Notes under the pieces: model-generated
What the model was told of the DNA's origin: nothing
Seen by the model: only the letters and a program-made list of their open reading frames with translations
Databases searched by the model: none
Shown here: piece after piece, positions 1 to 58,941 of the stretch
How the letters are laid out: each line of letters starts with the position of its first letter
Numbering within the stretch: the first letter of the stretch is position 1
Virus record (IMG/VR): IMGVR_UViG_3300010354_000100
Coordinates: 1-58,941 of that record
DNA: 58,941 bases
Origin: a virus
Direction: 5' to 3' (one strand)
Made by a program: the position numbers and the translations under genes

Positions 1-22
1 CAACAACTGATTGGAGAATGAA

Positions 23-586
23 ATGGTCACACAAAACAGGGCACGAGAAAACGCAGCGTTCAACGTATGCCCGAAACAAAGAACACACGTCCCGCAAGAC
101 TCGTTCTTGCAGAACAACAAGTTCTTGATTGAAGGAGCAGCAAAGGCACCGCGAGGCGGCGCTTGCGAAGGCAAGGACGTGTCGATGTGGTTTCCCGTAT
201 CAAACCGAGGCACATTCCGGAAAGATGAAATTGAGAGACAAAAGGTTGCCGTGGCCACTTGCCGGCTCTGCCCGATTCGCGGAGAATGTCTCATGTACTC
301 GCTCGAACACGAGCCAATCGGAATCTGGGGCGGTTTCCCCGAGACCGCAAGAGCACTTCTCGGGACGTATTGGAAGATTCATAACAAGAGGTCATGGAAC
401 GTCAAGGCATCCTTCCTGAGGTATAGGAAGGTTATGGACTATATTGTGAACCCAGAAGACATCAAATTTGTAAAGGCCCTGGCACATGACAAAAATCTTG
501 CACAACCATCTTTTGCTGAACGGTCAGGCTTATCAGCCACCGCGCAGCGTCGAGTCAGTCTCGGATTGGCTGACACAACTAGTTGA
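23..586 (+). CDS. WhiB-family iron-sulfur transcription factor
   Basis: Predicted WhiB-type regulator. Four cysteines in the family pattern (C48, C80, C83, C89 counted from the ATG at 23) should bind a 4Fe-4S cluster, and they are followed by the GIWGG turn (residues 100-104). The family works by binding the primary sigma factor of actinobacteria at promoters. An in-frame TTG at 11 exists, but ATG 23 has GGAG six bases upstream. The long C-terminal tail overlaps the next gene by about 100 bases in another frame, which is unusual. Family call is firm; targets are unknown. Confidence 0.88.
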   Translation: MVTQNRARENAAFNVCPKQRTHVPQDSFLQNNKFLIEGAAKAPRGGACEGKDVSMWFPVSNRGTFRKDEIERQKVAVATCRLCPIRGECLMYSLEHEPIGIWGGFPETARALLGTYWKIHNKRSWNVKASFLRYRKVMDYIVNPEDIKFVKALAHDKNLAQPSFAERSGLSATAQRRVSLGLADTTS

Positions 587-875
587 CAAGATTGGCATGA
601 AGATTGTTACCGGTCCTCATGCTTATTACGTGGAGAGTGAAGGAAACCGCGGAATCACCGCGTGCGTGTGCATCGAGACATCGCACATCGCTTTCCACGT
701 GTGGGACGAAGAAGTTCCGGCGCGCGTACAGTTCGACTTGTACACATGCTCCACTTTGCCGGTTGACAAAGTCCTGGCTGAGTGCGAGAAGTTCTTTGAC
801 ATGGTGGATTACAACTATGTCGTACTGAACCGCGAAGACGGATTCGTCATCGAGAAAACAGGTCAGCGTATTTAG
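486..875 (+). CDS. speD: S-adenosylmethionine decarboxylase-like (SpeD) pyruvoyl enzyme
   Basis: Short bacterial-type SpeD fold of 129 aa. S66-H67 matches the self-cleaving Ser that becomes the pyruvoyl group, H71 the processing His, and C88 in the YTC motif the catalytic Cys. In classical enzymes the residue before the Ser is Glu (ESH); here it is Thr (TSH). Known role of the family: decarboxylating AdoMet to supply aminopropyl groups for spermidine. Some SpeD homologs act on ornithine or arginine instead, so the substrate is uncertain. Starts inside the end of the WhiB gene. ATG 486 is needed to keep the N-terminal strand. Confidence 0.8.
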   Translation: MTKILHNHLLLNGQAYQPPRSVESVSDWLTQLVDKIGMKIVTGPHAYYVESEGNRGITACVCIETSHIAFHVWDEEVPARVQFDLYTCSTLPVDKVLAECEKFFDMVDYNYVVLNREDGFVIEKTGQRI

Positions 876-877
876 CC

Positions 878-1084
878 ATGGGCAAGAAGAACAAGAAGGT
901 CGCCCGCGGCGCACAGCAGCGCGAGAGGTTCAACTACCTCACCGGAAAGACCGAGATTGTTCCAGGCACCAAAGCAGGAAAGCGGCGCACACGCCTTTCG
1001 TACGGAGACCCACTACGCACGCACGACCTCCACGGCCCGGTCGGCAAGAAGTCAAAGAAGAGCAGGCGCAGCGAAGACGAATAA
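878..1084 (+). CDS. small basic hypothetical protein
   Basis: 68 aa, strongly Lys/Arg-rich at both ends with a central GKTEIVPGTKAGKRR-type segment. It starts two bases after the speD stop, so it is probably co-transcribed. The charge suggests nucleic-acid binding but no family is recognised. Confidence 0.6.
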   Translation: MGKKNKKVARGAQQRERFNYLTGKTEIVPGTKAGKRRTRLSYGDPLRTHDLHGPVGKKSKKSRRSEDE

Positions 1085-1102
1085 CGCCGATAGCCTGACC
1101 CG

Positions 1103-1309
1103 ATGGACATCGACATCGACATTCCCCCTCTCGCCAACAGAATGAGAATCCTGAACGAATACAACAAGGCAATCAAGTTCATGGGCTTTGAGCACGCCTC
1201 GCGCGCATACCGCCGCTCGATGCGAGACCTCTACGAAAGATACAACCCCGAACTCGCACGCCAGCGAGCGTGGCAAGAAAAGAAAAAGGGCTACTCCGAG
1301 GATTACTAA
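1103..1309 (+). CDS. small hypothetical protein
   Basis: 68 aa, acidic start (DIDIDI) then an Arg/Tyr-rich helical body. Last gene of the leftmost plus-strand run; its stop overlaps by four bases the end of the convergent minus-strand gene. Not recognised. Confidence 0.55.
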   Translation: MDIDIDIPPLANRMRILNEYNKAIKFMGFEHASRAYRRSMRDLYERYNPELARQRAWQEKKKGYSEDY

Positions 1310-1770
1310 AAGGGAAGTTTCGCCCAGCGTCCCCGCCGCGCCGCGTCGTGGACCGACGTAATTCCAAGACGCCGATACATCGCCCGCGTTCCTGAGTTGG
1401 AATCAATCGCGTGATAAATCGACGGGTCGTCCCCGTAGCGAGAGAACACATGGTTCAGCATCTGGTGCTCTTTGATTTTCGGAGCGTCCTGCCCGTCATA
1501 GCCAGTGTCGTTGAAAAGCGCCACGTTCGGCTGCCACTCCGTCTCATCCACGATTCGCTTCAAGGTAGGAATCGCCCACTTGATGTTCCGCGCGGTAATC
1601 AGGATGACGAACTCCGGACGCAACAACTCCACCATCCACTGGCGGTACTTCTCGTGGTTCTTCACGAAGTCCTCAAAGCCGTACTGGTACATCGAGCCGA
1701 AGTTTGACGACAGCGCCACGTTCAAGTCCATGAGGACGATGCGGTTATGGACTTTCTTGTCGTCAATCAC
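1306..1770 (-). CDS. HAD-like hydrolase or nucleotidase fold protein
   Basis: 154 aa with HAD-type landmarks: a hydrophobic strand ending in MDLN near the N terminus (motif I position, the second Asp replaced by Asn), LITAR (motif II Thr) and a C-terminal DSNSG (motif IV-like). Similar stand-alone HAD proteins are common in phages and are thought to act on nucleotides or DNA 3' phosphates. The altered motif I makes activity uncertain. GTG start with GAGGGG upstream. Followed on the same strand after nine bases by the preceding minus-strand gene. Confidence 0.55.
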   Translation of the reverse strand: MIDDKKVHNRIVLMDLNVALSSNFGSMYQYGFEDFVKNHEKYRQWMVELLRPEFVILITARNIKWAIPTLKRIVDETEWQPNVALFNDTGYDGQDAPKIKEHQMLNHVFSRYGDDPSIYHAIDSNSGTRAMYRRLGITSVHDAARRGRWAKLPF

Positions 1771-1779
1771 GCGAGAAGT

Positions 1780-2274
1780 TTACCCCTCGTACTTGGTCAG
1801 TTGGTCTATGTGCACGACCCGCGTGTTCTCAGGGTCGTAATCCGACGGAACGCCAATCTCCCACCCTTGCTTCTGGGAGATGTATCCATAGACCTCGACT
1901 GAATCCATCTCTGGCCCGATAACCCGAGCAGCGAACACCTTCATGTTCTCTTTGTCGTTTTGCCTGCGCCGAATCGCCACCGTGTTGCGCGTACGCAATC
2001 TACGGACCTCTGTGTTCTTGCCTACGTCAGGAAGGTCGCGATACTTGGCATGCTCCGTCCAATGCCAGACATGACCGTGCCAGTAACTGTTGGTCAGTTT
2101 CGCAACGGCTAGTTCGCACAGCGCCGAAGCAACCTCGGCCGTACGGTTGTCCTCTTGTCGAGCCTTGTCCTGATAGTGAGGAGCGTCCTTGGAACCCCAG
2201 CGCGCCACGCACCTGGCTATCCCTACCGCATTGGCCCGTTCGTATTCCCATTTTTCAATTTTTACGATTGTCAT
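1780..2274 (-). CDS. hypothetical phage protein, possible PD-(D/E)XK-like fold
   Basis: 164 aa from the ATG at 2274. A segment PDVGKNTEVRR followed by an Arg-rich stretch and a VEVYGYIS strand resembles a widespread actinophage family with a nuclease-like core (D...EVR). I recall this pattern rather than having searched it. A longer frame up to 2373 would overlap the upstream oxygenase gene by 85 bases, so I prefer 2274 although no strong ribosome site is seen. Confidence 0.5.
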   Translation of the reverse strand: MTIVKIEKWEYERANAVGIARCVARWGSKDAPHYQDKARQEDNRTAEVASALCELAVAKLTNSYWHGHVWHWTEHAKYRDLPDVGKNTEVRRLRTRNTVAIRRRQNDKENMKVFAARVIGPEMDSVEVYGYISQKQGWEIGVPSDYDPENTRVVHIDQLTKYEG

Positions 2275-2288
2275 TATTGGCAGTGTAT

Positions 2289-2870
2289 CTAGCGATATGG
2301 ATTTCCGTGCGCCCACGCCGTCAGTGCATAGCGGACCCCGGAATCGACCGGTAAAACTTCGTGCAGAGTCCACGAAGGCCAGACTGTCGCCATCCCCTGA
2401 ACCCTGGAGATAGGCGAATCCTCCGGACCCGCGTACAGAACCACATCGCCCCCCTCGTAATTCTTCTCGGCAGTCAACTGGCAGGTCATGGACAACTTAC
2501 GCATCCGCGCCGCCCCATTCGACCAATCCGTATGGCGTCCATATCCGTCCCGCTTCTCATACTGCATCACACGGATGGAAGGAACCTCGGAATACTCCAG
2601 TTCCCAGACGTTCCCTAGAGCAAACGCCCCGTACACCCTGGAAGCCACGCTAGAGCCGTCAGGAAACGTTATGGCGTGTGGGTCTACCAAATACTCCCTA
2701 CAGCGCCTTAGAACGCTTCTAGAGGCATCCTGACGCGTGTGGACGAGTCCCTGGTGTGATTCTCCGTAGCGGATAGCCCAGTCCGTGATAGCCAAACACT
2801 CTGAAGCGCTGAACAACTGGGTTCGGGCAGACAGTCCGTCGGACACCACTGCCACTTTCTCGATTGCCAT
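2289..2870 (-). CDS. 2-oxoglutarate/Fe(II)-dependent dioxygenase (PKHD-type)
   Basis: 193 aa with the double-stranded beta-helix signature: H113-x-D115 (GRHTDW), H170 (WTLHEV) and R180 that would bind 2-oxoglutarate. Such phage enzymes hydroxylate protein side chains or bases; the substrate cannot be read from sequence. Divergent from the metallopeptidase gene at 2942 across a 71-base promoter region. AGGA lies just before the ATG. Confidence 0.85.
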   Translation of the reverse strand: MAIEKVAVVSDGLSARTQLFSASECLAITDWAIRYGESHQGLVHTRQDASRSVLRRCREYLVDPHAITFPDGSSVASRVYGAFALGNVWELEYSEVPSIRVMQYEKRDGYGRHTDWSNGAARMRKLSMTCQLTAEKNYEGGDVVLYAGPEDSPISRVQGMATVWPSWTLHEVLPVDSGVRYALTAWAHGNPYR

Positions 2871-2941
2871 TTCCTACAGTCTCCCTATACAGCCGGTACT
2901 ATCCACAGCATACAATACCCTCACCCCTACACTGAGGAATC
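2871..2941. promoter_or_regulatory. divergent promoter region
   Basis: Lies between the oxygenase gene (minus) and the metallopeptidase gene (plus). On plus, CATACAAT near 2908-2915 is a plausible -10 and GAGG sits before the ATG at 2942. On minus, TATAGGG is a weaker -10 candidate. No -35 box is convincing on either strand. Confidence 0.4.
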
Positions 2942-3496
2942 ATGAGCCTCCAAAAAACCCGCTACCCACAATGGGTAAAAGACTATGTCGTGAAACTGCA
3001 GGGAGAACTCAAACTCGCTCACTGGACAATCACCTTCGGTAAAACTTACTGCAGCGATATCGCAATGGCAGAGATATCAATCTCCCCAGCACAGCACTGC
3101 GCGACCATCACTCTGTCCAACGAGTGGAGAAAGTGGAACCCGTCGGTGATGCGGTCAACGATAGCGCACGAACTCATGCACTGTCACGTCAACCCCATCA
3201 ACGAACTCGCAGAAGAACACTTGGAAGAGTTGGCACCCCGTACGGCAGAAGAACGCAAGATGGGTCTCAACTACGTCAACGAGAGAGTCACGGACGCACT
3301 GGCGGAGATGATTGCACCTCACCTGACGCTACCGAGACTGCCGGTACGCGCACAATCCAAAACATTATCGCACACTTTAGCATACTCTCGCACGCTTAAG
3401 TCTAACAAGAAAACTGGAACGGGTGGCAAGAAGGGTAAGCGTCCCGTAAAAAAGCGGGCACATAAGCCGTCGAAAAAGGGCGCACGCAGAAAATAG
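2942..3496 (+). CDS. putative zinc metallopeptidase, HEXXH type
   Basis: 184 aa. HELMH at residues 76-80 inside a hydrophobic helix gives the zinc motif, and a downstream helix with NERVTDALAE could supply the third ligand. The size and layout recall SprT-like or phage metallopeptidase-fold proteins. The C-terminal 35 residues are very rich in Lys, Arg and Gly, a probable DNA or RNA tether. Confidence 0.65.
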   Translation: MSLQKTRYPQWVKDYVVKLQGELKLAHWTITFGKTYCSDIAMAEISISPAQHCATITLSNEWRKWNPSVMRSTIAHELMHCHVNPINELAEEHLEELAPRTAEERKMGLNYVNERVTDALAEMIAPHLTLPRLPVRAQSKTLSHTLAYSRTLKSNKKTGTGGKKGKRPVKKRAHKPSKKGARRK

Positions 3497-3574
3497 TTTG
3501 GAAATCTGGGCTCAGAACTAAAAATCCGGCTTGTCTGCGCGCGTGAAATTTTTACGAAAAGAAGGCCTAATTAA

Positions 3575-3606
3575 CCCAAAATCGCCGGAACACCATATTT
3601 TGCGTG
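3575..3606 (+). repeat. oriented dispersed repeat, copy 1 (partial)
   Basis: Only the right arm is clear: GGAACACCATATTTT begins at 3587. The left arm is degenerate. First of 11 same-strand copies; see the findings. Confidence 0.6.
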
Positions 3607-3607
3607 T

Positions 3608-3931
3608 TTAATCCTGCTCTAGCCGTCTCCTTCGCAACGTTTCGTCCGACACATTGACTTCCTTCAGATATTTTTTCTTCTCCCACGCTTCCAATGCTTT
3701 CATTCCCTTCGGCGTGATGCGAATATTCTCGCCGTCGCGTGCGCACCAGCCGTTCGAGATGTATCGCCGGATGTATTCGTACGTTTGTGAGAGTGTGGGA
3801 ACGTTCCGGCCCTTTGCGTGTGCTCCGTCTGCCGGAGTAACGAACTGGATGTATACCGGAGCGTTGAATTCTTTGCCGATTCGGTTATAAAACCGCATGA
3901 TGTTGAGAATGTTCCACTTATGATTGGTCAT
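3608..3931 (-). CDS. small winged-helix-like hypothetical protein
   Basis: 107 aa. The segment TLSQTYEYIRRYISNGWCAR followed by ENIRITPKGMKALEAW looks like a winged helix with a beta-hairpin wing (NIRITPKG). Start overlaps the stop of the upstream metallohydrolase gene by four bases (ATGA), so the two are translationally coupled. Confidence 0.55.
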   Translation of the reverse strand: MTNHKWNILNIMRFYNRIGKEFNAPVYIQFVTPADGAHAKGRNVPTLSQTYEYIRRYISNGWCARDGENIRITPKGMKALEAWEKKKYLKEVNVSDETLRRRRLEQD

Positions 3932-4461
3932 TTGTTTCTCCCGGCAATCAATCTAGCCAGCATGACATCCTTTTCCTCCTGAGTGAGAGGTTTTTTCCAG
4001 CGTGTGTGTGTCTTGGAGTACTTGCAGTTATGTTTTTTCATCGCGGCCTTCAACTTGTTTTGCGTTTCTTCGCCGAAGAACAGTCTGACGAGATGCAGAT
4101 ACGTGCGGCAGAACTCTCTTCCGTGTCCGGCATACTCTGATGGAGTGAGTACGTGAGCGATTTCGTGCACCACTACCCACTCGGTTCGTGTCTTGCGCGG
4201 GAATGCCACAGAGATGTGGGTGTCGTACCGGCAAGTAAGGGCCCGGCGGTGTCCGGCTCCGTTGAGTATCTTCAGTTTCTGCGTGCCAGATACGATTTCC
4301 CGCGCGATTGGGTATTTACTTTGGACCCACCGGTTCTCTAAAACCTTCCAGAAGTACTCCTCCAGTTCCTCCATGTCCCGGAACTTTTCTTTGGACCATC
4401 CGAACACTTCCCACTCGGAGGCATAGAGCCGGCTGCGTTGGCTGTCGCGCGGGCGCTTCAT
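3928..4461 (-). CDS. TIGR04338-type putative metallohydrolase
   Basis: 177 aa. The N-terminal RDSQRSRLYASEWE and the zinc motif HEIAH (99-103) followed by GHGREF (His 113) match the actinobacterial and actinophage TIGR04338 family as I remember it. The biochemical role of the family is unknown. The second HEXXH protein within 1.5 kb. Confidence 0.75.
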   Translation of the reverse strand: MKRPRDSQRSRLYASEWEVFGWSKEKFRDMEELEEYFWKVLENRWVQSKYPIAREIVSGTQKLKILNGAGHRRALTCRYDTHISVAFPRKTRTEWVVVHEIAHVLTPSEYAGHGREFCRTYLHLVRLFFGEETQNKLKAAMKKHNCKYSKTHTRWKKPLTQEEKDVMLARLIAGRNK

Positions 4462-4469
4462 GAGGCCTC

Positions 4470-4535
4470 AGAGAAACGGCGTACGGCAGAATAAAACCAT
4501 TTCTGCTGGAACACCATATTTTCGGGCCAGAGGCA
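4470..4535 (+). repeat. oriented dispersed repeat, copy 2
   Basis: Contains GAGAAACGGC, AGAATAAAACC, a variable stretch and GGAACACCATATTTT from 4508, then GGCCAGAGGCAGG. The left arm departs from the consensus (AAACC instead of AATCCGA). Confidence 0.7.
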
Positions 4536-4650
4536 GGAAATAAAAAACGAAATGTATTTATCAATCATGTTGGTATCAATTGTACAGGCAGCGGGCGCAG
4601 AAACCAACTTTTACCGGAAGAAAATTTCCTCAAGATTTTTTCACGGGAGG

Positions 4651-4679
4651 TTGTGATGTGTGGCAGAGCATGATACAAT
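4651..4679 (+). promoter_or_regulatory. promoter for 4709 gene
   Basis: TTGTGA, 17 bp, TACAAT. First member of the common promoter type of this region. Confidence 0.8.
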
Positions 4680-4708
4680 CTAAGTACAACCAAATGAAAG
4701 GAATACCA

Positions 4709-5002
4709 ATGACAAAAACAACTATTGAACTTGACGCCAGGATTGAGGAGGCCATTGACAAGGCCATCCAAGCATTCTGGGGAAGCATCGTAGAGAGTTT
4801 TCCGGAATCCACCGGAGGAGACTTTGACCCGATGTACGAAGGCGTCATGTACCACGAGGCGACCGGCTGGCTGCGTCACTGGCTAGAACTAAATTGCCTG
4901 ACCTGCGAGAAGTGCGGGTCGCTGGTGCCGGAAAGCGACGCGTGCTACGAGATGGCAGAAGTTTCGTGCCCGGGTTGTTTTTCAAAGCAGTTCTCCCTAT
5001 GA
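4709..5002 (+). CDS. hypothetical protein with C-terminal zinc ribbon
   Basis: 97 aa from ATG 4709, which has AAAGGA upstream and a full promoter 30 bases before it. An acidic helical N-terminal half is followed by CEKCGSLVPESDACYEMAEVSCPGC broken into CxxC and CPGC pairs, a four-Cys zinc ribbon. Function not known. Confidence 0.7.
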   Translation: MTKTTIELDARIEEAIDKAIQAFWGSIVESFPESTGGDFDPMYEGVMYHEATGWLRHWLELNCLTCEKCGSLVPESDACYEMAEVSCPGCFSKQFSL

Positions 5003-5008
5003 TAGAAT
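4980..5008 (+). promoter_or_regulatory. promoter for 5043 gene
   Basis: TTTCAA, 17 bp, TAGAAT. It overlaps the end of the zinc-ribbon gene. Confidence 0.55.
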
Positions 5009-5042
5009 GTGATAACAACAACAACCCAATGGAGGTAACTTC

Positions 5043-5312
5043 CTGAGAAAAGTATTCGGCTGGCTCTTCGTGGCCTTTATCGCTGCCAATGCGAATGCGT
5101 GGGGCATGAGCAATCCGCTCATCCCTGTAGTTCTGCTTGGCGTCATCCTGTATCCATCAATCGTGGGGACCATCGGTCTCTGGCGCTTGCTGAGATTCAA
5201 CTACTTCCCAACACCACTACAACTACTGAAAGGATTCCGCAAGATATGGCCCGCCGTAAGAAAAGGTCCAGTCGTCACTCGGGTAAGTCGCCCATCATCA
5301 CGTACACCGTGA
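5043..5312 (+). CDS. small membrane protein, probable CTG start
   Basis: 89 aa if translated from CTG 5043, which sits seven bases after a perfect GGAGG (5031-5035); no ATG, GTG or TTG lies at that distance. The next in-frame start is GTG 5070, without a ribosome site. Two hydrophobic segments (residues about 5-17 and 26-48) predict an inner-membrane protein. Its 3' end overlaps the next gene by 67 bases. Confidence 0.5.
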   Translation: MRKVFGWLFVAFIAANANAWGMSNPLIPVVLLGVILYPSIVGTIGLWRLLRFNYFPTPLQLLKGFRKIWPAVRKGPVVTRVSRPSSRTP

Positions 5313-5491
5313 GTGTCGCGCACGAACCCGGCAGCGAATGCGACGCATGCGCGCAGCCCCGACCTGTTCTGATTGAGCAGGAAGGTGGCGCGTGGATATG
5401 CGAGATTTGCGCCGGCGGTGCAGACGCAGGAGATTTGTGGCGCGCAGCCATGCTCACCGGCGTTTACTCGTGGGGAGGAGACGGACTGTGA
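5246..5491 (+). CDS. small zinc-finger protein
   Basis: 81 aa. A basic N terminus (ARRKKRSSRHSGK) is followed by CDAC and CEIC pairs about 23 residues apart, a likely zinc ribbon. Begins inside the previous gene in another frame and overlaps the next start by four bases. Confidence 0.6.
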   Translation: MARRKKRSSRHSGKSPIITYTVSVAHEPGSECDACAQPRPVLIEQEGGAWICEICAGGADAGDLWRAAMLTGVYSWGGDGL

Positions 5492-5985
5492 AGCAGATTA
5501 CCGACGAAGTCATCCACGACTACCAGGCCAACCTCTGGAAGAGCGCCGTCGAGCGACATGGGACAGCCCTCAAGGTCCCCAGTGACGAGCAGCAGCGCAT
5601 CGGAGAACTGGTCCGCGGTCTCTACGTCATGCAGACGTGGCAGGCACATGGAAGTCAGGGAAACCCTGTGCGGTTCATGAAAGATTATTCAATTTCCATG
5701 AACGTCATAGGAGTACTTATTCCGGCGTTCTTAGGAAAACAAAAACTGGTCGAGATTGAAGAAGTCAAGCCAGTGAAGCGCGCAGACAGATGGCGCACAC
5801 TCGAAGAGTGGGCCAAGAAACATACATACCACGAGGTCACGACGGAACAACTTGTCGAGATTTCCGGATTCTCCTACCAGACCGTACTGAACTACGTGAA
5901 GACTTCACCGTACTTCCGCAGGATTCAGCGCGGGCAGTGGGAAGTCAGAGACCCCAAAGAAGACAGAGCAAGAGAGAAAAACTAA
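5488..5985 (+). CDS. helix-turn-helix hypothetical protein
   Basis: 165 aa, GTG start overlapping the previous stop, with GGAGGAG seven bases upstream. The C-terminal third (VTTEQLVEISGFSYQTVLNYVKTSP) reads as a helix-turn-helix. Possible DNA-binding or phage regulatory protein. Confidence 0.65.
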   Translation: MKQITDEVIHDYQANLWKSAVERHGTALKVPSDEQQRIGELVRGLYVMQTWQAHGSQGNPVRFMKDYSISMNVIGVLIPAFLGKQKLVEIEEVKPVKRADRWRTLEEWAKKHTYHEVTTEQLVEISGFSYQTVLNYVKTSPYFRRIQRGQWEVRDPKEDRAREKN

Positions 5986-6228
5986 ATGGCAAAGAAAACA
6001 GAGTTCCGGCAGCCGCCGGGACCGAGGAACGGCAGCCCATTCCAGGTCGCCAACTTCGTAGAGAAACTTAAAGACAATCCTGGAGAGTGGGCGGTCTACT
6101 GCACCGGCAATATTGCGCGGACCGGTCACTCCAAGGCACAGCAATATAAAAAGCGTTATCCAGGCACGGAGTGGATTGTCCGGCGCGAAGAAGACGGCTA
6201 CACCGTCTTTGGGCGCTGGGTGGGGTAA
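5986..6228 (+). CDS. small hypothetical protein
   Basis: 80 aa starting directly after the previous stop. Compact alpha/beta pattern (GEWAVYCTGNIARTGHSKAQQYKKRYPG) similar in style to single-domain phage proteins, but not recognised. Confidence 0.6.
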   Translation: MAKKTEFRQPPGPRNGSPFQVANFVEKLKDNPGEWAVYCTGNIARTGHSKAQQYKKRYPGTEWIVRREEDGYTVFGRWVG

Positions 6229-6237
6229 GGTGCTGCC

Positions 6238-6474
6238 ATGAAGCCACTCACTCTGAGTATCACTATCAACACGTACCGTGAGGGCGTGACGATAGCAAAT
6301 CTCATTCGAGAGCACGACGAAACTGCTGACGTACACCTGCACGAGGCCAAGAGGGGCAACGGGTGGGTCATCGTCTCCCACATCTGCATACCCCAGGAAG
6401 AAACAAACCGGCTACGCAGGCGCATCCGGGAGACCGGTGCCCTGTGCGTGGTGCGGGACGCAGACCAGGCCTAA
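6238..6474 (+). CDS. small hypothetical protein
   Basis: 78 aa, ten bases after the previous gene and probably in the same unit. Mixed alpha/beta pattern with an Arg-rich C terminus; no recognised motif. Ends where dispersed repeat copy 3 begins. Confidence 0.55.
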   Translation: MKPLTLSITINTYREGVTIANLIREHDETADVHLHEAKRGNGWVIVSHICIPQEETNRLRRRIRETGALCVVRDADQA

Positions 6475-6540
6475 GGGAACGGCTCCGCGCTAAATAAATC
6501 CGAAATATCTGGAACACCATATTTTGGGGACAGGGGCAAG
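6474..6540 (+). repeat. oriented dispersed repeat, copy 3
   Basis: AAGGGAACGGC, then TAAATAAATCCGA, 7 variable bases, GGAACACCATATTTT from 6511 and GGACAGGGGCAAG. This copy can fold into a hairpin pairing CCGAAATA with TATTTTGG. Confidence 0.85.
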
Positions 6541-6566
6541 TGAGACAGATTCCCAAAAGTGTCTCA
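6541..6566 (+). terminator. hairpin after repeat copy 3
   Basis: TGAGACA pairs with TGTCTCA across a 12-base loop, followed by AAATAAAAT. Weak terminator or RNA end. Confidence 0.45.
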
Positions 6567-6606
6567 AATAAAATACCGGACAGTTCTTGTGAAATTATGA
6601 ACAAGG

Positions 6607-6635
6607 TTGCAAAACCAGAAAGAATGTGCTACAAT
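6607..6635 (+). promoter_or_regulatory. promoter for leaderless 6642 gene
   Basis: TTGCAA, 17 bp, TACAAT; the ATG follows six bases after the -10 box, so transcription should start at the start codon. Confidence 0.85.
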
Positions 6636-6641
6636 TTACTT

Positions 6642-6890
6642 ATGACAACACAATACCTATTACAGAAAACCAACGACAAGGGCTACCGGCGATTCGTAGC
6701 AAAACTCTTGGGAGACAAGGGCGGAACCACCAGTTCCCTCCATCACGCTCTCACTTGGGACAGCGTGGCGAATGCCGAGACCTTCCGCATCATCAATGGG
6801 CTTCACCAGTTTGAGATAGTTCTCTCTGACGGGACTGATGACCAAGATGCCGAGGCAAAAGCATTCTGGGCGGCAAAGAATGGAAAATAA
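6642..6890 (+). CDS. small hypothetical protein, leaderless
   Basis: 82 aa. No Shine-Dalgarno; ATG 6642 is placed where the +1 base of the promoter at 6607 should be. Sequence begins MTTQYLLQKTND; overall acidic, not recognised. Confidence 0.7.
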   Translation: MTTQYLLQKTNDKGYRRFVAKLLGDKGGTTSSLHHALTWDSVANAETFRIINGLHQFEIVLSDGTDDQDAEAKAFWAAKNGK

Positions 6891-7188
6891 TCTTCACTGG
6901 ACGGATATGCTCCTCGCTGACCCCTCCACAGTTCGTGAATACATCATTGAGGAAGCAATTGACTGGTGGGTGTGTCGTTGCGGCAACAATCCAGACTCAG
7001 ATGGCTTCTCCACGTGTAGCGAAATAGGCGAACGCTGCGAGCCGACCATTGGACAGTGGGACGGCAAGCACTGGCTCTGCGAGTCCTGCTACCGAGTCAT
7101 TGACGGCGACACACTGGAAGTAATCAGTGGTTGTAGCCAAGATGTCGTAAATAAAAATGAGGAATATCGCTGGCACGAAGAGTTGTAA
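6880..7188 (+). CDS. cysteine-rich hypothetical protein
   Basis: 102 aa, overlapping the previous gene by 11 bases. Cys pairs WVCRCG, FSTC, ERC and LCESC suggest one or two zinc sites. Not assigned to a family. Confidence 0.65.
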   Translation: MENNLHWTDMLLADPSTVREYIIEEAIDWWVCRCGNNPDSDGFSTCSEIGERCEPTIGQWDGKHWLCESCYRVIDGDTLEVISGCSQDVVNKNEEYRWHEEL

Positions 7189-7200
7189 GACGTGCTAGAG

Positions 7201-7211
7201 TATGCTACAAT
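7201..7211 (+). promoter_or_regulatory. extended -10 promoter for 7245 gene
   Basis: TATGCTACAAT matches the extended -10 of the region; no good -35 at 17 bp. Confidence 0.55.
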
Positions 7212-7244
7212 GTAATAACAACCCAATCACAGAAAGAGAAACAA

Positions 7245-7415
7245 ATGAGCAAAACAAAATACCGGTATCACCTTTCGGCTTACCTTTCAGACTTCGTGGA
7301 ATCAACCAACGAGGATGAGGCGTGGGAAGCATTTCAGGAGATGGTCGCCAACGCCAAGTTGCGTGACTTCATCTTTGAGATGCAAGACATTGAGGAACTG
7401 GACGACGCACAATGA
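7245..7415 (+). CDS. small hypothetical protein
   Basis: 56 aa. AGAAAGAG precedes the ATG and could pair with the CUUUCU end of 16S rRNA. Aromatic N-terminal half and an acidic helical C-terminal half. Stop overlaps the next ATG. Confidence 0.65.
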   Translation: MSKTKYRYHLSAYLSDFVESTNEDEAWEAFQEMVANAKLRDFIFEMQDIEELDDAQ

Positions 7416-7717
7416 CCGTTCTTATCAAGATGCCCTTTGACAAGTGGTGCGAGAAATACCAACCAATCGTCAATGTCTTTGACAAGGATGCGTCGTTTAA
7501 TGACGGCGATTACGGACTTATGTTTGAGACATACGGGAAAGAACTGGACTTTGTTCTTGCCTATGTCAAAGCAAAGCCCCACAATGTCTGGACATACATT
7601 GACGGCGAGGAAGGCACGGTAGTCGTGAACGGCTATCACCTAGTAAATCGCATCGGGTATTTCGTGACCTACCAACCGGCAGAATCCGAGGCTTTCTACG
7701 AAATTGAGGTTTCGTAG
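7412..7717 (+). CDS. small hypothetical protein
   Basis: 101 aa, ATGA overlap with the upstream gene, so coupled. Rich in Tyr, Asp and Val with alternating strands; not recognised. Confidence 0.65.
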   Translation: MTVLIKMPFDKWCEKYQPIVNVFDKDASFNDGDYGLMFETYGKELDFVLAYVKAKPHNVWTYIDGEEGTVVVNGYHLVNRIGYFVTYQPAESEAFYEIEVS

Positions 7718-7718
7718 G

Positions 7719-7747
7719 TTGTCAAGTGTGCTACAATGTGGTACAAT
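7719..7747 (+). promoter_or_regulatory. promoter for 7781 gene
   Basis: TTGTCA, 17 bp, TACAAT. An in-frame ATG at 7754 lies at the expected +1, so a nine-codon longer leaderless form is possible. Confidence 0.8.
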
Positions 7748-7780
7748 GTAAGTATGAACCCAACACAGAAAGAGAACACA

Positions 7781-8017
7781 ATGAAACAATTTATTATCAG
7801 GCAAACCGTTGACCTTGACCTCCAGTGGTTGATTGAGGCGGAGTCTGTGGAAGATGCCCTCGCAAAAGCGTGGGGCAACTTTGACAGCGCCAAAGTCGTG
7901 GACATCTGTCCTCTTGACTGGGACAAGCCGTGGGATGCCGAAGAAGTAGAGGGTAAAGCACCGTCTTTCCTCTCCGCTAAGGAACTCCGCAAGTGGCAGG
8001 AAGTTGGTCTCCTCTAA
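7781..8017 (+). CDS. small hypothetical protein
   Basis: 78 aa from ATG 7781, preceded by AGAAAGAGAA. The alternative start 7754 is in frame and would be leaderless. The fold looks like a small beta-alpha domain with a tryptophan-rich end (DWDKPWDAEE). Confidence 0.65.
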   Translation: MKQFIIRQTVDLDLQWLIEAESVEDALAKAWGNFDSAKVVDICPLDWDKPWDAEEVEGKAPSFLSAKELRKWQEVGLL

Positions 8018-8025
8018 CCAGAGGT

Positions 8026-8053
8026 TGCCAAACCCGAAAATAAGTGATACAAT
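8026..8053 (+). promoter_or_regulatory. promoter for 8100 gene
   Basis: TTGCCA, 16 bp, TACAAT. Confidence 0.75.
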
Positions 8054-8099
8054 CTAAGTAACAGCAATAACCAACTCAACACAGAAAGATAAAACAACT

Positions 8100-8564
8100 A
8101 TGGGATTAGATATGTACCTTTCCGCCAAGAAGTATTACTCAGGTGCGGATTGGCGAACAGAAGAGAATAAAAAAGACTTTCAGGAACTCCTGAAGAAGTC
8201 GGGTATCGCAAAGTATGTGAAAACCGAACTTGCGAGTATTCAGTTGGAAGTATCCATCGGCTATTGGAGAAAGGCGAACGCCGTTCACCAATGGTTCGTG
8301 GACAACTGCCAGAACGGCGAGGACGACTGTCGCTACGCCTATGTCGGGCGTGAGAAGTTGGAAGAACTGAAGGCTTTGTGCCAGAAGGTTCTTCTCCAGC
8401 CAGCAGTGGCAGACGAAGAACTGCCGACCCAGCAGGGCTTCTTCTTCGGCTCGTACGAGTACGACGAATATTATTTCCACGACATCAAGCACACGGTTGC
8501 CATTATTGACAACTGTCTGGCTATGCCTGATGATTGGGAGTTCTACTACCACTCATCGTGGTAG
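8100..8564 (+). CDS. conserved phage protein of the MGLDMYL family
   Basis: 154 aa. Starts MGLDMYLSAKKYY and contains IGYWRKANAVHQWFVDNCQ and QQGFFFGSYEYDEYYFHD, which I recognise as a widespread phage family of unknown role. AGAAAGATAAAAC precedes the ATG. Confidence 0.75.
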   Translation: MGLDMYLSAKKYYSGADWRTEENKKDFQELLKKSGIAKYVKTELASIQLEVSIGYWRKANAVHQWFVDNCQNGEDDCRYAYVGREKLEELKALCQKVLLQPAVADEELPTQQGFFFGSYEYDEYYFHDIKHTVAIIDNCLAMPDDWEFYYHSSW

Positions 8565-8632
8565 ACACGACTGGCTGGGCTTGTCTGCGCGACATTGTCA
8601 ACAACGGCAACATGACCCAGCCACTAGTGGCT

Positions 8633-8660
8633 TGTGGTGGGGAGGGATTTCCCCACCACA
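8633..8660 (+). terminator. strong hairpin, no U-tract
   Basis: TGTGGTGGGG pairs perfectly with CCCCACCACA across an 8-base loop. A second, wider pairing (TGGCTGGG with CCCAGCCA) precedes it. Confidence 0.7.
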
Positions 8661-8662
8661 GG

Positions 8663-8691
8663 TTGTTATTAGTGATACAATATGATACAAT
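8663..8691 (+). promoter_or_regulatory. promoter for 8728 gene
   Basis: TTGTTA, 17 bp, TACAAT; the spacer holds a second GATACAAT. An in-frame ATG at 8698 is at the leaderless position. Confidence 0.75.
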
Positions 8692-8727
8692 GTAGTTATG
8701 AACACAACTCAACAGAAAGGCAACACA

Positions 8728-8949
8728 ATGAACTTAGACGAATGGAACAACAGATACCTCGGAGCGGTCATCGCCGTCGCCGAAGGTTCGGCTAAACCGA
8801 CCGACGAGATGGAAGATGGCTTCGCAGGCTTCGTGCTTGATGGCATCTTGGCAATCAAGGATGTCGAGACCGACCTCAACGACTGGGACTTGGTGGAACA
8901 CATCGCAGACTTCTGCGAGATGTCTATCGCCATTCAGGAGCGTTTCTAA
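8728..8949 (+). CDS. small acidic hypothetical protein
   Basis: 73 aa from ATG 8728 (AGAAAGG upstream); a leaderless start at 8698 would add ten residues. Acidic and helical. Stop overlaps the next ATG. Confidence 0.65.
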   Translation: MNLDEWNNRYLGAVIAVAEGSAKPTDEMEDGFAGFVLDGILAIKDVETDLNDWDLVEHIADFCEMSIAIQERF

Positions 8950-9182
8950 TGACGACCATATGGCTTGACATAGAGAGTGGTACCTACTACTCGTGCCCGC
9001 CCCTGCGCATCAGAACAAACGACTGGTTGGCAAAAGACTGGGAGTGCTGGACTGAAACCATGTCTGACTTAGACCGTCAGGCGTGGGGCGAATACCATCT
9101 TCAGTATGGTCAGACTAAACAAGTCCGTCCGTCTGAATGGTGCGACCCAGAAAACGATATTGCGGGATGGCCATACACATGA
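8949..9182 (+). CDS. small hypothetical protein
   Basis: 77 aa, TAATG overlap with the gene before. Tryptophan-rich (DWLAKDWECWTE), otherwise unassigned. Confidence 0.6.
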   Translation: MTTIWLDIESGTYYSCPPLRIRTNDWLAKDWECWTETMSDLDRQAWGEYHLQYGQTKQVRPSEWCDPENDIAGWPYT

Positions 9183-9259
9183 GCAAGGTCACAATCGTCC
9201 TCGCTCTGTGCGTTATCTACTTGGCAGCAGTAATCATCGGAAGAAAGGCAGTCAAATGA
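9179..9259 (+). CDS. 26-aa single-span membrane peptide
   Basis: Begins MSKVTIVLALCVIYLAAV and ends in a basic GRKAVK tail, an N-out/C-in transmembrane peptide. Overlaps both neighbours by four bases (ATGA), which supports that it is translated. Confidence 0.55.
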   Translation: MSKVTIVLALCVIYLAAVIIGRKAVK

Positions 9260-9402
9260 ATATTCACATCAAAGAACCACACGAGTTCACGCCCGAGGAA
9301 GCCCGGAGGTTTATCCAAGCAATCTTGGACTACCAGCCGGAAAGCCGGTGGGAAAGACTCAATAATTGGCTCGCAAAGGTTGTGAGACGACGCAATAAGT
9401 GA
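9256..9402 (+). CDS. small hypothetical protein
   Basis: 48 aa, ATGA overlap with the membrane peptide before it. Amphipathic helices and a basic C terminus (KVVRRRNK). Confidence 0.55.
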   Translation: MNIHIKEPHEFTPEEARRFIQAILDYQPESRWERLNNWLAKVVRRRNK

Positions 9403-9408
9403 TACAAT
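9380..9408 (+). promoter_or_regulatory. promoter for 9452 gene
   Basis: TTGTGA, 17 bp, TACAAT; overlaps the last codons of the 9256 gene. Confidence 0.85.
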
Positions 9409-9451
9409 TGAGTTGTAAGCAATACCAACCCAACAACAGAAAGAGAACATA

Positions 9452-10129
9452 ATGCCAAACTGGTGCTACAGCAACATAGACATCATCGGTGACCGGGACG
9501 AACTCCAGAGTTTCGTTGACGCAACCAAAGTTGTCGCAGAGGACGGAGTTGTCCATCACGGACTAAACCACCTCTTCCCAATTCCAGCAGAACTCCAAGC
9601 AACGCCGTCGGCGTGGTACGGAGACGCAGAAGAGCAGGCTAAGCAGACCGCCCTAGAAGAGGCGATGTTTGCTAAGTACGGCTACAGGAACTGGTACGAC
9701 TGGGCTTGCGACGACAAGAACTGGTCTACCAAGTGGGGTGCGTGTGACTTTGAGTGGACTTCGTTTGATATGGATGACAACTACATCGTCGGACCGACTG
9801 AGCCGTACATCTCTGCGAAATACCAGAGTGCGTGGGGTCCAGCAGACGGACTCATCCGCAATATCTCAGCCAAGTTCCCGAAACTTATCTTCACCGTGGT
9901 CTCCACAGAAGAGAGCGACGCATTCGTCTGCTACTCCATCTTCCGTAACGGATTGCTGGAAGCAGAAGGCGGTGAGGAGCCGGTACAGCCGAAAGAACTT
10001 GAGGAACTCTACGAGAAGGACCCTGACGCCTTCTACGAGCAACTCGGTGACTGGCAGTGCGAGTACCAAGACAAATGGTCCAATGAGTGCGACAAGGCTC
10101 TCTCTGGGCTGATGTCCAGCCAGAACTAG
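9452..10129 (+). CDS. Api92-like (MPNWC) ferredoxin-fold protein
   Basis: 225 aa. The start MPNWCYSNIDIIGDRDEL and the later NWYDWACDDKNWSTKWG block are hallmarks of the phage/plasmid Api92/YubB-type family with a ferredoxin-like domain. Role unknown. AGAAAGAGAAC precedes the ATG. Highly acidic C terminus. Confidence 0.75.
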   Translation: MPNWCYSNIDIIGDRDELQSFVDATKVVAEDGVVHHGLNHLFPIPAELQATPSAWYGDAEEQAKQTALEEAMFAKYGYRNWYDWACDDKNWSTKWGACDFEWTSFDMDDNYIVGPTEPYISAKYQSAWGPADGLIRNISAKFPKLIFTVVSTEESDAFVCYSIFRNGLLEAEGGEEPVQPKELEELYEKDPDAFYEQLGDWQCEYQDKWSNECDKALSGLMSSQN

Positions 10130-10141
10130 GTCAATATGTGG

Positions 10142-10275
10142 GGGGTGACAGATTGTCACCCCTACTACATATTGTATGTGACACCCGACACAAGGGGTGA
10201 CAGTTTGTCAGGAGGGGGGTGACAGATTGTCACCCCTACCCCGGACACTACTGTCAGGGGGGGGTGACAGATTGA
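10142..10275 (+). repeat. GGGGTGACA inverted-repeat cluster
   Basis: Full palindromes GGGGTGACA-GAT-TGTCACCCC at 10142 and 10216, and half or degenerate copies starting at 10194 and 10261. Starts are 52, 22 and 45 bases apart, close to multiples of two helical turns. Confidence 0.8.
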
Positions 10276-10345
10276 CATTCCTTAACTGGTACAAGACCTC
10301 GGGAAACCCTTACCCAATAAGGCTTTGCGGGGTTTACGAATTTCC

Positions 10346-10384
10346 TAACCGTCCCTTAACCGTATTTATAACCGTCACTTAACC
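10346..10384 (+). repeat. AACCGT/TTAACC short direct repeats
   Basis: AACCGT recurs at about 10347, 10358 and 10370, then CTTAACC; one helical turn apart and AT-rich between. Confidence 0.6.
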
Positions 10385-10391
10385 ACAACGC

Positions 10392-10405
10392 GCACATAAA
10401 TGTGC
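10392..10405. promoter_or_regulatory. palindromic operator candidate
   Basis: GCACATAAATGTGC, a perfect 14-bp palindrome eight bases before the -35 box of the next promoter. Confidence 0.55.
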
Positions 10406-10412
10406 ACGGAGG

Positions 10413-10441
10413 TTGTGAATGGTTAGACAACAATGTATAAT
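10413..10441 (+). promoter_or_regulatory. promoter for ribbon-helix-helix gene
   Basis: TTGTGA, 17 bp, TATAAT, the best -10 box in the region. Confidence 0.85.
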
Positions 10442-10479
10442 GAAGATGTAATACCAACCAACATAGAAAGAAGAAAGCA

Positions 10480-10647
10480 ATGAGCAAGACCAAGACCAAG
10501 GCGCCAGCCTCCAAGTACCCACTCATCGCATTCCGCTTGACTGCAGATATGCAGAAGCAGATTGCGGTTGCGGCGAAGGAAGACGGCATCAGCAAGTCGG
10601 CTGTCATCAAGTCCGCCATCGAGGCGTACCTCAAGAAGCGCGGCTAG
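10480..10647 (+). CDS. ribbon-helix-helix DNA-binding protein
   Basis: 55 aa. A basic tail (MSKTKTKAPASK) is followed by a strand IAFRLT and two helices with the GISKSAVIKSAIEAYL pattern of CopG/Arc proteins. These bind repeated operators as dimers and often regulate replication or partition. The iteron cluster and palindrome directly upstream are candidate targets. Confidence 0.75.
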   Translation: MSKTKTKAPASKYPLIAFRLTADMQKQIAVAAKEDGISKSAVIKSAIEAYLKKRG

Positions 10648-10678
10648 TCAACGTCCCTCGGGCTGGACACACCCAGCC

Positions 10679-10743
10679 CAAGGGAACGACACAGCGCTAA
10701 ATAAATCCGATATCCAAGGAACACCATATTGTGTGGCAGGGGC
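10679..10743 (+). repeat. oriented dispersed repeat, copy 4
   Basis: AAGGGAACGAC, AAATAAATCCGA, 7 variable bases, GGAACACCATATTGT from 10718, then GGCAGGGGCAG. Confidence 0.85.
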
Positions 10744-10789
10744 AGTTTTACTGCCGGCCCGGACACCTCCAAGATTTTTTCATAAGAGG

Positions 10790-10818
10790 TTGTGTCTGTG
10801 TCCACTATGTGGTATCCT
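10790..10818 (+). promoter_or_regulatory. promoter for 10859 gene
   Basis: TTGTGT, 17 bp, TATCCT. Confidence 0.7.
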
Positions 10819-10858
10819 TGAATCATAAGCAATAACCAACCCAAGAAAGGCAATAGAA

Positions 10859-11086
10859 ATGAAAACCACCAACCCACAACAGAACACGGTTCGCAGCCGC
10901 ATGACCCAGTTGCGTATTGACGCAGGTCTCTCGCAAGAGGCACTCGCCAAAGCAGCAGGAATCGACCGCAAGACCGTGAATCGTATTGAGAACGGGCACT
11001 TCTCCCCGAACCTCGATACCTTCTTCCGTTTGTGCGTCGCGCTTGATGTGCGCCCAGCAGACCTCATGAAGGGAATCGGCAAGTGA
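10859..11086 (+). CDS. Cro/CI-type helix-turn-helix regulator
   Basis: 75 aa, essentially one HTH_3 domain: MTQLRIDAGLSQEALAKAAG then IDRKTVNRIENG and the PNLDTFFRLCVALDV helix typical of Cro/CI/Xre proteins. No dimerisation domain. A plausible regulator of the promoter array. Confidence 0.85.
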   Translation: MKTTNPQQNTVRSRMTQLRIDAGLSQEALAKAAGIDRKTVNRIENGHFSPNLDTFFRLCVALDVRPADLMKGIGK

Positions 11087-11304
11087 GTCGCCCGACAATC
11101 GCGATGAAGCACTACGCAGACTCGCTCGTAGGTAAAACTGTTTCTCGTGTTCGCACGGTGACTCAGGCTGAGATGGATGACCTGATGTGGTTTCCTATCA
11201 GCAATCCGACCACCGTAATTGAGTTCACGGACGGGACATACGCGCTAGTCGCCGCCGACCCAGAACTCAACGGTACGGGCTTCCTAGACATCGGAAAGTA
11301 CTAA
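11083..11304 (+). CDS. small hypothetical protein
   Basis: 73 aa from a GTG overlapping the previous stop; ATG 11104 is an alternative. Beta-rich (TTVIEFTDGTYALVAADPEL), reminiscent of small phage proteins that follow regulators. Not recognised. Confidence 0.6.
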   Translation: MSRPTIAMKHYADSLVGKTVSRVRTVTQAEMDDLMWFPISNPTTVIEFTDGTYALVAADPELNGTGFLDIGKY

Positions 11305-11313
11305 CCTGACCGC

Positions 11314-11469
11314 ATGGACAACCAAGAGACGATAAAGAAACTCGTGGACGAGGCCCTCGCCGGAATCTCCGGTAGAGACCTCGTGTCCTCGGCTGAGATG
11401 ACAGACCTGCTGCTTGACATCAGACTTCATCTTCTGACATCAGAAGTTGCGGAAACGCCAACTTCGTGA
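11314..11469 (+). CDS. small acidic helical protein
   Basis: 51 aa, nine bases after the previous gene. Two amphipathic helices; the last codons overlap the next promoter. No family. Confidence 0.5.
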   Translation: MDNQETIKKLVDEALAGISGRDLVSSAEMTDLLLDIRLHLLTSEVAETPTS

Positions 11470-11475
11470 TACAAT
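11447..11475 (+). promoter_or_regulatory. promoter for 11517 gene
   Basis: TTGCGG, 17 bp, TACAAT; lies inside the end of the preceding gene. Confidence 0.8.
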
Positions 11476-11516
11476 AGAGTCATAAGCAATAACCAACCCA
11501 ACAGAAAGAGAAAACA

Positions 11517-11891
11517 ATGAAAATCAAATCAACAGATAAACACACCAAGCACGGCGTACTCGTCGGTCACTGTGGCGTAGATAGCGGTCAGATTATGTTT
11601 GCTGACCCTTGCTATGTCAAGGACTTCCGTATGGAAATGGATGAGGAAGGCGGTCACTTCACTGCCGACCTCAAACCAGATGCTCGTGGTGAGTATCCAT
11701 TCACCTACAACGGTGCTTGCTCTGCTACTTGCTCGGATGAGCAGGCAGGGCAACTCGGTCACAGCACCGGCGTTGTAATGTCAAGCGGTTGGGGCGACGG
11801 TTGCTACCCCGTCTATGTCAAGTACGGAAGCGACGGGCGTGTTGCCAGCGCAACAATCGTGTTTGTCGGCGAGGACGATGATGAGTACTAA
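11517..11891 (+). CDS. DUF4241-like phage protein
   Basis: 124 aa. CGVDSGQIMFADPCYV near the start and VMSSGWGDGCYPVYV later are the two blocks I associate with DUF4241-type proteins in phages and actinobacteria. Role unknown. AGAAAGAGAAAAC before the ATG. Confidence 0.65.
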   Translation: MKIKSTDKHTKHGVLVGHCGVDSGQIMFADPCYVKDFRMEMDEEGGHFTADLKPDARGEYPFTYNGACSATCSDEQAGQLGHSTGVVMSSGWGDGCYPVYVKYGSDGRVASATIVFVGEDDDEY

Positions 11892-12165
11892 GCCTTATCG
11901 TTTTCTAGCCGACGAGCGTTTTGTCATAAGCATGATGCCAGCCGACCTCAGAAATGAGGTTGCCGAAATCTTGGCGCAGAACCCCACCCACGAGGAAGCC
12001 TTGTGGTGGGGTGATGCCAGTGACGAGGACTACGAGCAACTTGCTTATTCCATGATGAACGACGACTATTTATGGAATGTGTGGCGTGAATGCTTTTATC
12101 GCTCAATGACAGAAGAAAAGCGACACATAGAAATCCGGCAAAAAGAGTTGCAAGACAAGCAATAA
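11881..12165 (+). CDS. small hypothetical protein
   Basis: 94 aa, overlapping the previous gene by 11 bases. Acidic centre and a Lys/Glu-rich helical tail (EEKRHIEIRQKELQDKQ). Not recognised. Confidence 0.6.
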   Translation: MSTKPYRFLADERFVISMMPADLRNEVAEILAQNPTHEEALWWGDASDEDYEQLAYSMMNDDYLWNVWRECFYRSMTEEKRHIEIRQKELQDKQ

Positions 12166-12176
12166 GGTGATACAAT
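12148..12176 (+). promoter_or_regulatory. promoter for 12281 gene
   Basis: TTGCAA, 17 bp, TACAAT. Confidence 0.85.
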
Positions 12177-12181
12177 AGAGT

Positions 12182-12248
12182 TGTGGGCAGATGACATTCG
12201 TTCTGCTGTAAAGGGTTGAGGTTCTAGACCAAAAAGCCCGTTCCCACA
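12182..12248 (+). ncRNA. structured 5' leader of 12281 gene
   Basis: TGTGGG (12182-12187) pairs with CCCACA (12243-12248) and encloses GCAGA/TCTGC and GGG/CCC around GGTT-CTA-GACC. A three-part leader just after the transcription start; may stabilise the mRNA or regulate translation. Confidence 0.5.
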
Positions 12249-12280
12249 CTAAACCAATCAACTAACAGAAAGATAAAACA

Positions 12281-12748
12281 ATGGGATACTTCGTAAACAT
12301 AACTGACCAAAACTTCTTCGTATCAAAGGAAAACTTCGATGCGGCGTACAAGGCGATGTGCGCTCTCAACGACAGAGACGACCTGAAACACGGCGGCTCG
12401 TACGGTGGGGACGGAATCAACGCAGACAGCCCGCGACCGGAGGGTATGACCTACCACCCTGCTCGCTGGTTCTCGTGGATGCCCGCAAACTACCCAGAGG
12501 TGTGCAAGGACTTCATTTCAATCCTGCAACAAATGGGGTTTGATACAGACCTTGATGCTGACGGGAATCTTATTCTTGTCCACTACGACAACAAAGTAGG
12601 CGCAGAAGGTCACTTCTTTGAGGCAATCGCCCCGTTTGTAAAAGACGGGTCGTTCATTGAGTGGCGCGGCGAAGACGGTGCTGAATGGCGCTGGCTCTTT
12701 ACTGGCGGCAAGGTCGTTGAGCAATCGGCAACGAAAATCTGGGCATAG
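12281..12748 (+). CDS. hypothetical phage protein
   Basis: 155 aa. Begins MGYFVNITDQNFFVSKENFDAAYKAM and has HPARWFSWMPANYPE and EWRGEDGAEWRWLF, giving the look of a compact alpha/beta domain like other short phage proteins in this array. Function unknown. Confidence 0.65.
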   Translation: MGYFVNITDQNFFVSKENFDAAYKAMCALNDRDDLKHGGSYGGDGINADSPRPEGMTYHPARWFSWMPANYPEVCKDFISILQQMGFDTDLDADGNLILVHYDNKVGAEGHFFEAIAPFVKDGSFIEWRGEDGAEWRWLFTGGKVVEQSATKIWA

Positions 12749-12760
12749 AGCATTTCAAGG

Positions 12761-12789
12761 TTGCAAGAGTAACCTTGACGTGATACAAT
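12761..12789 (+). promoter_or_regulatory. promoter for 12881 gene, with inverted repeat
   Basis: TTGCAA, 17 bp, TACAAT. AAGGTT and AACCTT form an inverted repeat over the -35 box, a possible operator. Confidence 0.8.
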
Positions 12790-12794
12790 AGAGT

Positions 12795-12849
12795 TGTGGG
12801 GTTCGCAATGATACCCGAGTAAGAGTGCCGTAGTCGGTACCACCCCACA
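12795..12849 (+). ncRNA. structured 5' leader of 12881 gene
   Basis: TGTGGGG (12795-12801) pairs with CCCCACA (12843-12849); inside, GTGCCG pairs with CGGTAC. Same closing helix as the 12182 leader but different interior. Confidence 0.5.
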
Positions 12850-12880
12850 CTCAACAAACTCAACACAGAAAGATAAAACA

Positions 12881-13315
12881 ATGACAAAAGATACATACGG
12901 TAAAAACAAATCAGTGCCATACAGCCACACGCGCGGAACTGTCTCTGACAACTCTCGCTATCTGACCGATGCGACCGATAAGGGCGTCACTCGGACAGAA
13001 GGCAACGACACTGTCATGACCCTCCGGAACTATCAGCAGTCGTGGTATTTCACGGAAACCAAGACTCGTATCAAGAACGGCGTCCCAGTCCAATTGCGGG
13101 CAAGTATTCGCCGCAATGCGTACGACGAACAGTCGGAAATCCGCTACGAGGTCTGGAACGGCGCCAAGTGGGAAGCCAAGCACATCCTGGGCATAGAGGG
13201 CACTCCCGTGGAGCACATCTCCTACGTGACGCCGCTCTACAAACTTGACACGGAAGTGTTTCGTCAGACCGCCGACATCGTCTGGGATATCGCTCGGGCG
13301 TACGGCGACCTATAA
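12881..13315 (+). CDS. hypothetical protein
   Basis: 144 aa, beta-rich with many charged residues (RIKNGVPVQLRASIRRNAYDE; EIRYEVWNGAKWEAK). AGAAAGATAAAAC before the ATG. No recognised domain. Confidence 0.6.
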   Translation: MTKDTYGKNKSVPYSHTRGTVSDNSRYLTDATDKGVTRTEGNDTVMTLRNYQQSWYFTETKTRIKNGVPVQLRASIRRNAYDEQSEIRYEVWNGAKWEAKHILGIEGTPVEHISYVTPLYKLDTEVFRQTADIVWDIARAYGDL

Positions 13316-13330
13316 CAAAACAAAAAATCA

Positions 13331-13432
13331 CGCGAGTACAGTGGCTCGCGCGGTCGGGTCTTTCCTTCCCTTGTGTCCCGACCGTCGGCTCGTGGGCCGC
13401 TGGCGTTCTTTCCTTTCTGTCGCCAGCGGCCC
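13331..13432 (+). terminator. three tandem strong hairpins
   Basis: CGCGAG/CTCGCG; CGGTCGGG/CCCGACCG; GGGCCGCTGGCG/CGCCAGCGGCCC. The last two have pyrimidine-rich loops (CTTTCC type). No U-tract. Confidence 0.75.
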
Positions 13433-13451
13433 CGCTGCCCGGCCCGGGTGC

Positions 13452-13526
13452 CCAAGGGAACGGCCGCGCCCTAAATAAATCCGAAATCTGTGGAACACCA
13501 TATTTTTGGGAGGCGGGCAGAGGCAA
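13452..13526 (+). repeat. oriented dispersed repeat, copy 5
   Basis: AAGGGAACGGC, TAAATAAATCCGA, 7 variable bases, GGAACACCATATTTT from 13492, GGGCAGAGGCAA. Confidence 0.85.
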
Positions 13527-13556
13527 TCATCTATTCCGGGGGCCACCGGGCGAAAG

Positions 13557-13577
13557 TTATCCACAGCCTGTGGATAA
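13557..13577. promoter_or_regulatory. pair of inverted consensus DnaA boxes
   Basis: TTATCCACA and TGTGGATAA separated by three bases, followed by an AT-rich stretch. Matches the bacterial DnaA-box consensus exactly on both strands. Confidence 0.7.
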
Positions 13578-13594
13578 ATAATCTTGTAAATAGG

Positions 13595-13623
13595 TTGTGG
13601 TTTCGGTATTTACCCTATACATT
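13595..13623 (+). promoter_or_regulatory. upstream promoter
   Basis: TTGTGG, 17 bp, TACATT. Confidence 0.65.
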
Positions 13624-13663
13624 GTAAGTATGCGAGACGGACGAAAGAAAGTTTCGCAGAGAG

Positions 13664-13692
13664 TTGCAACAACGCTAACTCTGTGATACACT
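13664..13692 (+). promoter_or_regulatory. promoter for 13746 gene
   Basis: TTGCAA, 17 bp, TACACT. Confidence 0.85.
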
Positions 13693-13745
13693 TAGTAATG
13701 TAAGTAATACCAACCACATCAACCAAACAAGAAAGGCAATACACA

Positions 13746-14792
13746 ATGTCCAAAGAAACCATGGAGTGGCTCAACTCCAACATTCTCGTCGGGTTCACCG
13801 ATGAGCGTGGTCATGCGTGGCACTACCGCGCCGACCTACAAGGCAACGAGCCGAACCACTACAAGGGCGCAGTCCCTACGGATGACATTCTCCGCAGACT
13901 GTTCTCGTGGAAGGCAATCAGCGCGCCAGTGTTCATCCGAGTCCCCGCGACTCTCGATGACGCGACGGGCGTTGATGACGCAGGCAATCCGTACAAGTTC
14001 ATTCAGGCAGGCAATCGGCAGGCAATCTTGCGCGATGACACGCTTGACCTAATGGAAATCTTCAAGGACGGATACCGTTCGCACCAATACGGCGAATGGC
14101 TCGTTCAGAACCTTGCGAACATCGTTGATGACGAAATCAACTTTGGCTCGGCAGGACTCTTGAAGAACGGCGCGGTCGCGTTCGTATCGTTGGAGATGCC
14201 AGAGTCGGTGGAAGTGTTGAGCGGATTCTCAGTCCGTCCGCACCTACTGGCAACGACATCGCACAACGGACAACTCGCCACGACATACAAGAGCGTTAGC
14301 ACATTCGTAGTGTGCGACAACACTCACGCTATGGCGATGGGAGAGAACACGAGTCAGTTCAAGGCTCGTCACAGCAAGAACTCCGTGATGCGGATTCAAT
14401 CCGCGCGCGACGCACTCGGCATCGTTCACAAGATGACCGATGACATCGTTGCGGAAGTTCTCGCACTCTCGTCGCACAAAGTGAGTGACGCACAGTGGGA
14501 GAAGGTTCTCACCGCGCTCGCGCCGATTCCGACGCTTGACGATGACAACGCAAACAAAGCGGCAGTGACTCGCGCGGAGAACAAGCGCGACGAACTCGTG
14601 AACCTCTACAACTACGACACGCGCGTAGCACCGTGGAAAGGTTCGGCTCTTGGGGTTCTCCAAGCGTTCAACACATACAACCACCACATCGTGGGCGCGA
14701 ATGGCAACCGCGCTGAGCGCAACATGATGAACGCGCTCATGGGCAAGACCGAGCAGTCTGACCGCAAGGTTCTAGACCTACTCGGAGTCTGA
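13746..14792 (+). CDS. DUF932 / TIGR03299-type phage-plasmid protein
   Basis: 348 aa, the largest product of the array. GFTDERGHAWHYRADLQG..HYKGAVP near the start, LRDDTLDLMEIFKDGYRSHQYGEWL, and the VVCDNTHAMAMGE core match the family found on phages and plasmids beside defence or replication genes. Biochemical role unknown. AAGAAAGGC precedes the ATG. Confidence 0.8.
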   Translation: MSKETMEWLNSNILVGFTDERGHAWHYRADLQGNEPNHYKGAVPTDDILRRLFSWKAISAPVFIRVPATLDDATGVDDAGNPYKFIQAGNRQAILRDDTLDLMEIFKDGYRSHQYGEWLVQNLANIVDDEINFGSAGLLKNGAVAFVSLEMPESVEVLSGFSVRPHLLATTSHNGQLATTYKSVSTFVVCDNTHAMAMGENTSQFKARHSKNSVMRIQSARDALGIVHKMTDDIVAEVLALSSHKVSDAQWEKVLTALAPIPTLDDDNANKAAVTRAENKRDELVNLYNYDTRVAPWKGSALGVLQAFNTYNHHIVGANGNRAERNMMNALMGKTEQSDRKVLDLLGV

Positions 14793-14800
14793 CCGCAAGG

Positions 14801-14827
14801 TTCGGGTGGGGCGAGTCCCCACCCGAA
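14801..14827 (+). terminator. hairpin terminator of DUF932 gene
   Basis: TTCGGGTGGGG pairs perfectly with CCCCACCCGAA, 5-base loop. Confidence 0.75.
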
Positions 14828-14896
14828 CACGCGTTCGCCCCGCGGACACGAATCCGCCCCCGGGCGGAAACAGGCTCCCCCGGGCGGGAGCAGGGG

Positions 14897-14909
14897 CCAC
14901 TCTGCGTGG
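14897..14909. repeat. CCAC-type palindrome
   Basis: CCACTCTGCGTGG; one of nine related 13-bp sites. Confidence 0.55.
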
Positions 14910-14941
14910 CCGGCCGACCACAAAAGAAATCTTTCACAAGG

Positions 14942-14970
14942 TTGCGAAAGCGACCGCGATGTGATACAGT
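14942..14970 (+). promoter_or_regulatory. first tandem promoter upstream of RNA candidate
   Basis: TTGCGA, 17 bp, TACAGT. The transcript would begin with the hairpin AGGGCA-GT-TGCCCT. Confidence 0.75.
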
Positions 14971-15012
14971 ATAGGTAGGGCAGTTGCCCTGAGAATAATT
15001 ATCGCGTCCGAG

Positions 15013-15041
15013 TTGCGAAAGCGACAAAGATGTGATACACT
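15013..15041 (+). promoter_or_regulatory. second tandem promoter, drives RNA candidate
   Basis: TTGCGA, 17 bp, TACACT. Confidence 0.8.
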
Positions 15042-15047
15042 TAGAGT

Positions 15048-15275
15048 ATAAGGCAATACGAATACAGTAAGCAATTACTGACAACACATAGGAATACATC
15101 ACTTACACAAGTTGTATCACCAGCAATACTTACCGACGACCGTCCTAGGCGGTCGGCTCGTAGTCCCTTCTGCGTCGAGCCTTCCCTGTCAGTCCCTGTA
15201 ATCCGACGCAGGCGGAGTTGCTATCCGCCGAGTGTCAGTATGTGCGCGACGACGGTCGCTGTCGGTAGTTGCTTA
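15048..15275 (+). ncRNA. candidate structured non-coding RNA 1
   Basis: No ORF. A long-range helix pairs AGCAA and TACCGAC (15122-15126, 15131-15137) with GTCGGTA and TTGCT (15261-15267, 15269-15273). It encloses GACCG/CGGTC (loop TCCTAGG), GGCTCG/CGAGCC, GGCGGA/TCCGCC and GCGAC/GTCGC. A 5' hairpin CAGTAA-GCAA-TTACTG has a GNRA loop. CTGCGTC (15170) could instead pair with GACGCAG (15205), excluding the GGCTCG helix. Has its own promoters. Confidence 0.65.
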
Positions 15276-15297
15276 GTGTATCCGTATGTGATACACT
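15269..15297 (+). promoter_or_regulatory. promoter for 15319 gene
   Basis: TTGCTT, 17 bp, TACACT; the -35 box is the 3' strand of the closing helix of RNA candidate 1. Confidence 0.75.
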
Positions 15298-15318
15298 GTA
15301 AATAGAAAGGTAAACACA

Positions 15319-15495
15319 ATGACAAACCAATACCGAGGGTTCATCTCGTTCGCCACGAGCGATGCCGAGTTTGACCTCTTCAAACACAAGATAAATCGTT
15401 ACTACAACTGGTGCGGTGCTCTTCGCATTGACCCGATGGATGACGAGAACTACAACTCATTCTGCGAGGCCGACTCGGTCTTAGAGAATGCCTGA
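15319..15495 (+). CDS. small hypothetical protein
   Basis: 58 aa, AGAAAGG upstream. Acidic and aromatic (INRYYNWCGALRIDPMDDENYN). Unassigned; directly downstream of the RNA candidate. Confidence 0.6.
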   Translation: MTNQYRGFISFATSDAEFDLFKHKINRYYNWCGALRIDPMDDENYNSFCEADSVLENA

Positions 15496-15500
15496 CCTAG

Positions 15501-15538
15501 GTCCCGGCGCGCCTTACCTCCTTTCCGCGCGCCGGGAC
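15501..15538 (+). terminator. terminator with anti-Shine-Dalgarno loop
   Basis: Perfect 12-bp stem GTCCCGGCGCGC/GCGCGCCGGGAC; the loop is CTTACCTCCTTTCC, which contains ACCTCCTTTC, the 3' tail of 16S rRNA. Confidence 0.8.
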
Positions 15539-15545
15539 CATCGGG

Positions 15546-15618
15546 CCCAAGGAAATCGCCGCGCCGAATAAATCCAACAATCAAGGAACACCATAAATTC
15601 GGGGGGCGGAGGCAGGTT
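15546..15618 (+). repeat. oriented dispersed repeat, copy 6
   Basis: CAAGGAAATCGCCGCGC, GAATAAATCC, variable bases, GGAACACCATAAATT from 15585, GGCGGAGGCAGG. Confidence 0.8.
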
Positions 15619-15684
15619 TGCCGGGAGCAGGGGCAGGCCCCGGGCGACCGGCACAGGGCCGCACGCATCTCACCCGCTACTACT

Positions 15685-15713
15685 ATTGTAGCACAAACTG
15701 ACGCAGAAAGCAA
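15685..15713 (-). promoter_or_regulatory. minus-strand promoter, no clear gene
   Basis: On minus: TTGCTT, 17 bp, TACAAT. It fires leftward across the repeat and toward the terminator at 15501. Confidence 0.65.
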
Positions 15714-15750
15714 CCCAAAAAGAAATTTATCTTTCTTCCCGTAGAGGTTG

Positions 15751-15779
15751 CTATCTGTCTAACAATATGGTACCATTGA
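15751..15779 (+). promoter_or_regulatory. promoter for 15824 gene
   Basis: TTGCTA, 17 bp, TACCAT; the spacer carries CTGTCTAACA. A hairpin GTGGGG-AATAA-CCCCAC variant follows at the RNA 5' end. Confidence 0.75.
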
Positions 15780-15823
15780 GTTGTGGGGAATAAGCCCCAC
15801 CGAACAGAATAGGAGCAATAACA

Positions 15824-16045
15824 ATGGATACCGAACAGAAAGCACGACAGAGCGCAAATCTCTATTCGTGGAATACGAGAGTAGACCAAATCAGCGTTCG
15901 CCTAAATGGTGGATATGTGGAGGTCAAAATCGGGGATATCGCTATCTGCCTTGGCGCAGCAGCAGGCGTTGAGCCTCTTGACCTCGTCAAGAAGTTTGGC
16001 GAGGTAGAAGTGACCCAGACCACTACCGGAAAAATCAGGGTCTAG
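15824..16045 (+). CDS. small hypothetical protein
   Basis: 73 aa with AGGAG upstream. Beta-rich middle (ISVRLNGGYVEVKIGDIAIC) and short helices; not recognised. Confidence 0.6.
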   Translation: MDTEQKARQSANLYSWNTRVDQISVRLNGGYVEVKIGDIAICLGAAAGVEPLDLVKKFGEVEVTQTTTGKIRV

Positions 16046-16051
16046 TCGGTC

Positions 16052-16081
16052 GGTCGGGCAGGTGGGATTACCTGCCCGACC
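16052..16081 (+). terminator. hairpin terminator
   Basis: GGTCGGGCAGGT pairs with ACCTGCCCGACC, 6-base loop. Confidence 0.7.
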
Positions 16082-16090
16082 ACTACCGAG

Positions 16091-16119
16091 TTGTGAAACT
16101 TCCGAAAGTGTGATACACT
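16091..16119 (+). promoter_or_regulatory. promoter for 16162 gene
   Basis: TTGTGA, 17 bp, TACACT. Confidence 0.85.
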
Positions 16120-16161
16120 TAGGGTACAAGGCAATACCAACCCAAGACAGGAGACAAGACA

Positions 16162-16389
16162 ATGGCAAACTTCCCCGTTCCCTTTCAGGGAACAAAGGAA
16201 CAACGAGATGCGAACTTCGCTACCCATTCGTGGGGTGCTTTCGGAGACGACTGCCCCGTGTGTATGGAGTGCGACGCTAAGGTCTGGCATCAGGCGGCTA
16301 ACTACCCCTGCGGCACAGAGCCCGACCGCATCACCTGCGATTACGACGAGTGGGTGGCTCTACTCCGTAGCGCAGTCGTGAAAGCGTAA
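16162..16389 (+). CDS. small cysteine-rich protein
   Basis: 75 aa. CPVCMEC in the middle and two further Cys (YPC, ITC) form a likely zinc site. GGAG upstream. No family recognised. Confidence 0.6.
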   Translation: MANFPVPFQGTKEQRDANFATHSWGAFGDDCPVCMECDAKVWHQAANYPCGTEPDRITCDYDEWVALLRSAVVKA

Positions 16390-16402
16390 ACAGAACGAGT
16401 GC

Positions 16403-16436
16403 GGCTGGTGGGGTTCACCTCCTTCCCCCACCAGCC
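16403..16436 (+). terminator. terminator with anti-Shine-Dalgarno loop
   Basis: GGCTGGTGGGG pairs with CCCCACCAGCC; loop TTCACCTCCTTC contains TCACCTCCTT. Confidence 0.8.
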
Positions 16437-16501
16437 CAAACTCGCCGGCAGCGGGCAGAGGCCGCCGGCAGCGGGCCGGAGGCAGAATTTCTCGCGTGGA
16501 G

Positions 16502-16530
16502 TTGCAAAACTCGCGTGAGTGTGATACACT
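16502..16530 (+). promoter_or_regulatory. promoter for 16575 gene
   Basis: TTGCAA, 17 bp, TACACT. Confidence 0.85.
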
Positions 16531-16574
16531 TAGATTATCAGGAAATACCAACTCAACAGAAAAGGAAAATACAA

Positions 16575-16922
16575 ATGAGAACCTACACAATGGCAATTAT
16601 TGACCGCGAAGGTCGCGACTGCGACGCTCACGAAGTAATCCGCCAAATCGGCAGAATGAACACATACGCCATTAGCGGCGGCGTGTGGTCTCCACTGCGA
16701 GACAGCACCGACCAAACGCGCATTATCGGCGCGTGGCTTCACTGCGGCACCTCGCGCGCCGTTGAGGTAGTCCTTGATTGGGACGATACCTACATTGTGC
16801 GCCGCGTCCGCCGCATTACGCGAGGCGTAGACCGCAATAACGGCGTGGTGGAGTTTGAGCAAAAAGGCGTCTACTGCGACGAACTAGCCGAAGTTGCCTA
16901 CCGCGCGAGTTGCTGGCGATGA
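16575..16922 (+). CDS. hypothetical protein
   Basis: 115 aa, AGAAAAGGA upstream. Arg-rich strand pattern (TYIVRRVRRITRGVDRNNGVVEF) and several Cys. Function unknown. Stop overlaps the next ATG. Confidence 0.6.
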   Translation: MRTYTMAIIDREGRDCDAHEVIRQIGRMNTYAISGGVWSPLRDSTDQTRIIGAWLHCGTSRAVEVVLDWDDTYIVRRVRRITRGVDRNNGVVEFEQKGVYCDELAEVAYRASCWR

Positions 16923-17095
16923 ACCAACAGCACCACTACGGCGCGTTCAGGAACTTCGAGGGCTGGGAGGTCTGGCTCTATGACGGGACTACACGCGTAG
17001 ACCGAGAGCGGGGAAACTTCCGCTCTGAGCAAGATGCCCGCCGTTACGCAAGTCGCCTAAACAGTTGCAAAATAGCAGAAAGTGTGATACACTAG
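16919..17095 (+). CDS. small hypothetical protein, paralog of 17100 gene
   Basis: 58 aa, ATGA overlap. Shares with the next gene the order EGWE(V/L)W, then Arg/Glu-rich, then SEQ(D/E)ARR and a final RLN/QLN helix, so the two are a tandem duplication. Confidence 0.6.
   Translation: MNQQHHYGAFRNFEGWEVWLYDGTTRVDRERGNFRSEQDARRYASRLNSCKIAESVIH
17065..17093 (+). promoter_or_regulatory. promoter for leaderless 17100 gene
   Basis: TTGCAA, 17 bp, TACACT, six bases before the ATG. Confidence 0.85.
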
Positions 17096-17099
17096 AACT

Positions 17100-17288
17100 A
17101 TGAGAACAAAACACCCATACCCATACAACTACCAAGTATTCCCGACCCGCGAGGGCTGGGAACTGTGGTTCTGCGACGAGAACGAGCCGGAGAGCCGCGA
17201 ACAAGTGTTTGCCACCGAGCAGGAAGCACGGCGGGCAGCGGCACAACTGAACTTGGAGTACGAACTCCACAACATTCCCACGCCGTAA
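17100..17288 (+). CDS. small hypothetical protein, leaderless
   Basis: 62 aa with no ribosome site; the ATG is at the promoter +1. EGWELWFCDE and FATEQEARRAAAQLN match its upstream paralog. Similar short beta-beta-alpha proteins occur in phages, function unknown. Confidence 0.65.
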   Translation: MRTKHPYPYNYQVFPTREGWELWFCDENEPESREQVFATEQEARRAAAQLNLEYELHNIPTP

Positions 17289-17290
17289 GG

Positions 17291-17319
17291 TTGCGAAACC
17301 CCAAAGCGTGTGATACAAT
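17291..17319 (+). promoter_or_regulatory. promoter for 17376 gene
   Basis: TTGCGA, 17 bp, TACAAT, then a 5' hairpin CTAGTGG/CCACTAG. Confidence 0.85.
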
Positions 17320-17375
17320 AATACTAGTGGGGCAACCGCTCCACTAGAAACCAAACAGGAAAGGCATACAACATA

Positions 17376-17786
17376 ATGAGTAAGACAATAAATGTGCGAG
17401 TGACAAAGGCAAAATTGCTTGCGGCACTCAAAGCAGCACTAGCGAAGCAGGAACAGGAAGCCAAGGACTACGCCAACGCAGAGAAGGCGCGGGCGAAGGC
17501 AACCGCCGACATCAAGAAGTCGGTGGCGGCACTCGTCAAGTCAGGCAAACTGACCCCGAAGGAAGTCTCCTTCCCATACTCGTACCGTCACGATACGAAC
17601 GAGTTTGAGGAAGTGACCGTCACCTTCTCGCACAAAATCACTCTGCCCAAGAAGGACAATCGCTTCTGCGAGCACACCAACAGGGCAGCAGTAGAGGAAC
17701 TCAGCAACGCAATCCGCGTTCTGGAACTCACCGACGAGGAGTATGTCCGTACTTCCTCCTACGGCGCAGTAGCCAAGTACCTCTAA
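17376..17786 (+). CDS. hypothetical protein with helical N terminus
   Basis: 136 aa. The first 50 residues form a Lys/Ala/Glu-rich, possibly coiled helix (LLAALKAALAKQEQEAKDYA); the rest is mixed. AGGAAAGG upstream. Not recognised. Confidence 0.6.
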   Translation: MSKTINVRVTKAKLLAALKAALAKQEQEAKDYANAEKARAKATADIKKSVAALVKSGKLTPKEVSFPYSYRHDTNEFEEVTVTFSHKITLPKKDNRFCEHTNRAAVEELSNAIRVLELTDEEYVRTSSYGAVAKYL

Positions 17787-17794
17787 GCAGGTTC

Positions 17795-17824
17795 GGCTGG
17801 TGGGGCTCTCCTTACCCACCAGCC
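17795..17824 (+). terminator. hairpin terminator, partial anti-SD loop
   Basis: GGCTGGTGGG pairs with CCCACCAGCC; loop GCTCTCCTTA. Confidence 0.75.
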
Positions 17825-17847
17825 ACAACCCGCCGCCGGGCAGAGGC

Positions 17848-17920
17848 CAAGGGAAACGCAGCGCGTGGAATAAATCCGATTATCTTGGAACACCATTTCT
17901 TGCGCGGAGGCAGGGGCAGG
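17848..17920 (+). repeat. oriented dispersed repeat, copy 7
   Basis: CAAGGGAAACGCAGCGC, GAATAAATCCGA, 7 variable bases, GGAACACCATTTCTT from 17887, GGAGGCAGGGGCAGG. Confidence 0.8.
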
Positions 17921-17928
17921 CGGGCCGG

Positions 17929-17961
17929 CCACGCAGAGTGGTCGCCGGCCACCCAGAGTGA
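17929..17961. repeat. pair of CCAC-type palindromes
   Basis: CCACGCAGAGTGG at 17929 and CCACCCAGAGTGA at 17949, 20 bp apart. Confidence 0.6.
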
Positions 17962-17997
17962 CCAGCCGGCTGTAATCAGATTGTAATACTAATAGTG

Positions 17998-18026
17998 TTG
18001 CAAATCTGTCTAACATACCCTACAAT
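17998..18026 (+). promoter_or_regulatory. promoter for leaderless 18033 gene
   Basis: TTGCAA, 17 bp with CTGTCTAACA inside, TACAAT, six bases to the ATG. Confidence 0.85.
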
Positions 18027-18032
18027 CTAAGT

Positions 18033-18353
18033 ATGACACACACACAAGGAACCAGCCCGTACGCTGGACGCGCAATACCCGAATGGACATCAGTGGAGGA
18101 ATTCACGGAATACTGCCGTGAGTTCTATTCAGTAGAGCGTCCAGGTGCTATCTATCCATTCGCCTACGAAATGGAGATAGTCACCGCTGTCAATGCCCAC
18201 CTAACGGACCCGAACCCGCTATTCCCGTTTGACGGAGATAGCGCCGACCGTGAGGCTGTCCGTGACCGCATCCTCGCGGAGCGCCGTTTGACGGGCTTTG
18301 AGGAATGTGACTTTGACAGGGCAGTAGAGGTTGGCAAAACTAAGATAGTGTGA
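18033..18353 (+). CDS. hypothetical protein, leaderless
   Basis: 106 aa. Acidic, with EWTSVEEFTEYCREFYS and a C-terminal acidic helix. No ribosome site; ATG at the promoter +1. Unassigned. Confidence 0.6.
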   Translation: MTHTQGTSPYAGRAIPEWTSVEEFTEYCREFYSVERPGAIYPFAYEMEIVTAVNAHLTDPNPLFPFDGDSADREAVRDRILAERRLTGFEECDFDRAVEVGKTKIV

Positions 18354-18359
18354 TACACT
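18331..18359 (+). promoter_or_regulatory. promoter for 18408 gene
   Basis: TTGGCA, 17 bp, TACACT, then the leader hairpin GTAGGGC-AATCCC-GCCCTAC. Confidence 0.8.
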
Positions 18360-18407
18360 GTAAGTAGTAGGGCAATCCCGCCCTACGCAACGGAATAGGA
18401 GAACCCA

Positions 18408-18641
18408 ATGGCAAGAGTAAGACAATACAGATACGAACCCGTAGGTATGGACATCTTTGATGCCCGCAAGTACCAGCCAGCACGCGGCACGCTCGTCGTG
18501 AAATGCTCTGGCGGTGCAGGCGCGCCACCCAATGGCACTATGGGCCACTGCTATGTCAAAGACGCGATTACAGGCGCGTTCTATGGCCTAGTGCTGGTGA
18601 AGTCCCTCGTCCCCGCTGGCCTCGTCTCTACCGAAAGGTAG
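18408..18641 (+). CDS. small hypothetical protein
   Basis: 77 aa, AGGAG upstream. Basic start (MARVRQYRYEP) and a Gly-rich middle (CSGGAGAPPNGTMGHCYVKD). Unassigned. Confidence 0.6.
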   Translation: MARVRQYRYEPVGMDIFDARKYQPARGTLVVKCSGGAGAPPNGTMGHCYVKDAITGAFYGLVLVKSLVPAGLVSTER

Positions 18642-18667
18642 GGCCGAGTCCGCGCGGCGGGCCGGAG

Positions 18668-18742
18668 ACACTGGCGTGGTGGGGCCCAGCACGATTGCGA
18701 TGCTTAGCGCTCGCATAGCACAACGGCCTCGCCCGCCAGTGT
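18668..18742 (+). terminator. long branched hairpin between genes
   Basis: ACACTGGCG (18668) pairs with CGCCAGTGT (18734), then GGGGCC with GGCCTC, enclosing TGCGA/TCGCA. Probably the terminator of the 18408 gene, but elaborate enough to be an RNA in its own right. Confidence 0.5.
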
Positions 18743-18770
18743 TGCAAAACATAAACTAATGTGATACACT
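18742..18770 (+). promoter_or_regulatory. promoter for 18792 gene
   Basis: TTGCAA, 17 bp, TACACT. Confidence 0.85.
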
Positions 18771-18791
18771 ATAAATAGAAGGGAGAACCCA

Positions 18792-18947
18792 ATGGATAAA
18801 AAACTAACGTGGTGGGACTACTTGCCAGATGATGTGCAAGAAGGCCTCGCACCGCTCACGGAAGAAGACTTCTGGGAGGCAATGGCGGAAGCCCGCAATT
18901 GCGACGTCTCGGAAATCGGAGACCGCGACCCAATCGAATTCCTCTGA
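18792..18947 (+). CDS. small acidic protein
   Basis: 51 aa, GGGAG upstream. Very acidic (DDVQEGLAPLTEEDFWEAMAEA), net charge strongly negative, the profile of a DNA mimic or protein inhibitor, though that is only a suggestion. Confidence 0.6.
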   Translation: MDKKLTWWDYLPDDVQEGLAPLTEEDFWEAMAEARNCDVSEIGDRDPIEFL

Positions 18948-18954
18948 TTGGCAA

Positions 18955-18988
18955 GCGTGCCGGCATCGCCTCCTTGGTGCCGGCACGC
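18955..18988 (+). terminator. terminator with anti-Shine-Dalgarno loop
   Basis: GCGTGCCGGCA pairs with TGCCGGCACGC; loop TCGCCTCCTTGG contains CCTCCTT. Confidence 0.8.
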
Positions 18989-19007
18989 AACGCCAGCGGG
19001 CAGAGGC

Positions 19008-19080
19008 CAAGAGAAACGCCGCTCGCGAAATAAATCCGATTACGAAGGAACACCATAAATTCGGGCGGGAGCCAGGAGCA
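19008..19080 (+). repeat. oriented dispersed repeat, copy 8
   Basis: CAAGAGAAACGCCGC, GAAATAAATCCGA, 7 variable bases, GGAACACCATAAATT from 19047; CCGA can pair with TCGG. Confidence 0.85.
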
Positions 19081-19137
19081 GGTTTGTGAAAGTGTGAACA
19101 ATCACAAACCTTGTAACACACTTGTAACACTCAGGAT

Positions 19138-19166
19138 TAGACAAGTGTCTAACAGTATGGTATCCT
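19138..19166 (+). promoter_or_regulatory. promoter without an obvious gene
   Basis: TAGACA, 17 bp including TGTCTAACA, TATCCT. Confidence 0.55.
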
Positions 19167-19211
19167 ATTACTAGTGGGGCAACCCACCGAATAAAAAAAC
19201 TGTCGGGCAGG

Positions 19212-19240
19212 TTGTCAATCTGTCTAACAGTCGCTACAAT
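19212..19240 (+). promoter_or_regulatory. promoter for 19293 gene
   Basis: TTGTCA, 17 bp including CTGTCTAACA, TACAAT; leader hairpin GTGGGC-AATCCC-GCCCAC follows. Confidence 0.85.
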
Positions 19241-19292
19241 CTAAGTAGTGGGCAATCCCGCCCACTACAACCCAATGAAAGAGGTAATGAGA

Positions 19293-19550
19293 ATGAAAAC
19301 TACAATCCACCAGACAACGCCGAACAGCACGGCAATCGCCAAGTGGGCGTTCTACTCCGACAACGAGAGTGGTATCGGCACACTGTTCGTATCATTCCAG
19401 AATGGCAGTGAGTACGCCTACGGTGACTGCCCACTCAATCTGGTAGTGCCGATGCTCACCCAAGCGTCAATCGGGCGCTACTTCGCTCACACGGTGAAGC
19501 CCGCAATCCCAGCCCACAAGGTTGAGAAGGTCGGCAACCTAGTCCACTAA
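19293..19550 (+). CDS. KTSC-domain-like protein
   Basis: 85 aa. The run GIGTLFVSFQNGSEYAYGDCP followed by a helix ending in S-GRYF resembles the KTSC domain (small beta protein linked to lysyl-tRNA synthetases and phages, role unclear). ATGs at 19275 and 19287 are possible but too close to or upstream of GAGG. Confidence 0.6.
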   Translation: MKTTIHQTTPNSTAIAKWAFYSDNESGIGTLFVSFQNGSEYAYGDCPLNLVVPMLTQASIGRYFAHTVKPAIPAHKVEKVGNLVH

Positions 19551-19558
19551 TCGGGCAA

Positions 19559-19586
19559 GGTTCGGGCGGGACAACCCGCCCGAACC
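19559..19586 (+). terminator. hairpin terminator
   Basis: GGTTCGGGCGGG pairs perfectly with CCCGCCCGAACC, loop ACAA. Confidence 0.75.
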
Positions 19587-19640
19587 AACCCGATAGGGCA
19601 GGCGGCAGGGGCAGGCGGGCAAAAAAGTTTGCCTCTCAGG

Positions 19641-19669
19641 TTGCGAGAATAGAATAAGTGTGATACAAT
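19641..19669 (+). promoter_or_regulatory. promoter for 19716 gene
   Basis: TTGCGA, 17 bp, TACAAT; leader hairpin GTGGGC-AATCCC-GCCCAC. Confidence 0.85.
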
Positions 19670-19715
19670 AATAGTAGTGGGCAATCCCGCCCACACGAAC
19701 AGCAAGGAGAACAGA

Positions 19716-19997
19716 ATGACACTCAAAAGAATGCCGAGAGGCGCAAAACTGACTACGGCGTGGTGCGAGGTGAGTTCGTATGCCTACCCCAAAGGGTGGA
19801 ATAACGAAGTCACTATCTGCCACTACGAGGCTGATATGACATACGCAGACGGGTTCGTAATTCCCGCAGCGATGGTTGCCGTCTATGACGATGGCAAGTG
19901 TGTCTATCGGCAAGCGTTCTACGGAGAGACAGCCGTAAGCGATGCTGAACGGTTCGGCAACGATGCCGTCAGCAAAGCGTTGTACGCCAACGCCTAA
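19716..19997 (+). CDS. hypothetical protein
   Basis: 93 aa, AAGGAG upstream. Beta-rich with several aromatic residues (SSYAYPKGWNNEVTICHYEADMTY). Unassigned. Confidence 0.6.
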   Translation: MTLKRMPRGAKLTTAWCEVSSYAYPKGWNNEVTICHYEADMTYADGFVIPAAMVAVYDDGKCVYRQAFYGETAVSDAERFGNDAVSKALYANA

Positions 19998-20011
19998 GCG
20001 CAACGGAATAA

Positions 20012-20040
20012 CTGTCGGGCAGGCAACACCTGCCCGACAG
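20012..20040 (+). terminator. hairpin terminator
   Basis: CTGTCGGGCAGG pairs with CCTGCCCGACAG, 5-base loop. Confidence 0.75.
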
Positions 20041-20042
20041 AT

Positions 20043-20072
20043 AACCGTGTAACACCCTCTCGCTACAATGGG
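20043..20072 (+). repeat. 30-base repeat, copy 1
   Basis: AACCGTGTAACACCC, then CTCGCTACAATGGG. Near-identical to 20976-21005; carries a TACAAT that could be a -10. Confidence 0.6.
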
Positions 20073-20106
20073 AGGGGGAGACTTCACGCGCGCGGGCGGG
20101 TGCCAT

Positions 20107-20175
20107 CAAGGAAACGCAGCGCACGGAATAAATCCGATTGTGAAGGAACACCATATTGTCAGGGGGCGGAGGCAG
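20107..20175 (+). repeat. oriented dispersed repeat, copy 9
   Basis: CAAGGAAACGCAGCGC, GAATAAATCCGA, 7 variable bases, GGAACACCATATTGT from 20145, GGCGGAGGCAG. Confidence 0.85.
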
Positions 20176-20218
20176 AATTGTTGCCGGGAGCCGGCGGCCG
20201 CGGAGCGTGACTGCCCGA

Positions 20219-20231
20219 CCACTCAGAGTGG
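20219..20231. repeat. CCAC-type perfect palindrome
   Basis: CCACTCAGAGTGG. Confidence 0.6.
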
Positions 20232-20300
20232 TGAATAACTTGTAACACAAATGAAACAAAAATAATGCCTCAAAAGTGAGGAAATCGTACACCCCTGTGA

Positions 20301-20306
20301 TACAAT
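20301..20306 (+). promoter_or_regulatory. -10 box for 20356 gene
   Basis: TGTGATACAAT without a good -35; GTACACCC lies in the spacer as in two other promoters, so an activator may be needed. Leader hairpin around AATCCC follows. Confidence 0.6.
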
Positions 20307-20355
20307 TGTATTAGTGAGGTAATCCCGCCTCACCGAACACAACGGAGGTAATGAA

Positions 20356-20598
20356 ATGCTCACACTAATCGGCACGGCAGAAATGCCGACACCGCCACAA
20401 AACGACACCGCTTGGCTGCGTGATAACGCCCGCTTCGGTGCCGCTATCGTCACCCGCAACGGAGTACGCACCCGCGAATTCCTGCCCGTGACCTACACCG
20501 ACCCCGATACGGGCAAGCAGGCTCACCCGCTGTTCCCTGCCCGTGAGCGTGGCGGCAAGCGGTACATTGACACCAGCGCCAAGCCCCAACTGGACTAA
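20356..20598 (+). CDS. AWLRDNAR-family small protein A
   Basis: 80 aa, GGAGG upstream. Contains TAWLRDNARFGAAIVTRNGV, shared with the 23297 and 28222 genes, then a PDTGKQAHPLFPAR segment shared with 23297. A phage-specific family, role unknown. Confidence 0.65.
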   Translation: MLTLIGTAEMPTPPQNDTAWLRDNARFGAAIVTRNGVRTREFLPVTYTDPDTGKQAHPLFPARERGGKRYIDTSAKPQLD

Positions 20599-20607
20599 GC
20601 GTCTAAC

Positions 20608-20629
20608 GGGTGGGGCGAAAGCCCCACCC
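20608..20629 (+). terminator. hairpin terminator with GNRA loop
   Basis: GGGTGGGGC-GAAA-GCCCCACCC. Confidence 0.75.
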
Positions 20630-20689
20630 AACAGGGCAGGCGGCAGAGGCAAGCGGGCGACCGGCACGCAAAAAAACTTGCGTACCGAG

Positions 20690-20718
20690 TTGCGAAACTA
20701 AAACAACTGTGATACAAT
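20690..20718 (+). promoter_or_regulatory. promoter for 20740 gene
   Basis: TTGCGA, 17 bp, TACAAT. Confidence 0.85.
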
Positions 20719-20739
20719 AATAGTAGGAGGAATAACCAA

Positions 20740-20985
20740 ATGAAAATCACAAACCTAATCACAAATGAAATGAAAACGGGGCGCACCCTCAAAGCGTCAT
20801 CGTGGCGAGCGGTTCAGGTATCCGACACCCGTCGGGAAATCTGGCACTACTCCACGCTAATGGCGGTGCTCAACGGCAACGAATTCCAGCAGGTTAGCAA
20901 CGGTTGGGGTTCAATGTCGGACAAGCACGGAATGGGCAAACTCCGCAAAGGCGTTACCTTGAAGGGTTACACCGAAACCGTGTAA
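20740..20985 (+). CDS. small hypothetical protein
   Basis: 81 aa, AGGAGG upstream. Basic, with SSWRAVQVSDTRREIWHYS; unassigned. Its last codons overlap the second copy of the 30-base repeat. Confidence 0.6.
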   Translation: MKITNLITNEMKTGRTLKASSWRAVQVSDTRREIWHYSTLMAVLNGNEFQQVSNGWGSMSDKHGMGKLRKGVTLKGYTETV

Positions 20986-21005
20986 CACCCCCTCGCTACA
21001 ATGGG
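20976..21005 (+). repeat. 30-base repeat, copy 2
   Basis: AACCGTGTAACACCC and CTCGCTACAATGGG, as at 20043. Confidence 0.6.
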
Positions 21006-21030
21006 GTTAGGTGGGAAACCACCTAACCCC
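21003..21030 (+). terminator. hairpin terminator
   Basis: GGGGTTAGGTGG pairs with CCACCTAACCCC, loop GAAA. Confidence 0.75.
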
Positions 21031-21074
21031 AGAGGGCGACAGAGGCAGGCGGGCAAAAAATCTTTCTTGGATAG

Positions 21075-21103
21075 TTGCAAAACTGCCGAGACTGTGATAC
21101 ACT
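21075..21103 (+). promoter_or_regulatory. promoter for 21143 gene
   Basis: TTGCAA, 17 bp, TACACT. Confidence 0.85.
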
Positions 21104-21142
21104 AATAACATAAGGCAATACCAAACCAACAAGGAGAAAAAA

Positions 21143-21340
21143 ATGAACCACTACATACACGCACACGACGTAAAGGCGGAGGACGTAATAGTTACCGTCA
21201 ATGGCAATCCCTACGACAGCGCATCGCTGACCGTTGAGATTACCGACACGAACCGCAATACGACCAGCATCCACTTCTACACGAACGAATTGCTGGAAGT
21301 CCTGCGAAAGTTCGCCCAAGAAGCCGTAGCCGTACGCTAA
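21143..21340 (+). CDS. small hypothetical protein
   Basis: 65 aa, AAGGAG upstream. Two or three strands then an amphipathic helix (NELLEVLRKFAQEAVAV). Unassigned. Confidence 0.6.
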   Translation: MNHYIHAHDVKAEDVIVTVNGNPYDSASLTVEITDTNRNTTSIHFYTNELLEVLRKFAQEAVAVR

Positions 21341-21346
21341 CGGCTG

Positions 21347-21382
21347 GGCTGGCGGTGGGACGAGAAGCGCCCACCGCCAGCC
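21347..21382 (+). terminator. hairpin terminator
   Basis: GGCTGGCGGTGGG pairs with CCCACCGCCAGCC, 10-base loop. Confidence 0.75.
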
Positions 21383-21426
21383 ACCGGGCGACAGAGGCAG
21401 GCGGGCAAGAATTCCCCCCGCACGAG

Positions 21427-21455
21427 TTGCAAAACTATCAGGAGTGTGATACACT
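21427..21455 (+). promoter_or_regulatory. promoter for leaderless 21462 gene
   Basis: TTGCAA, 17 bp, TACACT, six bases to the ATG. Confidence 0.8.
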
Positions 21456-21461
21456 AGAACT

Positions 21462-21602
21462 ATGAGGAAACAACAGCACAACAACAAGCGCCGAGCGTGG
21501 AACGCAACAGACCGACAAGCATACGCCGACGGGCTGCGCACACGAGCGGTGACTATCCACCACAAGCGCAAGCCTGCGCCGACAGTCCGAGAATGGGACT
21601 GA
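21462..21602 (+). CDS. 46-aa basic protein, leaderless
   Basis: Sequence begins MRKQQHNNKRRAWNATDRQ and is rich in Arg, Lys and His, suggesting nucleic-acid contact. No ribosome site; ATG at +1 of the promoter. Confidence 0.55.
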   Translation: MRKQQHNNKRRAWNATDRQAYADGLRTRAVTIHHKRKPAPTVREWD

Positions 21603-21635
21603 ACAGCGGGCCGGCAAAAATAATCCTCTCAGGAG

Positions 21636-21664
21636 TTGCGAAACTCTCAGGAGTGTGATACACT
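21636..21664 (+). promoter_or_regulatory. promoter for 21709 gene
   Basis: TTGCGA, 17 bp, TACACT; leader hairpin GTGGGGC-AAAA-GCCTCAC. Confidence 0.85.
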
Positions 21665-21708
21665 AATAGTAGTGGGGCAAAAGCCTCACCTAACCAAAGG
21701 AGAAAAAA

Positions 21709-21867
21709 ATGAAAGAACATAACTGGACATTCGTAGACGAGGACAGCATCCGCTGCTCAGACTGCGACTGCCGTTTTGGTGGACGCTGGCACGACCTGCC
21801 CTGCGGTTCGTCGGAGGAGGAGTACATCGCCTTCGCCAACGCTCGCCAGAGCGAATACCTCAAATAA
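21709..21867 (+). CDS. small cysteine-rich protein
   Basis: 52 aa, AAGGAG upstream. C-SDCDC and PC give four Cys in 17 residues with a nearby His, a probable zinc finger. Acidic C-terminal helix. Confidence 0.6.
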   Translation: MKEHNWTFVDEDSIRCSDCDCRFGGRWHDLPCGSSEEEYIAFANARQSEYLK

Positions 21868-21875
21868 GCCGAGAC

Positions 21876-21909
21876 GCCCCGCGGGTTCCACCTCCTTCCC
21901 CCGCGGGGC
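21876..21909 (+). terminator. terminator with anti-Shine-Dalgarno loop
   Basis: GCCCCGCGGG pairs perfectly with CCCGCGGGGC; loop TTCCACCTCCTTCC contains CACCTCCTT. Confidence 0.8.
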
Positions 21910-21932
21910 AATTCGGGGCCGCCGGGCGGGGC

Positions 21933-22014
21933 CCAAGGAACGCTCAGCGCGAAATAAATCCGAACATTCTGGAACACCATATTTTCGGAAGCGGGCGGAG
22001 GCAGATTGTGAAAG
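21933..22014 (+). repeat. oriented dispersed repeat, copy 10
   Basis: CAAGGAACGCTCAGCGC, GAAATAAATCCGA, 7 variable bases, GGAACACCATATTTT from 21971; CCGAA can pair with TTCGG. Confidence 0.85.
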
Positions 22015-22015
22015 T

Positions 22016-22039
22016 TCGCACTTTCACAAGACCGAGGAA
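22016..22039 (+). terminator. perfect hairpin
   Basis: TTGTGAAAGT-TCGC-ACTTTCACAA directly after repeat copy 10. Confidence 0.6.
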
Positions 22040-22045
22040 GGCCGA

Positions 22046-22079
22046 CCACTCTCCGTGACTAGCCGACCACTCTCCGTGA
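22046..22079. repeat. tandem CCAC-type palindromes
   Basis: CCACTCTCCGTGA at 22046 and 22067, 21 bp apart, identical. Confidence 0.6.
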
Positions 22080-22136
22080 AGTGTAACAATTGTGTGACAT
22101 CTGCCGAAATCGGGAGTAAATGGTACACCCATAGTG

Positions 22137-22142
22137 TACACT
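22137..22142 (+). promoter_or_regulatory. -10 box for 22191 gene
   Basis: TACACT with GTACACCC in the spacer and no good -35; leader hairpin GTGGGG-AAAAC-GCCCCAC follows. Confidence 0.55.
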
Positions 22143-22190
22143 GTTATTAGTGGGGAAAACGCCCCACCTAACCAAATGGAGGTAAGCAGA

Positions 22191-22523
22191 ATGAAAATCA
22201 CACTAGAACATCTCACTTCGGGCGTAGCCCGAAAAGTGGAGTACTGGTACGGCGAATGCGACCCAGCCGAAATTGAGGATGGCGTACTTGACGTAACCTA
22301 CGGCACTTTGGAAGTTACCTTTACTTCGGGACGCTCTTATGAGTACGCCGAAGTCACGGTAGGAACCTTTGCCGAACTAATCAAGGCAGTGAGTTTCGGC
22401 AAGTTTCTCAATCAGGAAATCAAGCCGTACCACGAGGTTCGTGAGACCACCCCAGCCGAATTGCTCGCCGAAATCAAGGCAAAGCAGGCTGAGGCAAAGG
22501 CTCTCAAAGCCTCGCTCGCCTAG
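22191..22523 (+). CDS. KTSC-like hypothetical protein
   Basis: 110 aa, GGAGG upstream. GTLEVTFTSGRSYEYAEV and a helix ending SFGKFLNQEIKP parallel the KTSC-like gene at 19293. A Lys/Ala/Glu coiled helix forms the C terminus (LLAEIKAKQAEAKALKASLA). Confidence 0.55.
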   Translation: MKITLEHLTSGVARKVEYWYGECDPAEIEDGVLDVTYGTLEVTFTSGRSYEYAEVTVGTFAELIKAVSFGKFLNQEIKPYHEVRETTPAELLAEIKAKQAEAKALKASLA

Positions 22524-22531
22524 TCGGGTCG

Positions 22532-22559
22532 GGTCGGTGGGGCGAAAGCCTCACCGACC
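22532..22559 (+). terminator. hairpin terminator with GNRA loop
   Basis: GGTCGGTGGGGC-GAAA-GCCTCACCGACC. Confidence 0.75.
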
Positions 22560-22590
22560 ACCACCGGGCAGGGGCAGTTTGTGCGTTCTG

Positions 22591-22735
22591 GTATGTCTGT
22601 CTAACAGCCCACTAGACGCAATAGGAAGCGATTAGAGAGGCTCTACAAAAAAGATAAGACTAGGGCAGAATAACTACCTTGTCTCACAGCCTGAGCAATC
22701 TGGAAGCGTCTGGCAAGGGGCGAACATACGTTCGG
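22591..22735 (+). ncRNA. twin non-coding element A
   Basis: About 145 bases closely related to element B at 23614. Begins GTATGTCTGTCTAACA like the spacer of other promoters, contains the shared core AGACTAGGGCAGAATAA and TGTCTCACA, and ends in the hairpin CGAAC-ATAC-GTTCG. Stop codons in every frame; AGACGC can pair with GCGTCT over the full length. Confidence 0.6.
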
Positions 22736-22791
22736 TCGGCGGGCGAAGAGCACCGGGCAGCGGGCTTGTGAAAAGTTTCTTTTGTTTGGAG

Positions 22792-22820
22792 TTGCGAAAC
22801 TGTCGCAAGTGTGATACACT
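22792..22820 (+). promoter_or_regulatory. promoter for 22871 gene
   Basis: TTGCGA, 17 bp, TACACT; leader hairpin GTGGGGC-AATC-GCCTCAC. Confidence 0.85.
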
Positions 22821-22870
22821 TTTATTAGTGGGGCAATCGCCTCACATAACACAACAAGGAGAAAAAAGTA

Positions 22871-23119
22871 ATGCGACACAAAGGAATGGTGGCAAGTGCC
22901 GAAGTGGTACTTAGCCCGACAATTGAGTACGGAGTCCGTACTGAGTGGGCAATAGCCCTCCACTTTCAGAGCCCGACTGGTGACAGTTCGGACTTTATGG
23001 TGCGAGAGTTGCCCTGCCTCTCACGAGAGCAGGCAGTCATTATTGCCGACAAGTGGAATAGCGAAGTATGCCCCGAACTGGTGGGCAGGTTCGCAGTATC
23101 CGACCTGTTGCCGAACTAA
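22871..23119 (+). CDS. hypothetical protein
   Basis: 82 aa, AAGGAG upstream. Two-strand plus helix pattern (TEWAIALHFQSP; SREQAVIIADKWNSE). Unassigned. Confidence 0.6.
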   Translation: MRHKGMVASAEVVLSPTIEYGVRTEWAIALHFQSPTGDSSDFMVRELPCLSREQAVIIADKWNSEVCPELVGRFAVSDLLPN

Positions 23120-23130
23120 CCAACCCAAAA

Positions 23131-23152
23131 GGGTGGGGCGAAAGCCCCACCC
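23131..23152 (+). terminator. hairpin terminator with GNRA loop
   Basis: GGGTGGGGC-GAAA-GCCCCACCC. Confidence 0.75.
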
Positions 23153-23221
23153 GACAGGGGGCGGCAGAGGCAGCGGGCGAATTCTGTAACACAAAAGTAA
23201 CAAAAAAAAGTGTGTTTCGGG

Positions 23222-23250
23222 TTGACAACCGTACACCCTTGTGATACACT
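23222..23250 (+). promoter_or_regulatory. promoter for 23297 gene
   Basis: TTGACA, 17 bp with GTACACCC, TACACT; leader hairpin AGTGGGG-AAAA-CCCCACT. Confidence 0.9.
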
Positions 23251-23296
23251 GTAATTAGTGGGGAAAACCCCACTACAACACAAAGGAGAAAACCAA

Positions 23297-23536
23297 ATGA
23301 ACGGAATAGTCGGAACAAGGGTGGCAATGCCAGCCAACCCAACAGCGTGGCTGAGGGACAACGCTCGCAAGGGCGCAATGCTCTACACCCGAGACGGCGT
23401 GACCGTGGCACTGGTGAACACCCAGACCACCTACGGAGACCCAGACAAGGGCACCCAGCAGCACCCCCTCTACGCCCCCCAGGGCGAGGGCAAGCGGGTC
23501 TACTCGGCTCGCCCAGTAATGCCAATGCTTGACTAA
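23297..23536 (+). CDS. AWLRDNAR-family small protein B
   Basis: 79 aa, AAGGAG upstream. TAWLRDNARKGAMLYTRDGV and a later PDKGTQQHPLYAP block match the 20356 gene closely. Role unknown. Confidence 0.65.
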   Translation: MNGIVGTRVAMPANPTAWLRDNARKGAMLYTRDGVTVALVNTQTTYGDPDKGTQQHPLYAPQGEGKRVYSARPVMPMLD

Positions 23537-23547
23537 GAACCCCCGAA

Positions 23548-23571
23548 GGGGAAGGGCGAAAGCCCTTCCCC
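23548..23571 (+). terminator. hairpin terminator
   Basis: GGGGAAGGGC pairs with GCCCTTCCCC, loop GAAA. Confidence 0.75.
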
Positions 23572-23613
23572 GAACGGCGGGCAGAGGCAGCCCCCGGGCG
23601 AGCGGGCGTTTCT

Positions 23614-23757
23614 GTATGTCTGTCTAACACCCGATTAGAAGCGTCAGGAAGCCCCAGGACGCGAGCAGAAAAAAAGTGGAGACTAGGGCAGAATAAATAG
23701 TCTGTCTCACAACCTGACGCACTAGGGCACGTCTGGCAGAGGGCGAACGTATGTTCG
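23614..23757 (+). ncRNA. twin non-coding element B
   Basis: Same order of conserved blocks as element A: TGTCTGTCTAACA, AGACTAGGGCAGAATAA, TGTCTCACA, CGTCTGGCA, and the end hairpin GCGAAC-GTAT-GTTCGC. GCGTCAGG pairs with CCTGACGC and AGACTA with TAGTCT. No ORF. Confidence 0.6.
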
Positions 23758-23807
23758 CTCGGAGGGCGAGGAAGGCAGCGGGCCGGCAAAAAAAGTTTCT
23801 CTCGGAG

Positions 23808-23836
23808 TTGACAAACCGCTTAGGCTGTGATACACT
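23808..23836 (+). promoter_or_regulatory. promoter of RNA candidate 2
   Basis: TTGACA, 17 bp, TACACT, a full-strength match with no coding sequence for about 390 bases downstream. Confidence 0.85.
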
Positions 23837-23842
23837 AATAAC

Positions 23843-24150
23843 ATAAGCAACAACGGCGAAAGCGGGTAGTCCGCTAGTAACCAGACAACTAGCAGCCCCC
23901 ACTCTCTGGGCAACAATCCCCGTGAGAAGATAAGTGGCGACCCAAGCGGTCGGGCAAACGGGTGCGACGTTGGCGGTAGGTGAAAGCCCTACGACATACA
24001 ACCCCGAAAGGGGTGAAACGCGCCAAGGCTTCGGCGTGCGAGACGCACGTTACGGCTACGAAGCAAGAGGGCACGGTGAGGCTTTACCTGACGGGCAACA
24101 ATCCCCTAGTAGGCAAAGATAGCCACCCGCAGCGGGTGAGAACCCCGCAA
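23843..24150 (+). ncRNA. candidate structured non-coding RNA 2
   Basis: About 300 nt, no plausible ORF. Helices seen: GCTAGT/ACTAGC (23873/23888), CCACT/AGTGG (23899/23933), TTGGCG/CGCCAA (23970/24021) enclosing GTAGG/CCTAC and ACCCC-GAAA-GGGGT, GCTTCG/CGAAGC (24028/24059) enclosing CGTGCG-AGA-CGCACG, and CACCCG-CAG-CGGGTG (24124). GGGCAACAATCCCC occurs twice (23908, 24093). Does not match tmRNA, RNase P or group I intron cores that I can recall. Confidence 0.65.
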
Positions 24151-24168
24151 AAATAATTCTCTCAGGAG

Positions 24169-24197
24169 TTGACAAACTCCCGAGGGTGTGATACACT
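24169..24197 (+). promoter_or_regulatory. promoter for 24235 gene
   Basis: TTGACA, 17 bp, TACACT. Confidence 0.9.
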
Positions 24198-24234
24198 GGA
24201 ATTATCAGGCAATAACCAACCCAAGGAGGAAACA

Positions 24235-24489
24235 ATGGACACAATGGATTATCTCTCGGCAGAGCAGGTCAACGGAATAGACCCATTCTGCGAATGGTGC
24301 GGGCGGGTCACCTGCCACATTGGGGAGCACGAGCACGAACTGGCGCTAGGGCTTGTCACCTACGAGGAGAACAGTTACGTCAAGGTAACCGCCCTCGGGT
24401 ATGCGGTCAAGGCGAACGAGGAGGTTTCTCGCAAACTCTCGGATGCGCTCTACGGGCTCTACCTCATCGAGGGAGAGGTTGCTCAATGA
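24235..24489 (+). CDS. small protein with Cys motif
   Basis: 84 aa, AAGGAGG upstream. CEWCGRVTCHIGEHEHE near the N terminus looks like a zinc knuckle; the rest is acidic and helical. Stop overlaps the next ATG. Confidence 0.6.
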   Translation: MDTMDYLSAEQVNGIDPFCEWCGRVTCHIGEHEHELALGLVTYEENSYVKVTALGYAVKANEEVSRKLSDALYGLYLIEGEVAQ

Positions 24490-24617
24490 GACTCCAACTA
24501 TTGCTCACCTGCCCCGAATGCGGGCAGACGCTCACGAGGGAGGAGATGGCTTACGGTCACGACTGCGAAGTCCCAGCCGAAGGACAGTGGAGCCCCGAGG
24601 AGGACGATAACGCCTAG
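24486..24617 (+). CDS. 43-aa zinc-ribbon-like protein
   Basis: ATGA overlap with the preceding gene. MRLQLLLTCPECGQTLTREE with a later HDC gives a CxxC-HxC zinc site. Confidence 0.55.
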   Translation: MRLQLLLTCPECGQTLTREEMAYGHDCEVPAEGQWSPEEDDNA

Positions 24618-24719
24618 CCCCCGGGCAGCGTTGCCGAAGGGCGGCAGAGGCAGAGGAGAGAGGCGGCGGGCGAGCGGGGCGGTCTCTCCCCGACTTTTCC
24701 TCCCTGCCCCTCTACTTCC

Positions 24720-24748
24720 ATTGTAGCACAACCCGACGCAAAAAGCAA
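24720..24748 (-). promoter_or_regulatory. minus-strand promoter, no clear gene
   Basis: On minus: TTGCTT, 17 bp, TACAAT. The flanking 75 bases resemble those at 15673-15757. Confidence 0.65.
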
Positions 24749-24783
24749 CCTCTAAAAATAAATTTTTTTTCTTCCCGTAAGAG

Positions 24784-24812
24784 TTGACAGTACGCCCCAC
24801 ACTTGGTACAAT
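24784..24812 (+). promoter_or_regulatory. promoter for 24859 gene
   Basis: TTGACA, 17 bp, TACAAT; leader hairpin TGTAAGGC-AATCCC-GCCTTACA. Confidence 0.9.
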
Positions 24813-24858
24813 GTAGTTGTAAGGCAATCCCGCCTTACAAACAGAAAGAGGTAACTCA

Positions 24859-25101
24859 ATGAGTCAAGTCCAAGAAGGTGAGATGGTGAACGTGTTCCAG
24901 TTCCGCTTTCTCATCCACTGCTACATCACAGAGATTCTCTCAGGTCTCCGTGTGTGTCAAATCCCACTGAGCCGAGTCGCCCCACGATTCGGTGTCACCA
25001 CCAAGAACAAGAAGAAGGCACTCACCCAACTCCTCGCCAACTACGAGGCAACAATGGGCGAGCCTTACGAAGACGACCGCCTAGTGCGAATCTTCGGCTA
25101 G
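24859..25101 (+). CDS. hypothetical protein
   Basis: 80 aa. RFLIHCYITEILSGLRVCQIP then RFGVTTKNKKKALTQLLANYEA, helical with a basic turn; could be DNA-binding. Not recognised. Confidence 0.6.
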   Translation: MSQVQEGEMVNVFQFRFLIHCYITEILSGLRVCQIPLSRVAPRFGVTTKNKKKALTQLLANYEATMGEPYEDDRLVRIFG

Positions 25102-25108
25102 CGAGTCC

Positions 25109-25135
25109 GCTCGGGCAGGCAACCCCTGCCCGAGC
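25109..25135 (+). terminator. hairpin terminator, possibly bidirectional
   Basis: GCTCGGGCAGG pairs with CCTGCCCGAGC, 5-base loop. Confidence 0.7.
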
Positions 25136-25165
25136 ACTTTCGCACGAGGGCGGCAGAGGCAGGCG

Positions 25166-25183
25166 GGCGAACGTATGTTCGCC
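25166..25183. repeat. GCGAAC-N4-GTTCGC hairpin
   Basis: GGCGAAC-GTAT-GTTCGCC; same element ends twin RNA B and recurs at 26444. Confidence 0.6.
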
Positions 25184-25303
25184 CCCGGGCGATGAGAGCG
25201 GCGGGCTGCGGCGGTGGCGGGCCGAGGAGAAGAGAGGCGGCGGGCAAGAAGGGCGGCGGGCCAGAGCCGAGGAGGGAGACGGTCTCTCCCCTCCCCCACT
25301 ATC

Positions 25304-25332
25304 AGTGTATCACATCTAAGCGAATTTGTCAA
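25304..25332 (-). promoter_or_regulatory. minus-strand promoter, no clear gene
   Basis: On minus: TTGACA, 17 bp, TACACT, pointing into the GC-rich repeat block. Confidence 0.7.
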
Positions 25333-25366
25333 CCTCAAAAGATTTATTTTTTTTTGGCGTTTTAGG

Positions 25367-25395
25367 TTGACAAATGTCTGACAATACCCTATACT
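25367..25395 (+). promoter_or_regulatory. promoter for 25442 peptide
   Basis: TTGACA, 17 bp, TATACT; leader hairpin of the GTGGGG class follows. Confidence 0.9.
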
Positions 25396-25441
25396 GGAAT
25401 TAGTGGGGAAAACCTCACCTAACACAATAAAGGAGAACAAA

Positions 25442-25516
25442 ATGACTAACGAAGAGTTCCTCGCAAAGGTTGCCGAGATTGTAGAAGAGATTCTCGCAAT
25501 CGTTGACGAAGAGTAA
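25442..25516 (+). CDS. 24-aa acidic peptide
   Basis: MTNEEFLAKVAEIVEEILA and DEE end, an acidic amphipathic helix. It has its own strong promoter, a 5' hairpin and AAGGAG before the ATG, so it is likely translated despite its size. Confidence 0.55.
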   Translation: MTNEEFLAKVAEIVEEILAIVDEE

Positions 25517-25530
25517 ATAAAAAATAGGGG

Positions 25531-25552
25531 TTCGGGTTGACAAAAGCCCGAA
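25531..25552 (+). terminator. short hairpin overlapping next promoter
   Basis: TTCGGG pairs with CCCGAA; the next -35 box lies in the loop, so terminator and promoter overlap. Confidence 0.55.
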
Positions 25553-25565
25553 CCTCTGTTATACT
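25537..25565 (+). promoter_or_regulatory. promoter for 25602 gene
   Basis: TTGACA, 17 bp, TATACT. Confidence 0.9.
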
Positions 25566-25601
25566 TAGATTAGTAGGGAATACCAACCAAAGGAGAACAA
25601 A

Positions 25602-25748
25602 ATGGAAAACGAAGACCTAGACAGAATTATCTGGAATGAGTACGAGGCAGGCTGGTACGGAGTGCCAGTAGGCAAGTACACCTACCGACAAATGCTCGCC
25701 AAGTGGAGAGCCGAAAACGAAGAAATCCGAAAGGCGAAAGCCAACTAG
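25602..25748 (+). CDS. 48-aa hypothetical protein
   Basis: AAGGAG upstream. WNEYEAGWYGVPVGKYTYRQ then a charged helix; unassigned. Confidence 0.6.
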   Translation: MENEDLDRIIWNEYEAGWYGVPVGKYTYRQMLAKWRAENEEIRKAKAN

Positions 25749-25764
25749 GACCGAGAGTCCCGAA

Positions 25765-25784
25765 GGGGGAGGGCGACCTCCCCC
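25765..25784 (+). terminator. hairpin terminator
   Basis: GGGGGAGG pairs with CCTCCCCC, 4-base loop. Confidence 0.65.
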
Positions 25785-25840
25785 GAGAGGGGCGACAGGG
25801 GCAGCCCCGGGCGGCGGACAAGAAATATTTGCCCGAGAGG

Positions 25841-25869
25841 TTGACAAATCAAAAGTAATGTGATACACT
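25841..25869 (+). promoter_or_regulatory. promoter for 25910 gene
   Basis: TTGACA, 17 bp, TACACT. Confidence 0.9.
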
Positions 25870-25909
25870 GGTTTTAGTAGGGAATACCAACAACAAAAGG
25901 AGAAACACA

Positions 25910-26119
25910 ATGGATAAGAACAAGCAACTACAAAACCTCGCCGAGGAGTTCTTCGGTGAGTGGGCAATCGTCGCCAGCGACATTCCTGCTGTCGTGAAGA
26001 CTTTCGCCCGATACCTTCGCAGTGAGAAGGGCTTCACGCTCAACATCACCGACGAGGCGTGGGAGCGCTACACGGCGGGCTGGTTCGCCAAGCGGCTCTC
26101 GCCAGCGGGCCGCCGCTAA
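25910..26119 (+). CDS. small helical protein
   Basis: 69 aa, AAGGAG upstream. Mostly alpha (LQNLAEEFFGEWAIVASDIP; VVKTFARYLRSEKG) with a basic end. Unassigned. Confidence 0.6.
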   Translation: MDKNKQLQNLAEEFFGEWAIVASDIPAVVKTFARYLRSEKGFTLNITDEAWERYTAGWFAKRLSPAGRR

Positions 26120-26157
26120 ACCCCAAGGGGAGAGGCGAGAAATATTTGCCCACGGAG

Positions 26158-26186
26158 TTGACAAACCGAGGGTGGTGTGATACACT
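26158..26186 (+). promoter_or_regulatory. promoter for 26226 gene
   Basis: TTGACA, 17 bp, TACACT. Confidence 0.9.
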
Positions 26187-26225
26187 GGAATTATCAGGTA
26201 ATAACCAACACAAAGGAGAAACATA

Positions 26226-26423
26226 ATGAAGGAATACACACTGGTAGCAGAACTCACCGACGCAGAGGGTGGCGAGTGGACGGCGGACGCCGGAATCCTC
26301 GCAGCCGATGATGCGTCGGCAGTTCGTCAGGCTCGCATTTGGGCAAAGGACGAGGCGACGGCACAGGGTGCCAAACTCGTCGAGTTCTACGCTCAGGATG
26401 CCCAGGGCGTGGCGCACCGCTAA
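26226..26423 (+). CDS. small hypothetical protein
   Basis: 65 aa, AAGGAG upstream. Strand-helix-strand (YTLVAELTDAEGGEW; DDASAVRQARIWAKDEA; AKLVEFYAQD) like small phage proteins with a ferredoxin-like half-fold. Confidence 0.6.
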   Translation: MKEYTLVAELTDAEGGEWTADAGILAADDASAVRQARIWAKDEATAQGAKLVEFYAQDAQGVAHR

Positions 26424-26443
26424 ACCCCCAAGGGGAGAGGCGA

Positions 26444-26459
26444 GCGAACACTTGTTCGC
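26444..26459. repeat. GCGAAC-N4-GTTCGC hairpin
   Basis: GCGAAC-ACTT-GTTCGC after the 26226 gene. Confidence 0.6.
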
Positions 26460-26528
26460 CCTCCCCTGAGGGAGGCGGCAGAGGCAGAAATAGGAGGGCG
26501 AGCGCAAAAAATGTTCGCCCGAGAATGC

Positions 26529-26557
26529 TTGACAAATGTCAGAGAGTGTGATACACT
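26529..26557 (+). promoter_or_regulatory. promoter for 26584 gene
   Basis: TTGACA, 17 bp, TACACT. Confidence 0.9.
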
Positions 26558-26583
26558 GGTATTAGTAGGGAAAGGAGACCCGA

Positions 26584-26712
26584 ATGACACCAAGAGACCA
26601 GAACAGAATCACGAGGGACGAGCACGAGGTCGTACCGATTTACGACTGGGCGCTTGACCCCGAAATGAACGAGGACTTCGCCCAGTGGGCTGAGGAACTC
26701 GCCGAGGGCTGA
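26584..26712 (+). CDS. 42-aa acidic protein
   Basis: AAGGAG upstream. RDEHEVVPIYDWALDPEMNE and an acidic C terminus; no family. Confidence 0.55.
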   Translation: MTPRDQNRITRDEHEVVPIYDWALDPEMNEDFAQWAEELAEG

Positions 26713-26818
26713 GAGGTCCGAGGAGAAGGGCGACAAAAGAAAATAGTCCTACCAAGGGGGACGGCCTTGCCTGACGGCGGGCCTCCCCCGAGGAGGAGAA
26801 GGATTCCGGAGGGAGAGG

Positions 26819-26847
26819 TTGTCTTTCCCCGAGGGAAGTTGTATAAT
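26819..26847 (+). promoter_or_regulatory. promoter for 26872 peptide
   Basis: TTGTCT, 17 bp, TATAAT. Confidence 0.8.
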
Positions 26848-26871
26848 AAAAGTAACAAGAAAGGGAAAGTA

Positions 26872-26937
26872 ATGCATTGGGCGTTCGGATTCGCACTCGT
26901 TGCGCTAACCATTCGGTTAGTCGGAAAGAGTCAATAA
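26872..26937 (+). CDS. 21-aa membrane peptide
   Basis: MHWAFGFALVALTIRLVGKSQ is one short hydrophobic span with a basic end. AAGGGAAAG precedes the ATG and the promoter is near-consensus. Confidence 0.45.
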   Translation: MHWAFGFALVALTIRLVGKSQ

Positions 26938-26943
26938 CAAAGG

Positions 26944-26972
26944 TTGCAAAAACTCAAGACATCTGTTATACT
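26944..26972 (+). promoter_or_regulatory. promoter for 27008 peptide
   Basis: TTGCAA, 17 bp, TATACT. Confidence 0.85.
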
Positions 26973-27007
26973 AATAACAGGGCAGAGAGAAAGGAAAAGG
27001 TAAACAC

Positions 27008-27103
27008 ATGGTTATCGAAATTTATGACTGGATGTGTGCCGTGCCGGTGGCAGTTGCTGCCGTCGTCATCGCCGTCATCTTCAAAGCCAAGAAAATGAAG
27101 TAA
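27008..27103 (+). CDS. 31-aa membrane peptide
   Basis: A hydrophobic span VPVAVAAVVIAVIF followed by KAKKMK, a single-pass membrane peptide with cytoplasmic basic tail. GAAAGGAAAAGG upstream. Confidence 0.55.
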   Translation: MVIEIYDWMCAVPVAVAAVVIAVIFKAKKMK

Positions 27104-27288
27104 TCCAAGGGCGCAGCCCTGCGGGCGAGTGTGTTCGCCTGCGGGGCTCGCCTACGGGCGAGGCTTGTGAAAATCTGCACGAACCACGGGCGGCGGGCAA
27201 GAGCGGAGGAGAAGGGCGACCATCTCACGATTTTGGTCAAAACCCGAGGATGCGGCGGGCGAAGAGAGAAAAAAATGTGCCGCGGGAG

Positions 27289-27317
27289 TTGCGCGCGGGC
27301 TGAATCTGTGATACACT
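27289..27317 (+). promoter_or_regulatory. promoter for 27361 gene
   Basis: TTGCGC, 17 bp, TACACT; leader hairpin GTGGGG-AAAA-CCCCAC. Confidence 0.8.
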
Positions 27318-27360
27318 GGGATTAGTGGGGAAAACCCCACCAAACACAAAGGAGAAGACA

Positions 27361-27579
27361 ATGAAAACCATCAACGAGCAAGCACAAGAAATGCGAGAGT
27401 TACTGAGCCACTTGGTCTCCCGGATAGACGAAGCGGTGAACCAAGCCAACGAGGAAAGCGACAAGGAGTACGCAGACAATCAACTCGCAGATGAGTTGAG
27501 CAGCGTGGCCTTCCGGTGCGACCACCTCGCCTACGACTACAAGTACGGCCAAGACATCCTCCGAGCCTCCGAGCGGTAA
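27361..27579 (+). CDS. small helical protein
   Basis: 72 aa, AAGGAG upstream. Nearly all alpha-helical and acidic (EQAQEMRELLSHLVSRIDEA; NQLADELSSVAFRC). Unassigned. Confidence 0.6.
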   Translation: MKTINEQAQEMRELLSHLVSRIDEAVNQANEESDKEYADNQLADELSSVAFRCDHLAYDYKYGQDILRASER

Positions 27580-27582
27580 AGA

Positions 27583-27623
27583 CTTCGGCGGTCGCACAAA
27601 AAGTCAAGTGCGACCGCCGGAAG
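27583..27623 (+). terminator. long hairpin terminator
   Basis: CTTCGGCGGTCGCAC pairs with GTGCGACCGCCG-GAAG with one bulged G. Confidence 0.75.
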
Positions 27624-27735
27624 TTTCTTCCGGAAAGCCCCAGGACGGTAAGGTCTGCGGGCGAGGTATGCGGGCGATACAGCGGGCAAGCGACACCGGC
27701 TGCGAAGGGCAGTGGCAGAGGAGAAGGAAGGGCGA

Positions 27736-27768
27736 CCACGGAGAGTGATTGCCGGCCACGGAGAGTGA
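27736..27768. repeat. tandem CCAC-type palindromes
   Basis: CCACGGAGAGTGA at 27736 and 27756, identical and 20 bp apart. Confidence 0.6.
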
Positions 27769-27878
27769 GCAATTTATCTCGCGTTTTTGGAAAAAAACCG
27801 AGGATGGCGGGCAAGGCCAAGGGCAAGGGCGGTAACGCGACCGGGGCGGCGGGCCGCCCGGGTGCCGACGCCCGGGAG

Positions 27879-27945
27879 CCAAGGAAACGCTACGCGCAGA
27901 ATAAATCCGAATATCTTGGAACACCATATTTTGGGCCGGGGAGGA
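27879..27945 (+). repeat. oriented dispersed repeat, copy 11
   Basis: CCAAGGAAACGCTACGCGC, GAATAAATCCGA, 7 variable bases, GGAACACCATATTTT from 27918. Confidence 0.85.
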
Positions 27946-27986
27946 AGGGGCTCGCGCGCGTGTTAGGCGAGCCTGACACGGTTTGA

Positions 27987-28008
27987 CCACTCTCCGCGGT
28001 TATCCACA
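27987..28008. promoter_or_regulatory. CCAC site abutting a DnaA box
   Basis: CCACTCTCCGCGG ends at 27999 and TTATCCACA starts at 28000. Confidence 0.6.
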
Positions 28009-28170
28009 GGCTCGGCGATTGTGTGACAATCCGACGAAACTACCTTGTGCGCTCGTGAATGGTGACGCGCTCGCCGTCCCTCTCTCGCGCCCTCCCTCCC
28101 TCCCTCGCCGTGTGTCAAATGTCATACAACTGTAACGCGCACAATGCGACGGAATGTCTAACAGTGTGCC

Positions 28171-28176
28171 TATACT
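28171..28176 (+). promoter_or_regulatory. -10 box upstream of 28222 gene
   Basis: TATACT preceded by TGTCTAACA; the -35 is poor. An in-frame ATG at 28183 lies at the leaderless position. Confidence 0.55.
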
Positions 28177-28221
28177 GTCTGTATGGCAACAACGCCACAA
28201 CACAACAAGGAGAGCAACACA

Positions 28222-28494
28222 ATGAGCACATACACAGAACACACGCCGTCCAGCGTGTGGCCTCAACCCGTCAATGTCACGGCGTACTTGCGCGACAACG
28301 CGCGACACGGCGCGACACTCGTCACGCGTAACGGCGTGAGCGTCGTTGAGACAGGACACAAGGTGAACCGCTACAACGCGCAACCGCCGAAGCGTCTCGC
28401 CTACCGCGCCACCAATCGCGGCGTTATCGGAAGCACCGCAACGCTCGGACACTCTCAGAGTGACCTGCTTCGCGGAGACATCTCCGAAGCGTGA
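28222..28494 (+). CDS. AWLRDNAR-family small protein C
   Basis: 90 aa, AAGGAG upstream; a leaderless start at 28183 would add 13 residues. TAYLRDNARHGATLVTRNGV places it with the 20356 and 23297 genes, but its C-terminal half is different and its codons are far richer in CG. Confidence 0.65.
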   Translation: MSTYTEHTPSSVWPQPVNVTAYLRDNARHGATLVTRNGVSVVETGHKVNRYNAQPPKRLAYRATNRGVIGSTATLGHSQSDLLRGDISEA

Positions 28495-28499
28495 GACAC

Positions 28500-28530
28500 G
28501 GCACGGCGCGCGCCCTCCGCGCGCCGTGCC
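28500..28530 (+). terminator. strong hairpin terminator
   Basis: GGCACGGCGCGC pairs perfectly with GCGCGCCGTGCC, 7-base loop. Confidence 0.75.
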
Positions 28531-28610
28531 ACTCTCAGAGTGTGCGACACGCGCGCACATTCTGAGAGTGGCACTAACGCCACTCTCAACACAACAAGGA
28601 GAAACACACA

Positions 28611-29045
28611 ATGAACACATACACGCCACGACACACGGCGCGCCCGTCGCGCTCGCGTGTCATTCGCGCCCGCGTTAGCGGGTTCGTAGACAGACACGAT
28701 GACGCGCTCACGCTCGCCGTCGTTGCGACAATCGTCGTGCTAGTCAGCGCGCTTACGGCGGTCGCACTCGCGCAAGATTACTCAGTGAGCACACGCGACG
28801 CGCTCGCGGTTGCGGTTCTCACGGTTGCGCTAGGCACACTGTCTGGCGCATTCTCGTACCTCGTCGGCAGTGAGCGCGCATCGCGTCGCGTATCGCGTCG
28901 CTACTCGCGCTATCTCAACGAGCAGAGCGACAAGTACCGCGACGAGTTAGAGCGCGTCACGCGTGAGCGCGACGACGCACGACGCGAGAACTCGCGCACC
29001 GCGTACGCGCTACTCTCCGCGCTAGAACAGAGCGACACGCACTAA
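28611..29045 (+). CDS. two-span membrane protein with coiled coil
   Basis: 144 aa, AAGGAG upstream after a leader hairpin GAGAGTGGC/GCCACTCTC. Basic N terminus, hydrophobic spans at about residues 34-54 and 63-82, then an Arg/Glu coiled coil (RYLNEQSDKYRDELERVTRE). The topology fits a holin or inner-membrane spanin-like protein but that is only a guess. Confidence 0.6.
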   Translation: MNTYTPRHTARPSRSRVIRARVSGFVDRHDDALTLAVVATIVVLVSALTAVALAQDYSVSTRDALAVAVLTVALGTLSGAFSYLVGSERASRRVSRRYSRYLNEQSDKYRDELERVTRERDDARRENSRTAYALLSALEQSDTH

Positions 29046-29067
29046 GTACCGCGCAAGGTATACGCGC

Positions 29068-29101
29068 ACGGCGCGCACACTCTCGCGAGTGTGCGCGCCG
29101 T
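29068..29101 (+). terminator. 15-bp hairpin terminator
   Basis: ACGGCGCGCACACTC pairs perfectly with GAGTGTGCGCGCCGT, loop TCGC. Confidence 0.8.
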
Positions 29102-29115
29102 TGTCGTGTGTACGG

Positions 29116-29151
<36 letters not shown>

Positions 29152-29376
29152 GCGACGCGCTCACGCTTAGGCGGTCGCACACGCTCGCGCTCGCGCTCGC
29201 CGTCGCACACTTACGAGCCAGAGCCACACGGCGCGACACACGCCACGCGCCACACGCGTTGAGAGCCTCTCAGAGCGTCGCAACGCGCCTACCCTTACCC
29301 GACATAGCCTCCCCTATTCTGAGCGCGTCCTAGCGCGTCCTATTGCGTCCCCGCACAAGCGCACAAGCGGGGACAG

Positions 29377-29385
29377 TTATCCACA
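29377..29385. promoter_or_regulatory. DnaA box
   Basis: TTATCCACA, followed by GGC and TGTGGAAAT, a degenerate inverted second box. Confidence 0.6.
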
Positions 29386-29568
29386 GGCTGTGGAAATCCG
29401 ACGAAATAGGAGAAATAGGAGAAATACCCCCCCCCTCTCGACCACGCTGCGCGTTCGCCCCCGCGCCGGGGCAAGCCAAACTCCAGTGTGGAACCTACTT
29501 GACCTGTATAGACGTACTAGACCAACTGTTATGCAGATAGGATTCCCGAAAGGGTTGATGAAGAATCG

Positions 29569-30384
29569 ATGAGCCAATATCCGTTGCGCGTGCTGTCTTT
29601 AGGCGCAGGCGTGCAGTCAACGACACTGCTGCTCATGATGCTGCACGACGAGATACCCAGAGCCGACCACGCTGTTTTTGCTGATACTGGATGGGAATCC
29701 CAAAAGACCTACCGGCACCTTGAATATCTGGAAGGACTGATGGAGAAGGCAAAAATGCCGTTCCATAGGGTCACCAACGGCAATATCCGTGAAGACTTTT
29801 TACGTGACGACAAACGATATGTGTCAATGCCTTTGTATGTGATTGGGGAAGATGGTAAGCGTGGAATGGTGCGTCGCCAATGTACCCGTGAGTACAAACT
29901 GGACCCGCTTCGCGTAAAGCAAAGGGAACTGGCTGGCTTGAAGTATCGCCAGCGCTGCAAAGAGCATCGAATCACGACGGTCATCGGCATCTCTTGGGAT
30001 GAGGTTCAGCGCGTAAGAGACCCGCAGTTTCCATGGATGCAGCATGAGTATCCATTGATTGACAGACGCATGACACGACAGGACTGCCTGGACTGGTGCA
30101 AAGAAAAAGGATACGAACTTCCGCCAAGGTCGGCATGCATCGGATGTCCGTTCAAGAATGAAAGTGAATGGAAGGATTTGAAAGAGTCACCACAAGAATG
30201 GGCCGATGCTGTGGACTTTGACCATTCCATCCGCTCCCTACCGCACGTACGGGAAAGATTCACCTCTGCCCCGTTCCTTCACAGACAAAGAGTTCCTCTA
30301 GAGAACGTTGATTTGCGTATGGACCAAGACAAAGGAATCGAGACATTGTTCAATCAAGAGTGCGAAGGAATGTGCGGGACATAG
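29569..30384 (+). CDS. PP-loop ATP pyrophosphatase, PAPS-reductase/DndC-like
   Basis: 271 aa. SLGAGVQSTT (residues 10-19) is the PP-loop that binds ATP, followed by FADTGWESQKTYRHLEYL as in PAPS reductase-like adenine nucleotide hydrolases. RSACIGCPFKNESEW adds a CxxC near the C terminus. Phage members are often linked to sulfur chemistry or DNA/RNA modification, but no partner gene is seen here. Weak ribosome site (GAAGAA). Confidence 0.75.
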   Translation: MSQYPLRVLSLGAGVQSTTLLLMMLHDEIPRADHAVFADTGWESQKTYRHLEYLEGLMEKAKMPFHRVTNGNIREDFLRDDKRYVSMPLYVIGEDGKRGMVRRQCTREYKLDPLRVKQRELAGLKYRQRCKEHRITTVIGISWDEVQRVRDPQFPWMQHEYPLIDRRMTRQDCLDWCKEKGYELPPRSACIGCPFKNESEWKDLKESPQEWADAVDFDHSIRSLPHVRERFTSAPFLHRQRVPLENVDLRMDQDKGIETLFNQECEGMCGT

Positions 30385-30569
30385 CCCAAAAAATCCAGTC
30401 CACCGGTATAGGTATTCTACCCTGCGATGTGATATACTGGTGTCAAGCATTGGGGTTGACCTCGGCGTTTCTTTCTGTTGGCGCCAGTTCATCCTCCTTA
30501 ACACCGCTGGCAGACCGGCGTCCGATGTGTAAGTCTGCCTTACAAATTCACGAACACAAAAGGACACGT

Positions 30570-30653
30570 ATGAACCTCCACATACCCGCTGCGTTTATTG
30601 CGATTGCTGCCTTCTGGTTCGCCGTATTGTGGTGGTTGGGTAATTCCGAATAG
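30570..30653 (+). CDS. 27-aa membrane peptide
   Basis: MNLHIPAAFIAIAAFWFAVLWWLGNSE: one hydrophobic, Trp/Phe-rich span. AAAGGA precedes the ATG. A TGTGATATACT promoter-like box lies about 130 bases upstream. Ends directly before the tRNA. Confidence 0.5.
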   Translation: MNLHIPAAFIAIAAFWFAVLWWLGNSE

Positions 30654-30725
30654 GCCCAGTTAGCACAGTGGTAGTGCATCCGCCTTGTAAGCGGAAGGTC
30701 CTCAGTTCAATCCTGAGACTGGGCT
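30654..30725 (+). tRNA. tRNA-Thr(TGT)
   Basis: 72-nt cloverleaf: acceptor GCCCAGT/ACTGGGC, D stem GCAC/GTGC, anticodon stem TCCGC/GCGGA with loop CTTGTAA (anticodon TGT), T stem CTCAG/CTGAG with TTCAATC. No encoded CCA. It would read ACA codons. Confidence 0.92.
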
Positions 30726-30747
30726 CTGTGTGGCGGATTCGTCCACC

Positions 30748-30762
30748 GTCACGAAATTCGTG
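30748..30762. promoter_or_regulatory. palindrome after tRNA
   Basis: TCACGAAATTCGTGA, a perfect inverted repeat in the gap after the tRNA; operator or weak terminator. Confidence 0.45.
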
Positions 30763-30812
30763 ATATGAGAGGAAACTGATACGAATTCCCCTCACCCCAG
30801 CGATACAAATAG

Positions 30813-30841
30813 TTGACACTGGCGGCAACTGTCCGTATCGT
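30813..30841 (+). promoter_or_regulatory. promoter for 30881 gene
   Basis: TTGACA, 17 bp, TATCGT. Confidence 0.6.
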
Positions 30842-30880
30842 AAAAGTGTTAGCGATAGTGGTACATAAGGGAAGAACAAC

Positions 30881-31039
30881 ATGGCCAAAAAGAAGAAGAA
30901 AGAACCGATGGAACCGCTGCGCAGATGGATGGATGACCGGATGAATCGCGGCGACATTTCCTACGTCCACCGAGTGAACGGCATCGAGGTGTACCGGGCT
31001 TTGCGCAATCCGTATCCAGAAGAACAAGACACCGAGTGA
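30881..31039 (+). CDS. 52-aa basic hypothetical protein
   Basis: Begins MAKKKKKEPMEPLRRWMDDR; ends acidic. AAGGGAAG upstream. Its stop overlaps the next GTG. Confidence 0.55.
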   Translation: MAKKKKKEPMEPLRRWMDDRMNRGDISYVHRVNGIEVYRALRNPYPEEQDTE

Positions 31040-31167
31040 TAGCCGACCATCACAACGTCGTTGACACAACGATGTGGGATGTCTTTGGCATCTTTCTTGT
31101 GATTGTGTGTGTGGGTATAGGCATGATGGTGAAAAACCTGCTTGATGACAAGGAAAACGGGTACTGA
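31036..31167 (+). CDS. 43-aa single-span membrane protein
   Basis: GTG overlapping the previous stop (GTGA). A hydrophobic span FGIFLVIVCVGIGMMV then a charged tail. ATG 31072 is an alternative start. Confidence 0.5.
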   Translation: MIADHHNVVDTTMWDVFGIFLVIVCVGIGMMVKNLLDDKENGY

Positions 31168-31202
31168 CTTGACTATCCGGCTCGGGCCAATAGTTTCCGG
31201 TC

Positions 31203-31400
31203 ATGAATTCATTTACACAGAAGGAAGTAAAGAGCCTCTTACATAGAGTGGAAGCCGTCGAGGACGATTGCCGTGAATGGCAGGATGTCGCGAGCAAACT
31301 GTACAGAGCCCTGGTGGTGGAAAAGAATCATCGGGGTATCCGCTGGCAGGACGCCGAGATGGTTGCAGAAGCGCTAGAGTCATACGAGAAGATTGCGTAG
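31203..31400 (+). CDS. small hypothetical protein, paralog of 31409 gene
   Basis: 65 aa. W-x-x-V...LYRAL...RGI...AEALESYEKIA repeats the pattern of the next gene. Helical; unassigned. Confidence 0.6.
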   Translation: MNSFTQKEVKSLLHRVEAVEDDCREWQDVASKLYRALVVEKNHRGIRWQDAEMVAEALESYEKIA

Positions 31401-31408
31401 GTAACACA

Positions 31409-31747
31409 ATGGCACAAAGCAAATGGGAGAAGATTTCCCGCGACCTGTACGAAGCGTTGATGCAGATGCGCCATTCCCGAGGTATCGAAATCAACGACTT
31501 TGACATCGTCCTTGATGCAATGGAGCGGTACGAGGCTGCCACGAATCACCCGAGCGACACGATGATGTGGCGGTCAAACTGGCACAAGTCCGTCAAGCCC
31601 TACTGGGTGGTGACCTGCCGGTTGTGCCGTGTAGGTGAGGTTCGTTTACCTAACGTGGAGATTGCCCGTAAGTGGTGTGTTCAGCACTCGTGCGAGGATG
31701 TCATTCATCACGTGGACGAGAAAGAAGCCGCTGCGCTCGAAGAATGA
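31409..31747 (+). CDS. hypothetical protein with zinc-ribbon-like C terminus
   Basis: 112 aa from ATG 31409. The first 50 residues are a paralog of the 31203 gene (DLYEALMQMRHSRGIE; DAMERYEAA). The rest holds CRLC and CVQHSC, a possible zinc site. Its end overlaps the convergent WhiB gene by 47 bases. Confidence 0.6.
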   Translation: MAQSKWEKISRDLYEALMQMRHSRGIEINDFDIVLDAMERYEAATNHPSDTMMWRSNWHKSVKPYWVVTCRLCRVGEVRLPNVEIARKWCVQHSCEDVIHHVDEKEAAALEE

Positions 31748-32006
31748 GACTGCGCTCGCGGGCGCTCTTTCCTCCCCAGATACCGAACCGCTCGTTGGTG
31801 TCTAAGGCGAACTGAAGACAATCCAAGCGGACTTCACAGTCCTTACAGATTGACTTGGCGCGACGGAGTTTGTCCACGTCTCCGGGGGCTGGGTAGAAAG
31901 TATCGACGGGCTCATCAAAGCAGTTTTTTAACTTCATCCACTTGGGCCTATTTATCTGCAGGCCAATGGACGGAAAGTCCAAGTCGAATTCGTTCCAGTG
32001 AGCCAT
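31701..32006 (-). CDS. WhiB-family transcription factor 2
   Basis: 101 aa on the minus strand. C29, C54, C57 and C63 form the cluster pattern and GIWGG is at 75-79. Closer to canonical WhiB size than the copy at 23. Sits alone between plus-strand genes, so it has its own control. Confidence 0.88.
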   Translation of the reverse strand: MAHWNEFDLDFPSIGLQINRPKWMKLKNCFDEPVDTFYPAPGDVDKLRRAKSICKDCEVRLDCLQFALDTNERFGIWGGKSARERSLILRAQRLLSRPRDE

Positions 32007-32047
32007 ACGAGTGTGCGATACTGTAACAGAGTGTGATAACTTGACGG

Positions 32048-32368
32048 ATGACTCTTGCTATTGGGGGCGTGTACTGTGTGGGTCATGAATTTTGCAACGG
32101 AGCAAAAATCAGATACAAAGTCGGCGGGCTGCCAAAAACAAGAAAGGTTCGAATAGACGTGATATACGAGATGATTATGAAAAAAAATCCGGTTTCGGTC
32201 CCCGAGTATTGGGCGACATTGCTCAGCAAGTTGGAGGACGAGTTGAACATGGGGTGGTCCATCGTTTCTCCCACGCCGGAGAAACTGGATGAAAGACAAA
32301 AGGTACTCAAGGAAATCGTCGAACTGGTGCACAAGACGGTGGTGGAGGCTGAAAATGCGCGAAAGTAA
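32048..32368 (+). CDS. hypothetical protein, probably leaderless
   Basis: 106 aa. ATG lies five bases after TGTGATAACTT and lacks a ribosome site. C-terminal half is a charged coiled helix (EKLDERQKVLKEIVELVHKT). Unassigned. Confidence 0.55.
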   Translation: MTLAIGGVYCVGHEFCNGAKIRYKVGGLPKTRKVRIDVIYEMIMKKNPVSVPEYWATLLSKLEDELNMGWSIVSPTPEKLDERQKVLKEIVELVHKTVVEAENARK

Positions 32369-32816
32369 TCCGCAAGAAGAGTTGGAGATGGCTTTCCACG
32401 GTTTCTGGAACGACGACAATCCGGAGTCAACACACGATGAAACCGGTGAGGAGTATTACGCGCGAGTTCCGTTGTACGTGTTGCACGAGGCGATTGAAAG
32501 ACTTGAGCGATACGAGACAATCGTGAACAACCTGACGGATGTGGGTGAGTTCTTGTGGCAGGAGAATCTCAGGAAGTACGGAGGACGCAAGATTCACAAA
32601 GGCGAGACTCCGCTCGGGTCAACTGAGGACCCGGTTTTCCAACGGATGAGTTGTCTCGTCACCGAGGGCAAGGAACTGGAAGAGTTGACCCTTGATGATG
32701 CCTATGTCGAACTGACGTTGTCGCACTGCAGGCTTGACACGGACGACCCGACCGGACTGAACCAGTATTTGGACAAAGAACAAGAATTGTTCAAGCAACT
32801 CGAACAGGGCGAATGA
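32355..32816 (+). CDS. acidic hypothetical protein
   Basis: 153 aa from ATG 32355, with GGAGG upstream, overlapping the previous gene by 14 bases. Helical and acidic throughout (LHEAIERLERYETIVNNLTD). Part of the operon running to the terminase. Confidence 0.6.
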   Translation: MRESNPQEELEMAFHGFWNDDNPESTHDETGEEYYARVPLYVLHEAIERLERYETIVNNLTDVGEFLWQENLRKYGGRKIHKGETPLGSTEDPVFQRMSCLVTEGKELEELTLDDAYVELTLSHCRLDTDDPTGLNQYLDKEQELFKQLEQGE

Positions 32817-32817
32817 C

Positions 32818-33135
32818 ATGGCAGAAAAGGTCCGAGTAATGCCGGTGGCCCACAAGGCCAGACTTCTTTCAGACGCCGACGCGGCACGTTTGCGCCGACG
32901 AAGGGAAGCCCTTGACGCGCTGAGGAAGCAAACCAAAGCAGCCGAGAACCGTCTTCGCTGGGACATCTTCAATACTTGGAGGACTGGGTCGGGAACGATG
33001 GACGCAATTGCGGAAGCGACGAATTACCGACGCGACTGGATTTGGCGGCTCATCAACCGAATCAGGAACAACGACAAGTTCCTGCAGATGGCCATTGACG
33101 AGTACCTGAAGGAGAATCCCGGTGCAACACTCTGA
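32818..33135 (+). CDS. basic hypothetical protein with HTH-like segment
   Basis: 105 aa. Arg/Lys-rich helix in the first half, then TMDAIAEATNYRRDWIWRLINRIR resembling a helix-turn-helix. Could be a packaging or DNA-binding factor. Confidence 0.55.
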   Translation: MAEKVRVMPVAHKARLLSDADAARLRRRREALDALRKQTKAAENRLRWDIFNTWRTGSGTMDAIAEATNYRRDWIWRLINRIRNNDKFLQMAIDEYLKENPGATL

Positions 33136-33406
33136 GCAGCAACCAGAACAAGACACCCGTCCGCTCCGCGAGAGACTGACCTTTCCTGACACCCCGACGG
33201 CGGAGTTGTATCCGTACGACGACTGGTTCGACGGCGATGTGTGGAAGTTGAAGATGTTCGAGGATTTTTTCGTTGAGCCGGGCTCGATGCAATCCGCCGT
33301 GTATCAGGCTGCGCGTAAGCGTGGACTAAAAGTCCGCACTCATATCCCCACGACAGAAGATTGTCTCTACATCCAAGTCACCAAGAAGAACACGAAAAAC
33401 CGATGA
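33122..33406 (+). CDS. small hypothetical protein
   Basis: 94 aa, GTG start inside the end of the previous gene with GAGAA upstream. Contains SMQSAVYQAARKRGLKVRTHI, a helix-strand typical of small DNA-binding phage proteins. Overlaps the next start. Confidence 0.55.
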   Translation: MQHSEQQPEQDTRPLRERLTFPDTPTAELYPYDDWFDGDVWKLKMFEDFFVEPGSMQSAVYQAARKRGLKVRTHIPTTEDCLYIQVTKKNTKNR

Positions 33407-33993
33407 GCGAAGAAACCTCAGCAGCAGATTTCCAAAAGAGCATGGAGATGTCCGAAGGGCGCATGACTCTCGTGGCGCGCAAGGGCTCAACCATCATTGA
33501 ATTGATGAAGGGTGGGCTGACTCCGACTCGTGCGGCTGAAGTTGCTGAGGTATCCAAGAACACGGTCACCAACTGGCTCAAGCGCGGATTGCTCGAACAA
33601 AGAAGGATTGAGGAGGGCGGAGAGCCGAATCCAGAAGAAAAGATTTATATGGACTTCGCCCTGGGTGCACTGAAGGCAGAATCAGAAGCACAGGCGGGAC
33701 TCGTTCTGGCGTGGTTCCGTGAGGCGCGTCAGGGTGACTGGAAGGCCGCGGAGCGATTCCTGGCCAAGAGGTTCCCGCAGGAGTGGGGGGACAACAACAC
33801 TGTCAAACTTGAGGTGAGCGCAATGGGTATCTCATCGGATACATCAAGACCCGTTGTCCAAGAAGACGATGACACCCGCCAACGCGCGGTTCTGGCTGCT
33901 CTCGTGGAGGCCGGAGATTTGCCGAGGGATGTTCTTTCTGCGTGGGACGGCGAGGGAGTTATTGAGGGAGTCGTAGTTGAAGAAGAAGAGTGA
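33403..33993 (+). CDS. putative terminase small subunit
   Basis: 196 aa from ATG 33403. GGLTPTRAAEVAEVSKNTVTN is a clear helix-turn-helix, then a helical body with GALKAESEAQAGLVLAWFREA and an acidic tail. Position directly before the large terminase supports the DNA-recognition subunit. Confidence 0.7.
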   Translation: MSEETSAADFQKSMEMSEGRMTLVARKGSTIIELMKGGLTPTRAAEVAEVSKNTVTNWLKRGLLEQRRIEEGGEPNPEEKIYMDFALGALKAESEAQAGLVLAWFREARQGDWKAAERFLAKRFPQEWGDNNTVKLEVSAMGISSDTSRPVVQEDDDTRQRAVLAALVEAGDLPRDVLSAWDGEGVIEGVVVEEEE

Positions 33994-34084
33994 GACCAGT
34001 TTGGTTCCCGCGGGAAGGAAATGTCCGTGTTCGCCCATGAATACCGACCCGTTCTGCGAGTCGGCTGAAAGCGACGACGACTAA
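33977..34084 (+). CDS. 35-aa cysteine-rich peptide
   Basis: TTG start with GGGAG just upstream, in another frame over the end of the previous gene; the stop overlaps the terminase ATG (TAATG). CPCSPMNTDPFC gives three Cys in 12 residues, a possible metal site. The overlaps on both sides argue that it is real. Confidence 0.45.
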   Translation: MKKKSETSLVPAGRKCPCSPMNTDPFCESAESDDD

Positions 34085-35418
34085 TGGACAAAGAGAGCAT
34101 CAGGAAGAAACTTGCCGGACTTACCGGTTACAAGATTCCCTGCGGGTTGGAACTTCCCCACCACATGCACCCCAAACAGGCGGCGTTCTTAACATGGTCA
34201 ACGACCCGCGAAGCCCTGTACGGCGGCGCGGCTGGTGGAGGTAAATCAGATGCCCTACTCATGTCCGCACTCCAATACACCTGCGTGCCTGGATACTCTG
34301 CACTGCTCTTGCGTCAGACATATCCGCAACTTGCGGGTCCGGACGGGTTCATCGACCGATGCAATGCCTGGCTCGCCAACACCGACGCAACGTATGTCGG
34401 GACGAACAAAAGATGGACGTTCCCTTCTGGGGCGACTCTTTCGTTCGACCACTGCGAACGAGACGACGACAGGTACAAGTTCCAGTCGTTCGCCTACCAC
34501 TTCGTAGGTGTTGATGAGTTGACCCAGTACAAAACCGACCGTGTCTACAGGTATGTCGGCTTTTCCCGTGTACGTAAACCGTCAGAAGCAGCCAACCTCC
34601 CGCGCTGCCCGAACTGCGGAATGAGTGCTGCCGATGTTCCGCTGCGAACCAGGGCAGCAACAAACCCCGGAGGTCCGGGCAATAACTGGGTGTACGAGCG
34701 TTTCATCTTGAACAAAGGAGACGACCGGAAGTTCATGCCAGCCCGCATCTCTGACAACCCGTCTCTTGATGCCGACACCTACATCAAGTCGCTGGACGAA
34801 CTTGACGCAATTGAACGCGCCCGACTGCTTGACGGAAACTGGGAGGTCCGTGAAGAGGGAGGAATGTTTAAGCGGGAATGGTTCAACATCACCGGAGTGT
34901 TCCCAGAAGACATGACCAAGGTCCGCTATTGGGACTTGGCCGCCACCGCCGCAAAACACGGCACTGACCCCGACTGGACAGTCGGAGCGCTCGTTGGAAT
35001 GAAGGACGGAAGATATTTCATCTTGGATATACGAAGGATGAGAGGCACGCCATACGAAGTGGAAAGGCTCATCCGCGCAACGGCAGACGAGGACGGAATC
35101 GGTACGCGAATCATCATGGAACAAGAGCCAGGCTCGTCTGGGGTCAACGTCATTGACCACTACTCGCGATTGGTGGTTCCGGGGTTCAACTTCAAGGGAC
35201 AAAAGACCAACACGTCCAAAAAGGACAGGGCCGGAGTCTTTTCTGCCGCTGCAGAATCAGGCAATGTCATGGTGGCCCGAGGACCTTGGAATACTCCGTT
35301 CTTTGACGAGTGCGAAGTCTTCCCCTACGGAGCACACGACGACCAAGTTGACGCAATCTCTGGCGCGATTCTTTCCTTGACTCAGCGCAAGATGAAGCAA
35401 GTCAGAATCATCGTATGA
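34084..35418 (+). CDS. terL: terminase large subunit
   Basis: 444 aa. Walker A GGAAGGGKS (47-55), Walker B VGVDE (141-145) and the ATPase coupling TNPGGPG (193-199). The RNase H-like nuclease has D284 (YWD), E346/E348 and HDDQVD (418-423). An insert with CPNC at about 175 is unusual. Packages phage DNA into proheads using ATP. Confidence 0.95.
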   Translation: MDKESIRKKLAGLTGYKIPCGLELPHHMHPKQAAFLTWSTTREALYGGAAGGGKSDALLMSALQYTCVPGYSALLLRQTYPQLAGPDGFIDRCNAWLANTDATYVGTNKRWTFPSGATLSFDHCERDDDRYKFQSFAYHFVGVDELTQYKTDRVYRYVGFSRVRKPSEAANLPRCPNCGMSAADVPLRTRAATNPGGPGNNWVYERFILNKGDDRKFMPARISDNPSLDADTYIKSLDELDAIERARLLDGNWEVREEGGMFKREWFNITGVFPEDMTKVRYWDLAATAAKHGTDPDWTVGALVGMKDGRYFILDIRRMRGTPYEVERLIRATADEDGIGTRIIMEQEPGSSGVNVIDHYSRLVVPGFNFKGQKTNTSKKDRAGVFSAAAESGNVMVARGPWNTPFFDECEVFPYGAHDDQVDAISGAILSLTQRKMKQVRIIV

Positions 35419-35885
35419 AAAAATTTTCCCACAAGGGATATTGCGAAGGACGAGAAGAAAATTGCGGACACCTCAACTGTGGGAAGTTTGGAAATCTTTA
35501 CCTTGAGGAAGGGCAAAAAGACGCCAGAGCAAGGCTGAAATACTGCCTAGATAAGCCAATTAAAATACGCGAACGCAAACTTAAGTCGACTCGACTCAAC
35601 CCTGCATCCCAAAAGACGAGGAAGAACGCCGCAAAGAGGACAGAGGTTCGCCGTATAGTCCATCAACGCGACATGGGGTTGTGTCAGGCAAGATTCCTGG
35701 TAGGGTCGATTACGTGTTCAGGACCACTGGACATTGATGAAGTGATACCTAGGGGTCGAGGAGGCAACTACTTAGACCCGGACAACTGCCAGGTGCTGTG
35801 CCGAGCGCACCACCGGTGGAAGCATGACAACCCAGCCGAGGCTGAAAGGTTAGGACTCACGAAGTCTCTCCCGCCTCAGGCCTGA
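35415..35885 (+). CDS. HNH endonuclease
   Basis: 156 aa, overlapping the terminase stop by four bases. LDIDEVIPRGRGGN...NCQVLCRAHHRWKH is the beta-beta-alpha metal core. HNH proteins beside terminases often help packaging cuts, though a free-standing homing nuclease is possible. Confidence 0.85.
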   Translation: MKKFSHKGYCEGREENCGHLNCGKFGNLYLEEGQKDARARLKYCLDKPIKIRERKLKSTRLNPASQKTRKNAAKRTEVRRIVHQRDMGLCQARFLVGSITCSGPLDIDEVIPRGRGGNYLDPDNCQVLCRAHHRWKHDNPAEAERLGLTKSLPPQA

Positions 35886-35899
35886 CGTTAGGAGATACT

Positions 35900-36646
35900 T
35901 TGATTAGCAAAGAAGCAGTAATTGGCTTTACCCTATGGCTGGCAGCGGCGATAGGTGTCGGAACTGCCAACGGCGGAATCACCAGACAAGAGGCCTCCGA
36001 GCGACCTTATTCAAGGGTCTCGGTGGCCAGCCAGTCGATTCGGCAGACAGAATCCAATGAAACAATTGCGGCCCCCCGACCCGAGGCCATCCTCCAAGAG
36101 GTCTTCGTTTTCAACGAAAGAAGCGAGCGCGTCGCCAAACTTCAGGGATTCCTGGGGCTGACCGTCGACCAACATTACGGAAAGATGACAAGAAAGGCCC
36201 ACCTCGCCGCCCTTCAGGCTGCCGGGATGGAGACTGCTTTTGTCCCCGCCGTCCCCAACCCGCTCATCACGGATGGCAAGAGGCGCTACAACATCTCAGA
36301 TGACCCCACTCACCGATGCCCCCAGTTTGAGCCGCTGTTTCAGCAGTACGGACTGGAGCCCGTCGAGGTCTTCTCTTACATCGCCTACCGCGAGTCAAGG
36401 TGCAATCCAAAGGCTGTGAACGCCAAATTCGACTCCAAGGGCAATGTGATTTGGACCCTCAACAAGAACGGGTCGATTGACCGTGGCTTAGTGCAAATTA
36501 ACTCCTGCTGGAAGACGGTCACCCAGAACGTCTGTGGGACGGGCCTGGAGGGGTTGTTCGATGTCCATTGCAATTTGAAGGTTGCCAAGCACATCATGGA
36601 TAATTCGTCCGGCGGTCTGGCAAACTGGAACGTATGGAACAAGTGA
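35900..36646 (+). CDS. lytic transglycosylase-like lysis/virion protein
   Basis: 248 aa from a TTG with GGAG five bases before it. N-terminal hydrophobic span (residues 7-24), a peptidoglycan-binding-like block (SERVAKLQGFLGLTVDQHYG) and an SLT-type block with catalytic Glu in AYRESRCNP and RGLVQINSCW. Probably cuts peptidoglycan. Confidence 0.75.
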   Translation: MISKEAVIGFTLWLAAAIGVGTANGGITRQEASERPYSRVSVASQSIRQTESNETIAAPRPEAILQEVFVFNERSERVAKLQGFLGLTVDQHYGKMTRKAHLAALQAAGMETAFVPAVPNPLITDGKRRYNISDDPTHRCPQFEPLFQQYGLEPVEVFSYIAYRESRCNPKAVNAKFDSKGNVIWTLNKNGSIDRGLVQINSCWKTVTQNVCGTGLEGLFDVHCNLKVAKHIMDNSSGGLANWNVWNK

Positions 36647-36858
36647 GAAAACTCTTCACCAAGAACATCTACTTCTTCGTCGTCTATTCGGTCATTTCCG
36701 TGATTGGGATATGGGTGTATGAGAGAGTGATTCGCCCACGCAAGGTTCAGCGCGACATCCAAAAGGCAATCGATGAGATTCGCATGATGCGAGAAGAGCG
36801 AACCGATAATCTCGCATCGCTTTTCACAGGCACGAAAGACTCGATATCCAAACTGTAA
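36634..36858 (+). CDS. single-span membrane protein with coiled coil
   Basis: 74 aa overlapping the previous gene. Hydrophobic span at residues 12-30, then a charged helix (VQRDIQKAIDEIRMMREE). May be part of the lysis cassette. Confidence 0.6.
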   Translation: MEQVRKLFTKNIYFFVVYSVISVIGIWVYERVIRPRKVQRDIQKAIDEIRMMREERTDNLASLFTGTKDSISKL

Positions 36859-36864
36859 GAACGA

Positions 36865-36940
36865 GCCCTCGTATCGGCTCACTCTTATAAGGTGTAGAAA
36901 CCGCAGCGGTGACACGGTGGTTCAAATCCACCCGAGGGCA
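36865..36940 (+). tRNA. degenerate tRNA-like element
   Basis: Acceptor GCCCTCG/CGAGGGC and T arm GGTGG-TTCAAAT-CCACC are perfect. An anticodon-like arm has loop CTTATAA (anticodon TAT, Ile), with a four-pair stem. The D arm is missing and an extra arm ACCGC-A-GCGGT lies before the T arm. It may be a decayed tRNA, a D-armless tRNA, or an attachment-site relic. Confidence 0.45.
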
Positions 36941-36980
36941 CTCTGCGCTATCATTTGCCCAAACGTTCCACCCCATTGAC

Positions 36981-36998
36981 AAGAACCCGCGGGTTCTT
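36981..36998. promoter_or_regulatory. 18-bp palindrome
   Basis: AAGAACCCGCGGGTTCTT, overlapping a TTGACA (36977). Operator or terminator candidate. Confidence 0.5.
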
Positions 36999-37028
36999 CG
37001 CCGCTCGTTAGCGATAGGTGGGGTGGTC

Positions 37029-37271
37029 ATGAGAACTACTTCTATTCGATTTCGTCAAGTCAGAATGACCCGCATGAAAAGACGGACTAGGGCACTGCTT
37101 CTCGCCACTCTCGGTGTTGTCGCCCTCTCTGCGTGCGGTTACCAAGGAAGTTATCGTTACGAGTGCCAAGACCCAGAAAACTGGGAAAATCCTGAATGCA
37201 ATCCGCCAGCCTGCAAGGTCAATGGGGACTGCTGGAAAGATTTGGTGGGTTACGAAGAGGAGCAGCCGTGA
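37029..37271 (+). CDS. small lipoprotein
   Basis: 80 aa from ATG 37029 (AGGTGGGG upstream). Basic N terminus, hydrophobic core LLLATLGVVALSAC with lipobox LSAC, then a Cys/Pro-rich domain (CQDPENWENPECNPPACKVNGDC). Similar short Cys-rich lipoproteins occur near lysis genes in other phages. Confidence 0.7.
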   Translation: MRTTSIRFRQVRMTRMKRRTRALLLATLGVVALSACGYQGSYRYECQDPENWENPECNPPACKVNGDCWKDLVGYEEEQP

Positions 37272-37540
37272 GCAATCGGATGACACCAGAGGAATTAGAT
37301 GCGAGACTTAAGTTCGTTGTTGGTTGCATTCTTGGCGGAGTTCTCACCATCACTACCATCGGCGTCCTCTACGCGCTTGTCTTCGTTGCGCAGCCGATTG
37401 GCGTTCAGGCAGAAAACGACAAAATGTTCTTCGGAGTGTTGTCGTCGGTAGCCACCTTTATTACCGGTACTCTTGCTGGCCTCATGATTTCAACTGGTCG
37501 AAACAAAGAAACGAGCAGCGAGGAGGCGGCAAGTGAGTGA
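37268..37540 (+). CDS. two-span membrane protein, holin candidate
   Basis: 90 aa, GTG overlapping the lipoprotein stop. Two hydrophobic spans (FVVGCILGGVLTITTIGVLY and a second VLSSVATFITGTLAGLMI) and a charged C terminus fit a class II holin. Location beside the transglycosylase supports this. Confidence 0.6.
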   Translation: MSNRMTPEELDARLKFVVGCILGGVLTITTIGVLYALVFVAQPIGVQAENDKMFFGVLSSVATFITGTLAGLMISTGRNKETSSEEAASE

Positions 37541-37643
37541 AACGTTGAGGGTCATTTTGGCGCTTCTTGTCGGCGGTGCCGCAGGATTTATCCTTGCCGC
37601 AAGAACGGTTCATTGCGAAAACTGCGATTGCGGGGCTGAGTAA
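37533..37643 (+). CDS. 36-aa membrane peptide
   Basis: GTG overlapping the previous stop. ETLRVILALLVGGAAGFILAA span then CENCDC, three Cys in six residues. Likely membrane-anchored. Confidence 0.5.
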   Translation: MSETLRVILALLVGGAAGFILAARTVHCENCDCGAE

Positions 37644-37645
37644 CC

Positions 37646-37927
37646 ATGACTCTGGACGACTTCCTCAACACGAACTTTGGAGTGACCCTGGCCTTCGCGC
37701 TCACATGGGGTGCTGCAGTCTGGGCTTATCGCAAGAACACCGAAGACCATAACGCCCTGGGTGACAAGGTTGATGACGCAAAGAGCGAAATGCTTGAATC
37801 GGTAAGGCAACTTGGCGAGAAGATTGACGCAGTTCGTGAGGCAATCTCTCATCACGAGACTGTGTGGCATGCCCCAGAGCACGTGGAAGCAAAACCCAAG
37901 CGAAAGAGTGCCGCCAAGAAAAAGTAG
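37646..37927 (+). CDS. membrane-anchored coiled-coil protein
   Basis: 93 aa. Span at 12-28 (VTLAFALTWGAAVWAY), a heptad-like helix (LGDKVDDAKSEMLESVRQLG) and a basic tail (KPKRKSAAKKK). A spanin- or holin-associated role is possible. Confidence 0.6.
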   Translation: MTLDDFLNTNFGVTLAFALTWGAAVWAYRKNTEDHNALGDKVDDAKSEMLESVRQLGEKIDAVREAISHHETVWHAPEHVEAKPKRKSAAKKK

Positions 37928-37942
37928 GCATTGGTAATCTTT

Positions 37943-38683
37943 ATGGAACAAGAACAAGAGAGGAAATCCTGGATGATAGTCGTAGCGACTACTATCCACG
38001 CCTACGTCATGGACAACCCAGACCACTGGGGCTCGTGGATGAAAAACGCCGAAAAGGTCAAAGCCGAATATGCAAAATTCGGAGACTGGGCTGGAGTCCA
38101 GTACTTTGCAGCAATACAAATGGACTCACGTGGACTGGAGCCATTCAAGCCATTTTTGGAAAGGCTCACCGAAATCGGTGGCGGCTTTTGGACATACACG
38201 CTTGATGATGGCAGAACTCAAGTAACCACAAAAAACAGAATCAGGCACATTGTTGCCGGTCAAAACCTTTGCAATGACTTTTCAATGTCAACTCACGGAT
38301 GCACACACATGCTCTTCATGGCTGCTGATTGCATGCCGCCAGACGACATTCTGCCCAAGATGCTGGAGATGGACCATCCGCTTTGCGCACCATACATTCG
38401 CACATACAACCTTCGCGGAACCAAGATTGACAAATACCCATTTCCAGTTGAGGATGCGATGGCTTCGGCGGCGGCAATTTTCATGGATAGACGAGTTTTT
38501 TCTTCCATCAGATGGCGTTGGGATTTTGACAAAAACATGTCCGATGACCCATGTTTCCACCACGACGCACTTCACTACCTGGGAATACCGACATACGTCC
38601 GTCACGACTGCATTGCCAGACATTTTCCAGAATCGGTCGGCGCAATTGAGACTCGCGGACATAACATGATTGTTCACAGATGA
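37943..38683 (+). CDS. glycosyltransferase-like protein (GT-A)
   Basis: 246 aa from ATG 37943. HMLFMAADCMPPDDILPKML corresponds to the strand and acidic motif of GT-A enzymes, and DPCFHHDALHYLGIPTYV to the acceptor side. Probably adds a sugar to a virion or host glycan. First of three overlapping genes. Confidence 0.6.
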   Translation: MEQEQERKSWMIVVATTIHAYVMDNPDHWGSWMKNAEKVKAEYAKFGDWAGVQYFAAIQMDSRGLEPFKPFLERLTEIGGGFWTYTLDDGRTQVTTKNRIRHIVAGQNLCNDFSMSTHGCTHMLFMAADCMPPDDILPKMLEMDHPLCAPYIRTYNLRGTKIDKYPFPVEDAMASAAAIFMDRRVFSSIRWRWDFDKNMSDDPCFHHDALHYLGIPTYVRHDCIARHFPESVGAIETRGHNMIVHR

Positions 38684-39240
38684 TTAAGCAACTAAGACCA
38701 TTCCACGACAGCGAGGCGCTTGCCAGGATTTACGCAAAGCCTCATGACCACAGGATTTATGGACGTGGACACCATGTCCGAGTTGAGGTAACCAAGAACA
38801 TCGTTCGCGATGCGATTTCAATGTCAAGAGGGAGCAGTATTGCCGACCTGAGTTGCGGAAACGGGGACATAGTTCGCTCAATGGGTTTGCAAAATATGTT
38901 TCTTGGTGACTATGCGCCTGGCTACGAGTTGGTCGGACCAATCGACAAGACGATAATTCAAATTCCGAAAGTCCACGTTTATGTATGTTCTGAATCGTTG
39001 GAACACGTCGAAGACCCTTTGCAAATCCTGAAACTGGTGCGTGACAAGTCCAAGTATCTTGTTCTTTCTACGCCAATCGAAAACTGGGAAGACACGAACG
39101 AAGAGCACTATTGGTCGTGGGACCGAGAAGGGATTGAAGAGTTGTTTTCTCAGTCTGGCTGGAAGCCCGACATGTTTCTTTTCCTCGACACAACAGTTTT
39201 TGGAGAGCCATACAAGTACGGAATTTGGGTCTGTAAGTGA
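38680..39240 (+). CDS. class I SAM-dependent methyltransferase
   Basis: 186 aa, ATGA overlap. IADLSCGNGDIV is motif I for S-adenosylmethionine and VCSESLEHVEDP is the motif II/III region. Likely methylates a sugar or nucleotide-sugar, given its neighbours. Confidence 0.75.
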   Translation: MIKQLRPFHDSEALARIYAKPHDHRIYGRGHHVRVEVTKNIVRDAISMSRGSSIADLSCGNGDIVRSMGLQNMFLGDYAPGYELVGPIDKTIIQIPKVHVYVCSESLEHVEDPLQILKLVRDKSKYLVLSTPIENWEDTNEEHYWSWDREGIEELFSQSGWKPDMFLFLDTTVFGEPYKYGIWVCK

Positions 39241-40103
39241 AGATTCTGATAACCGGCGATGCCGGTTTTGTCGGTGGATACTTTCGCAAGTCCCTTGAAG
39301 GTCACGACATTGTCGGAGTGGACATCAAGAATGGTCTTGATGCCAGGAAATTCTTTGCTGAAGATGACACCAAATTTGACCTAGTCGTGCATCTCGCTGC
39401 CATAGTTGGAGGTCGTGCAACAATCGAGGGAGCACCTCTTTCTGTCGCTGTCGATTTAGCAATCGACTCAGAGTTATTCCAATGGGCTTTGCGAACTCGC
39501 CCAGGAAGAATTATTTACTACTCGTCATCCGCTGCTTACCCAATACACCTTCAGGCTGCTGGAAGCACGCACAGGTTGAAGGAGTCCGACATAGACCTTT
39601 CAGACATAAAGTCTCCTGACTACACATACGGGTGGGCAAAACTAACTGGAGAAATGCTCGCCAGTTATGCAGAAAAAGAAGGATTGAGAGTTCATGTATT
39701 TAGGCCATTCTCTGGATACGGAGAAGACCAATCATTGGACTATCCGTTTCCATCGTTCATCATGCGAGGAGTGCAAAGGCAGGACCCATTCCTTATTTGG
39801 GGTACTGGAAAACAAACGCGGGATTTCATGCACATGGAAGATGTTGTCGCAGCAACGCTGGAAGCAGTCAAGCAAGACGTTCCCGGCCCAGTGAATCTTG
39901 GGCTCGGAAGGGCCACCTCGTTCAATGAACTTGCTGAAATAGTCACCAAGCAGTGCGGATATTTCCCTTTCTACGAAAGAAAACTTGGAGCCCCAGAGGG
40001 AGTTCAATATCGGGTATGTGACCCTACAAAAATGCTTTCTTTCTATAAGCCAAAAATAACTTTAGAAGAAGGCGTATCAAGAGCAATTAAATATCTTTCA
40101 TGA
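39237..40103 (+). CDS. NAD-dependent epimerase/dehydratase
   Basis: 288 aa, GTG overlapping the previous stop. TGDAGFVGGY is the Rossmann glycine motif (residues 6-15), SSSAAYP holds the catalytic Ser, and YGWAK the Tyr-Lys pair. Extended SDR family, making or interconverting nucleotide sugars. Confidence 0.88.
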   Translation: MKILITGDAGFVGGYFRKSLEGHDIVGVDIKNGLDARKFFAEDDTKFDLVVHLAAIVGGRATIEGAPLSVAVDLAIDSELFQWALRTRPGRIIYYSSSAAYPIHLQAAGSTHRLKESDIDLSDIKSPDYTYGWAKLTGEMLASYAEKEGLRVHVFRPFSGYGEDQSLDYPFPSFIMRGVQRQDPFLIWGTGKQTRDFMHMEDVVAATLEAVKQDVPGPVNLGLGRATSFNELAEIVTKQCGYFPFYERKLGAPEGVQYRVCDPTKMLSFYKPKITLEEGVSRAIKYLS

Positions 40104-40163
40104 AAGTTGCTTTGGTGCACCGAAACCCGTAGGCTTTACTCAACCAATTGAAAGGCAAACCAA

Positions 40164-41342
40164 ATGCTCAAATTCATCGTTTCACTGTTCGTCTCTGCCG
40201 CATCCCTGATGTCGCAGCCGTTGCCAAACGACAACGGGTACCGTCCCGCATGGGGTCTTGACAGAATTGACCAACGTCAATCAACGCTCAATGACAACTA
40301 CACCTACAACCTGACCGGAGAGGGAGTCAACGTTTACGTTTTTGACTCTGGAATTACTTCCGGTCACGACGATTTTGAAGGGCGAGTAGATGCGGGCTTC
40401 AGTGTCATAACCGACGGATTAGGAACAGAGGACTGCGCAGGACACGGCACGCACACGGCAAGTCTCGTTGGTGGCAAGACCTACGGGGTGGCAAAGAAAG
40501 TCAGACTGATTCCCGTGCGTGTTCTGAATTGCAACAACAGCAACTCCTCAAGTGCAACGTTGTACCCGGCAATCGATTGGATTATTGAACACCACAAGCC
40601 AGCAACTCCGGCAGTGGTCAACATGAGTGTCGGCATGCCAAAATCTGAGGCGTTCAACGAGGCAGTCCGCAGGCTCATTGCCGACGGTCTCATCGTCGTT
40701 GGTGCCGCTGGTAATCAATCCAAAGATGCGTGCCTGTATTCCCCCGCTTCGGAGCCTTCAATCATTTCTGTTGGCGGAACAGACAAAACGGACCTCCGCG
40801 GGACTCAATCAAACTTCGGCTCATGCGTTGATTTGTTTGCTCCCGGCTGGGACCTTGTAGGCGCATGGACTGGAGGTGCATCCGTATACCGCTCAAGCAG
40901 CGGCACCTCAAATGCGGCACCAATCGTCAGCGGAATTGCTGCGCTTATGCTGCAAGAAAATCCAACACTCACCCAGTCCCAGGTAGAGGCAAATCTCAAG
41001 TCAACTGCCACAGCGGGAGCACTGTTCAACATTGGCGCAGGGAGTCCCAACCTTCTCGCCTACTCGCATTTTGCTGCTCAGCAAGTTGTACCAACGACGA
41101 CAACGATTGTCACGACGACAACGACTGTTCCAGTTGCCCCTGTTCCAACCCCGGTCGTAACAACGACTACGGTCGTTCAGAACGTCACAACCACCACCGC
41201 TGCACCACAACCGCAACAGTTGGAACTGTCCTGTTCGAATCCAGCAGAACGGACGCGCTTCTACGGCGTTCCCTACGTTTGCGTGAACACCGGCAACCAG
41301 TTGATGTGGATTCCCCAGCGCTATTCGCCAGGACGTCCATAA
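40164..41342 (+). CDS. secreted subtilisin-like serine protease (S8)
   Basis: 392 aa. Signal peptide (MLKFIVSLFVSAASLMSQP), catalytic D61 (VFDSG), H94 (GHGTHTA), oxyanion N184 and S249 (GTSNAAP). A Thr/Pro/Val linker (about 310-350) precedes a small Cys-containing C-terminal domain. All catalytic residues are intact. Ends one base from the convergent RNR gene. Rare in phages; could degrade host surface proteins or be a virion protease. Confidence 0.88.
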   Translation: MLKFIVSLFVSAASLMSQPLPNDNGYRPAWGLDRIDQRQSTLNDNYTYNLTGEGVNVYVFDSGITSGHDDFEGRVDAGFSVITDGLGTEDCAGHGTHTASLVGGKTYGVAKKVRLIPVRVLNCNNSNSSSATLYPAIDWIIEHHKPATPAVVNMSVGMPKSEAFNEAVRRLIADGLIVVGAAGNQSKDACLYSPASEPSIISVGGTDKTDLRGTQSNFGSCVDLFAPGWDLVGAWTGGASVYRSSSGTSNAAPIVSGIAALMLQENPTLTQSQVEANLKSTATAGALFNIGAGSPNLLAYSHFAAQQVVPTTTTIVTTTTTVPVAPVPTPVVTTTTVVQNVTTTTAAPQPQQLELSCSNPAERTRFYGVPYVCVNTGNQLMWIPQRYSPGRP

Positions 41343-43268
41343 CTACTTGATTGGGCAAGCGCCTGTCGCGCAGTTGTCCAAGTCCAACTCTCCGTCGAAC
41401 GACTTCTGCTGAAGTGGGATGGTGAAGTCAATGCCTGCAAGCATCTTCTCGTAATCCTCTTTTGAGCATGCCTCGTATGGAGGCAATGGGAAGTTGTGGT
41501 CGCTGTGAAGCAAGAACGACACGGATTTGACTCCATTGTCGTAGTTCTTTTCCAGCCACTCCTTCATTGATGCGAGTTCTTCCTTGCGGTAGTACACGGT
41601 CACCGAAACTGCGTTGTCAGCCCACACTGTCTGCATCTTCTTGACCCACTCCAACTGCTCAACTGCGGTCATGGATGTTGCGAGTACAGAGCCTTCCGGC
41701 GACATGCATGGGAAGTCAACGACGTAGCGAGTGTGGTCCTCGCGACCGTCAAGACCGATGTCCCATTGGACCTTGTATCCACGCTTACGGCAAGCGTCAA
41801 CCAGCGGGTCTGCCGAGCCGAAACGCACGCGACGTACGTAATACTGCGCAAACGCTGGGTGGATTCCTGGGGTAACGCCGGGAAGCAGCGACAGTGTTCC
41901 GGATGGCTGAACAGTGGTCAAGCGGACGGAAACTGGCCAGCCCTTTTCCTTGGAGTATTTCTTGTCGAATGCTGCAAGGTTCTTGTACGCCTCATCAAGC
42001 CACTCCACCTTCTCGACAGGAACCTGCAAGATTCCAGTCACATTTTGACCCAATCGTGCGTTCTTCTTGACGATGTTGGTGGTCTTCTCGTACGGGTAAG
42101 CAAGGCGTGTAATTTGCTTTTGGACCTTGTAAAGAAGGATTGAGATTTCCTTCAGTTGCTCAAGGCTCTCAACGTTCGGCAAATAGATGGTCGCCAAGTT
42201 GCACGACTCTCCGTCAGCCAACGCAATCTCCGCACACGGGTTGAAACCCTCGATTGAGGGGTCTGGGTTCTTCTCGCCCAAGCGGCCGACACTGCGGGCC
42301 AATTTGCGATTAAGCAGTCCGTATGGCTCGCCAGAGCCGTCATAGCCCTTCCATAGTTCAGGCATGATTTCTTCGTATGAGTCGGCGTAGATGCTGTTGT
42401 TGCTGTTGGCTCGCCATGCCGGGATGGAGCCAGTAGCCCAGTTCTTGGCTCGCAAGAACAGAACGTCATCTGGGTCACCCATCGCAATCTGTGCAGAGCG
42501 ACGTGACGAACCCGACACGACGATTCGCCCGATGATGTTGCAAATGTCAAGAACATCGATTGAGCGAAGTTTCTTGCCCACGCGACCGTCCAGTACTTTG
42601 CAGATGTCCGCTATGCCGTCGATGAGCGCACCAGGTCCAGATGCGGTACCACCGAAAGTCTTGAGTGGCGCACCGTACTCGCGGATAAGAATCGTGGAGT
42701 AGGAGAAGGACTTACCAGTCTCAAAGTACGACTTCAAGACTGCGTGCAAGAGTCGCTTCCAACCGTGACGCGAATCAGGGACAATGATGTCGGCGTCATT
42801 GCTGCGCTCATGGGTGATGCTCACGCCTGACTTGACTTTTGGAAGGTCATGAATCTTTGCCCGCTCCACGGAGAATCCGACGCCACCGCCAAGCATGAGA
42901 TACTCAAACAGGAGTTCAAAATCCTCAATCTTTTCAATGTTTGTGAAGTAGCAGTTGTTTAACGACGACCCGTTGAATTTCTGAACGAGTGGCGTTCCAA
43001 GTTGCCAAAGTGCTCGGCCGGAGAATGAGCAGCGCAAATTGAACATGTGGTCGAAGAGAGCCTCTGCTTCTTCCTTCGTGTACTCGACTCCAATTTCGTG
43101 AGCACCGTTAACCACGCGCTGAAGAGTTTCAGTCCAAGTTTCATTGTCGCCGTTCTCCTTCTTGCGACTATAGGTGCGCAAGAAAACGATTTCTCCCATG
43201 CCGTTAAATCCCCAAGGAGCAAGTTTTTGGGAATAGGAGTCCACAAAGGACTGGTCTAGCAATGTCAT
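41343..43268 (-). CDS. nrdJ: adenosylcobalamin-dependent ribonucleotide reductase (class II)
   Basis: 641 aa on the minus strand. C106 (NNCYFTN), C345/E347 (NPCAE) and C356 form the active site, and CATGAC at 633-638 holds the redox pair. Monomeric RTPR-like type, requiring B12, converts NTPs to dNTPs. GGAAGG precedes the ATG. The only large minus-strand gene in the right half. Confidence 0.92.
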   Translation of the reverse strand: MTLLDQSFVDSYSQKLAPWGFNGMGEIVFLRTYSRKKENGDNETWTETLQRVVNGAHEIGVEYTKEEAEALFDHMFNLRCSFSGRALWQLGTPLVQKFNGSSLNNCYFTNIEKIEDFELLFEYLMLGGGVGFSVERAKIHDLPKVKSGVSITHERSNDADIIVPDSRHGWKRLLHAVLKSYFETGKSFSYSTILIREYGAPLKTFGGTASGPGALIDGIADICKVLDGRVGKKLRSIDVLDICNIIGRIVVSGSSRRSAQIAMGDPDDVLFLRAKNWATGSIPAWRANSNNSIYADSYEEIMPELWKGYDGSGEPYGLLNRKLARSVGRLGEKNPDPSIEGFNPCAEIALADGESCNLATIYLPNVESLEQLKEISILLYKVQKQITRLAYPYEKTTNIVKKNARLGQNVTGILQVPVEKVEWLDEAYKNLAAFDKKYSKEKGWPVSVRLTTVQPSGTLSLLPGVTPGIHPAFAQYYVRRVRFGSADPLVDACRKRGYKVQWDIGLDGREDHTRYVVDFPCMSPEGSVLATSMTAVEQLEWVKKMQTVWADNAVSVTVYYRKEELASMKEWLEKNYDNGVKSVSFLLHSDHNFPLPPYEACSKEDYEKMLAGIDFTIPLQQKSFDGELDLDNCATGACPIK

Positions 43269-43350
43269 AAAGTAACCTTCCGTATGAGTTTGAGCCGAGT
43301 AGGTTAGTGCAGGCTAGTTACTACGGTCGTCTAATCGTTGTGTATGCGGC

Positions 43351-43356
43351 TATGAT
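43351..43356 (+). promoter_or_regulatory. -10 box of leaderless MazG gene
   Basis: TATGAT six bases before the ATG. Confidence 0.55.
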
Positions 43357-43362
43357 TTCTGT

Positions 43363-43722
43363 ATGGACGTAACTTCTTTTGATAAGCAGGCATTCATGGA
43401 CTTCAACCAGTATCAATTCAGGTCAAGCCTCACGGCAAAGTATCCACAGGACAGGGCTGTTGAGTATTTAGTTCTTGGCCTTGCATCAGAAGCGGGAGAA
43501 GTTGCCGGCAAGTACAAGAAGATTATTCGCGACAAAGACGGAGTAATGACCGACGAAATGAAGCAGGACATGTCCGATGAAATTGGAGATGTGCTTTGGT
43601 ACTGTGCTCAACTCGCCAAAGCGCTTGACAACAGTCTTGGTGCCATTGCGGCAAACAATCTTGCAAAACTTGAATCGCGCCTTGAGCGAGGCAAGATAAG
43701 TGGTAGTGGCGACAAGCGATGA
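43363..43722 (+). CDS. mazG: MazG-like nucleoside triphosphate pyrophosphohydrolase
   Basis: 119 aa. ASEAGEVAGKYKK and DEIGDVLWYCAQLAKAL are the EEXXE/EXXD-like metal helices of MazG proteins, ending NLAKLESRLERGKI. Hydrolyses NTPs or dNTPs, fitting beside the RNR. No ribosome site; leaderless. Confidence 0.85.
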   Translation: MDVTSFDKQAFMDFNQYQFRSSLTAKYPQDRAVEYLVLGLASEAGEVAGKYKKIIRDKDGVMTDEMKQDMSDEIGDVLWYCAQLAKALDNSLGAIAANNLAKLESRLERGKISGSGDKR

Positions 43723-43747
43723 CTGTGATTAGCCTGTGGACATCAAA

Positions 43748-44029
43748 ATGAGCAAGCAAGATAAAATAAAAGAGACCCTTGAGATTCTCGCTGATGCGGT
43801 TGAAAAATCAGAGGAAGCCAATTCTGAATTCACAGTCAGGATTCATTCCACAGTTCTGCGTGATGCCTTGGAGTCGATTGAGACATGGAAGTTGATAGCC
43901 GAAGAATTTGCCAGGTCGATAACGGTAACGCAGGGCGAGATAAAGCCAAAGATTGCGGTCGATATTGAAAGATTTCTTGCGGCTCAGTGGACGTACAATC
44001 AGGTGGCAAGTGAAGATAATCCGCTATAG
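43748..44029 (+). CDS. small hypothetical protein
   Basis: 93 aa from ATG 43748; GTG 43736 is an in-frame alternative. Helical and acidic (ETLEILADAVEKSEEAN). Unassigned. Confidence 0.55.
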   Translation: MSKQDKIKETLEILADAVEKSEEANSEFTVRIHSTVLRDALESIETWKLIAEEFARSITVTQGEIKPKIAVDIERFLAAQWTYNQVASEDNPL

Positions 44030-44056
44030 TGGTACAAACAACAAATCGGAGGACTA

Positions 44057-44392
44057 ATGTCCAAAATTTCAGGAATTGACCTTGGTGACCCCAACAAGCC
44101 CTTTCAGGTATTTGGAAGTCAACTTGGAGGGCGCGACCAAGCAATAACCGTGCAACGTCCCAGTGCAAATATCAACAGGGACAAGATTGCTGCTCTTTCC
44201 AAGAATCTGAGTGCGCACATGAAGCAGATTCGTGCGACCATCGACAAACTTGAGGTCATGCAGGAGATGCTGACGGTCGATGATGACACCGACTCAATCG
44301 TGATGGACAAGGGTTTCGCTGACGAATACGAAACGCACGTCAAGAAACTGAAGGAATTGTTCGAGGAAGTGCTCAGGGCCTCGCAGCAATAG
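44057..44392 (+). CDS. helical hypothetical protein
   Basis: 111 aa, CGGAGG upstream. Long helices with heptad character (ALSKNLSAHMKQIRATIDKL; VKKLKELFEEVLRA). Overlaps the next GTG by one base. Confidence 0.6.
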   Translation: MSKISGIDLGDPNKPFQVFGSQLGGRDQAITVQRPSANINRDKIAALSKNLSAHMKQIRATIDKLEVMQEMLTVDDDTDSIVMDKGFADEYETHVKKLKELFEEVLRASQQ

Positions 44393-44658
44393 TGGCAACG
44401 AAAAAGAAACCGGCGCGGCAAAAAGCCACGTCCAAGAACAAGACAGAGACAAAGTGCGAGATTGACCTCATAGGCGGAAAATACGACGGTCAAAAATTTG
44501 GTGTGGTTTTCCCGACGCCCAAATACATCGTTTTATCCCTTGGCACGGAGTTGTACGAACGCCAAGACCCTGATATAGTGATAGACGCAACATACAGGTA
44601 CACAGACAATTGGGTCGCTTACAGAGAGTGGCTCAAGGAACAGGCACAGAACATCTAA
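44392..44658 (+). CDS. small hypothetical protein
   Basis: 88 aa, GTG start. Basic N-terminal tail then a beta-rich domain (EIDLIGGKYDGQKFGVVFP) resembling small phage proteins found before Cas4-like genes. Unassigned. Confidence 0.55.
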   Translation: MATKKKPARQKATSKNKTETKCEIDLIGGKYDGQKFGVVFPTPKYIVLSLGTELYERQDPDIVIDATYRYTDNWVAYREWLKEQAQNI

Positions 44659-45431
44659 TGACGAATCCAAAAGTTCAGACCGTAACGGTCAGCGGATATC
44701 GCTACTACAAGCATCCAAGCCTCAAAGTGCAGGCACCTTCAGTCACGTCAATCATTGACATGCTGCCGGCGCCATTCTTGCGGCAATGGAACAGCAAGGT
44801 CACCGCTAACGCTGCCGTCGACAACATCGAGTACGTCAACGAACTCATCATGGCGAACAAGCAAGAGAAAGCACGCTTGTGGCTCAAGGCTGCTCCAGAG
44901 CGAGAACTGTCCATCGCTGCGGATACTGGAGACCGCGTACACAAAGCGATTGAGAACAGAATTGCCGACCCATCAGCACCATACGACCACGACCTCGAAC
45001 CATACATTCAGAACTTTGACCAGTTCTGTGTTGAGTACGAACCAGAGTGGCTTCATGTAGAGCGGTCTGTTTTCTCAATCACGCATCTTTACGCCGGCTC
45101 ATTTGACGCGATAGCAATGATTCGCAACAAAATGACATTGCTTGACTTCAAGACGACACGCTCAGGCATCAGCGCAAAAGTTGCGCTTCAGTTGGCTGCG
45201 TATTCCAGGGCAGACGAAATGTTCGACGACAACATGAACTCCATGCCGCTGCCAGACATTCAACAGGGTGCCGCACTTTGGCTCAGGCCAGACAAGTGGG
45301 GATTCTTTCCGCTTCGGATAGAAGACGACATCTTCGACACATTCCTTGCCCTGCGCAGAACATTTGAATGGGAAGCCCGTCAATCAAAGACGGCAATGCT
45401 CGCACCAATAACTTACGAAAGGCAACAATGA
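44658..45431 (+). CDS. Cas4/RecB-like PD-(D/E)XK exonuclease
   Basis: 257 aa from ATG 44658 (TAATG overlap). GSFDAIA, LLDFKTT and LQLAAYS give the D, E/D-x-K and QxxxY motifs of RecB-family nucleases. Probable recombination or DNA-processing nuclease. No Fe-S cysteines seen. Confidence 0.85.
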   Translation: MTNPKVQTVTVSGYRYYKHPSLKVQAPSVTSIIDMLPAPFLRQWNSKVTANAAVDNIEYVNELIMANKQEKARLWLKAAPERELSIAADTGDRVHKAIENRIADPSAPYDHDLEPYIQNFDQFCVEYEPEWLHVERSVFSITHLYAGSFDAIAMIRNKMTLLDFKTTRSGISAKVALQLAAYSRADEMFDDNMNSMPLPDIQQGAALWLRPDKWGFFPLRIEDDIFDTFLALRRTFEWEARQSKTAMLAPITYERQQ

Positions 45432-45964
45432 GCACTATTGGAACAGAACCAACCACGTGGAATCAAGCAGCGTCCAGAGTGATTGTTGACGCGATGCTTG
45501 ATGCCTCACGTCTTAATCACAACGGGACGCTAGAGACTTCAACTTGCCAGGCAAGCATCATTAACGTGTTCGAGCAACTCGTTGACGATGTATTCCACTC
45601 CGAAATCCCAGGTACGGATTTTGTGCGAAGAAATATGTTCTGTTCATTGGCAGCCAATGGCATCATCGGCTATTCCAACGAAACACAGGTTTCCGTCGAC
45701 AAGGCGGGAATACAACTGCTGCAGACCGTAATTGGTAAGCAGCGGATGTACGGACACGGCAACATTGCACGCTTCGGGGTTCCGGGGCTCGTAATTCGTC
45801 TTAACGACAAATTAGAGAGACTCAAGAACATCCAAAAGCACGATGGCCCGGTTCTGTTTGAACCACTGCATGACACATGGCTTGACATTTGCGGTTATTC
45901 CGTGATTGCGGTCATGTGGATGAGCGACTGGTTCATGCTGGAACTGGAAGCCGGCCAACAATAA
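45428..45964 (+). CDS. DUF1599-like nucleotide-modification-associated protein
   Basis: 178 aa, ATGA overlap. RMYGHGNIARFGVPGLVIRLNDKLERL and DTWLDICGYSVIAVMW match, as I recall, the DUF1599/Nmad1 helical domain linked to nucleotide metabolism in phages. Preceded by an unassigned 80-residue N-terminal part. Confidence 0.6.
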   Translation: MSTIGTEPTTWNQAASRVIVDAMLDASRLNHNGTLETSTCQASIINVFEQLVDDVFHSEIPGTDFVRRNMFCSLAANGIIGYSNETQVSVDKAGIQLLQTVIGKQRMYGHGNIARFGVPGLVIRLNDKLERLKNIQKHDGPVLFEPLHDTWLDICGYSVIAVMWMSDWFMLELEAGQQ

Positions 45965-45988
45965 ACATCAGGTACATAGGAGATAAAT

Positions 45989-46408
45989 ATGACAGCACAG
46001 GTAACAGTGGTCGGGAATCTCACTGCAGAGCCCGAAATCAAGACCACTAAGACGGGGAGCAGTGTCCTCAAGGTTGGCGTAGCAGTCAACCGTCGCTGGA
46101 AGAACAAGCAGGACGAATGGGAAGAGGAAGTCTCTTTCTTTGACGTCAACGCTTGGGGCGAACTGGCAGACAACGTTGCTCAAAGCCTTTCCAAGGGCTC
46201 GCGAGTAATCGTCTCCGGAAGGCTTGAGCAGCAGAGTTGGGAGAACAAGGAAGGTCAGAAGCAGTCCAAGGTCGTCTTGGTCGCCGATGACATCGGTGTC
46301 TCCCTGCGCAAGGCCCAGGTAACCGGAATCAACAAGACCGGTCAGCAGGCGCAGCAGCAAAAGCCAGCGCCAAAGGGCAACACTTCCTGGGACGACGAGT
46401 CGTTCTGA
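45989..46408 (+). CDS. ssb: single-stranded DNA-binding protein
   Basis: 139 aa. OB fold (VTVVGNLTAEPEIKTTKTGS; FFDVNAWGELADNVAQSLSKG; VIVSGRLEQQSWENKEG), a Gln/Lys-rich linker and the acidic tip WDDESF. GGAGATAAAT upstream. Confidence 0.93.
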   Translation: MTAQVTVVGNLTAEPEIKTTKTGSSVLKVGVAVNRRWKNKQDEWEEEVSFFDVNAWGELADNVAQSLSKGSRVIVSGRLEQQSWENKEGQKQSKVVLVADDIGVSLRKAQVTGINKTGQQAQQQKPAPKGNTSWDDESF

Positions 46409-46417
46409 AGTAAGACT

Positions 46418-46471
46418 TACACCAATGGTGGTGCGAACACCTTTCCGGGTGCCAGCACTACCATTGGTGTA
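46418..46471 (+). terminator. 17-bp hairpin terminator after ssb
   Basis: TACACCAATGGTGGTGC pairs with GCACTACCATTGGTGTA with one G-U, with an inner CACC/GGTG hairpin, then GTTTCAT. Confidence 0.85.
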
Positions 46472-46520
46472 GTTTCATAAATATGGAAAAGTTGTCTGTT
46501 GGCACGGCAAAGGATAAGTC

Positions 46521-46751
46521 ATGGTTCTAGGAGCAATCATCGCCGCGGTACTTGCGATAGGCGTGTTTTTTGCGAGCAGATTTGTTCTTTTCTCAGACCG
46601 TGAGAGAGTTTCGATGTCGGTGCTGTTTGCTGGCGGGACTTGCATTTCCACTGGTGGATTCATGGTGGGACCAGAAGTTGGATTTTTTGTAACTGGCGCT
46701 CTTTTGATTTTCTTGAGCCTCTTGCTTGCGTATGAAAACGAAGGTGAATAA
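46521..46751 (+). CDS. small membrane protein
   Basis: 76 aa, AAAGGA upstream. Three hydrophobic segments (residues 2-20, 31-48, 54-72). Sits just before the portal gene; role unknown. Confidence 0.6.
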   Translation: MVLGAIIAAVLAIGVFFASRFVLFSDRERVSMSVLFAGGTCISTGGFMVGPEVGFFVTGALLIFLSLLLAYENEGE

Positions 46752-46753
46752 CG

Positions 46754-48916
46754 GTGGCATTCTTTAAGACTTTCAACAGGGCAGGCGCTGACGGATTCGT
46801 CGGGCTCACAGAAAAAAAGCGTTATGCGACAACCGGATATAGCCGCCCAGGAGAGCCATACAAGGACGGTTGGGATGTTGAACGTGGAATCAACCAGGCT
46901 CTTGACCGCGTGGTATGGGTATATAAAGCGGTTTACGCAATCGCCTCCAATGCAGCGTCACTACCGCTCGGAATACGAGTCGATGACTGGCGCATCGGTG
47001 AACTGACCTGGGAAGACCCGATTCTCAATCTTTTGAATCGCCGCCCCAATAAAAACACTGACGCCTTCTCGTTCAGGTTCATGCTCTCCTCGCAGGTGCT
47101 TTTGTCCAAGAAGGGCGCGTACGTAGAAGTTACGCGAAACAGGCTTGGTGATGTGACCTCGTTGTTCCTTCACCAGCCGCAGTATGTATTCCCAATTCCA
47201 GACCCAGTCAACTATGTCTCTGGCTATGCGGTTGAATATCCAAATACTCCGCGCAAAATAGTTGAGCCGGAGAACATGCTGTGGATTCGTGTTCCGCACC
47301 CGATTGACCCCTATAAGGGCCAGACACCACTGGAGTCTGCTGGACTTGCGATTGAGTTTGATTACTACTCGCGCGTCTATAACCGTAACTTTGTCATCAA
47401 CGACGGCCGCCCAGGTGGAATGTTGGTAATCAAAGGCGACATGGAAGAAGAGCAGAGCGAAGAAATCGCTCGCAGGTTCCGTGGAACGACTGGCTCAAAC
47501 ATCGGTGGTGCGGGTCGAATCACCGTGCTTTCGGCAGAAGACGCAAGTTTCATTGACACTGCTGTCAATCAGCGTGATGCGCAATACACAGAAGCGCGAA
47601 TGCAAAACAAGGAAGAAATTCTTCTTGCGTTTGGCGTCCCGGAGTCGGTGATTGGAAACGCTTCAGGTCGCACGTTTGCAAACGCAGACGTTGAACTTGA
47701 AGTGTTCTGGCGAGAAACGATGCTTCCGCATTTGACACTCCTTGAGCGTGCATTTGACATCCTTGACGATGACCCAAATACTTACTTCTCTTACGACCTT
47801 TCGTCTGTTGCCATTCTCAGCCGCGACGACAGAGAGCGCGCCAAGTTCCATCTTGAGGAACTAAAGCAGGGCGCAATCAGCATTGATGAATACCGAGAAC
47901 TGACTGGCCGAGAAGGCGTCGGTATGGACGACTTGCTCGTGCCGACCAACTTGTCGCCGGTGGTCATGTCTACCGATGGCAACGGGGCACAGCCTGGGGA
48001 GCGGGTAAACCCGAATCAAAATCCTGGTCGTCGACCAAATGACGCTCCCGATGCGGCAGTTCCTTCTGCGGGAGCCAATGCGCCATCTTCCCCGCAGGTT
48101 GATACCGACAACACCAATGACCCAAATCCTCGCCCTATTTACGCTCCAGCCATGTCGGAACTTTCCATCCCCGAACCAGAGGCGACCAAGGAAACGGTCA
48201 ACATTCAGCGCAGGACCCGCCAACTGGACCGACTTGAGGCCAGTGTGACCCTACAAATCGCTTCCTACTTCAAGCGCCAACAGCGTGTGGTGATGGAAAA
48301 AGCAGGCTCCAAGAAACTCAAGGAGCGTTGGGACTCAGGCGAAAAGATTGAAGTGGACGATTTCTTTGATATCGATATCTGGAATGGGCAGTTGGAGACT
48401 GACGGTAAGACGTGGATTTCAGCCGTATTCCTTGACGGCGCAATCGACATTGCCGGAGAAGGTTTCGATAAGTTGGACATGCAGGGCAAGGCTGTCCAGG
48501 AATTGATTGCCGACAGAATCAGCAATCTCCTGCTCGTGAACCAGACCACAAAAGTCAACATGCAGAAGATGCTTGATGCCTTTGCTGGACGCCCACACGC
48601 CTCCTTTGTCGCCGAACTGACAAAGTGGATGTCAGACTCCTTCTCCAAGAGAATTAAAACAATTGTCAGGACTGAAGTGTCCGGAGCGTTTAATGCCGGT
48701 CTACTCTGGGCGGCCCTTCAACTTGGCTACACGAAGAAGACTTGGGTCCATTCGAACGATGAGGACGGGCGTGCAGAACATCATCATGTCTCCAATGTGA
48801 CGATTGGAATCGCAGATAATTTTGATATCGAAGGCAAGTCAGTTCGCTTCCCGGGCGACTTCGTCGGCGATGGCACTTCAGTTATCAACTGCCGCTGCAC
48901 ATTGGCGTTTGCTTAG
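46754..48916 (+). CDS. portal protein fused to MuF-like head protein
   Basis: 720 aa, GTG start. Residues about 30-400 match HK97-type portals (VYKAVYAIASNAASLPLGIR; LRFPP-like GAYVEV; PLESAGLAIEFDYYSR; FGVPESVIGN). A Pro/Asn-rich linker (400-470) leads to a helical domain and a MuF-like end (RTEVSGAFNAG; HHVSN; INCRC). Forms the DNA-entry ring of the capsid. Confidence 0.88.
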   Translation: MAFFKTFNRAGADGFVGLTEKKRYATTGYSRPGEPYKDGWDVERGINQALDRVVWVYKAVYAIASNAASLPLGIRVDDWRIGELTWEDPILNLLNRRPNKNTDAFSFRFMLSSQVLLSKKGAYVEVTRNRLGDVTSLFLHQPQYVFPIPDPVNYVSGYAVEYPNTPRKIVEPENMLWIRVPHPIDPYKGQTPLESAGLAIEFDYYSRVYNRNFVINDGRPGGMLVIKGDMEEEQSEEIARRFRGTTGSNIGGAGRITVLSAEDASFIDTAVNQRDAQYTEARMQNKEEILLAFGVPESVIGNASGRTFANADVELEVFWRETMLPHLTLLERAFDILDDDPNTYFSYDLSSVAILSRDDRERAKFHLEELKQGAISIDEYRELTGREGVGMDDLLVPTNLSPVVMSTDGNGAQPGERVNPNQNPGRRPNDAPDAAVPSAGANAPSSPQVDTDNTNDPNPRPIYAPAMSELSIPEPEATKETVNIQRRTRQLDRLEASVTLQIASYFKRQQRVVMEKAGSKKLKERWDSGEKIEVDDFFDIDIWNGQLETDGKTWISAVFLDGAIDIAGEGFDKLDMQGKAVQELIADRISNLLLVNQTTKVNMQKMLDAFAGRPHASFVAELTKWMSDSFSKRIKTIVRTEVSGAFNAGLLWAALQLGYTKKTWVHSNDEDGRAEHHHVSNVTIGIADNFDIEGKSVRFPGDFVGDGTSVINCRCTLAFA

Positions 48917-48934
48917 CCTATACGCCAGGTTTAG

Positions 48935-48963
48935 TTACCCTGGACGTCTGCTCAATGTATAAT
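48935..48963 (+). promoter_or_regulatory. promoter for head genes
   Basis: TTACCC, 17 bp, TATAAT in the 65-base gap after the portal gene. Confidence 0.55.
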
Positions 48964-48981
48964 CGCTCGCCAGGAGGCTAG

Positions 48982-51594
48982 ATGGACCGCAAGAACGTTC
49001 CAGTTTCATCAGTTCGCGGCTTGAGCGAAGCAGATGGGATTGTAGAGGCAATCGTCTCCGTCACCAATGTCGTTGACTCTGTCAATGATGTCATCGAGCC
49101 TGGCGCGTATAAAAACACGCTACGCAAGCGCAATCCAAAAGGTGTGTGGTCTCACGACACAAACATTCCCGTTGCAAAAACTTTGAAAGTTGAAGAATTG
49201 ATGCCCGGCGACCAGAGACTGCCGGAAGATTTGCGACAGCAAGGCGCTGGGGCATTGCTAGTGAAGATGCAATTTAACTTGAACACGAGTCGTGGTCGTG
49301 ATGCTTTCTATGATGTTCAGTTCTTTGCAGAAGAGCAGGAATGGTCAATCGGTTATTCGGTTCCGGAAGGCAAGTCGACAACTGACGAAAAGAGCGGAGT
49401 GCGATTTATTAAGGCTCTTGAACTTTACGAATACTCGCCAGTCATTTTTGGCGCTGCTCCCAACACGCGAACTCTTAGCGTGAAAGATGATTTGACAATT
49501 GACGAAGAGAAGGCCTCACCAGAAGATGTAATGGTGGGTACGCCTGTCTCCTTCTCCGTCCCCAAGCCCCCCGACCAGACTGAGTCTGCTCACGGGATTG
49601 TCGAAAGAATTGCTCGCTCTGGAGAAGTGCGCCTACCAAACACATCTGAAACGCTTGAAGCAACTAGCGACGACCCAGTAGCCACCGTCCGCGTTTACGC
49701 GCGCATGGAGGATGGTTCGCATGAGCGAACAGACCGTCGCGTTATCAAGAATGTTTCAAAACTGCGCGTCATTGAAGACTTCCGCGAAGACGAAAAGGAA
49801 TACGCAGAGTACGAAGAAAAAGCCGGCAAGTATGACGACCTTGATTTTCGCATTCCTTCTGGCGTCAAGAAGCAGGCTCAAATTGGTCTTGACTGGTCAA
49901 AGGAATACAACCGTGGTGGTACTGCCGTTGGCAAGAACACCGCTCGCTATCTCATCAATAACAGCGTTGCCGGACCAGAAAAAGTGCGACATATCGCACG
50001 GTACTTCCCGCGCCATGAAGTTGACCTTCGCACACCATCCAACAGTCGACCCGGCGCAGATGGATACCCGGGCGCTGGCCTCATCGCTTGGAAGTTGTGG
50101 GGCGGAGATGCCGGCAAGACATGGTCAATGAAACTCGTCGAGGCAATGAATCGCCGTGACCAAAAATCACTTGAGGAAGAACTTGAGCAAAAGGCACCAG
50201 CAGTTTCCGCTTCAGTGGAAAAGACATTGCGTCAAAAAGTTGCAGACCATAACGAAAAGTACGGAGACAGTGCTGGCAAGCGCGCGACATACGCGATGCT
50301 CGCCGCCTCATATCGTCGCGGCATAGGTGCATACCGCACCAACCCGTCGTCTGTCCGTCCGTCTGTTTCTTCCGCAGAGCAGTGGGCGATGGCTCGCGTA
50401 AACGGTCTTTTGTATGCGCTGCGAACCGGCAGGTTCCGCCGCAAGCCTTATGACACCGACCTTCTGCCATCCGCTCATCCTTTGAGCACGCGCAGCAAAG
50501 ATATTTACACCGATATGCCCGAAGGCGAGCCGAGTGCATTTGGGGAGCCGCAAGGACTCAACCCTCCACGACGTCCACGTCGTCGCCGTCGTCGCACGGA
50601 CGAAGGCAAGCCGTATCGCATCTCGCGCAATATGGAAGGCTGCAGCGGGTATGCGGTTGTCAAAGAAGGTGAAAACTCACCGGTTCCTGGCGGCTGCCAC
50701 GAGACACTCGGCGAGGCTCGCCGACACATGGCTGCCCTGTATGCGGCAGAGACGTCAAAGTCAGATGATGTTGATACGGAGTCAAAGATGTATGAGCACG
50801 GAAGATTGCATCCCAACCTGACAGCAGATGAACAGGCTTTGCACGACGCCCTCATTCACATTGCCGACGTGCACGGCAAGTTTGATGAGGATGGCTCTGG
50901 AATCTGGGCTGGGTATGAAAGCCCTGCAGAAAATGATGAGAAGAGTATTGGCGTTAAGTGCGCCAACTGCACCCTGTATCAGGGTGATGGTGTTTGCTCG
51001 ATTATCAAGCAAAAAGTCAATGAAAATGGCAAGTGCCGTTTTGCTGTCATTCCCGACGGAGTGGTGGAGTGGAGCGGCATGAAGTCATATGCCGCTGCCA
51101 TCGATGAGTGGGAGCAGAGCGAAGAAGGAATCGACTGGGACGCCATTGAGGCAAAAGCAGACGGCGGTCCGATTCGCTCACACTCCTCTGCCGTACGCGA
51201 TGACACACCGATTGACCGCAGTGCAATTCTTGCTGTTCGCTCCCCGGAAACCCCAGAGTATTTCCGAAAGATTTTTGCGTATCAAACACCAAAGACTGAC
51301 GGAACCAGAAAGACCCACTACACCTTCATCCACCATCACATTTCAGAAGATGGTCGACCTGGCGCAGCAGCAATGTCTGAACTTCGTGTTCAGATGTCGG
51401 TGTTGAACGGCGCTCGCGGTGGTACTATTTTGCGCGGAGCAGACCGAAAGGCAGTTTACAATCATCTTGCCCGTCACTATCGTGACGGAGGAACCACACC
51501 ACCTTCTTTGAAGTCTGACGAGGAAGTGGATAATCTGATGATTAAGGCTGGATACATTACTGAGCCGCTTACGAAAGCAGAAGTAGATGAGTGA
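48982..51594 (+). CDS. multi-domain prohead protease fusion
   Basis: 870 aa, AGGAGG upstream. Residues 1-165 are an HK97-type prohead protease (ND-VIEPGAYK, H58 in WSHD, S122). Then a Tudor-like strand region (about 175-275), a domain with GGTAVGKNTARYLIN, a domain with GAYRTNPSSVRP and TDLLPSAHPLS, an Arg-rich linker (RRPRRRRRR), and a C-terminal domain with FAYQTP..THYTFIHH. Matures the capsid; the extra domains may act after injection or in the virion. Confidence 0.8.
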   Translation: MDRKNVPVSSVRGLSEADGIVEAIVSVTNVVDSVNDVIEPGAYKNTLRKRNPKGVWSHDTNIPVAKTLKVEELMPGDQRLPEDLRQQGAGALLVKMQFNLNTSRGRDAFYDVQFFAEEQEWSIGYSVPEGKSTTDEKSGVRFIKALELYEYSPVIFGAAPNTRTLSVKDDLTIDEEKASPEDVMVGTPVSFSVPKPPDQTESAHGIVERIARSGEVRLPNTSETLEATSDDPVATVRVYARMEDGSHERTDRRVIKNVSKLRVIEDFREDEKEYAEYEEKAGKYDDLDFRIPSGVKKQAQIGLDWSKEYNRGGTAVGKNTARYLINNSVAGPEKVRHIARYFPRHEVDLRTPSNSRPGADGYPGAGLIAWKLWGGDAGKTWSMKLVEAMNRRDQKSLEEELEQKAPAVSASVEKTLRQKVADHNEKYGDSAGKRATYAMLAASYRRGIGAYRTNPSSVRPSVSSAEQWAMARVNGLLYALRTGRFRRKPYDTDLLPSAHPLSTRSKDIYTDMPEGEPSAFGEPQGLNPPRRPRRRRRRTDEGKPYRISRNMEGCSGYAVVKEGENSPVPGGCHETLGEARRHMAALYAAETSKSDDVDTESKMYEHGRLHPNLTADEQALHDALIHIADVHGKFDEDGSGIWAGYESPAENDEKSIGVKCANCTLYQGDGVCSIIKQKVNENGKCRFAVIPDGVVEWSGMKSYAAAIDEWEQSEEGIDWDAIEAKADGGPIRSHSSAVRDDTPIDRSAILAVRSPETPEYFRKIFAYQTPKTDGTRKTHYTFIHHHISEDGRPGAAAMSELRVQMSVLNGARGGTILRGADRKAVYNHLARHYRDGGTTPPSLKSDEEVDNLMIKAGYITEPLTKAEVDE

Positions 51595-53017
51595 AGAGCA
51601 AGAAGTAGAACTGAAAGAAGCCGGACCCAACGGTCGCGTCGTCCCTGTTCACTCCACTTCGGTCGATTTGAGTTCTGCATGGGACCGAACTGCGCAATTC
51701 AAGAAGATGCGCTCCCCGGCGACTGCTGACTACTACAACGATATTTTTGCTTTTCAGTTGCCAAACACAAAGGGAACTCGCAAAACTCACTACTCTTTTA
51801 TTCACCACTTTGTCGGGACAAATGGTGCTGCAGGCGCAGCCTCTGGCCGGGCATTGGCAAACTCAGTTGCCGTCTTGAACGGCGGACGCCAAGGGACTGT
51901 TCTCCGTGGTGCAGCGCGACAGGGCGTGTACCGCCATATTGCTGCTCACTACAAGGACGCAGATAGGGAAGCACCAGAACTGAAGTCTGACGAGGACGTA
52001 GATGCAATCATGATGTTTAAGGGTCTTATCTCCGCCCCATTGGCAGAAACACTGGACCTGACCATCAAGGGTCTGGAGGATTTGGACAACATCATCGATG
52101 TCGAGAGCGATGTTTCTTGGTTTGACGGGGAACAAGAAATAAAGGGCATCGTTGTCGAGGCCGATGATGATGTCGCCCTCGTAGAGGAAGTTGACGAGAC
52201 TGGCGAGCGCACCGGCGAGTTGTATGAACTTGAGTATTCAGAAATAAAACTCCGAACATTCGTGGTTATGGAAAAAGCAGATGACATGCCAGAAAAGGGC
52301 GCAATCGTTTCTTGGGACACCTCAAAGGGCAAGTACTACGGCGATGTGGTTGAGGTCGTAACAGACGGGATGGCCCGCGGCGAGCCTCAGGGCCTTGAAA
52401 TCGAGGGCACGGAGGAGAATCCTGCCTTTATCGTCAGGGTCTGGATGATGGAGGAATACGAGGAAGAAGAAGACGAGCCAGAGGACGACGAGGACATGGA
52501 AGAGTCCTCAAAATCGACCAAATCAGAGGGCGAATGGCACTCAACCAACGTAACCGTCGTCGCCCGCGGCGACGCCCTGAAGGTAGAGGAAGCCTTGCCC
52601 ACCGGGACCGAAGAAAGTGACTACGATAGTGAAGAAGAAGATGAGGAGACAGCAATGAAGAGCATCGACCCAGAGTTCAGCGCGCTTGTCAAGCGTGTCA
52701 TCGAGCAGAACGCCGAAGTTCTGAAGCGTCTCGCAGAGTTGGACAGCGAAGAGAAGTCAGACGCAGTCGAAGAGACTCCTGCCGTTGAAGAGACTGTCAC
52801 CGAGGAAGTGAAGTCAGAGGAAGTTGCAGTCTCAACTGAGGAAGTCATCGCAGAAGAGACACCAGTCGTTGAAGCAGCAGCCGAAGAAGTCAAGTCAGAA
52901 GAAGTTGCGGTTGAAGCAGTTCAGGAAGAGCAGCCAATTGTTGAAGAGAAGGCCTCCATTTCGTTTGACGAACTCAAGGAGTTCCACAACTTGCTGAAGG
53001 AAGTCACCAAACAGTAA
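51587..53017 (+). CDS. scaffold-like acidic protein with duplicated protease-tail domain
   Basis: 476 aa overlapping the protease gene. Residues 30-125 (IFAFQLPNTKGTRKTHYSFIHH; AVLNGGRQGTVLRGAARQGVYRHIAAHY) duplicate the C-terminal domain of the protease. Then strand-rich KOW/Tudor-like segments, a very acidic run and Val/Glu repeats (VEETVTEEVKSEEVAV), the style of phage scaffolds. Confidence 0.65.
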   Translation: MSEEQEVELKEAGPNGRVVPVHSTSVDLSSAWDRTAQFKKMRSPATADYYNDIFAFQLPNTKGTRKTHYSFIHHFVGTNGAAGAASGRALANSVAVLNGGRQGTVLRGAARQGVYRHIAAHYKDADREAPELKSDEDVDAIMMFKGLISAPLAETLDLTIKGLEDLDNIIDVESDVSWFDGEQEIKGIVVEADDDVALVEEVDETGERTGELYELEYSEIKLRTFVVMEKADDMPEKGAIVSWDTSKGKYYGDVVEVVTDGMARGEPQGLEIEGTEENPAFIVRVWMMEEYEEEEDEPEDDEDMEESSKSTKSEGEWHSTNVTVVARGDALKVEEALPTGTEESDYDSEEEDEETAMKSIDPEFSALVKRVIEQNAEVLKRLAELDSEEKSDAVEETPAVEETVTEEVKSEEVAVSTEEVIAEETPVVEAAAEEVKSEEVAVEAVQEEQPIVEEKASISFDELKEFHNLLKEVTKQ

Positions 53018-53068
53018 CCACGCATGTGTTAAACTCTCCATGGGCGGATTTACCAACCATGGAGGCAC

Positions 53069-53323
53069 ATGGACTTCTACGAAGAATGCAAATCGGATAC
53101 CAAGCAGCACAAGTCGCTAAAAGTCGACAATCTGCTTGCGTCGTTAAATAAAAAAGATGCTGAGAGCCTCAAGAAGGCTTTGTTGGACCCAGATGTTCCC
53201 ACTCGTGCGATTGAGCGAGTTTTGCTCAATAACAAAATTGAATGCGGTTGCTGGGCAATAAATCAATGGCGTAAAACTAACGGGATTACGCTCCGCTCTT
53301 CTAACGCTATTGGAGGGAAATAA
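53069..53323 (+). CDS. small conserved-looking phage protein
   Basis: 84 aa, TGGAGG upstream after a CTCCATGG/CCATGGAG hairpin. LLDPDVPTRAIERVLLNNKIECGCWAINQWR resembles a helix-turn-helix found in phage structural operons. Unassigned. Confidence 0.6.
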   Translation: MDFYEECKSDTKQHKSLKVDNLLASLNKKDAESLKKALLDPDVPTRAIERVLLNNKIECGCWAINQWRKTNGITLRSSNAIGGK

Positions 53324-53325
53324 TC

Positions 53326-54510
53326 ATGCCATTGTCAGACGACATAAACAAAGTGTCCGAGAAATCACACATTGAGGCAGTTGCAAAACTGCTCAAGGAC
53401 CACAACATCAAGCCAGACGAAGTCGGCTCAATCAAATCGATGAGGGTTGGCAAATGGCAGACGGTCACCAAAGATGAGGCCGGTGAAGCACAAATTCACG
53501 ACCTCAAAGGCGCAAGTCTCGTGCTTAGCCCCAAATGGGATTCGGGTCCCGAATGGCCAGTAATCGTTCCTGGTCCAAAGCACAACATTCCAAAAATAAA
53601 AGCAAAGTCTCGCAAGACGAAAGAGTGGGAAACCGCAGTCATCTTGCCAGACATGCAGATGGGCTACTACAAAAAGTCATTGGAGCAAAATGCGCAGTTG
53701 GAACCAATCCACGACGAGAAGGCAATTTCAATTGCACTGAAACTCGTTGAGGATATGAACCCAGACCAAGTTGTGTTGTTGGGGGATAACCTTGACTTCG
53801 CCGAGTTCGGTAAGTATTTGACTGCTCCGACTTTCAAGCAACTTACGCAAGCGACAATTGACCGCGCAACGCTTTTGTGCGCACAGATTCGCGCTGCTGC
53901 ACCAAACGCAAAGATTACTTGGATTGCCGGAAACCACGAGGCACGACTTGCAAGATACGTCCAAATGAATGCTGAAGCAGCGTTCGGTCTTACACGCGGG
54001 AAACTCAACGACGAACTGCGCGACAACTGGCCTGTTCTGTCCGTTCCGAACCTGTGTCGCATGGACGAATTCCAAGTGGAATATTTGTCCGGATACCCAG
54101 AGTCGTTCCTTGCGCTGAATGAGAATCTCATCATCAGACATGGTGACCGAGTGACTTCAAATGGGTCAACCACGACCAAGTACCTGAATGATGCCCACAA
54201 GTCAGTCATCTATGGACACATTCACAGAGTTGAGGTTGCATACCGAACGCGAGTCTCAGAGGCGGGCCCGCGAACAATCATGGCGGCCAGCCCTGGTTGC
54301 TTGTGCAGAATCGACGGCGCAGTCCCGTCAACCAAGTCTGGCTCTGACGAGTTCGGTCGACCATTGATGCAGGGTGCAGAGAATTGGCAGCAGGGTCTTG
54401 CTGTGGTTCAGTATCAGCCCAAGGGCGTCAAGGAAGAGTGGTTCAATTACGAACAGATGTGGATTTACAACGGGAGGGGCATCTTTAGGGGTGTCGAGTA
54501 TGCGGCCTGA
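53326..54510 (+). CDS. calcineurin-like metallophosphoesterase
   Basis: 394 aa. ILPDMQMG, LLGDNLDF, IAGNHEARL and IYGHIHRVE are the metal-binding motifs of the family (D-x, GD-x, GNH, GHxH). Roughly 120 N-terminal residues carry no recognised domain. Substrate unknown; such genes occur in phage head operons. Confidence 0.8.
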   Translation: MPLSDDINKVSEKSHIEAVAKLLKDHNIKPDEVGSIKSMRVGKWQTVTKDEAGEAQIHDLKGASLVLSPKWDSGPEWPVIVPGPKHNIPKIKAKSRKTKEWETAVILPDMQMGYYKKSLEQNAQLEPIHDEKAISIALKLVEDMNPDQVVLLGDNLDFAEFGKYLTAPTFKQLTQATIDRATLLCAQIRAAAPNAKITWIAGNHEARLARYVQMNAEAAFGLTRGKLNDELRDNWPVLSVPNLCRMDEFQVEYLSGYPESFLALNENLIIRHGDRVTSNGSTTTKYLNDAHKSVIYGHIHRVEVAYRTRVSEAGPRTIMAASPGCLCRIDGAVPSTKSGSDEFGRPLMQGAENWQQGLAVVQYQPKGVKEEWFNYEQMWIYNGRGIFRGVEYAA

Positions 54511-54799
54511 TTTTCAGGACGACAGTGATATCCAGTTCCCAGTAATCACCATCTCGGTCTCCCATGATGACCTGGATGAGCCGATTCACGTGGATTTGGG
54601 CTCCATACCCCCGTTTGTTGCTGCGGCTGTCCTTGACAAGGTGGCATCAATACTCAAAGCAGCCACCCCAGCCCCCAAAATCAGTTTCAAGGGGAACGTG
54701 TTGGTCGAGCCATTCAATACCAACTCGGTGACGATGATTGACAACCTGTTTGATGTCTTCCTTGACGAGGATGATAAGGATGAAGAAGAAGACGACTAG
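54500..54799 (+). CDS. small acidic protein
   Basis: 99 aa from ATG 54500 with AGGGG upstream, overlapping the previous gene. Beta-rich start and a DEDDKDEEEDD tail. Head-operon gene of unknown role. Confidence 0.6.
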   Translation: MRPDFQDDSDIQFPVITISVSHDDLDEPIHVDLGSIPPFVAAAVLDKVASILKAATPAPKISFKGNVLVEPFNTNSVTMIDNLFDVFLDEDDKDEEEDD

Positions 54800-54806
54800 C
54801 GCCTGC

Positions 54807-54835
54807 TTGACAACCTGTTTATGTTGTAGCATACT
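54807..54835 (+). promoter_or_regulatory. promoter of major capsid gene
   Basis: TTGACA, 17 bp, CATACT; gives the capsid gene its own transcript. Confidence 0.75.
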
Positions 54836-54902
54836 CTGTCACGGCGAGGTGCTTACCTTGTCGTCCTATAAGTTACAAACACTCTAAAAAGGAGTACCTA
54901 CT

Positions 54903-56171
54903 ATGGCTATGGACAGCCGTTTGAAGGAACTTAAGGGTGCACTCAAGGATGTCCTCGCACAGAACGACGCAATCGTCGACCATGTCGAGGCCAACCGCGA
55001 AGAGGGCGGCCCTGAAGTTCAAGTTGAAGCAAAGCATGTCGAGGCGTTCCGTTCGGGACTTGCCAAGGCTCGCGAAATCCGTTCAGAGATTGAGGCCCTT
55101 GAGGGTCTTCAGGAAGTCAAGGCTTGGGCCGCCGGTTCGTCGGCTCAAATCTCGACTGCCCAGAAGTCGCTCTACTTGCCTGGTGACGAAAAGAAGTCAC
55201 TTGGTCAGCGCTTCGTTGACTCTGACGAGTTCAAGAGCATGGGCAATGGCCGCAATGGTTACACCATGCATGCTCCGTATCAGGTGAAGGACATCTTCAC
55301 TGCATTGCCGACAGGCACCCCTGGCGACTTCGGTACGCCAGTTCGCGAAGGCATCGTGGAGCGCGCAAAGCGTGCTATGCGAGTCCGCGACCTGTTCCCG
55401 GTGCAGCAGACCAACACCAACATGATTGAGTACTTCCGCGTCAGCGGATTTACCAACAACGCGTCGACAGTTGCTGAGCGCTCGGGTTCGCCCGCCGTGT
55501 TCACAGCCAAGCCGCAGTCATCCATGACCGTCGTGGGTGTGCAGGCTCCGGTCCGCACAATCGCCCACTACGAGGTTGCCCACCGCAACGTTCTTGACGA
55601 TGAGCCCACACTTCGTGGCATCATCGACAACGAGTTGCTCTACGGCCTCCGCCTCGTGGAAGATGACCAGATTTTGAACGGTGACGGAACAGGTTCAAAC
55701 CTGACCGGTATCCGTGAGACATCGGGCATCCAGACTCAGGTGTGGAGCGATGGCGTCGCTGGTGACACCCGCATTGACGTTATCCGTCGTGCAATCACCA
55801 AGTCGTTGCTCGCCTACTACGAGCCAACGGGCATCATCGTTCACCCGAACGACATGGAAGACCTCGAACTGACCAAGGATGCCGAAGAGCGTCACTTGAT
55901 GGTCATGTCGGTGTCGCTTGGTGCAGAAGCACGCCTGTGGCGTCTGCCGATGGTCGCCACTCCGGCAATCACCGAGGGCTACGCTCTCGTTGGTTCGTTC
56001 GGTATCGGCGCCACGCTGTACGACCGCATGGAAGGCAACATCCGCGTTGCTGAGCAGCACAGCGACTTCTTCATCCGGAACGCAGTTGCGATTCTGGCCG
56101 AAGAGCGTCTTGCTCTTGCTGTCAAGCGTCCGGAGTCGTTCGTCGAGGTTGAATTCGACGCAGCGCCCTGA
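54903..56171 (+). CDS. major capsid protein (HK97 fold)
   Basis: 422 aa, AAAGGAG upstream. Coiled N-terminal delta-like region (about 1-100), then HK97-type core: RDLFPVQQTNTNMIEYFR, AERSGSPAVFTAKPQSSMTV, ILNGDGTGSNLTGI and IIVHPNDMEDLEL, ending with AILAEERLALAVKRPESFVEV. Bracketed by its own promoter and terminator as for a highly expressed gene. Confidence 0.92.
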   Translation: MAMDSRLKELKGALKDVLAQNDAIVDHVEANREEGGPEVQVEAKHVEAFRSGLAKAREIRSEIEALEGLQEVKAWAAGSSAQISTAQKSLYLPGDEKKSLGQRFVDSDEFKSMGNGRNGYTMHAPYQVKDIFTALPTGTPGDFGTPVREGIVERAKRAMRVRDLFPVQQTNTNMIEYFRVSGFTNNASTVAERSGSPAVFTAKPQSSMTVVGVQAPVRTIAHYEVAHRNVLDDEPTLRGIIDNELLYGLRLVEDDQILNGDGTGSNLTGIRETSGIQTQVWSDGVAGDTRIDVIRRAITKSLLAYYEPTGIIVHPNDMEDLELTKDAEERHLMVMSVSLGAEARLWRLPMVATPAITEGYALVGSFGIGATLYDRMEGNIRVAEQHSDFFIRNAVAILAEERLALAVKRPESFVEVEFDAAP

Positions 56172-56195
56172 TTCTGAGCAGTCAGAAAAGATTGG

Positions 56196-56227
56196 CCCGG
56201 GGGGAAACCTCCGGGTCTTTCTTTTTG
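56196..56227 (+). terminator. intrinsic terminator after capsid gene
   Basis: CCCGGGGG pairs with CCTCCGGG, followed by TCTTTCTTTTT. The clearest U-tract terminator in the window. Confidence 0.9.
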
Positions 56228-56241
56228 TATCGATGATGGGT

Positions 56242-56247
56242 TATGAT
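56242..56247 (+). promoter_or_regulatory. -10 box of leaderless 56254 gene
   Basis: TATGAT six bases before the ATG; TTCTTT at -35. Confidence 0.6.
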
Positions 56248-56253
56248 GTAGTC

Positions 56254-56412
56254 ATGACACACGTAATCGCACCACGAGATATCTTCGAGACCCACAACGG
56301 CGTTGCCGTCAAGGTCAAGAGCCGAGGCGACCGGATGACGGTCGAAGAGGCGAAAAAGTACAAAGTCCTTCCAATCACTGTTTCGTCTGTCGCAAATATC
56401 GAAACGAAGTAG
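56254..56412 (+). CDS. 52-aa hypothetical protein
   Basis: Begins MTHVIAPRDIFETHNGVAVKV. Leaderless. An earlier in-frame ATG (56233) lies before the promoter and is unlikely. Possible head decoration or accessory protein. Confidence 0.55.
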   Translation: MTHVIAPRDIFETHNGVAVKVKSRGDRMTVEEAKKYKVLPITVSSVANIETK

Positions 56413-56415
56413 TCC

Positions 56416-56811
56416 GTGGACGAGTCCGAGAAAGACGGCTCCACGTCCTATGACTTCTCCGGCGCATGGGAGTTTCCCAACGCTTTCGCAGTAATCAAAA
56501 TGGGCATCTTGAAGATGTTCATGAATAGGGAGGACTTCTCCCCAGAAAACCCGTACGAGCAACTTATCTCAATAGTTACCGCAACTGGAATGATTCATAG
56601 CGCTTACGAACTTGGCAAAAATATCGAGATTAGGTATGGCTGGGAACTCCTGGATGACGAAAACATCATTATGCACTCCTGTTACGGAACCGTGGACAAG
56701 ATTGACATAAGGATTAAGGCTGACGAACCTGGATTCTTGCTGGATATGGGGGATGACGATTACGCGGCTTTTGCCTACAAGGATGTCTTCTGGGTTTGCG
56801 AGGCAAAGTAA
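56416..56811 (+). CDS. hypothetical protein
   Basis: 131 aa, GTG start. Acidic, mixed fold with WELLDDENIIMHSCYG. Between capsid and connector genes; unassigned. Confidence 0.55.
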   Translation: MDESEKDGSTSYDFSGAWEFPNAFAVIKMGILKMFMNREDFSPENPYEQLISIVTATGMIHSAYELGKNIEIRYGWELLDDENIIMHSCYGTVDKIDIRIKADEPGFLLDMGDDDYAAFAYKDVFWVCEAK

Positions 56812-56840
56812 GCCAATTTCAATAATTTTCGTTGCTGGTG

Positions 56841-56846
56841 TATTAT
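56841..56846 (+). promoter_or_regulatory. -10 box of leaderless connector gene
   Basis: TATTAT seven bases before the ATG; TTCAAT at -35. Confidence 0.55.
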
Positions 56847-56853
56847 CGGCCGC

Positions 56854-57414
56854 ATGGCCATTCTCACTCCGGGCGACTTAGAGATATATATGGGCAAGAC
56901 CTTTACGGATGCCCAAGAAGACGCCGCACAGTCAATTCTTTCGAGCCTTGAAGCCGAACTTGAGTACTATCTCAACCGGCCCCTAGGTGCTCGTGTTTAT
57001 ACCGAGGAAGAACACAAACTTGTCCCTGGACAACGACAAATATTCTTGCGCCATGCTCCTGTTCAGAGTGTGACATCGTTTTATGTAGGAATGCCTGGTG
57101 AGGAAGTGCAGCAAAACATTGCTGACTTTGACATCTTTCCTTGGGGTATTGACAACATTCGGATTGCCGGAACGGGCAATCAGGCCTTGGTTACCTACAG
57201 CGCAGGAATGACGAGTACCGACACGGTAGCCCTAGAAAGAATTGTTTATTCTGCTGCTACCAGGGAGATGGGTAAATACCTGATTGATGCACAGGGCCTT
57301 GCTCGTCTCAATGTTGAGGGTACCGATTACATATTTCCAAATGCTGGAGAAGGAGGCTTCACGCAAGCAGAACTGAATTCTGTAAAGCGATTCAAGAGAA
57401 GGGTCATCGCTTAA
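56854..57414 (+). CDS. head-tail connector (gp6/DNA-packaging-like)
   Basis: 186 aa. Helical start (DLEIYMGKTFTDAQEDAAQSILSSLEAELEYYLNRPL) and a beta centre (RQIFLRHAPVQSVTSFYVG) typical of HK97-gp6-type adaptor proteins. Binds under the portal. Confidence 0.7.
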   Translation: MAILTPGDLEIYMGKTFTDAQEDAAQSILSSLEAELEYYLNRPLGARVYTEEEHKLVPGQRQIFLRHAPVQSVTSFYVGMPGEEVQQNIADFDIFPWGIDNIRIAGTGNQALVTYSAGMTSTDTVALERIVYSAATREMGKYLIDAQGLARLNVEGTDYIFPNAGEGGFTQAELNSVKRFKRRVIA

Positions 57415-57416
57415 TT

Positions 57417-57758
57417 ATGCGTGGGGCGGCTACGGCAATCGTCATTCGTAATATGAACGCAGAGTTCGCCGACTCTTCTGCCGAAGACGAAGGCATCTGG
57501 ACGAATGGTGGCAATGACACAACCATCTATGGTTCTGTTCACCAGAAAATGTCAGAAGAGGTTAACGAATCAACTGTCGGACAGTTGAGCGAGCAGAGGA
57601 ACATAATCTGTCGCATACCCCTTAGCGCATCTGTCACCTACGGAGACCAGATAGTTATCGCCGATGTGAATCCAGTAATCAACGGTACTTACGAAATCGA
57701 TTCTTTGATGTACACGAAGACTCATGTCCGGGCTGAATGCAGAAGGACGTTGCGCTGA
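57417..57758 (+). CDS. putative head-tail stopper
   Basis: 113 aa, beta-rich (CRIPLSASVTYGDQIVIADVNPVINGTYEID), the size and position of a head-closure protein. Confidence 0.6.
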   Translation: MRGAATAIVIRNMNAEFADSSAEDEGIWTNGGNDTTIYGSVHQKMSEEVNESTVGQLSEQRNIICRIPLSASVTYGDQIVIADVNPVINGTYEIDSLMYTKTHVRAECRRTLR

Positions 57759-57759
57759 T

Positions 57760-58269
57760 ATGGCAAAGACAACACCTACGCAAAAAGTATATAAAGCGTT
57801 GGAAGGCGTTGATGCCTCAATAAAAGGCATGGTGCTTGCCGGCATTTGGCAGATGCGACAAACGTCGGGCAAATTGGCAGATATGGGCAAAAAAGCCGTA
57901 CTGGTATCAATTTTGAAAAAGGGAAGTTACAAGCCATATTACAAAAAAGGACGCAAGAGATATTCATCGCACCCGGGCAGTCCGCCAGCAGCAGAAAGAG
58001 GCGAAGAACTAGAGCCGACAATATACGCAGAAACAAAGAGCAAGAACAATCAGAACCCTGCTGTTGCTGAATTTGGTTCTACTGCACCGTTTGCGCGCAA
58101 GTTGGAGTTCGGCACACCATCATTACCAGCCCGACCGTTTATGCTCCCGGCACGACAGACCGTTGCTCAAATTGCCAGACAGGTGGTTATGACTGACCTC
58201 GGACGTGCTTACGCAAAAAAGGCAAAGAAGATGAAGGCTCAAGAAATCAAGTTTGAGTTGGGGTTGTAA
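57760..58269 (+). CDS. HK97-gp10-like tail-completion/neck protein
   Basis: 169 aa from ATG 57760. FARKLEFGTPSLPARPFMLPA is the signature end of gp10-type neck proteins; basic middle region. Overlaps the next ATG. Confidence 0.75.
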   Translation: MAKTTPTQKVYKALEGVDASIKGMVLAGIWQMRQTSGKLADMGKKAVLVSILKKGSYKPYYKKGRKRYSSHPGSPPAAERGEELEPTIYAETKSKNNQNPAVAEFGSTAPFARKLEFGTPSLPARPFMLPARQTVAQIARQVVMTDLGRAYAKKAKKMKAQEIKFELGL

Positions 58270-58658
58270 TGGCATCGACAGGTGGCGCAATCCGAACCGC
58301 TCTGGTTGATGCGGCTATAACCGGCATCTCTTCGCGGATATACAGGGACATTGCTCCTCCGGAGACGACGTACCCGTACGTAACGATAAGCGATGAGATA
58401 ACAAATCAACCTGCTCTCCTTGGCGACAAAAGAGTTCTGGCCAGAAGTAGGCAGTTGCGTGTCAATCTTTGGCAACTGCGCACAGAAGAAAGCGTCGGAT
58501 TGATTGACGAAATTGTTGCCGCCCTTGACTCTGCCAATATTTCTGCAAACCAGTACGTTTATGGAGTTAGGGTGTTTGACATTCAAAGGCAGTTTGATTC
58601 AGAAGATGATACAATTTTGCACGCAATAACCCTCAACGTGATTCAAAAGGCCGAATAA
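58269..58658 (+). CDS. tail terminator-like protein
   Basis: 129 aa. ALVDAAITGISSRIYRDIAPPETTYPYVTISDE is the start pattern of gp17/DUF3168-type tail terminators. Caps the tail tube. Confidence 0.7.
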   Translation: MASTGGAIRTALVDAAITGISSRIYRDIAPPETTYPYVTISDEITNQPALLGDKRVLARSRQLRVNLWQLRTEESVGLIDEIVAALDSANISANQYVYGVRVFDIQRQFDSEDDTILHAITLNVIQKAE

Positions 58659-58941
58659 TGGCATTTACACAAGTAGTCGTAACCGGAACGTACCTTGAGA
58701 GCGGTACTGGCACGCCGAGAGATGGGCGTGTCACATTTTTGGCCACAGCGCCAATGCGTCAAGCATCGATAAACCAGACAATCGCTCCCACGGAAATAAC
58801 TGCCACATTGAGTGCTTCGGGCTCTTTTTCAGTCACGCTTTATGCAACAAACGACACTGACACTGAACCAAAAGGTGTAACCTACGAAGTGACAGAGCGC
58901 ATTAAGGGCGCTGCGCTAAACAAATATTTCATTTCCCTTGA
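58658..58941 (+). CDS. tail protein, cut by the window end
   Basis: First 94 residues only. MAFTQVVVTGTYLESGTGTP..GRVTFLATAPM then repeated strands, an Ig-like or carbohydrate-binding fold as in minor tail proteins. Confidence 0.6.
   Translation, partial: MAFTQVVVTGTYLESGTGTPRDGRVTFLATAPMRQASINQTIAPTEITATLSASGSFSVTLYATNDTDTEPKGVTYEVTERIKGAALNKYFISL

Follow-up and report, generated by a model that had tools for sequence, protein, structure and literature searches.

An oriented, tripartite intergenic repeat in the early region of uncultured actinobacterial viruses

Why would a viral genome carry the same long sequence between its genes again and again, always on one strand, with constant arms around a variable centre? 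The question arises for IMG/VR record IMGVR_UViG_3300010354_000100, whose full stretch of 58,941 nucleotides (positions 1 to 58,941) is referred to here as the window. Eleven same-strand copies of such a repeat had been described in an earlier note made from the letters alone, and these were borne out: a search of the window with the C-block sequence GGAACACCATATTTT, allowing up to three mismatches, returned 11 matches, 11 of 11 on the plus strand, against a chance expectation of 1.23, and none of 100 shuffles reached 11. The centres proposed in that note are the exact starts of the C blocks (3587, 4508, 6511, 10718, 13492, 15585, 17887, 19047, 20145, 21971, and 27918). The copies are located as follows; gene calling was crude throughout, and gene counts are approximate.

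3558..3601, plus strand: element copy 1, with a degenerate A block and without the tail, between convergent genes
4470..4522, plus strand: element copy 2, upstream of the minus-strand gene 3928-4461
6474..6525, plus strand: element copy 3, its A block overlapping the stop codon (TAA, 6472-6474) of ORF 6238-6474
10681..10732, plus strand: element copy 4
13455..13506, plus strand: element copy 5, with paired DnaA boxes and then a DUF932 gene downstream
15549..15599, plus strand: element copy 6
17850..17901, plus strand: element copy 7
19010..19061, plus strand: element copy 8
20108..20159, plus strand: element copy 9
21935..21985, plus strand: element copy 10
27881..27932, plus strand: element copy 11, with a DnaA box downstream

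Anatomy of the repeat

The repeat is about 50 bp long and tripartite, consisting of an A block (CAAGGRAAACGGC-like), a B block (AATAAANCC), a 9-bp core, and a C block (GGAACACCATWTTTT). A starts 10-22 bp before the start of B, mostly 18-21 bp (one copy with a poorly placed A block left out), and the spacing between B and C is fixed at exactly 9 bp. This core is AT-rich (72% AT vs. 29% in the A-B spacer). The core is variable, as previously proposed, but its constant length is 9 bp rather than "GA" plus seven bases, the first position being A, G, or T in relatives. Across 78 distinct copies, the invariant columns are A0, T2, and A4 in B and A23-C24-C25-A26-T27 in C. No dyad symmetry was found, column 2 being an invariant T and its would-be partner, column 28, A or T about equally. 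Several variant copies (G002 at 989 and 2311, G007 at 119 and 1452, G008 at L093:4064, and others) lack GGAAC and keep B and ACCAT at unchanged spacing, which ruled out GGAAC as an ECF-type -35 box. The conserved parts had been listed as running in order into a GGCAGGGGCAG-like tail. The A, B, and C blocks do occur in that order, with A loosely spaced, but the tail is a separate feature: 15 of its 24 matches in the region lie away from any element, and it is a general, commoner intergenic repeat outside the element. Behind many elements, palindromes that differ from copy to copy follow the tail (TTGTGAAAGT..ACTTTCACAA, TGAGACA..TGTCTCA, and GTGTTAGGC..GCCTAACAC-like; e.g., 22006-22029, 6541-6566, and 27959-27980), and these are possible operators or hairpins.

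Conservation and turnover among related contigs

A 40-bp weight matrix applied to 11 related IMG/VR contigs, the window included, identified 87 copies, of which 78 are distinct, in one orientation throughout (window, 11 copies; G001, 9; G002, 9; G003, 9; G004, 3; G005, 13; G006, 12; G007, 4; G008, 8; G009, 7; G010, 2). G003 is a near-duplicate of G001 and is counted within the 87, and further contigs were found by scanning IMG/VR for the B-N9-C pattern. Elements scored >17 and shuffled contigs ≤0.7; one extra minus-strand match in G007, scoring 13.1, was taken as noise. The copies are confined to the early region, the weight-matrix search finding no element elsewhere in these contigs. Terminase and capsid proteins are 40-47% like those of Gordonia phage GMA6 and Brevibacterium phage Cantare, and the carriers form an uncultured virus family of actinobacteria. 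Blastn of isolate phages with the consensus element gave chance-level matches only, as did a search of plasmids. A host origin was rejected as well: the short pattern did occur in 54 stretches of bacterial or archaeal DNA, which we attribute to chance because each held a single match without an A block.

Drift equal to that of neutral spacer in related phages would have argued against a conserved element, and the comparison with relatives instead favoured one. Between orthologous copies of the window and G006, identity was 0.92 for B, 0.89 for C, 0.73 for the core, and 0.67 for the A-B spacer; between non-orthologous copies it was 0.92, 0.88, 0.41, and 0.42, respectively. B and C are thus equally conserved whether or not copies are orthologous, and purifying selection therefore seems to act on the arms, while the core drifts as the neighbouring spacer does, within a limit on base composition. 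Copy 1, in which the A block is degenerate, has a C block that is the same or almost the same in the orthologues of six relatives. Gene order is largely syntenic across contigs, with single elements gained or lost individually. For example, the site after DUF932 is empty in the window and filled in G006 (copy at 13835); there, homology ends at the start of the element, and the following regulatory region differs too.

Genomic surroundings of the copies

Copies 1 and 2 are both on the plus strand and flank an operon on the opposite strand:

3608..3931, minus strand: gene m1 of the operon bracketed by copies 1 and 2, conserved in six relatives by tblastn
3928..4461, minus strand: gene m2 of the same operon, conserved in six relatives, with a weak SprT-like match

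The elements are therefore oriented with the genome, or with plus-strand transcription, and not with the adjacent gene. The distant contigs G008 and G009 have neither m1 nor m2 between their first two elements, which are separated by 73 and 67 bp, respectively. A minus-strand promoter (TTGATA-N17-TACATT, 4579-4551) probably places copy 2 within the 5' leader of the operon, antisense to it. We infer that these facts favour a function at the DNA level over one in RNA, although antisense read-through is compatible with them.

Each copy had also been described as standing after a terminator and before a promoter. Upstream, strong GC hairpins precede copies 5-11, but these have no T tract, and copies 1-4 have no hairpin; overall, GC hairpins upstream of copies are more frequent than expected from shuffling. 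In the window, gene-end GC hairpins at 15516, 16417, 18969, and 21890, again without a T tract, show ACCTCCTT or CCTCCTT in their loops, which is anti-Shine-Dalgarno sequence. Downstream, a TTG-N-TANANT promoter was found 40-330 bp from 38 of 73 copies (median 154 bp), but copy 1 is followed by a convergent minus-strand gene. The extended -10 sequence GTGATAC occurs in 8 of 24 promoters behind elements vs. 67 of 99 others, in related genomes and by a comparison partly chosen post hoc. In two of five pairs compared between the window and G006, the distance from element to promoter differs by 7 bp, which disfavours strict helical phasing. TGTCTAACA and direct repeats of GTAACA also occur near elements; their statistics are only suggestive, because both were first spotted beside elements and the related genomes are non-independent. 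Between 6600 and 27360 of the window, a TTG-N-GTGATACAMT promoter is common to many short transcription units, and several mRNAs seem to begin with a GGGG...CCCC hairpin followed by a ribosome-binding site.

DnaA boxes were strongly concentrated behind the repeat. Among 35 boxes of sequence TTATCCACA, 19 lie 40-200 bp downstream of copies, against 0.68 expected, and 200 permuted 9-mers never placed more than 3 in the same zone. Of 40 promoters linked to elements, 10 had such a box nearby, against none of 193 other promoters, counted across related and hence non-independent genomes. Two instances in the window directly follow copies:

13557..13577, no strand assigned: perfect inverted pair of DnaA boxes, TTATCCACA-N3-TGTGGATAA, downstream of copy 5
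28000..28008, plus strand: DnaA box TTATCCACA, downstream of copy 11

Another box lies at 29377 of the window, and relatives show similar clustering behind elements.

Two regulators encoded in this region, a Cro/C1-type HTH protein (10859) and a ribbon-helix-helix protein (10480), had been put forward as binders of the repeat. They are unlikely to serve as such, because G009 (68 kb) keeps seven copies and neither gene was detected in it. WhiB (PF02467) was the one regulator family found in 11 of 11 contigs, with one or two genes in each, and is considered a candidate trans factor only:

158..355, plus strand: WhiB domain (PF02467), the first of two, candidate trans factor
31701..32006, minus strand: second WhiB-family gene (PF02467, E 1e-18), candidate trans factor

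WhiB proteins are a marker of an actinobacterial host. In the window, G005, and G006, a WhiB-type gene lies on each side of the element region. ParB-like proteins are conserved among the relatives. A search of 10 contigs that carry the element, fragments among them, gave no tyrosine integrase (PF00589), although a diverged fold might escape detection, and no serine resolvase was found in 11 contigs, several of them fragments; with no integrase found, a lysogeny repressor is not implied. Elsewhere in the window, a B12-dependent ribonucleotide reductase is encoded on the minus strand (41343-43268) within the plus-strand late region, and positions 44313-44348 match the type I hammerhead ribozyme below threshold (27.1 bits; cut-off, 34).

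Candidate functions and known counterparts

Any account of the repeat has to accommodate its anatomy, conservation, strand bias, intergenic placement, and DnaA-box association. Our tentative first choice is an asymmetric operator acting as a polar roadblock or insulator between transcription units, a reading in which protein binding, the blocking effect, and its polarity are all deduced from sequence patterns. A single conserved, sequence-specific protein, most probably encoded by the phage, would recognize each copy as an asymmetric, three-part site in double-stranded DNA. It is predicted to grip B and C, two half-sites set at a fixed distance on either side of the flexible AT-rich core; the A block, whose spacing is loose, would provide an accessory contact. 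With the protein bound, the copies would be polar boundaries, each placed after one transcription unit has ended and before a promoter under separate regulation. They would either keep upstream RNA polymerase out of the next unit or set the state of the downstream promoter. The earlier note had offered a repressor site acting as a roadblock, a recombination core, and an RNA hairpin; the first fits best, but not with the two proteins it named. Counting against a polar insulator, the need for copy 2 between divergent genes is unexplained, and many similar intergenic gaps have no element.

An unlikely rival is a DNA site linked to replication or segregation, with copies and DnaA boxes marking origin-like or fork-polarity sites for the host replisome. 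Orientation independent of neighbouring genes, the concentration of DnaA boxes downstream of copies, the conserved ParB-like proteins, and the lack of a DNA polymerase among the G006 proteins scanned (best 25 of 72 PHROG families) all agree with it. Yet a perfect DnaA box accompanies a minority of copies only, GC skew shows no common origin at elements, the elements are intergenic and restricted to the early region, and the boxes may merely regulate promoters. A more speculative proposal, and a rather remote one, joins both ideas: a new phage architectural or regulatory protein would split the early region into polar domains and act with host DnaA at the domain heads, tying expression or the start of replication to the replication state of the host. 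It is also improbable that an RNA polymerase modified by the phage uses the repeat as its promoter or upstream activating site, perhaps together with the phage WhiB proteins, B serving as -35 and CATWTT in C as -10. The B-C distance does fit -35/-10 spacing, copies point toward downstream genes, WhiB is encoded in 11 of 11 contigs, and the variants lacking GGAAC retain B and ACCAT; but the first -10 position of CATWTT is always C, unlike the sigma-A pattern TANNNT, transcription from copy 1 would run into a convergent operon, neither a sigma factor nor a phage RNA polymerase was seen among the proteins scanned, and a generic intergenic repeat stands directly after the C block.

About as improbable is a cis-acting RNA element in read-through transcripts, serving processing, stability, or antitermination, to which the sense strand shared with most neighbouring mRNAs, the AU-rich segment amid GC-rich surroundings, and the frequent downstream hairpins would be suited. 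Against this, copies have no consensus fold, the closing CCC/GGG stem lacks covariation (z = 0.96) and none was seen within B-C, an Rfam search gave no match at elements, and there is no obvious sense transcript across copies 1 and 2; the CCGAA/TTCGG pairing previously suggested does not covary across copies either (z = 1.9). Least probable by far is a site-specific recombination core for exchanging gene units. Constant arms around a variable core would suit it, as would the tandem copies of G008 and G009 without the intervening operon, but the contigs searched for recombinases yielded none, cores differ among copies within one genome, and in the one gain or loss examined closely, between the window and G006, the change does not run from core to core and takes in the following region as well.

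Among described systems, the stoperators of Cluster A mycobacteriophages (L5/D29; PMC5712189) resemble the polar operator proposed here in being asymmetric, present in many copies, mostly intergenic, and set in one direction relative to transcription; a phage repressor binds them and lowers downstream expression (PMC5712189). Stoperators are 13 bp long, however, unlike the ~50-bp tripartite element, beside which no integrase was found, and their consensus GGTGGMTGTCAAG, which varies among Cluster A phages (PMC5712189), has three matches here with up to two mismatches against 2.76 expected, i.e., chance. SPBRE sites of Bacillus phage SPbeta (PMC10516654) are likewise dispersed and intergenic, about ten in number, and bound by a single phage regulator, MrpR, but they are 15-bp motifs at temperate-phage promoters and MrpR has a tyrosine-recombinase fold, for which the integrase-family search of 10 contigs gave no match, although a diverged fold might be missed. 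The 17-bp palindromes of Cluster O (PMC4351075) and the SAS/ESAS of Cluster K (PMC3203893) are, like the element, enriched among non-structural actinophage genes, and ESAS share a variable spacer between arms. In contrast to the asymmetric element, Cluster O sites are palindromic, so that orientation is meaningless, and about one-third lie in genes, while SAS lie a few bases from the start codon; the element has its promoter, if found, ~90-260 bp downstream and before the gene.

Judged by description, the closest parallels are oriented intergenic motifs found in Microbacterium phages (PMC7302621). Cluster EC phages have an 18-bp asymmetric repeat (12 copies in small intergenic gaps, all oriented alike), and Cluster EI phages, which have two ParB-like genes and no integrase, a 30-bp repeat (five copies in short intergenic regions); neither repeat is assigned a function. 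The EC motif TAGaCTATaGGTgTaAgC lies 21-30 bp before start codons, whereas the element differs in sequence, lies farther from starts, and has a variable core.

Taken together, the element is a real, conserved, oriented intergenic phage repeat with unusual anatomy and a DnaA association, and has no earlier description in the sources searched. Oriented intergenic repeats are known from several actinophage groups, several of them without known function. This one stands out by its length and tripartite build, by its conservation among phages that have diverged deeply, and by an orientation that stays the same on both sides of an inverted operon; these traits narrow the range of mechanisms. Its link to DnaA boxes offers a concrete way to ask if repeats of this kind act as insulators between transcription units or are tied to replication. 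By analogy, it would work most like a stoperator or an SPBRE-type dispersed operator, being neither by sequence or known binder.

Follow-up and report, generated by a model that had tools for sequence, protein, structure and literature searches.

The 6C RNA of actinobacteria has tandem hairpins whose pyrimidine-rich loops carry six C. In Staphylococcus aureus, an anti-Shine-Dalgarno (anti-SD) motif in the 3'-UTR of icaR mRNA pairs with the SD of the same messenger, as demonstrated by compensatory mutants and by cleavage with RNase III (PMC3868564), and the c4 antisense RNA of phages P1 and P7 is described in a review as acting on one defined target, ant (PMC12197685). In general, what is known of anti-SD motifs in 3' UTRs and of phage antisense RNAs consists of single cases. 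A literature search, with most subscription journals outside its reach, listed nothing on anti-SD loops in the 3' hairpins of phages.

The window considered here is the whole stretch of viral DNA that was analysed, 58,941 nucleotides long (IMG/VR record IMGVR_UViG_3300010354_000100). It belongs to a freshwater phage (W), which probably has actinobacteria as hosts and for which megablast returned no near-identical named phage. This phage was compared with related phages, among them its four closest phage relatives and the phages G002, G003, G005 and G007.

Hairpin loops and the 16S rRNA tail

All the hairpins named in the sequence-only reading were found, displaced by 1 nt at most, and are listed in the table together with the neighbouring elements. 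The loops of five of them contain CTCCTT and lie 4–13 nt 3' of stop codons, that is, an anti-SD motif is present within the 3' UTR. The loops are open in the predicted folds of these hairpins, with z-scores from -3.2 to -5.6. As regards the surroundings, a strong hairpin closes most genes in this region, and its loop is often GNRA or similar.

Table. Hairpins, D2 repeats and a candidate partner leader in the window
Feature	Position	Strand	Details
Tandem element, hairpin 1	13350..13385	+	9 bp, loop TCTTTCCTTCCCTTGTGT; covarying stem; kept in W, G007, G005, G003, G002
Tandem element, hairpin 2	13394..13432	+	12 bp, loop TTCTTTCCTTTCTGT; complement of leader 8-mer ACAGAAAG
3' hairpin of ORF 15319-15495	15500..15539	+	13 bp, loop CTTACCTCCTTTCC
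3' hairpin of ORF 16162-16389	16403..16436	+	11 bp, loop TTCACCTCCTTC
3' hairpin of ORF 17376-17786	17795..17824	+	10 bp, loop GCTCTCCTTA; this type of loop is gone from G005 and G003
3' hairpin of ORF 18792-18947	18955..18988	+	13 bp including one G-U, loop GCCTCCTT; not retained in G005 and G003
3' hairpin of ORF 21709-21867	21876..21909	+	10 bp, loop TTCCACCTCCTTCC
D2 after tandem element	13450..13505	+	core 13474-13501
D2 after hairpin 15500	15545..15598	+	core 15567-15594
D2 after hairpin 17795	17845..17900	+	core 17869-17896
D2 after hairpin 18955	19005..19060	+	core 19029-19056
D2 after hairpin 21876	21929..21984	+	core 21953-21980
Leader of ORF 12881-13315 with ACACAGAAAG	12851..12881	+	possible partner of hairpin 2 loop, 8-nt complement (putative pairing)

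That the loops copy the anti-SD tail of 16S rRNA had been proposed from the letters alone, and the agreement goes far beyond chance, is confined to the gene strand and extends to related phages while being absent from the controls. On the gene strand of the window and the four closest relatives, 20 of 24 pyrimidine-rich loops have a 7-mer of CACCTCCTTTCT, compared with 0/12 on the opposite strand of the same five phages and 0/4 in five actinophage control stretches. The suggested check, enrichment of CCTCCTT-type loops against background in related phages, was run on 11 related records: the tail 7-mer was present in 21 of 28 unique pyrimidine-rich loops, counts which are not independent events since many of the loops are orthologs. 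Shuffled tails gave a mean of 1.75, with 0/2000 reaching 21. Random pyrimidine loops do not account for this either, the arrangement of the letters and not just their composition fitting the tail, since shuffling the letters of the loops and scoring them against GGATCACCTCCTTTCT gave a mean of 2.1 and 0/5000 reached 21. The 5-mer version of the match is weak (24 vs 13.2, with 122/2000 shuffles as high). Over the whole window CCTCCTT is not enriched (8 vs 7.0 expected), and 4 of its 6 plus-strand copies sit inside these hairpin loops. Furthermore, six strong hairpins with pyrimidine-rich loops were observed, vs none in 20 runs of Markov sequence of 15.5 kb. As judged from the sequences, the anti-SD loop pattern is real and common to related phages.

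A general habit of bacterial terminators was considered as the source of the pattern and rejected, since a tail 6-mer was found in 0/14 and 0/18 long terminator loops when 400 kb and 360 kb of two spirochaete genomes were sampled. A search of 297 genomes with the pattern gave four matches, vs two for the backward control, and two of the four were genomes already known to carry it. Isolated terminators with ACCTCCTTT loops do occur outside the phage family.

The hairpins had also been regarded as terminators, a view not borne out here: there is no T-run 3' of the stems, and therefore they are not standard intrinsic terminators. Regarding the idea that stems differ while loops agree, the loops do agree on the unrelated stems of 15500, 18955 and 21876, and the tandem-element stems covary under kept loops; nevertheless, hairpins 16403 and 17795 have the stem GGCTGGTGGG(G) in common and some orthologs lose the loop, unrelated loops being possible in the orthologs of 17795, 18955 and 16403.

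The tandem element and the D2 repeat

The two hairpins at 13350 and 13394 had been described as weaker relatives of the others, but are instead the best conserved of all. In the five phages where the element was found (W, G007, G005, G003 and G002) the loops are near-fixed and the stems carry compensatory substitutions, 13 cells being altered on both sides vs 5.3 after shuffling (0/500). This combination of conserved structure and conserved loops in five phages is what is expected of a trans-acting antisense small RNA. The sequence analysis shows directly the structures, the conserved loops of the tandem element and the agreement of the loops with the 16S tail. Moreover, a promoter-like TTGACA-16-CATACT lies immediately 5' of the element in G005 and G003, so the element may itself be a separate small RNA; no clear promoter match was seen upstream of it in W, G007 and G002. 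Scans for further homologs gave just the family already known, or unrelated stretches that lack the element.

In the same region a previously unrecognised noncoding repeat, D2, was found, with the form AATAAATCC-N9-GGAACACCAT and often directly 3' of these hairpins. Its core is fixed, and a purine box lies upstream at variable distance. As a structured RNA, D2 was rejected, a simple pairwise scan of 75 copies giving no convincing paired columns.

Possible pairing partners and rival readings

The leaders of the window are of AGAAAG or AAGGAG type, both complementary to the loop types. The 8-mer ACAGAAAG, complement of CTTTCTGT in loop 2, shares first place among the leader 8-mers (9 of 71 genes), and of the 18 sites of the loop-2 8-mer 11 are at ribosome sites, compared with 0/18 for loop 1 in W. 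Loop 2 fits the ACAGAAAG leaders in W, G007 and G005 and not in G002, while loop 1 does not fit them. Scrambled versions of loop 2 equalled the observed count of ribosome sites in 24/300 cases for W, 14 for G007, 6 for G005, 19 for G003 and 300/300 for G002. Purine-rich leaders, for their part, suit any pyrimidine loop. Pairing specific to the leader of the carrier gene was rejected, since neither duplex energy nor longest complement shows specificity (mean percentile 0.51 over 20 loops; permutation fractions 0.16, 0.28 and 0.33). The loops look generic, with no adaptation to the carrier gene, and because of this several mRNAs would be the likely targets.

The reading we favour, with a probability of roughly 0.45, is that the small phage genes carry structured 3'-end RNAs which, together with the tandem element as a possible small RNA, present anti-SD sequence in open loops that would pair with ribosome sites and lower translation initiation. 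An exposed CCUCCUU or CCUUUCU loop would contact ribosome sites of the AAGGAG or AGAAAG kind, whether in cis or in trans; the pairing would reduce initiation, and the loop-leader duplex might also become exposed to RNase III. A rival with some claim to attention, though doubtful, is that these are common hairpins which stabilise mRNA 3' ends or act as U-less terminators and have been copied and reshuffled from gene to gene, their pyrimidine loop being carried along by inheritance without any part in pairing. The abundance of gene-terminal hairpins with GNRA or similar loops agrees with it, as do the recurrence of the stem GGCTGGTGGGG under different genes and loops, the switching of loop type between orthologs, and the repetition of another loop, ACGAGAAG(C/T)G, on different stems; it sits badly with loops agreeing on stems that have nothing in common, with the tandem element keeping its loops while its stems covary, and with a tail match residing in arrangement beyond composition.

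A pseudoknot between the loops and the purine box (CAAGGGAAC) of the D2 that lies 3' of them, serving to protect or terminate the 3' end of the RNA, agrees with D2 following 12 of 24 pyrimidine-loop hairpins vs 13 of 164 others. Real loops also outdo scrambled ones (0.0005 of 2000), and loop 1 is perfectly complementary to the D2 box across 8 nt in W and 7 nt in G002, but across just 5 nt in G007, G005 and G003. Half of the loop hairpins are without a nearby D2, specificity for the own copy is absent (permutation 0.41) and the SD complement fits the loops better overall (128 vs 99 summed nt), all of which makes this pseudoknot quite improbable. Very improbable, finally, is the use of the loops as decoys that imitate 16S rRNA and catch a protein recognising its 3' end, such as a ribosomal or processing factor: the rRNA tail itself is matched, often including the A of ACCTCCTT, but there is no candidate protein, and the loop 2 end CTTTCTGT agrees with the phage leader ACAGAAAG past the 16S end.

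The favoured reading, anti-SD loops lowering initiation, could be extended to a distributed system of the phage family, in which the conserved tandem-hairpin small RNA and the 3'-end hairpins would present copies of that tail sequence of 16S rRNA and jointly tune or shut off translation of SD-led mRNAs (early phage, host, or both), each of the two leader types of neighbouring gene blocks, AGAAAG and AAGGAG, having a loop type to match. This larger scheme is unlikely as it stands.

Many generic copies in one phage lineage, with a covarying tandem RNA among them, would make up an RNA-only layer of translational control, and it would become testable whether phages turn imitation of the 16S tail against host or early mRNAs.

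Comparison with known systems

Like 6C RNA, the tandem element consists of tandem hairpins with pyrimidine-rich loops, in a likely actinobacterial setting, but the loops are CCUCCUU/CCUUUCU in place of six C. No Rfam covariance model, 6C RNA included, matched 13300-13540 at E up to 1, and the scan of the window gave no 6C; its seven matches to known RNA families at E up to 1 included tRNA as the only one passing the gathering score. The distant relatives G009 and G010 have CCCCCC loops, with no Rfam match. The GGGG...CCCC pattern occurs in 21 stretches of the genome collection, which is not above chance (about 30 by a rough hand estimate). With intrinsic (Rho-independent) terminators the 3' hairpins have in common a GC-rich hairpin soon after the stop codon, and differ from them in the missing T-run.

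By analogy, these elements would act as generic anti-SD antisense RNA, in the manner of the icaR 3'-UTR or P1 c4 RNA. In icaR, too, an anti-SD motif lies in the 3' UTR and is able to act on the Shine-Dalgarno region in cis or trans; icaR is one gene with proven pairing to its own SD, whereas here there are many phage copies with generic loops, and own-SD specificity was not found (PMC3868564). Unlike c4, with ant as its single target, no single target stands out here, and the likeness would be one of mode of action: in both cases a phage RNA offers, through its structure and likely in loops, a sequence complementary to a ribosome-binding site (PMC12197685).

Hairpin loops and the 16S rRNA tail

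The single pyrimidine-loop hairpins stand close behind stop codons. Neither their stems nor those of the tandem pair lead into a T-run, and the loops are open in the predicted folds, with one additional pair closing in 18955. The sequence-only reading held that such loops copy the anti-Shine-Dalgarno (anti-SD) tail of 16S rRNA, and this was borne out when their enrichment in related phages was compared with background. In the 11 related records holding the noncoding D2 repeat, a minimum length of 8 nt and a pyrimidine content of 80% or more selected 30 loops (28 unique), counts which exceed the number of separate events, as loops of orthologous genes are non-independent; grouping by upstream gene and stem, a grouping of our own, gave about nine lineages. 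A 7-mer of CACCTCCTTTCT was present in 21 of the 28 unique loops, against a mean of 1.75 with shuffled tails (0/2000 as high), and shuffled loops scored against GGATCACCTCCTTTCT gave a mean of 2.1, none of 5000 reaching the observed count. With 5-mers the effect was weak (24 vs 13.2, 122/2000 as high).

The match also depended on the strand. On the gene strand of the window and its four closest phage relatives (G002, G003, G005 and G007), 24 of 92 long-loop hairpins were pyrimidine-rich and 20 of these held a tail 7-mer, whereas on the opposite strand 12 of 107 were pyrimidine-rich and none held one. In five control actinophage stretches (GMA6, Cantare, Schomber, ScarletRaider and phiC31; 241,491 bases, both strands), 128 long-loop hairpins included 4 pyrimidine-rich ones, with a tail 7-mer in 0/4.

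Hairpins and D2 copies in the window
Feature	Position	Location	Strand
Hairpin	15500	starts 4 nt past stop of ORF 15319-15495	+
Hairpin	16403	starts 13 nt past stop of ORF 16162-16389	+
Hairpin	17795	starts 8 nt past stop of ORF 17376-17786	+
Hairpin	18955	starts 7 nt past stop of ORF 18792-18947	+
Hairpin	21876	starts 8 nt past stop of ORF 21709-21867	+
Tandem pair	13350/13394	begins about 35 nt past stop of ORF 12881-13315	
D2 cores	6493, 10700, 13474, 15567, 17869, 19029, 20127, 21953, 27900		+
D2 diverged copies	3569, 4490		

Conservation and turnover of loops

The tandem hairpin pair, previously taken for weaker relatives of the single hairpins, turned out to be the clearest case, its loops remaining nearly constant over covarying stems. 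The search covered the window together with 19 relatives, several of them distant or incomplete, 20 records in all, and located the pair in 5: the window and its four closest relatives. No additional homolog came out of scans of the viral collection, nor did the pair match any Rfam family. Loop 1 is conserved as (C)TTTCC(C)TTCC(C)TTGTG and loop 2 as CC(T/C)TTTCTG, while the stems vary: between the window and G003, stem 2 differs in 10/24 columns and loop 2 in 4/18. Both sides changed in 7 of 21 stem pairs, such cells numbering 13 vs 5.3 after shuffling (0/500), and the covariation score of 0.386 fell to 0.19 or less once the partner was slid. Stem 2 of G002 pairs poorly in the alignment, yet this phage has its own 13-bp stem there. 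A promoter-like TTGACA-16-CATACT, with TG ahead of the second hexamer, occurs in G005 and G003, which would put the 5' end of a transcript at the foot of hairpin 1; in the window, G007 and G002 no promoter match was seen by eye before the element, and the upstream transcript would therefore have to supply its RNA by way of its 3' end. On the minus strand, a terminator-like hairpin with a T-run (13352-13329) lies just before the element.

The proposal that stems differ while loops agree is correct only in part: it holds for the tandem element, but not for the 17795 and 18955 families, which switch loop type. In the former, the pyrimidine loop of the window and G007 gives way in G005 and G003 to CAACC or CAATC, the stem being the same; in the latter the pyrimidine loop is limited to the window and G007. 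The 16403 family keeps CTCCTT in the window, G007, G005 and G003, with CTCCCTT and one altered stem pair in G002, and its distant members G009 and G014 have ACGAGAAGCG and GCAA instead. In the opposite direction, the gene that ends in hairpin 20012, whose loop reads CAACA, carries TTCAACCTCCTTC in G005 and TTCTACCTCCTTG in G003. Loop type of the 3' hairpins is, in fact, turned over between orthologs. A further recurring 3'-hairpin loop, ACGAGAAG(C/T)G, is found on differing stems at 21347-21382 and in G007, G005, G003 and G009.

The D2 repeat and its genomic setting

D2, AATAAATCC-N9-GGAACACCAT, is found in 9 plus-strand copies (0 expected), sits after genes and is arranged on one strand as a purine box, the core and a T-rich end. 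At up to 3 mismatches it was found in all 8 records recovered by the exact pattern, although the lone copy in G006, with unrelated flanks, may be a chance match. Of 41 terminase loci returned, 13 more relatives were searched as well, and 4 of these had the repeat. In five phages D2 followed 12/24 pyrimidine-loop hairpins vs 13/164 others (Fisher p 2e-6, the cases being non-independent), and it is treated here as the second half of a putative 3'-end module. No Rfam match to D2 was obtained in the window, and neither clear paired structure nor covariation was found.

At 34-56 kb the virus record of 58,941 bases encodes terminase, portal, protease and major head proteins, and its left part is a series of small plus-strand genes, many with a strong 3' hairpin. 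The host is likely an actinobacterium, since relatives of the DUF932 gene (13746-14792) sit mostly in actinophages (504 matching records, the largest groups being Mycobacterium 225, Streptomyces 116, Microbacterium 78, Gordonia 40, Arthrobacter 23, Rhodococcus 13). Promoter-like sequences number 28 at 5-25 kb (11.5 expected), many of the small plus-strand genes carrying one. Those at 15747, 17997, 19138, 19211 and 25367, some preceded by D2, share the spacer string TGTCTAACA or TGTCTGACA, perhaps an operator; GTACACCC, within the spacers at 20280-20302, 22114-22137 and 23222-23250, is perhaps a second. In addition, two inverted repeats of great length, perfect or nearly so, lie between genes at 28526-28574 (21-bp stem) and 29068-29101 (15-bp stem), and a hammerhead type I match at 44313-44348 scored under the gathering threshold (27.1 vs 34 bits, E 0.019).

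Candidate partners and known systems

Most genes at 7-15.5 kb have AGAAAGA or GAAAGG leaders, and most at 15.8-28 kb AAGGAG, AGGAG or GGAGG. The string CCUCCUUUCU, which we take to be the 16S rRNA tail and which is present in genomes, complements AGAAAG-type and AAGGAG-type leaders alike. ACAGAAAG, fully complementary to the CTTTCTGT of loop 2, is the commonest leader 8-mer of the window, level with AAGGAGAA (9/71 genes); it is one of the most frequent in G007 and G005 too, but not in G003 and G002. Sites for loop-2 8-mers fell inside ribosome-site windows in 11/18 cases in the window, 12/29 in G007, 19/33 in G005, 13/21 in G003 and 0/1 in G002, scrambled loops matching this in 24, 14, 6, 19 and 300 of 300 trials, respectively; for loop 1 the values were 0/18, 2/32, 12/33, 10/36 and 2/10. 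As leaders are purine-rich, any pyrimidine loop scores at them, and the case for loops tuned to particular targets is thus only suggestive. Own leaders were not preferred (mean percentile 0.51 for 20 loops, 10 others being without an upstream gene in the simple gene list; permutation fractions 0.16, 0.28 and 0.33). Several mRNAs would be targets, their SD sites pairing with the loops and their translation falling as a result.

In the distant relatives G009, G010, G011 and G014, strong hairpins display loops of CCCCCC or ACCCCC that are reminiscent of 6C RNA; those of G009 and G010 had no Rfam match. ACCTCCTTT loops are also seen on isolated terminators that end in T-runs, from viruses unrelated to this one, from spirochaetes and from Thermococci MAGs (L129, L172, L173, L174, L171, L148, L149); the pair in L172 and L173 appears orthologous, a compensatory change separating their stems.

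In the icaR 3' UTR (PMC3868564), the motif UCCCCUG base-pairs with the SD, whether in cis or in trans, feeding RNase III, and the review PMC12197685 describes the P1/P7 c4 RNA as blocking a ribosome site, probably via loops. Unlike icaR, which pairs with its own SD, the phage hairpins gave no own-SD specificity when tested for it and are therefore not classed as of that kind; by analogy, their loops may nonetheless work like the icaR 3' UTR and c4 RNA.

Follow-up and report, generated by a model that had tools for sequence, protein, structure and literature searches.

A conserved structured RNA gene in an uncultivated actinobacteriophage-like clade, with a palindromic loop that may mediate dimerization

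Comparative analysis of a 58,941-base IMG/VR virus record (hereafter, the window) showed that it carries a predicted plus-strand RNA of about 235–260 nt, which is preceded by a promoter and whose fold is conserved in 10 records from a single clade of uncultivated phages. The RNA is present in the window as a single copy at the following position.

~15046..15288, plus strand: structured RNA (5′ end placed from the promoter, 3′ end approximate)

Taken alone, the claim that this is a stand-alone, conserved structured RNA is very probably correct, and the RNA family is real, conserved, and apparently undescribed. The fuller statement, that it is a stand-alone phage RNA gene whose product dimerizes via the palindromic loop of a hairpin designated Pk, falls a little short of an even call.

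The RNA lies between a gene encoding a DUF932 protein (positions 13746–14792; Pfam PF06067, E-value 1.6e−34) and a small ORF starting at position 15320, among many small genes. The best cultured matches of the DUF932 protein, at about 40–45%, were found in Rhodococcus and Gordonia phages, and the terminase and portal proteins of the window had distant matches to known phages, many of them actinophages. Because all three proteins match known phages only distantly, the virus of the window appears to be uncultivated and actinobacteriophage-like. The initial annotation of this stretch, all of whose quoted sequence letters were present, had proposed a structured, non-coding RNA here. Folding supported this proposal: the region 15040–15285 had a predicted energy of −94.9 kcal/mol, compared with −67.8 ± 4.3 kcal/mol for 200 dinucleotide shuffles (z = −6.25), none of which folded as well. 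On folding energy, the result is thus clearly opposite to the one that the initial annotation had said would count against the RNA. Likewise, no plus-strand ORF of at least 60 aa was found inside the RNA in the window. The terminator scan detected no intrinsic terminator on the plus strand, so the 3′ end given above is approximate. Because folding statistics alone do not indicate which helices are real, homologs were sought.

A blastn search of the RNA against 50,697 phage records gave no match. Five near relatives (L002–L006) were reached via DUF932, and a sequence pattern derived from the RNA recovered the same five records. A covariance model built from five sequences (R1) was run on 46 whole records to which terminase or DUF932 had led, and it identified three further, distant homologs in G022, G021, and G040 (E-value about 1e−23). 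The model was rebuilt to include these homologs (R2) and searched against 54 whole records, eight of which were cultured actinophages, and one additional homolog was found in G037 (E-value 6.4e−14; this copy is designated L163). There was no convincing R2 match in 48 of the 54 whole records, many of which are short fragments, nor in any of the eight cultured actinophages, and R2 had no match in a negative control of 62 unrelated loci (514,682 bases). With the window included, the RNA was present in 10 records, all of them from uncultivated phages. As L004 repeats L003, with an identical score and location, the counts were made on the other nine sequences. Identity to the window was 97% for L005, 62–64% for L002, L003, and L006, 54–56% for L072–L074, and 47% for L163.

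Several weaker candidates were not accepted, namely G013 with R1 (E-value 0.8), G028 (E-value 0.03) and W04 Orchid (E-values 0.16 and 0.76) with R2, second places in G022 and G004 with R2, and reverse-strand model matches at the RNA locus, which reflect its inverted repeat. A DNA-pattern search of genome contigs gave 14 matches that were attributed to chance, neither model supporting any of them (best R1 E-value 0.24; no R2 match at E-value ≤1). Of 16 viral stretches that matched the pattern, eight were in family records (L008–L012, L081, L083, and L088), and the other eight had no convincing model match. A window-only pattern of the Pk hairpin had no matches, and a pattern of its 5′ part matched the L005 record only.

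The conserved structure is well supported by the homologs. It consists of the following elements.

15068..15083, plus strand: 5′ strand of the closing helix P1, core (flanking pairs extend to ~15056)
15085..15090, plus strand: 5′ strand of P2, CACAUA (partner 15239–15244)
15122..15126, plus strand: AGCAA, possible pseudoknot partner of UUGCU at 15218–15222 in the P4 loop
15138..15154, plus strand: Pk hairpin (stem GACCG/CGGUC, loop UCCUAGG at 15143–15149)
15155..15181, plus strand: P6 hairpin, GGCUCG/CGAGCC (C-rich loop UAGUCCCUUCUGCGU; pyrimidine motif of the relatives, CUCCCUCCUGCG)
15205..15236, plus strand: P4, two-part hairpin (15205–15209/15232–15236 and 15212–15216/15224–15228)
15239..15244, plus strand: 3′ strand of P2, UAUGUG (partner 15085–15090)
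15246..15259, plus strand: P5 hairpin, GCGAC-GACG-GUCGC, adjoining the 3′ strand of P1
15260..15275, plus strand: 3′ strand of P1, core (flanking pairs extend past 15281)

P1 is thus a long helix whose inner end directly adjoins P5; P2 comes next, and then a core with Pk and P6, to which P4 is added in the near relatives. In the nine-sequence alignment (A7), which was fitted to R2 and hence leans toward the R2 structure, 98.0% of 295 pair cells were standard pairs, compared with 79.1% after shuffling and 29–51% in slid controls. Covariation among homologs, which the initial annotation had named as a check, was found in the same nine sequences: two-sided changes occurred in 19 of the 34 pairs, compared with 9.6 after shuffling, and none of 500 shuffles reached any of five pairing measures. 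Despite the leaning of A7, pairing in the slid controls was much lower, and the homolog with 47% identity retained P1, P5, and Pk with changed letters. A7 misplaces the Pk hairpin in L003 and L006, where it was read by eye.

Among the individual helices, P1 had 16 contiguous pairs in all five sequences aligned, five of them with two-sided change, and a pairing probability of 0.85–1.00. Across the nine sequences, P2 was paired in 96.3% of cells, with two-sided change in four of six pairs, and P5 was paired in 100% of cells, with two-sided change in four of five. In P4, seven of 10 pairs showed two-sided change among five sequences (inner part, 4/5; outer part, 3/5). In the P4 loop, the window has GUUGCUA (15217–15223), and the four near relatives aligned with it have CUUGCUA; P4 was not recognizable in the same form in L072–L074 and L163. 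The pairs of P6 were all formed in the window and L005 (6/6) and partly in L003 and L006 (4/6) and in L002 (3/6). Five pairs between AGCAA (AGCRA in the family) and UUGCU were possible in all five sequences, none with two-sided change, and this potential pseudoknot is suggestive only. A further helix, ACAAC/GUUGU (15081–15085 with 15111–15115), was considered and rejected; it was possible in all five near sequences and lost in L072–L074.

These helices differ in part from those drawn in the initial annotation, which had closed the RNA with AGCAA+TACCGAC/GTCGGTA+TTGCT (15122–15126 and 15131–15137 with 15261–15273). The 3′ strand of that helix was correctly placed, but its 5′ strand was not, the conserved partner being 15068–15083, approximately 54 nt further upstream. 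The helix as originally drawn had an ensemble probability of 0.00, forcing it cost 17 kcal/mol (−80.2 versus −97.1 kcal/mol), and five of its 10 lettered pairs were broken in L003 and four of 10 in L006. Two mutually exclusive inner helices had also been proposed. One of these, GGCTCG/CGAGCC, survives as P6 (probability 0.40–1.00, partly kept in relatives), but the other, CTGCGTC/GACGCAG, had a probability of 0.00 and was fully paired only in the window among five aligned sequences; its GACGC strand pairs instead with 15232–15236 in a conserved helix. Because this alternative helix is neither stable nor conserved, and because the downstream gene differs between homologs so that there is no gene-specific downstream context, the idea that the RNA switches between two states was not supported.

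The strand on which the structure acts was examined in the same sequences. The folding z-score was −2.0 to −7.35 in eight sequences and −4.1 in the ninth, and in all nine, the plus strand had a lower z-score than the reverse strand. Furthermore, the nine-sequence pair table contained 29 G–U pair cells on the plus strand, and two pairs were U–G, one in all nine sequences and the other in seven of them. Because such G–U pairs are strand specific, they point to a plus-strand RNA rather than a DNA hairpin.

The promoters at the locus are as follows.

14942..14970, plus strand: outer of the two tandem promoters, TTGCGA-17 nt-TACAGT (extended −10, TGTGATACA)
15013..15041, plus strand: inner promoter of the RNA, TTGCGA-17 nt-TACACT
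15269..15297, plus strand: next gene's promoter, TTGCTT-17 nt-TACACT, which overlaps the 3′ strand of P1

The two tandem promoters had already been noted in the initial annotation, and they belong to a promoter family (TTGnnA-17-TAnAnT) that matches the window 39 times, where 0.9 matches would be expected; almost all of these sites are on the plus strand between 4.5 and 27 kb, and TGTGATACA itself occurs 25 times in the window against 0.2 expected. A generic sigma-70 scan listed neither of the two. From the inner promoter, transcription would be expected to start near 15046–15050, and we infer that transcription of the RNA accompanies that of the small genes around it, which bear the same promoter type. 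In all nine homologs, a TTGnnn-17-TAnAnT promoter was located 36–53 nt before the aligned RNA segment, and a second upstream promoter was also found in L002, L005, and L006. The separate promoter of the next gene was likewise borne out, its −35 element TTGCTT (15269–15274) being part of the P1 3′ strand. Such an own promoter of the next gene was present in eight of the nine homologs, with its −35 inside the 3′ strand of P1 (core or outer part) in six of nine.

The neighboring genes were less constant. DUF932 was immediately 5′ of the RNA in six records (the window and L002–L006) and approximately 2.2 kb upstream in three, and it was not detected in the 38-kb fragment G037. In L002–L006, about 230 nt after DUF932 were conserved and the sequence beyond that was not. 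The gene downstream of the RNA was a different gene in different homologs, and a comparison across the homologs showed no particular gene, or class of genes, to be consistently linked to the RNA on that side. The closed ORFs within the RNA were 14–52 aa in length, and their places differed between homolog groups. Because a promoter precedes the RNA in all nine sequences while the downstream gene varies, the locus is best read as a stand-alone RNA gene.

Two observations on the promoters were made in passing. An array of TTGnnA-17-TGTGATACAcT promoters extends over window positions 4551–27315 before many small genes, with nearly one promoter per gene. In addition, a conserved word of the RNA, GUUGUAUCAC (window positions 15111–15120), is complementary to the phage promoter word GTGATACA; a link between the two was considered and set aside, as the match is lost in the distant homologs L072–L074.

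As to how the RNA may work, we propose that P1 and the adjoining P5 would form a rod holding an open multi-branch core, and that two copies of the RNA would join via the palindromic Pk loop, which is CCUAGG in most sequences and CCGCGG in one lineage. The working form would then be a homodimer or a higher homo-oligomer, and the C-rich loop beside Pk could be the face that meets a partner, either RNA or protein. The Pk loop UCCUAGG was identical in the window, L002, L005, L072–L074, and L163, on stems that differed under the same loop (GACCG, UAAGUU, GACUG, ACUU, and AAAAAC). In L003 and L006, the loop was CCGCGG, which is another palindrome; a palindromic Pk loop was thus present in all nine sequences in the form of two palindromes. 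The predicted energies of the 6-bp self-duplexes were −8.0 kcal/mol for CCUAGG and −10.7 kcal/mol for CCGCGG in a model without loop strain. In a study of OLE, ROOL, and GOLLD, a palindrome-preserving change at adjacent loop positions was taken to support self-kissing loops (available portion of PMC12286853). Because the self-kissing loops of OLE and GOLLD were argued from the same kind of evidence, a homodimer or oligomer is favored here, and homodimerization via Pk is the best, as yet unproven, mechanism. Some findings count against a dimer. The switch of palindrome is one event only, and a double change of the two central letters would be palindromic by chance in about 1 in 3 cases. In the monomer model, U–G and C–G pairs close inside the Pk loop to leave a CUA triloop, and UCCUAGG may therefore simply cap the hairpin in a conserved way or be bound by a protein. 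The Pk stem in L003 and L006 has only three to four pairs.

Among the rivals to homodimerization, the one with the most support is a trans-acting antisense-type sRNA whose C-rich P6 loop would pair with the Shine-Dalgarno sequences of host or phage mRNAs and alter their translation, although we consider it unlikely. The C-rich motif was present in all nine sequences and mostly unpaired in seven of them (mean 0.60–0.77, against a whole-RNA mean of 0.32–0.36), but it was predicted to be mostly paired in L003 (0.32) and L074 (0.37). Similarly, CCCU/CCUC-type tetramers exceeded dinucleotide shuffles in four of nine sequences (L072–L074 and L163; 2–8 of 500 shuffles as high), whereas the five near relatives showed no clear excess (31–157 of 500 as high). 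When the relatives' motif CUCCCUCCUGCG was compared with 22 phage start regions, only two of 200 of its own shuffles paired as well, but for the window's variant GUCCCUUCUGCG, 67 of 200 shuffles were as good. Moreover, an antisense-type sRNA would not need such long covarying P1, P4, and P5 helices. Loop sequences that stay strongly conserved while their stems vary, as in Pk and P4, are also what protein sites look like, and the RNA might then be a monomeric scaffold for a phage or host protein, with UCCUAGG and the C-rich loop as the protein contacts. No neighboring gene is conserved in all homologs, although the protein may be encoded elsewhere or by the host, and we judge a scaffold to be improbable to a similar degree.

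The remaining alternatives are less probable still. The absence of a terminator before the next gene would allow read-through, as in a riboswitch, attenuator, or antitermination RNA acting in cis on the next transcript, but that gene has its own promoter in eight of nine homologs and differs in identity between them, and the proposed mutually exclusive switch helices are not conserved; such a role is quite improbable. P1 is an inverted repeat, and it might be asked whether the locus is a DNA-level element (MITE, cruciform, or origin) with no RNA at all. Its single copy in the window's record, the strand-specific G–U pairs, the better folding of the plus strand, and the promoter directly upstream in nine of nine sequences make this highly improbable. 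Retron ncRNAs have a long closing helix with inner hairpins, an outline that the present RNA resembles. Nevertheless, neither RVT_1 nor a TnpB/Cas12f-type zinc domain above the cut-off was found in any of the 10 records, some of which are incomplete, and a retron- or OMEGA-type RNA that guides a nuclease or serves a reverse transcriptase as template is the least probable reading of all.

The RNA was also compared with known systems. In Rfam 15, only a tRNA (30654–30725) reached the gathering score in the window, and there were no matches in L002, L003, L005, L006, L072, L074, and L163; at E-value ≤5, the region 14930–15330 had four matches, all below gathering. This single tRNA of the window lies 15 kb from the RNA. 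The small packaging RNA (pRNA) of phage phi29 oligomerizes by loop–loop pairing. The contact is between two different loops, and pRNA works in a phi29-type motor, whereas the phage here has a common large-subunit-type terminase and its RNA has no Rfam match. In the available portion of PMC12286853, phi29 pRNA is named as a phage RNA homomer. The covariance models of ROOL, GOLLD, and OLE had no match in the Rfam scans, their presence in the Rfam library being taken from the use of Rfam profiles in the same portion of PMC12286853. ROOL and GOLLD, ornate RNAs of phages and prophages (PMC12286853), are like the RNA described here in being stand-alone, strongly covarying phage RNAs with self-complementary loops; in one such loop of GOLLD, paired changes preserve the palindrome. 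Unlike these two, which are roughly 600–800 nt or more, the RNA described here is only ~235–260 nt in length, is not beside a tRNA island, and has no Rfam match. The change of its loop from CCUAGG to CCGCGG is comparable to the palindrome-preserving change of GGCC to GAUC or AGCU in the OLE loop, by which the OLE homodimer is supported (PMC12286853); OLE, in contrast, is of bacterial origin, is larger, and has known protein partners, and the present RNA has no Rfam match. It also resembles c4 RNA and other phage-borne regulatory sRNAs (reviewed in PMC12197685) in being phage encoded without a protein product, but c4-type RNAs act as antisense RNAs, a complementarity of that kind could not be established for the present RNA, and there is no Rfam match. 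No description of such an RNA was found in the accessible portions of the open-licence full-text literature, including PMC7567579, PMC12197685, and PMC2864571. It is possible, although somewhat doubtful, that the RNA is a compact (~240 nt) self-assembling phage RNA and a small, undescribed counterpart of ROOL, GOLLD, and OLE in an actinobacteriophage-like clade.

The best-known structured phage RNAs of unexplained role are large and difficult to dissect. By its small size, an RNA with a clear covariation model, a dimer hypothesis that concerns one loop, and a recognizable promoter makes a tractable case. Furthermore, Rfam misses structured RNAs of uncultivated phage clades, and R1 and R2 are usable to seek more of them.

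A second small RNA candidate, of approximately 80 nt, was noted in the distant group at L072:1361–1438 (plus strand) and at the same place in L073 and L074, where it adjoins the upstream side of the promoter of the main RNA. Its closing helix has three two-sided changes among three sequences, and its conserved core is AACATAGAGG..CAAGTCGGTTGTAG. This candidate had no Rfam match, and among the loci examined, its core word occurred only in the L072, L073, and L074 records. Elsewhere in the window, three ORFs were noted by eye. The ORF at 40164–41342 resembles a secreted subtilisin-type serine protease, which is unusual in a phage; its DSG, HGTH, and GTSNAAP motifs were recognized by eye, with no tool. 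The ORF at 39237–40103 looks like a nucleotide-sugar epimerase, and near it, the ORF at 37931–38683 is glycosyltransferase-like.
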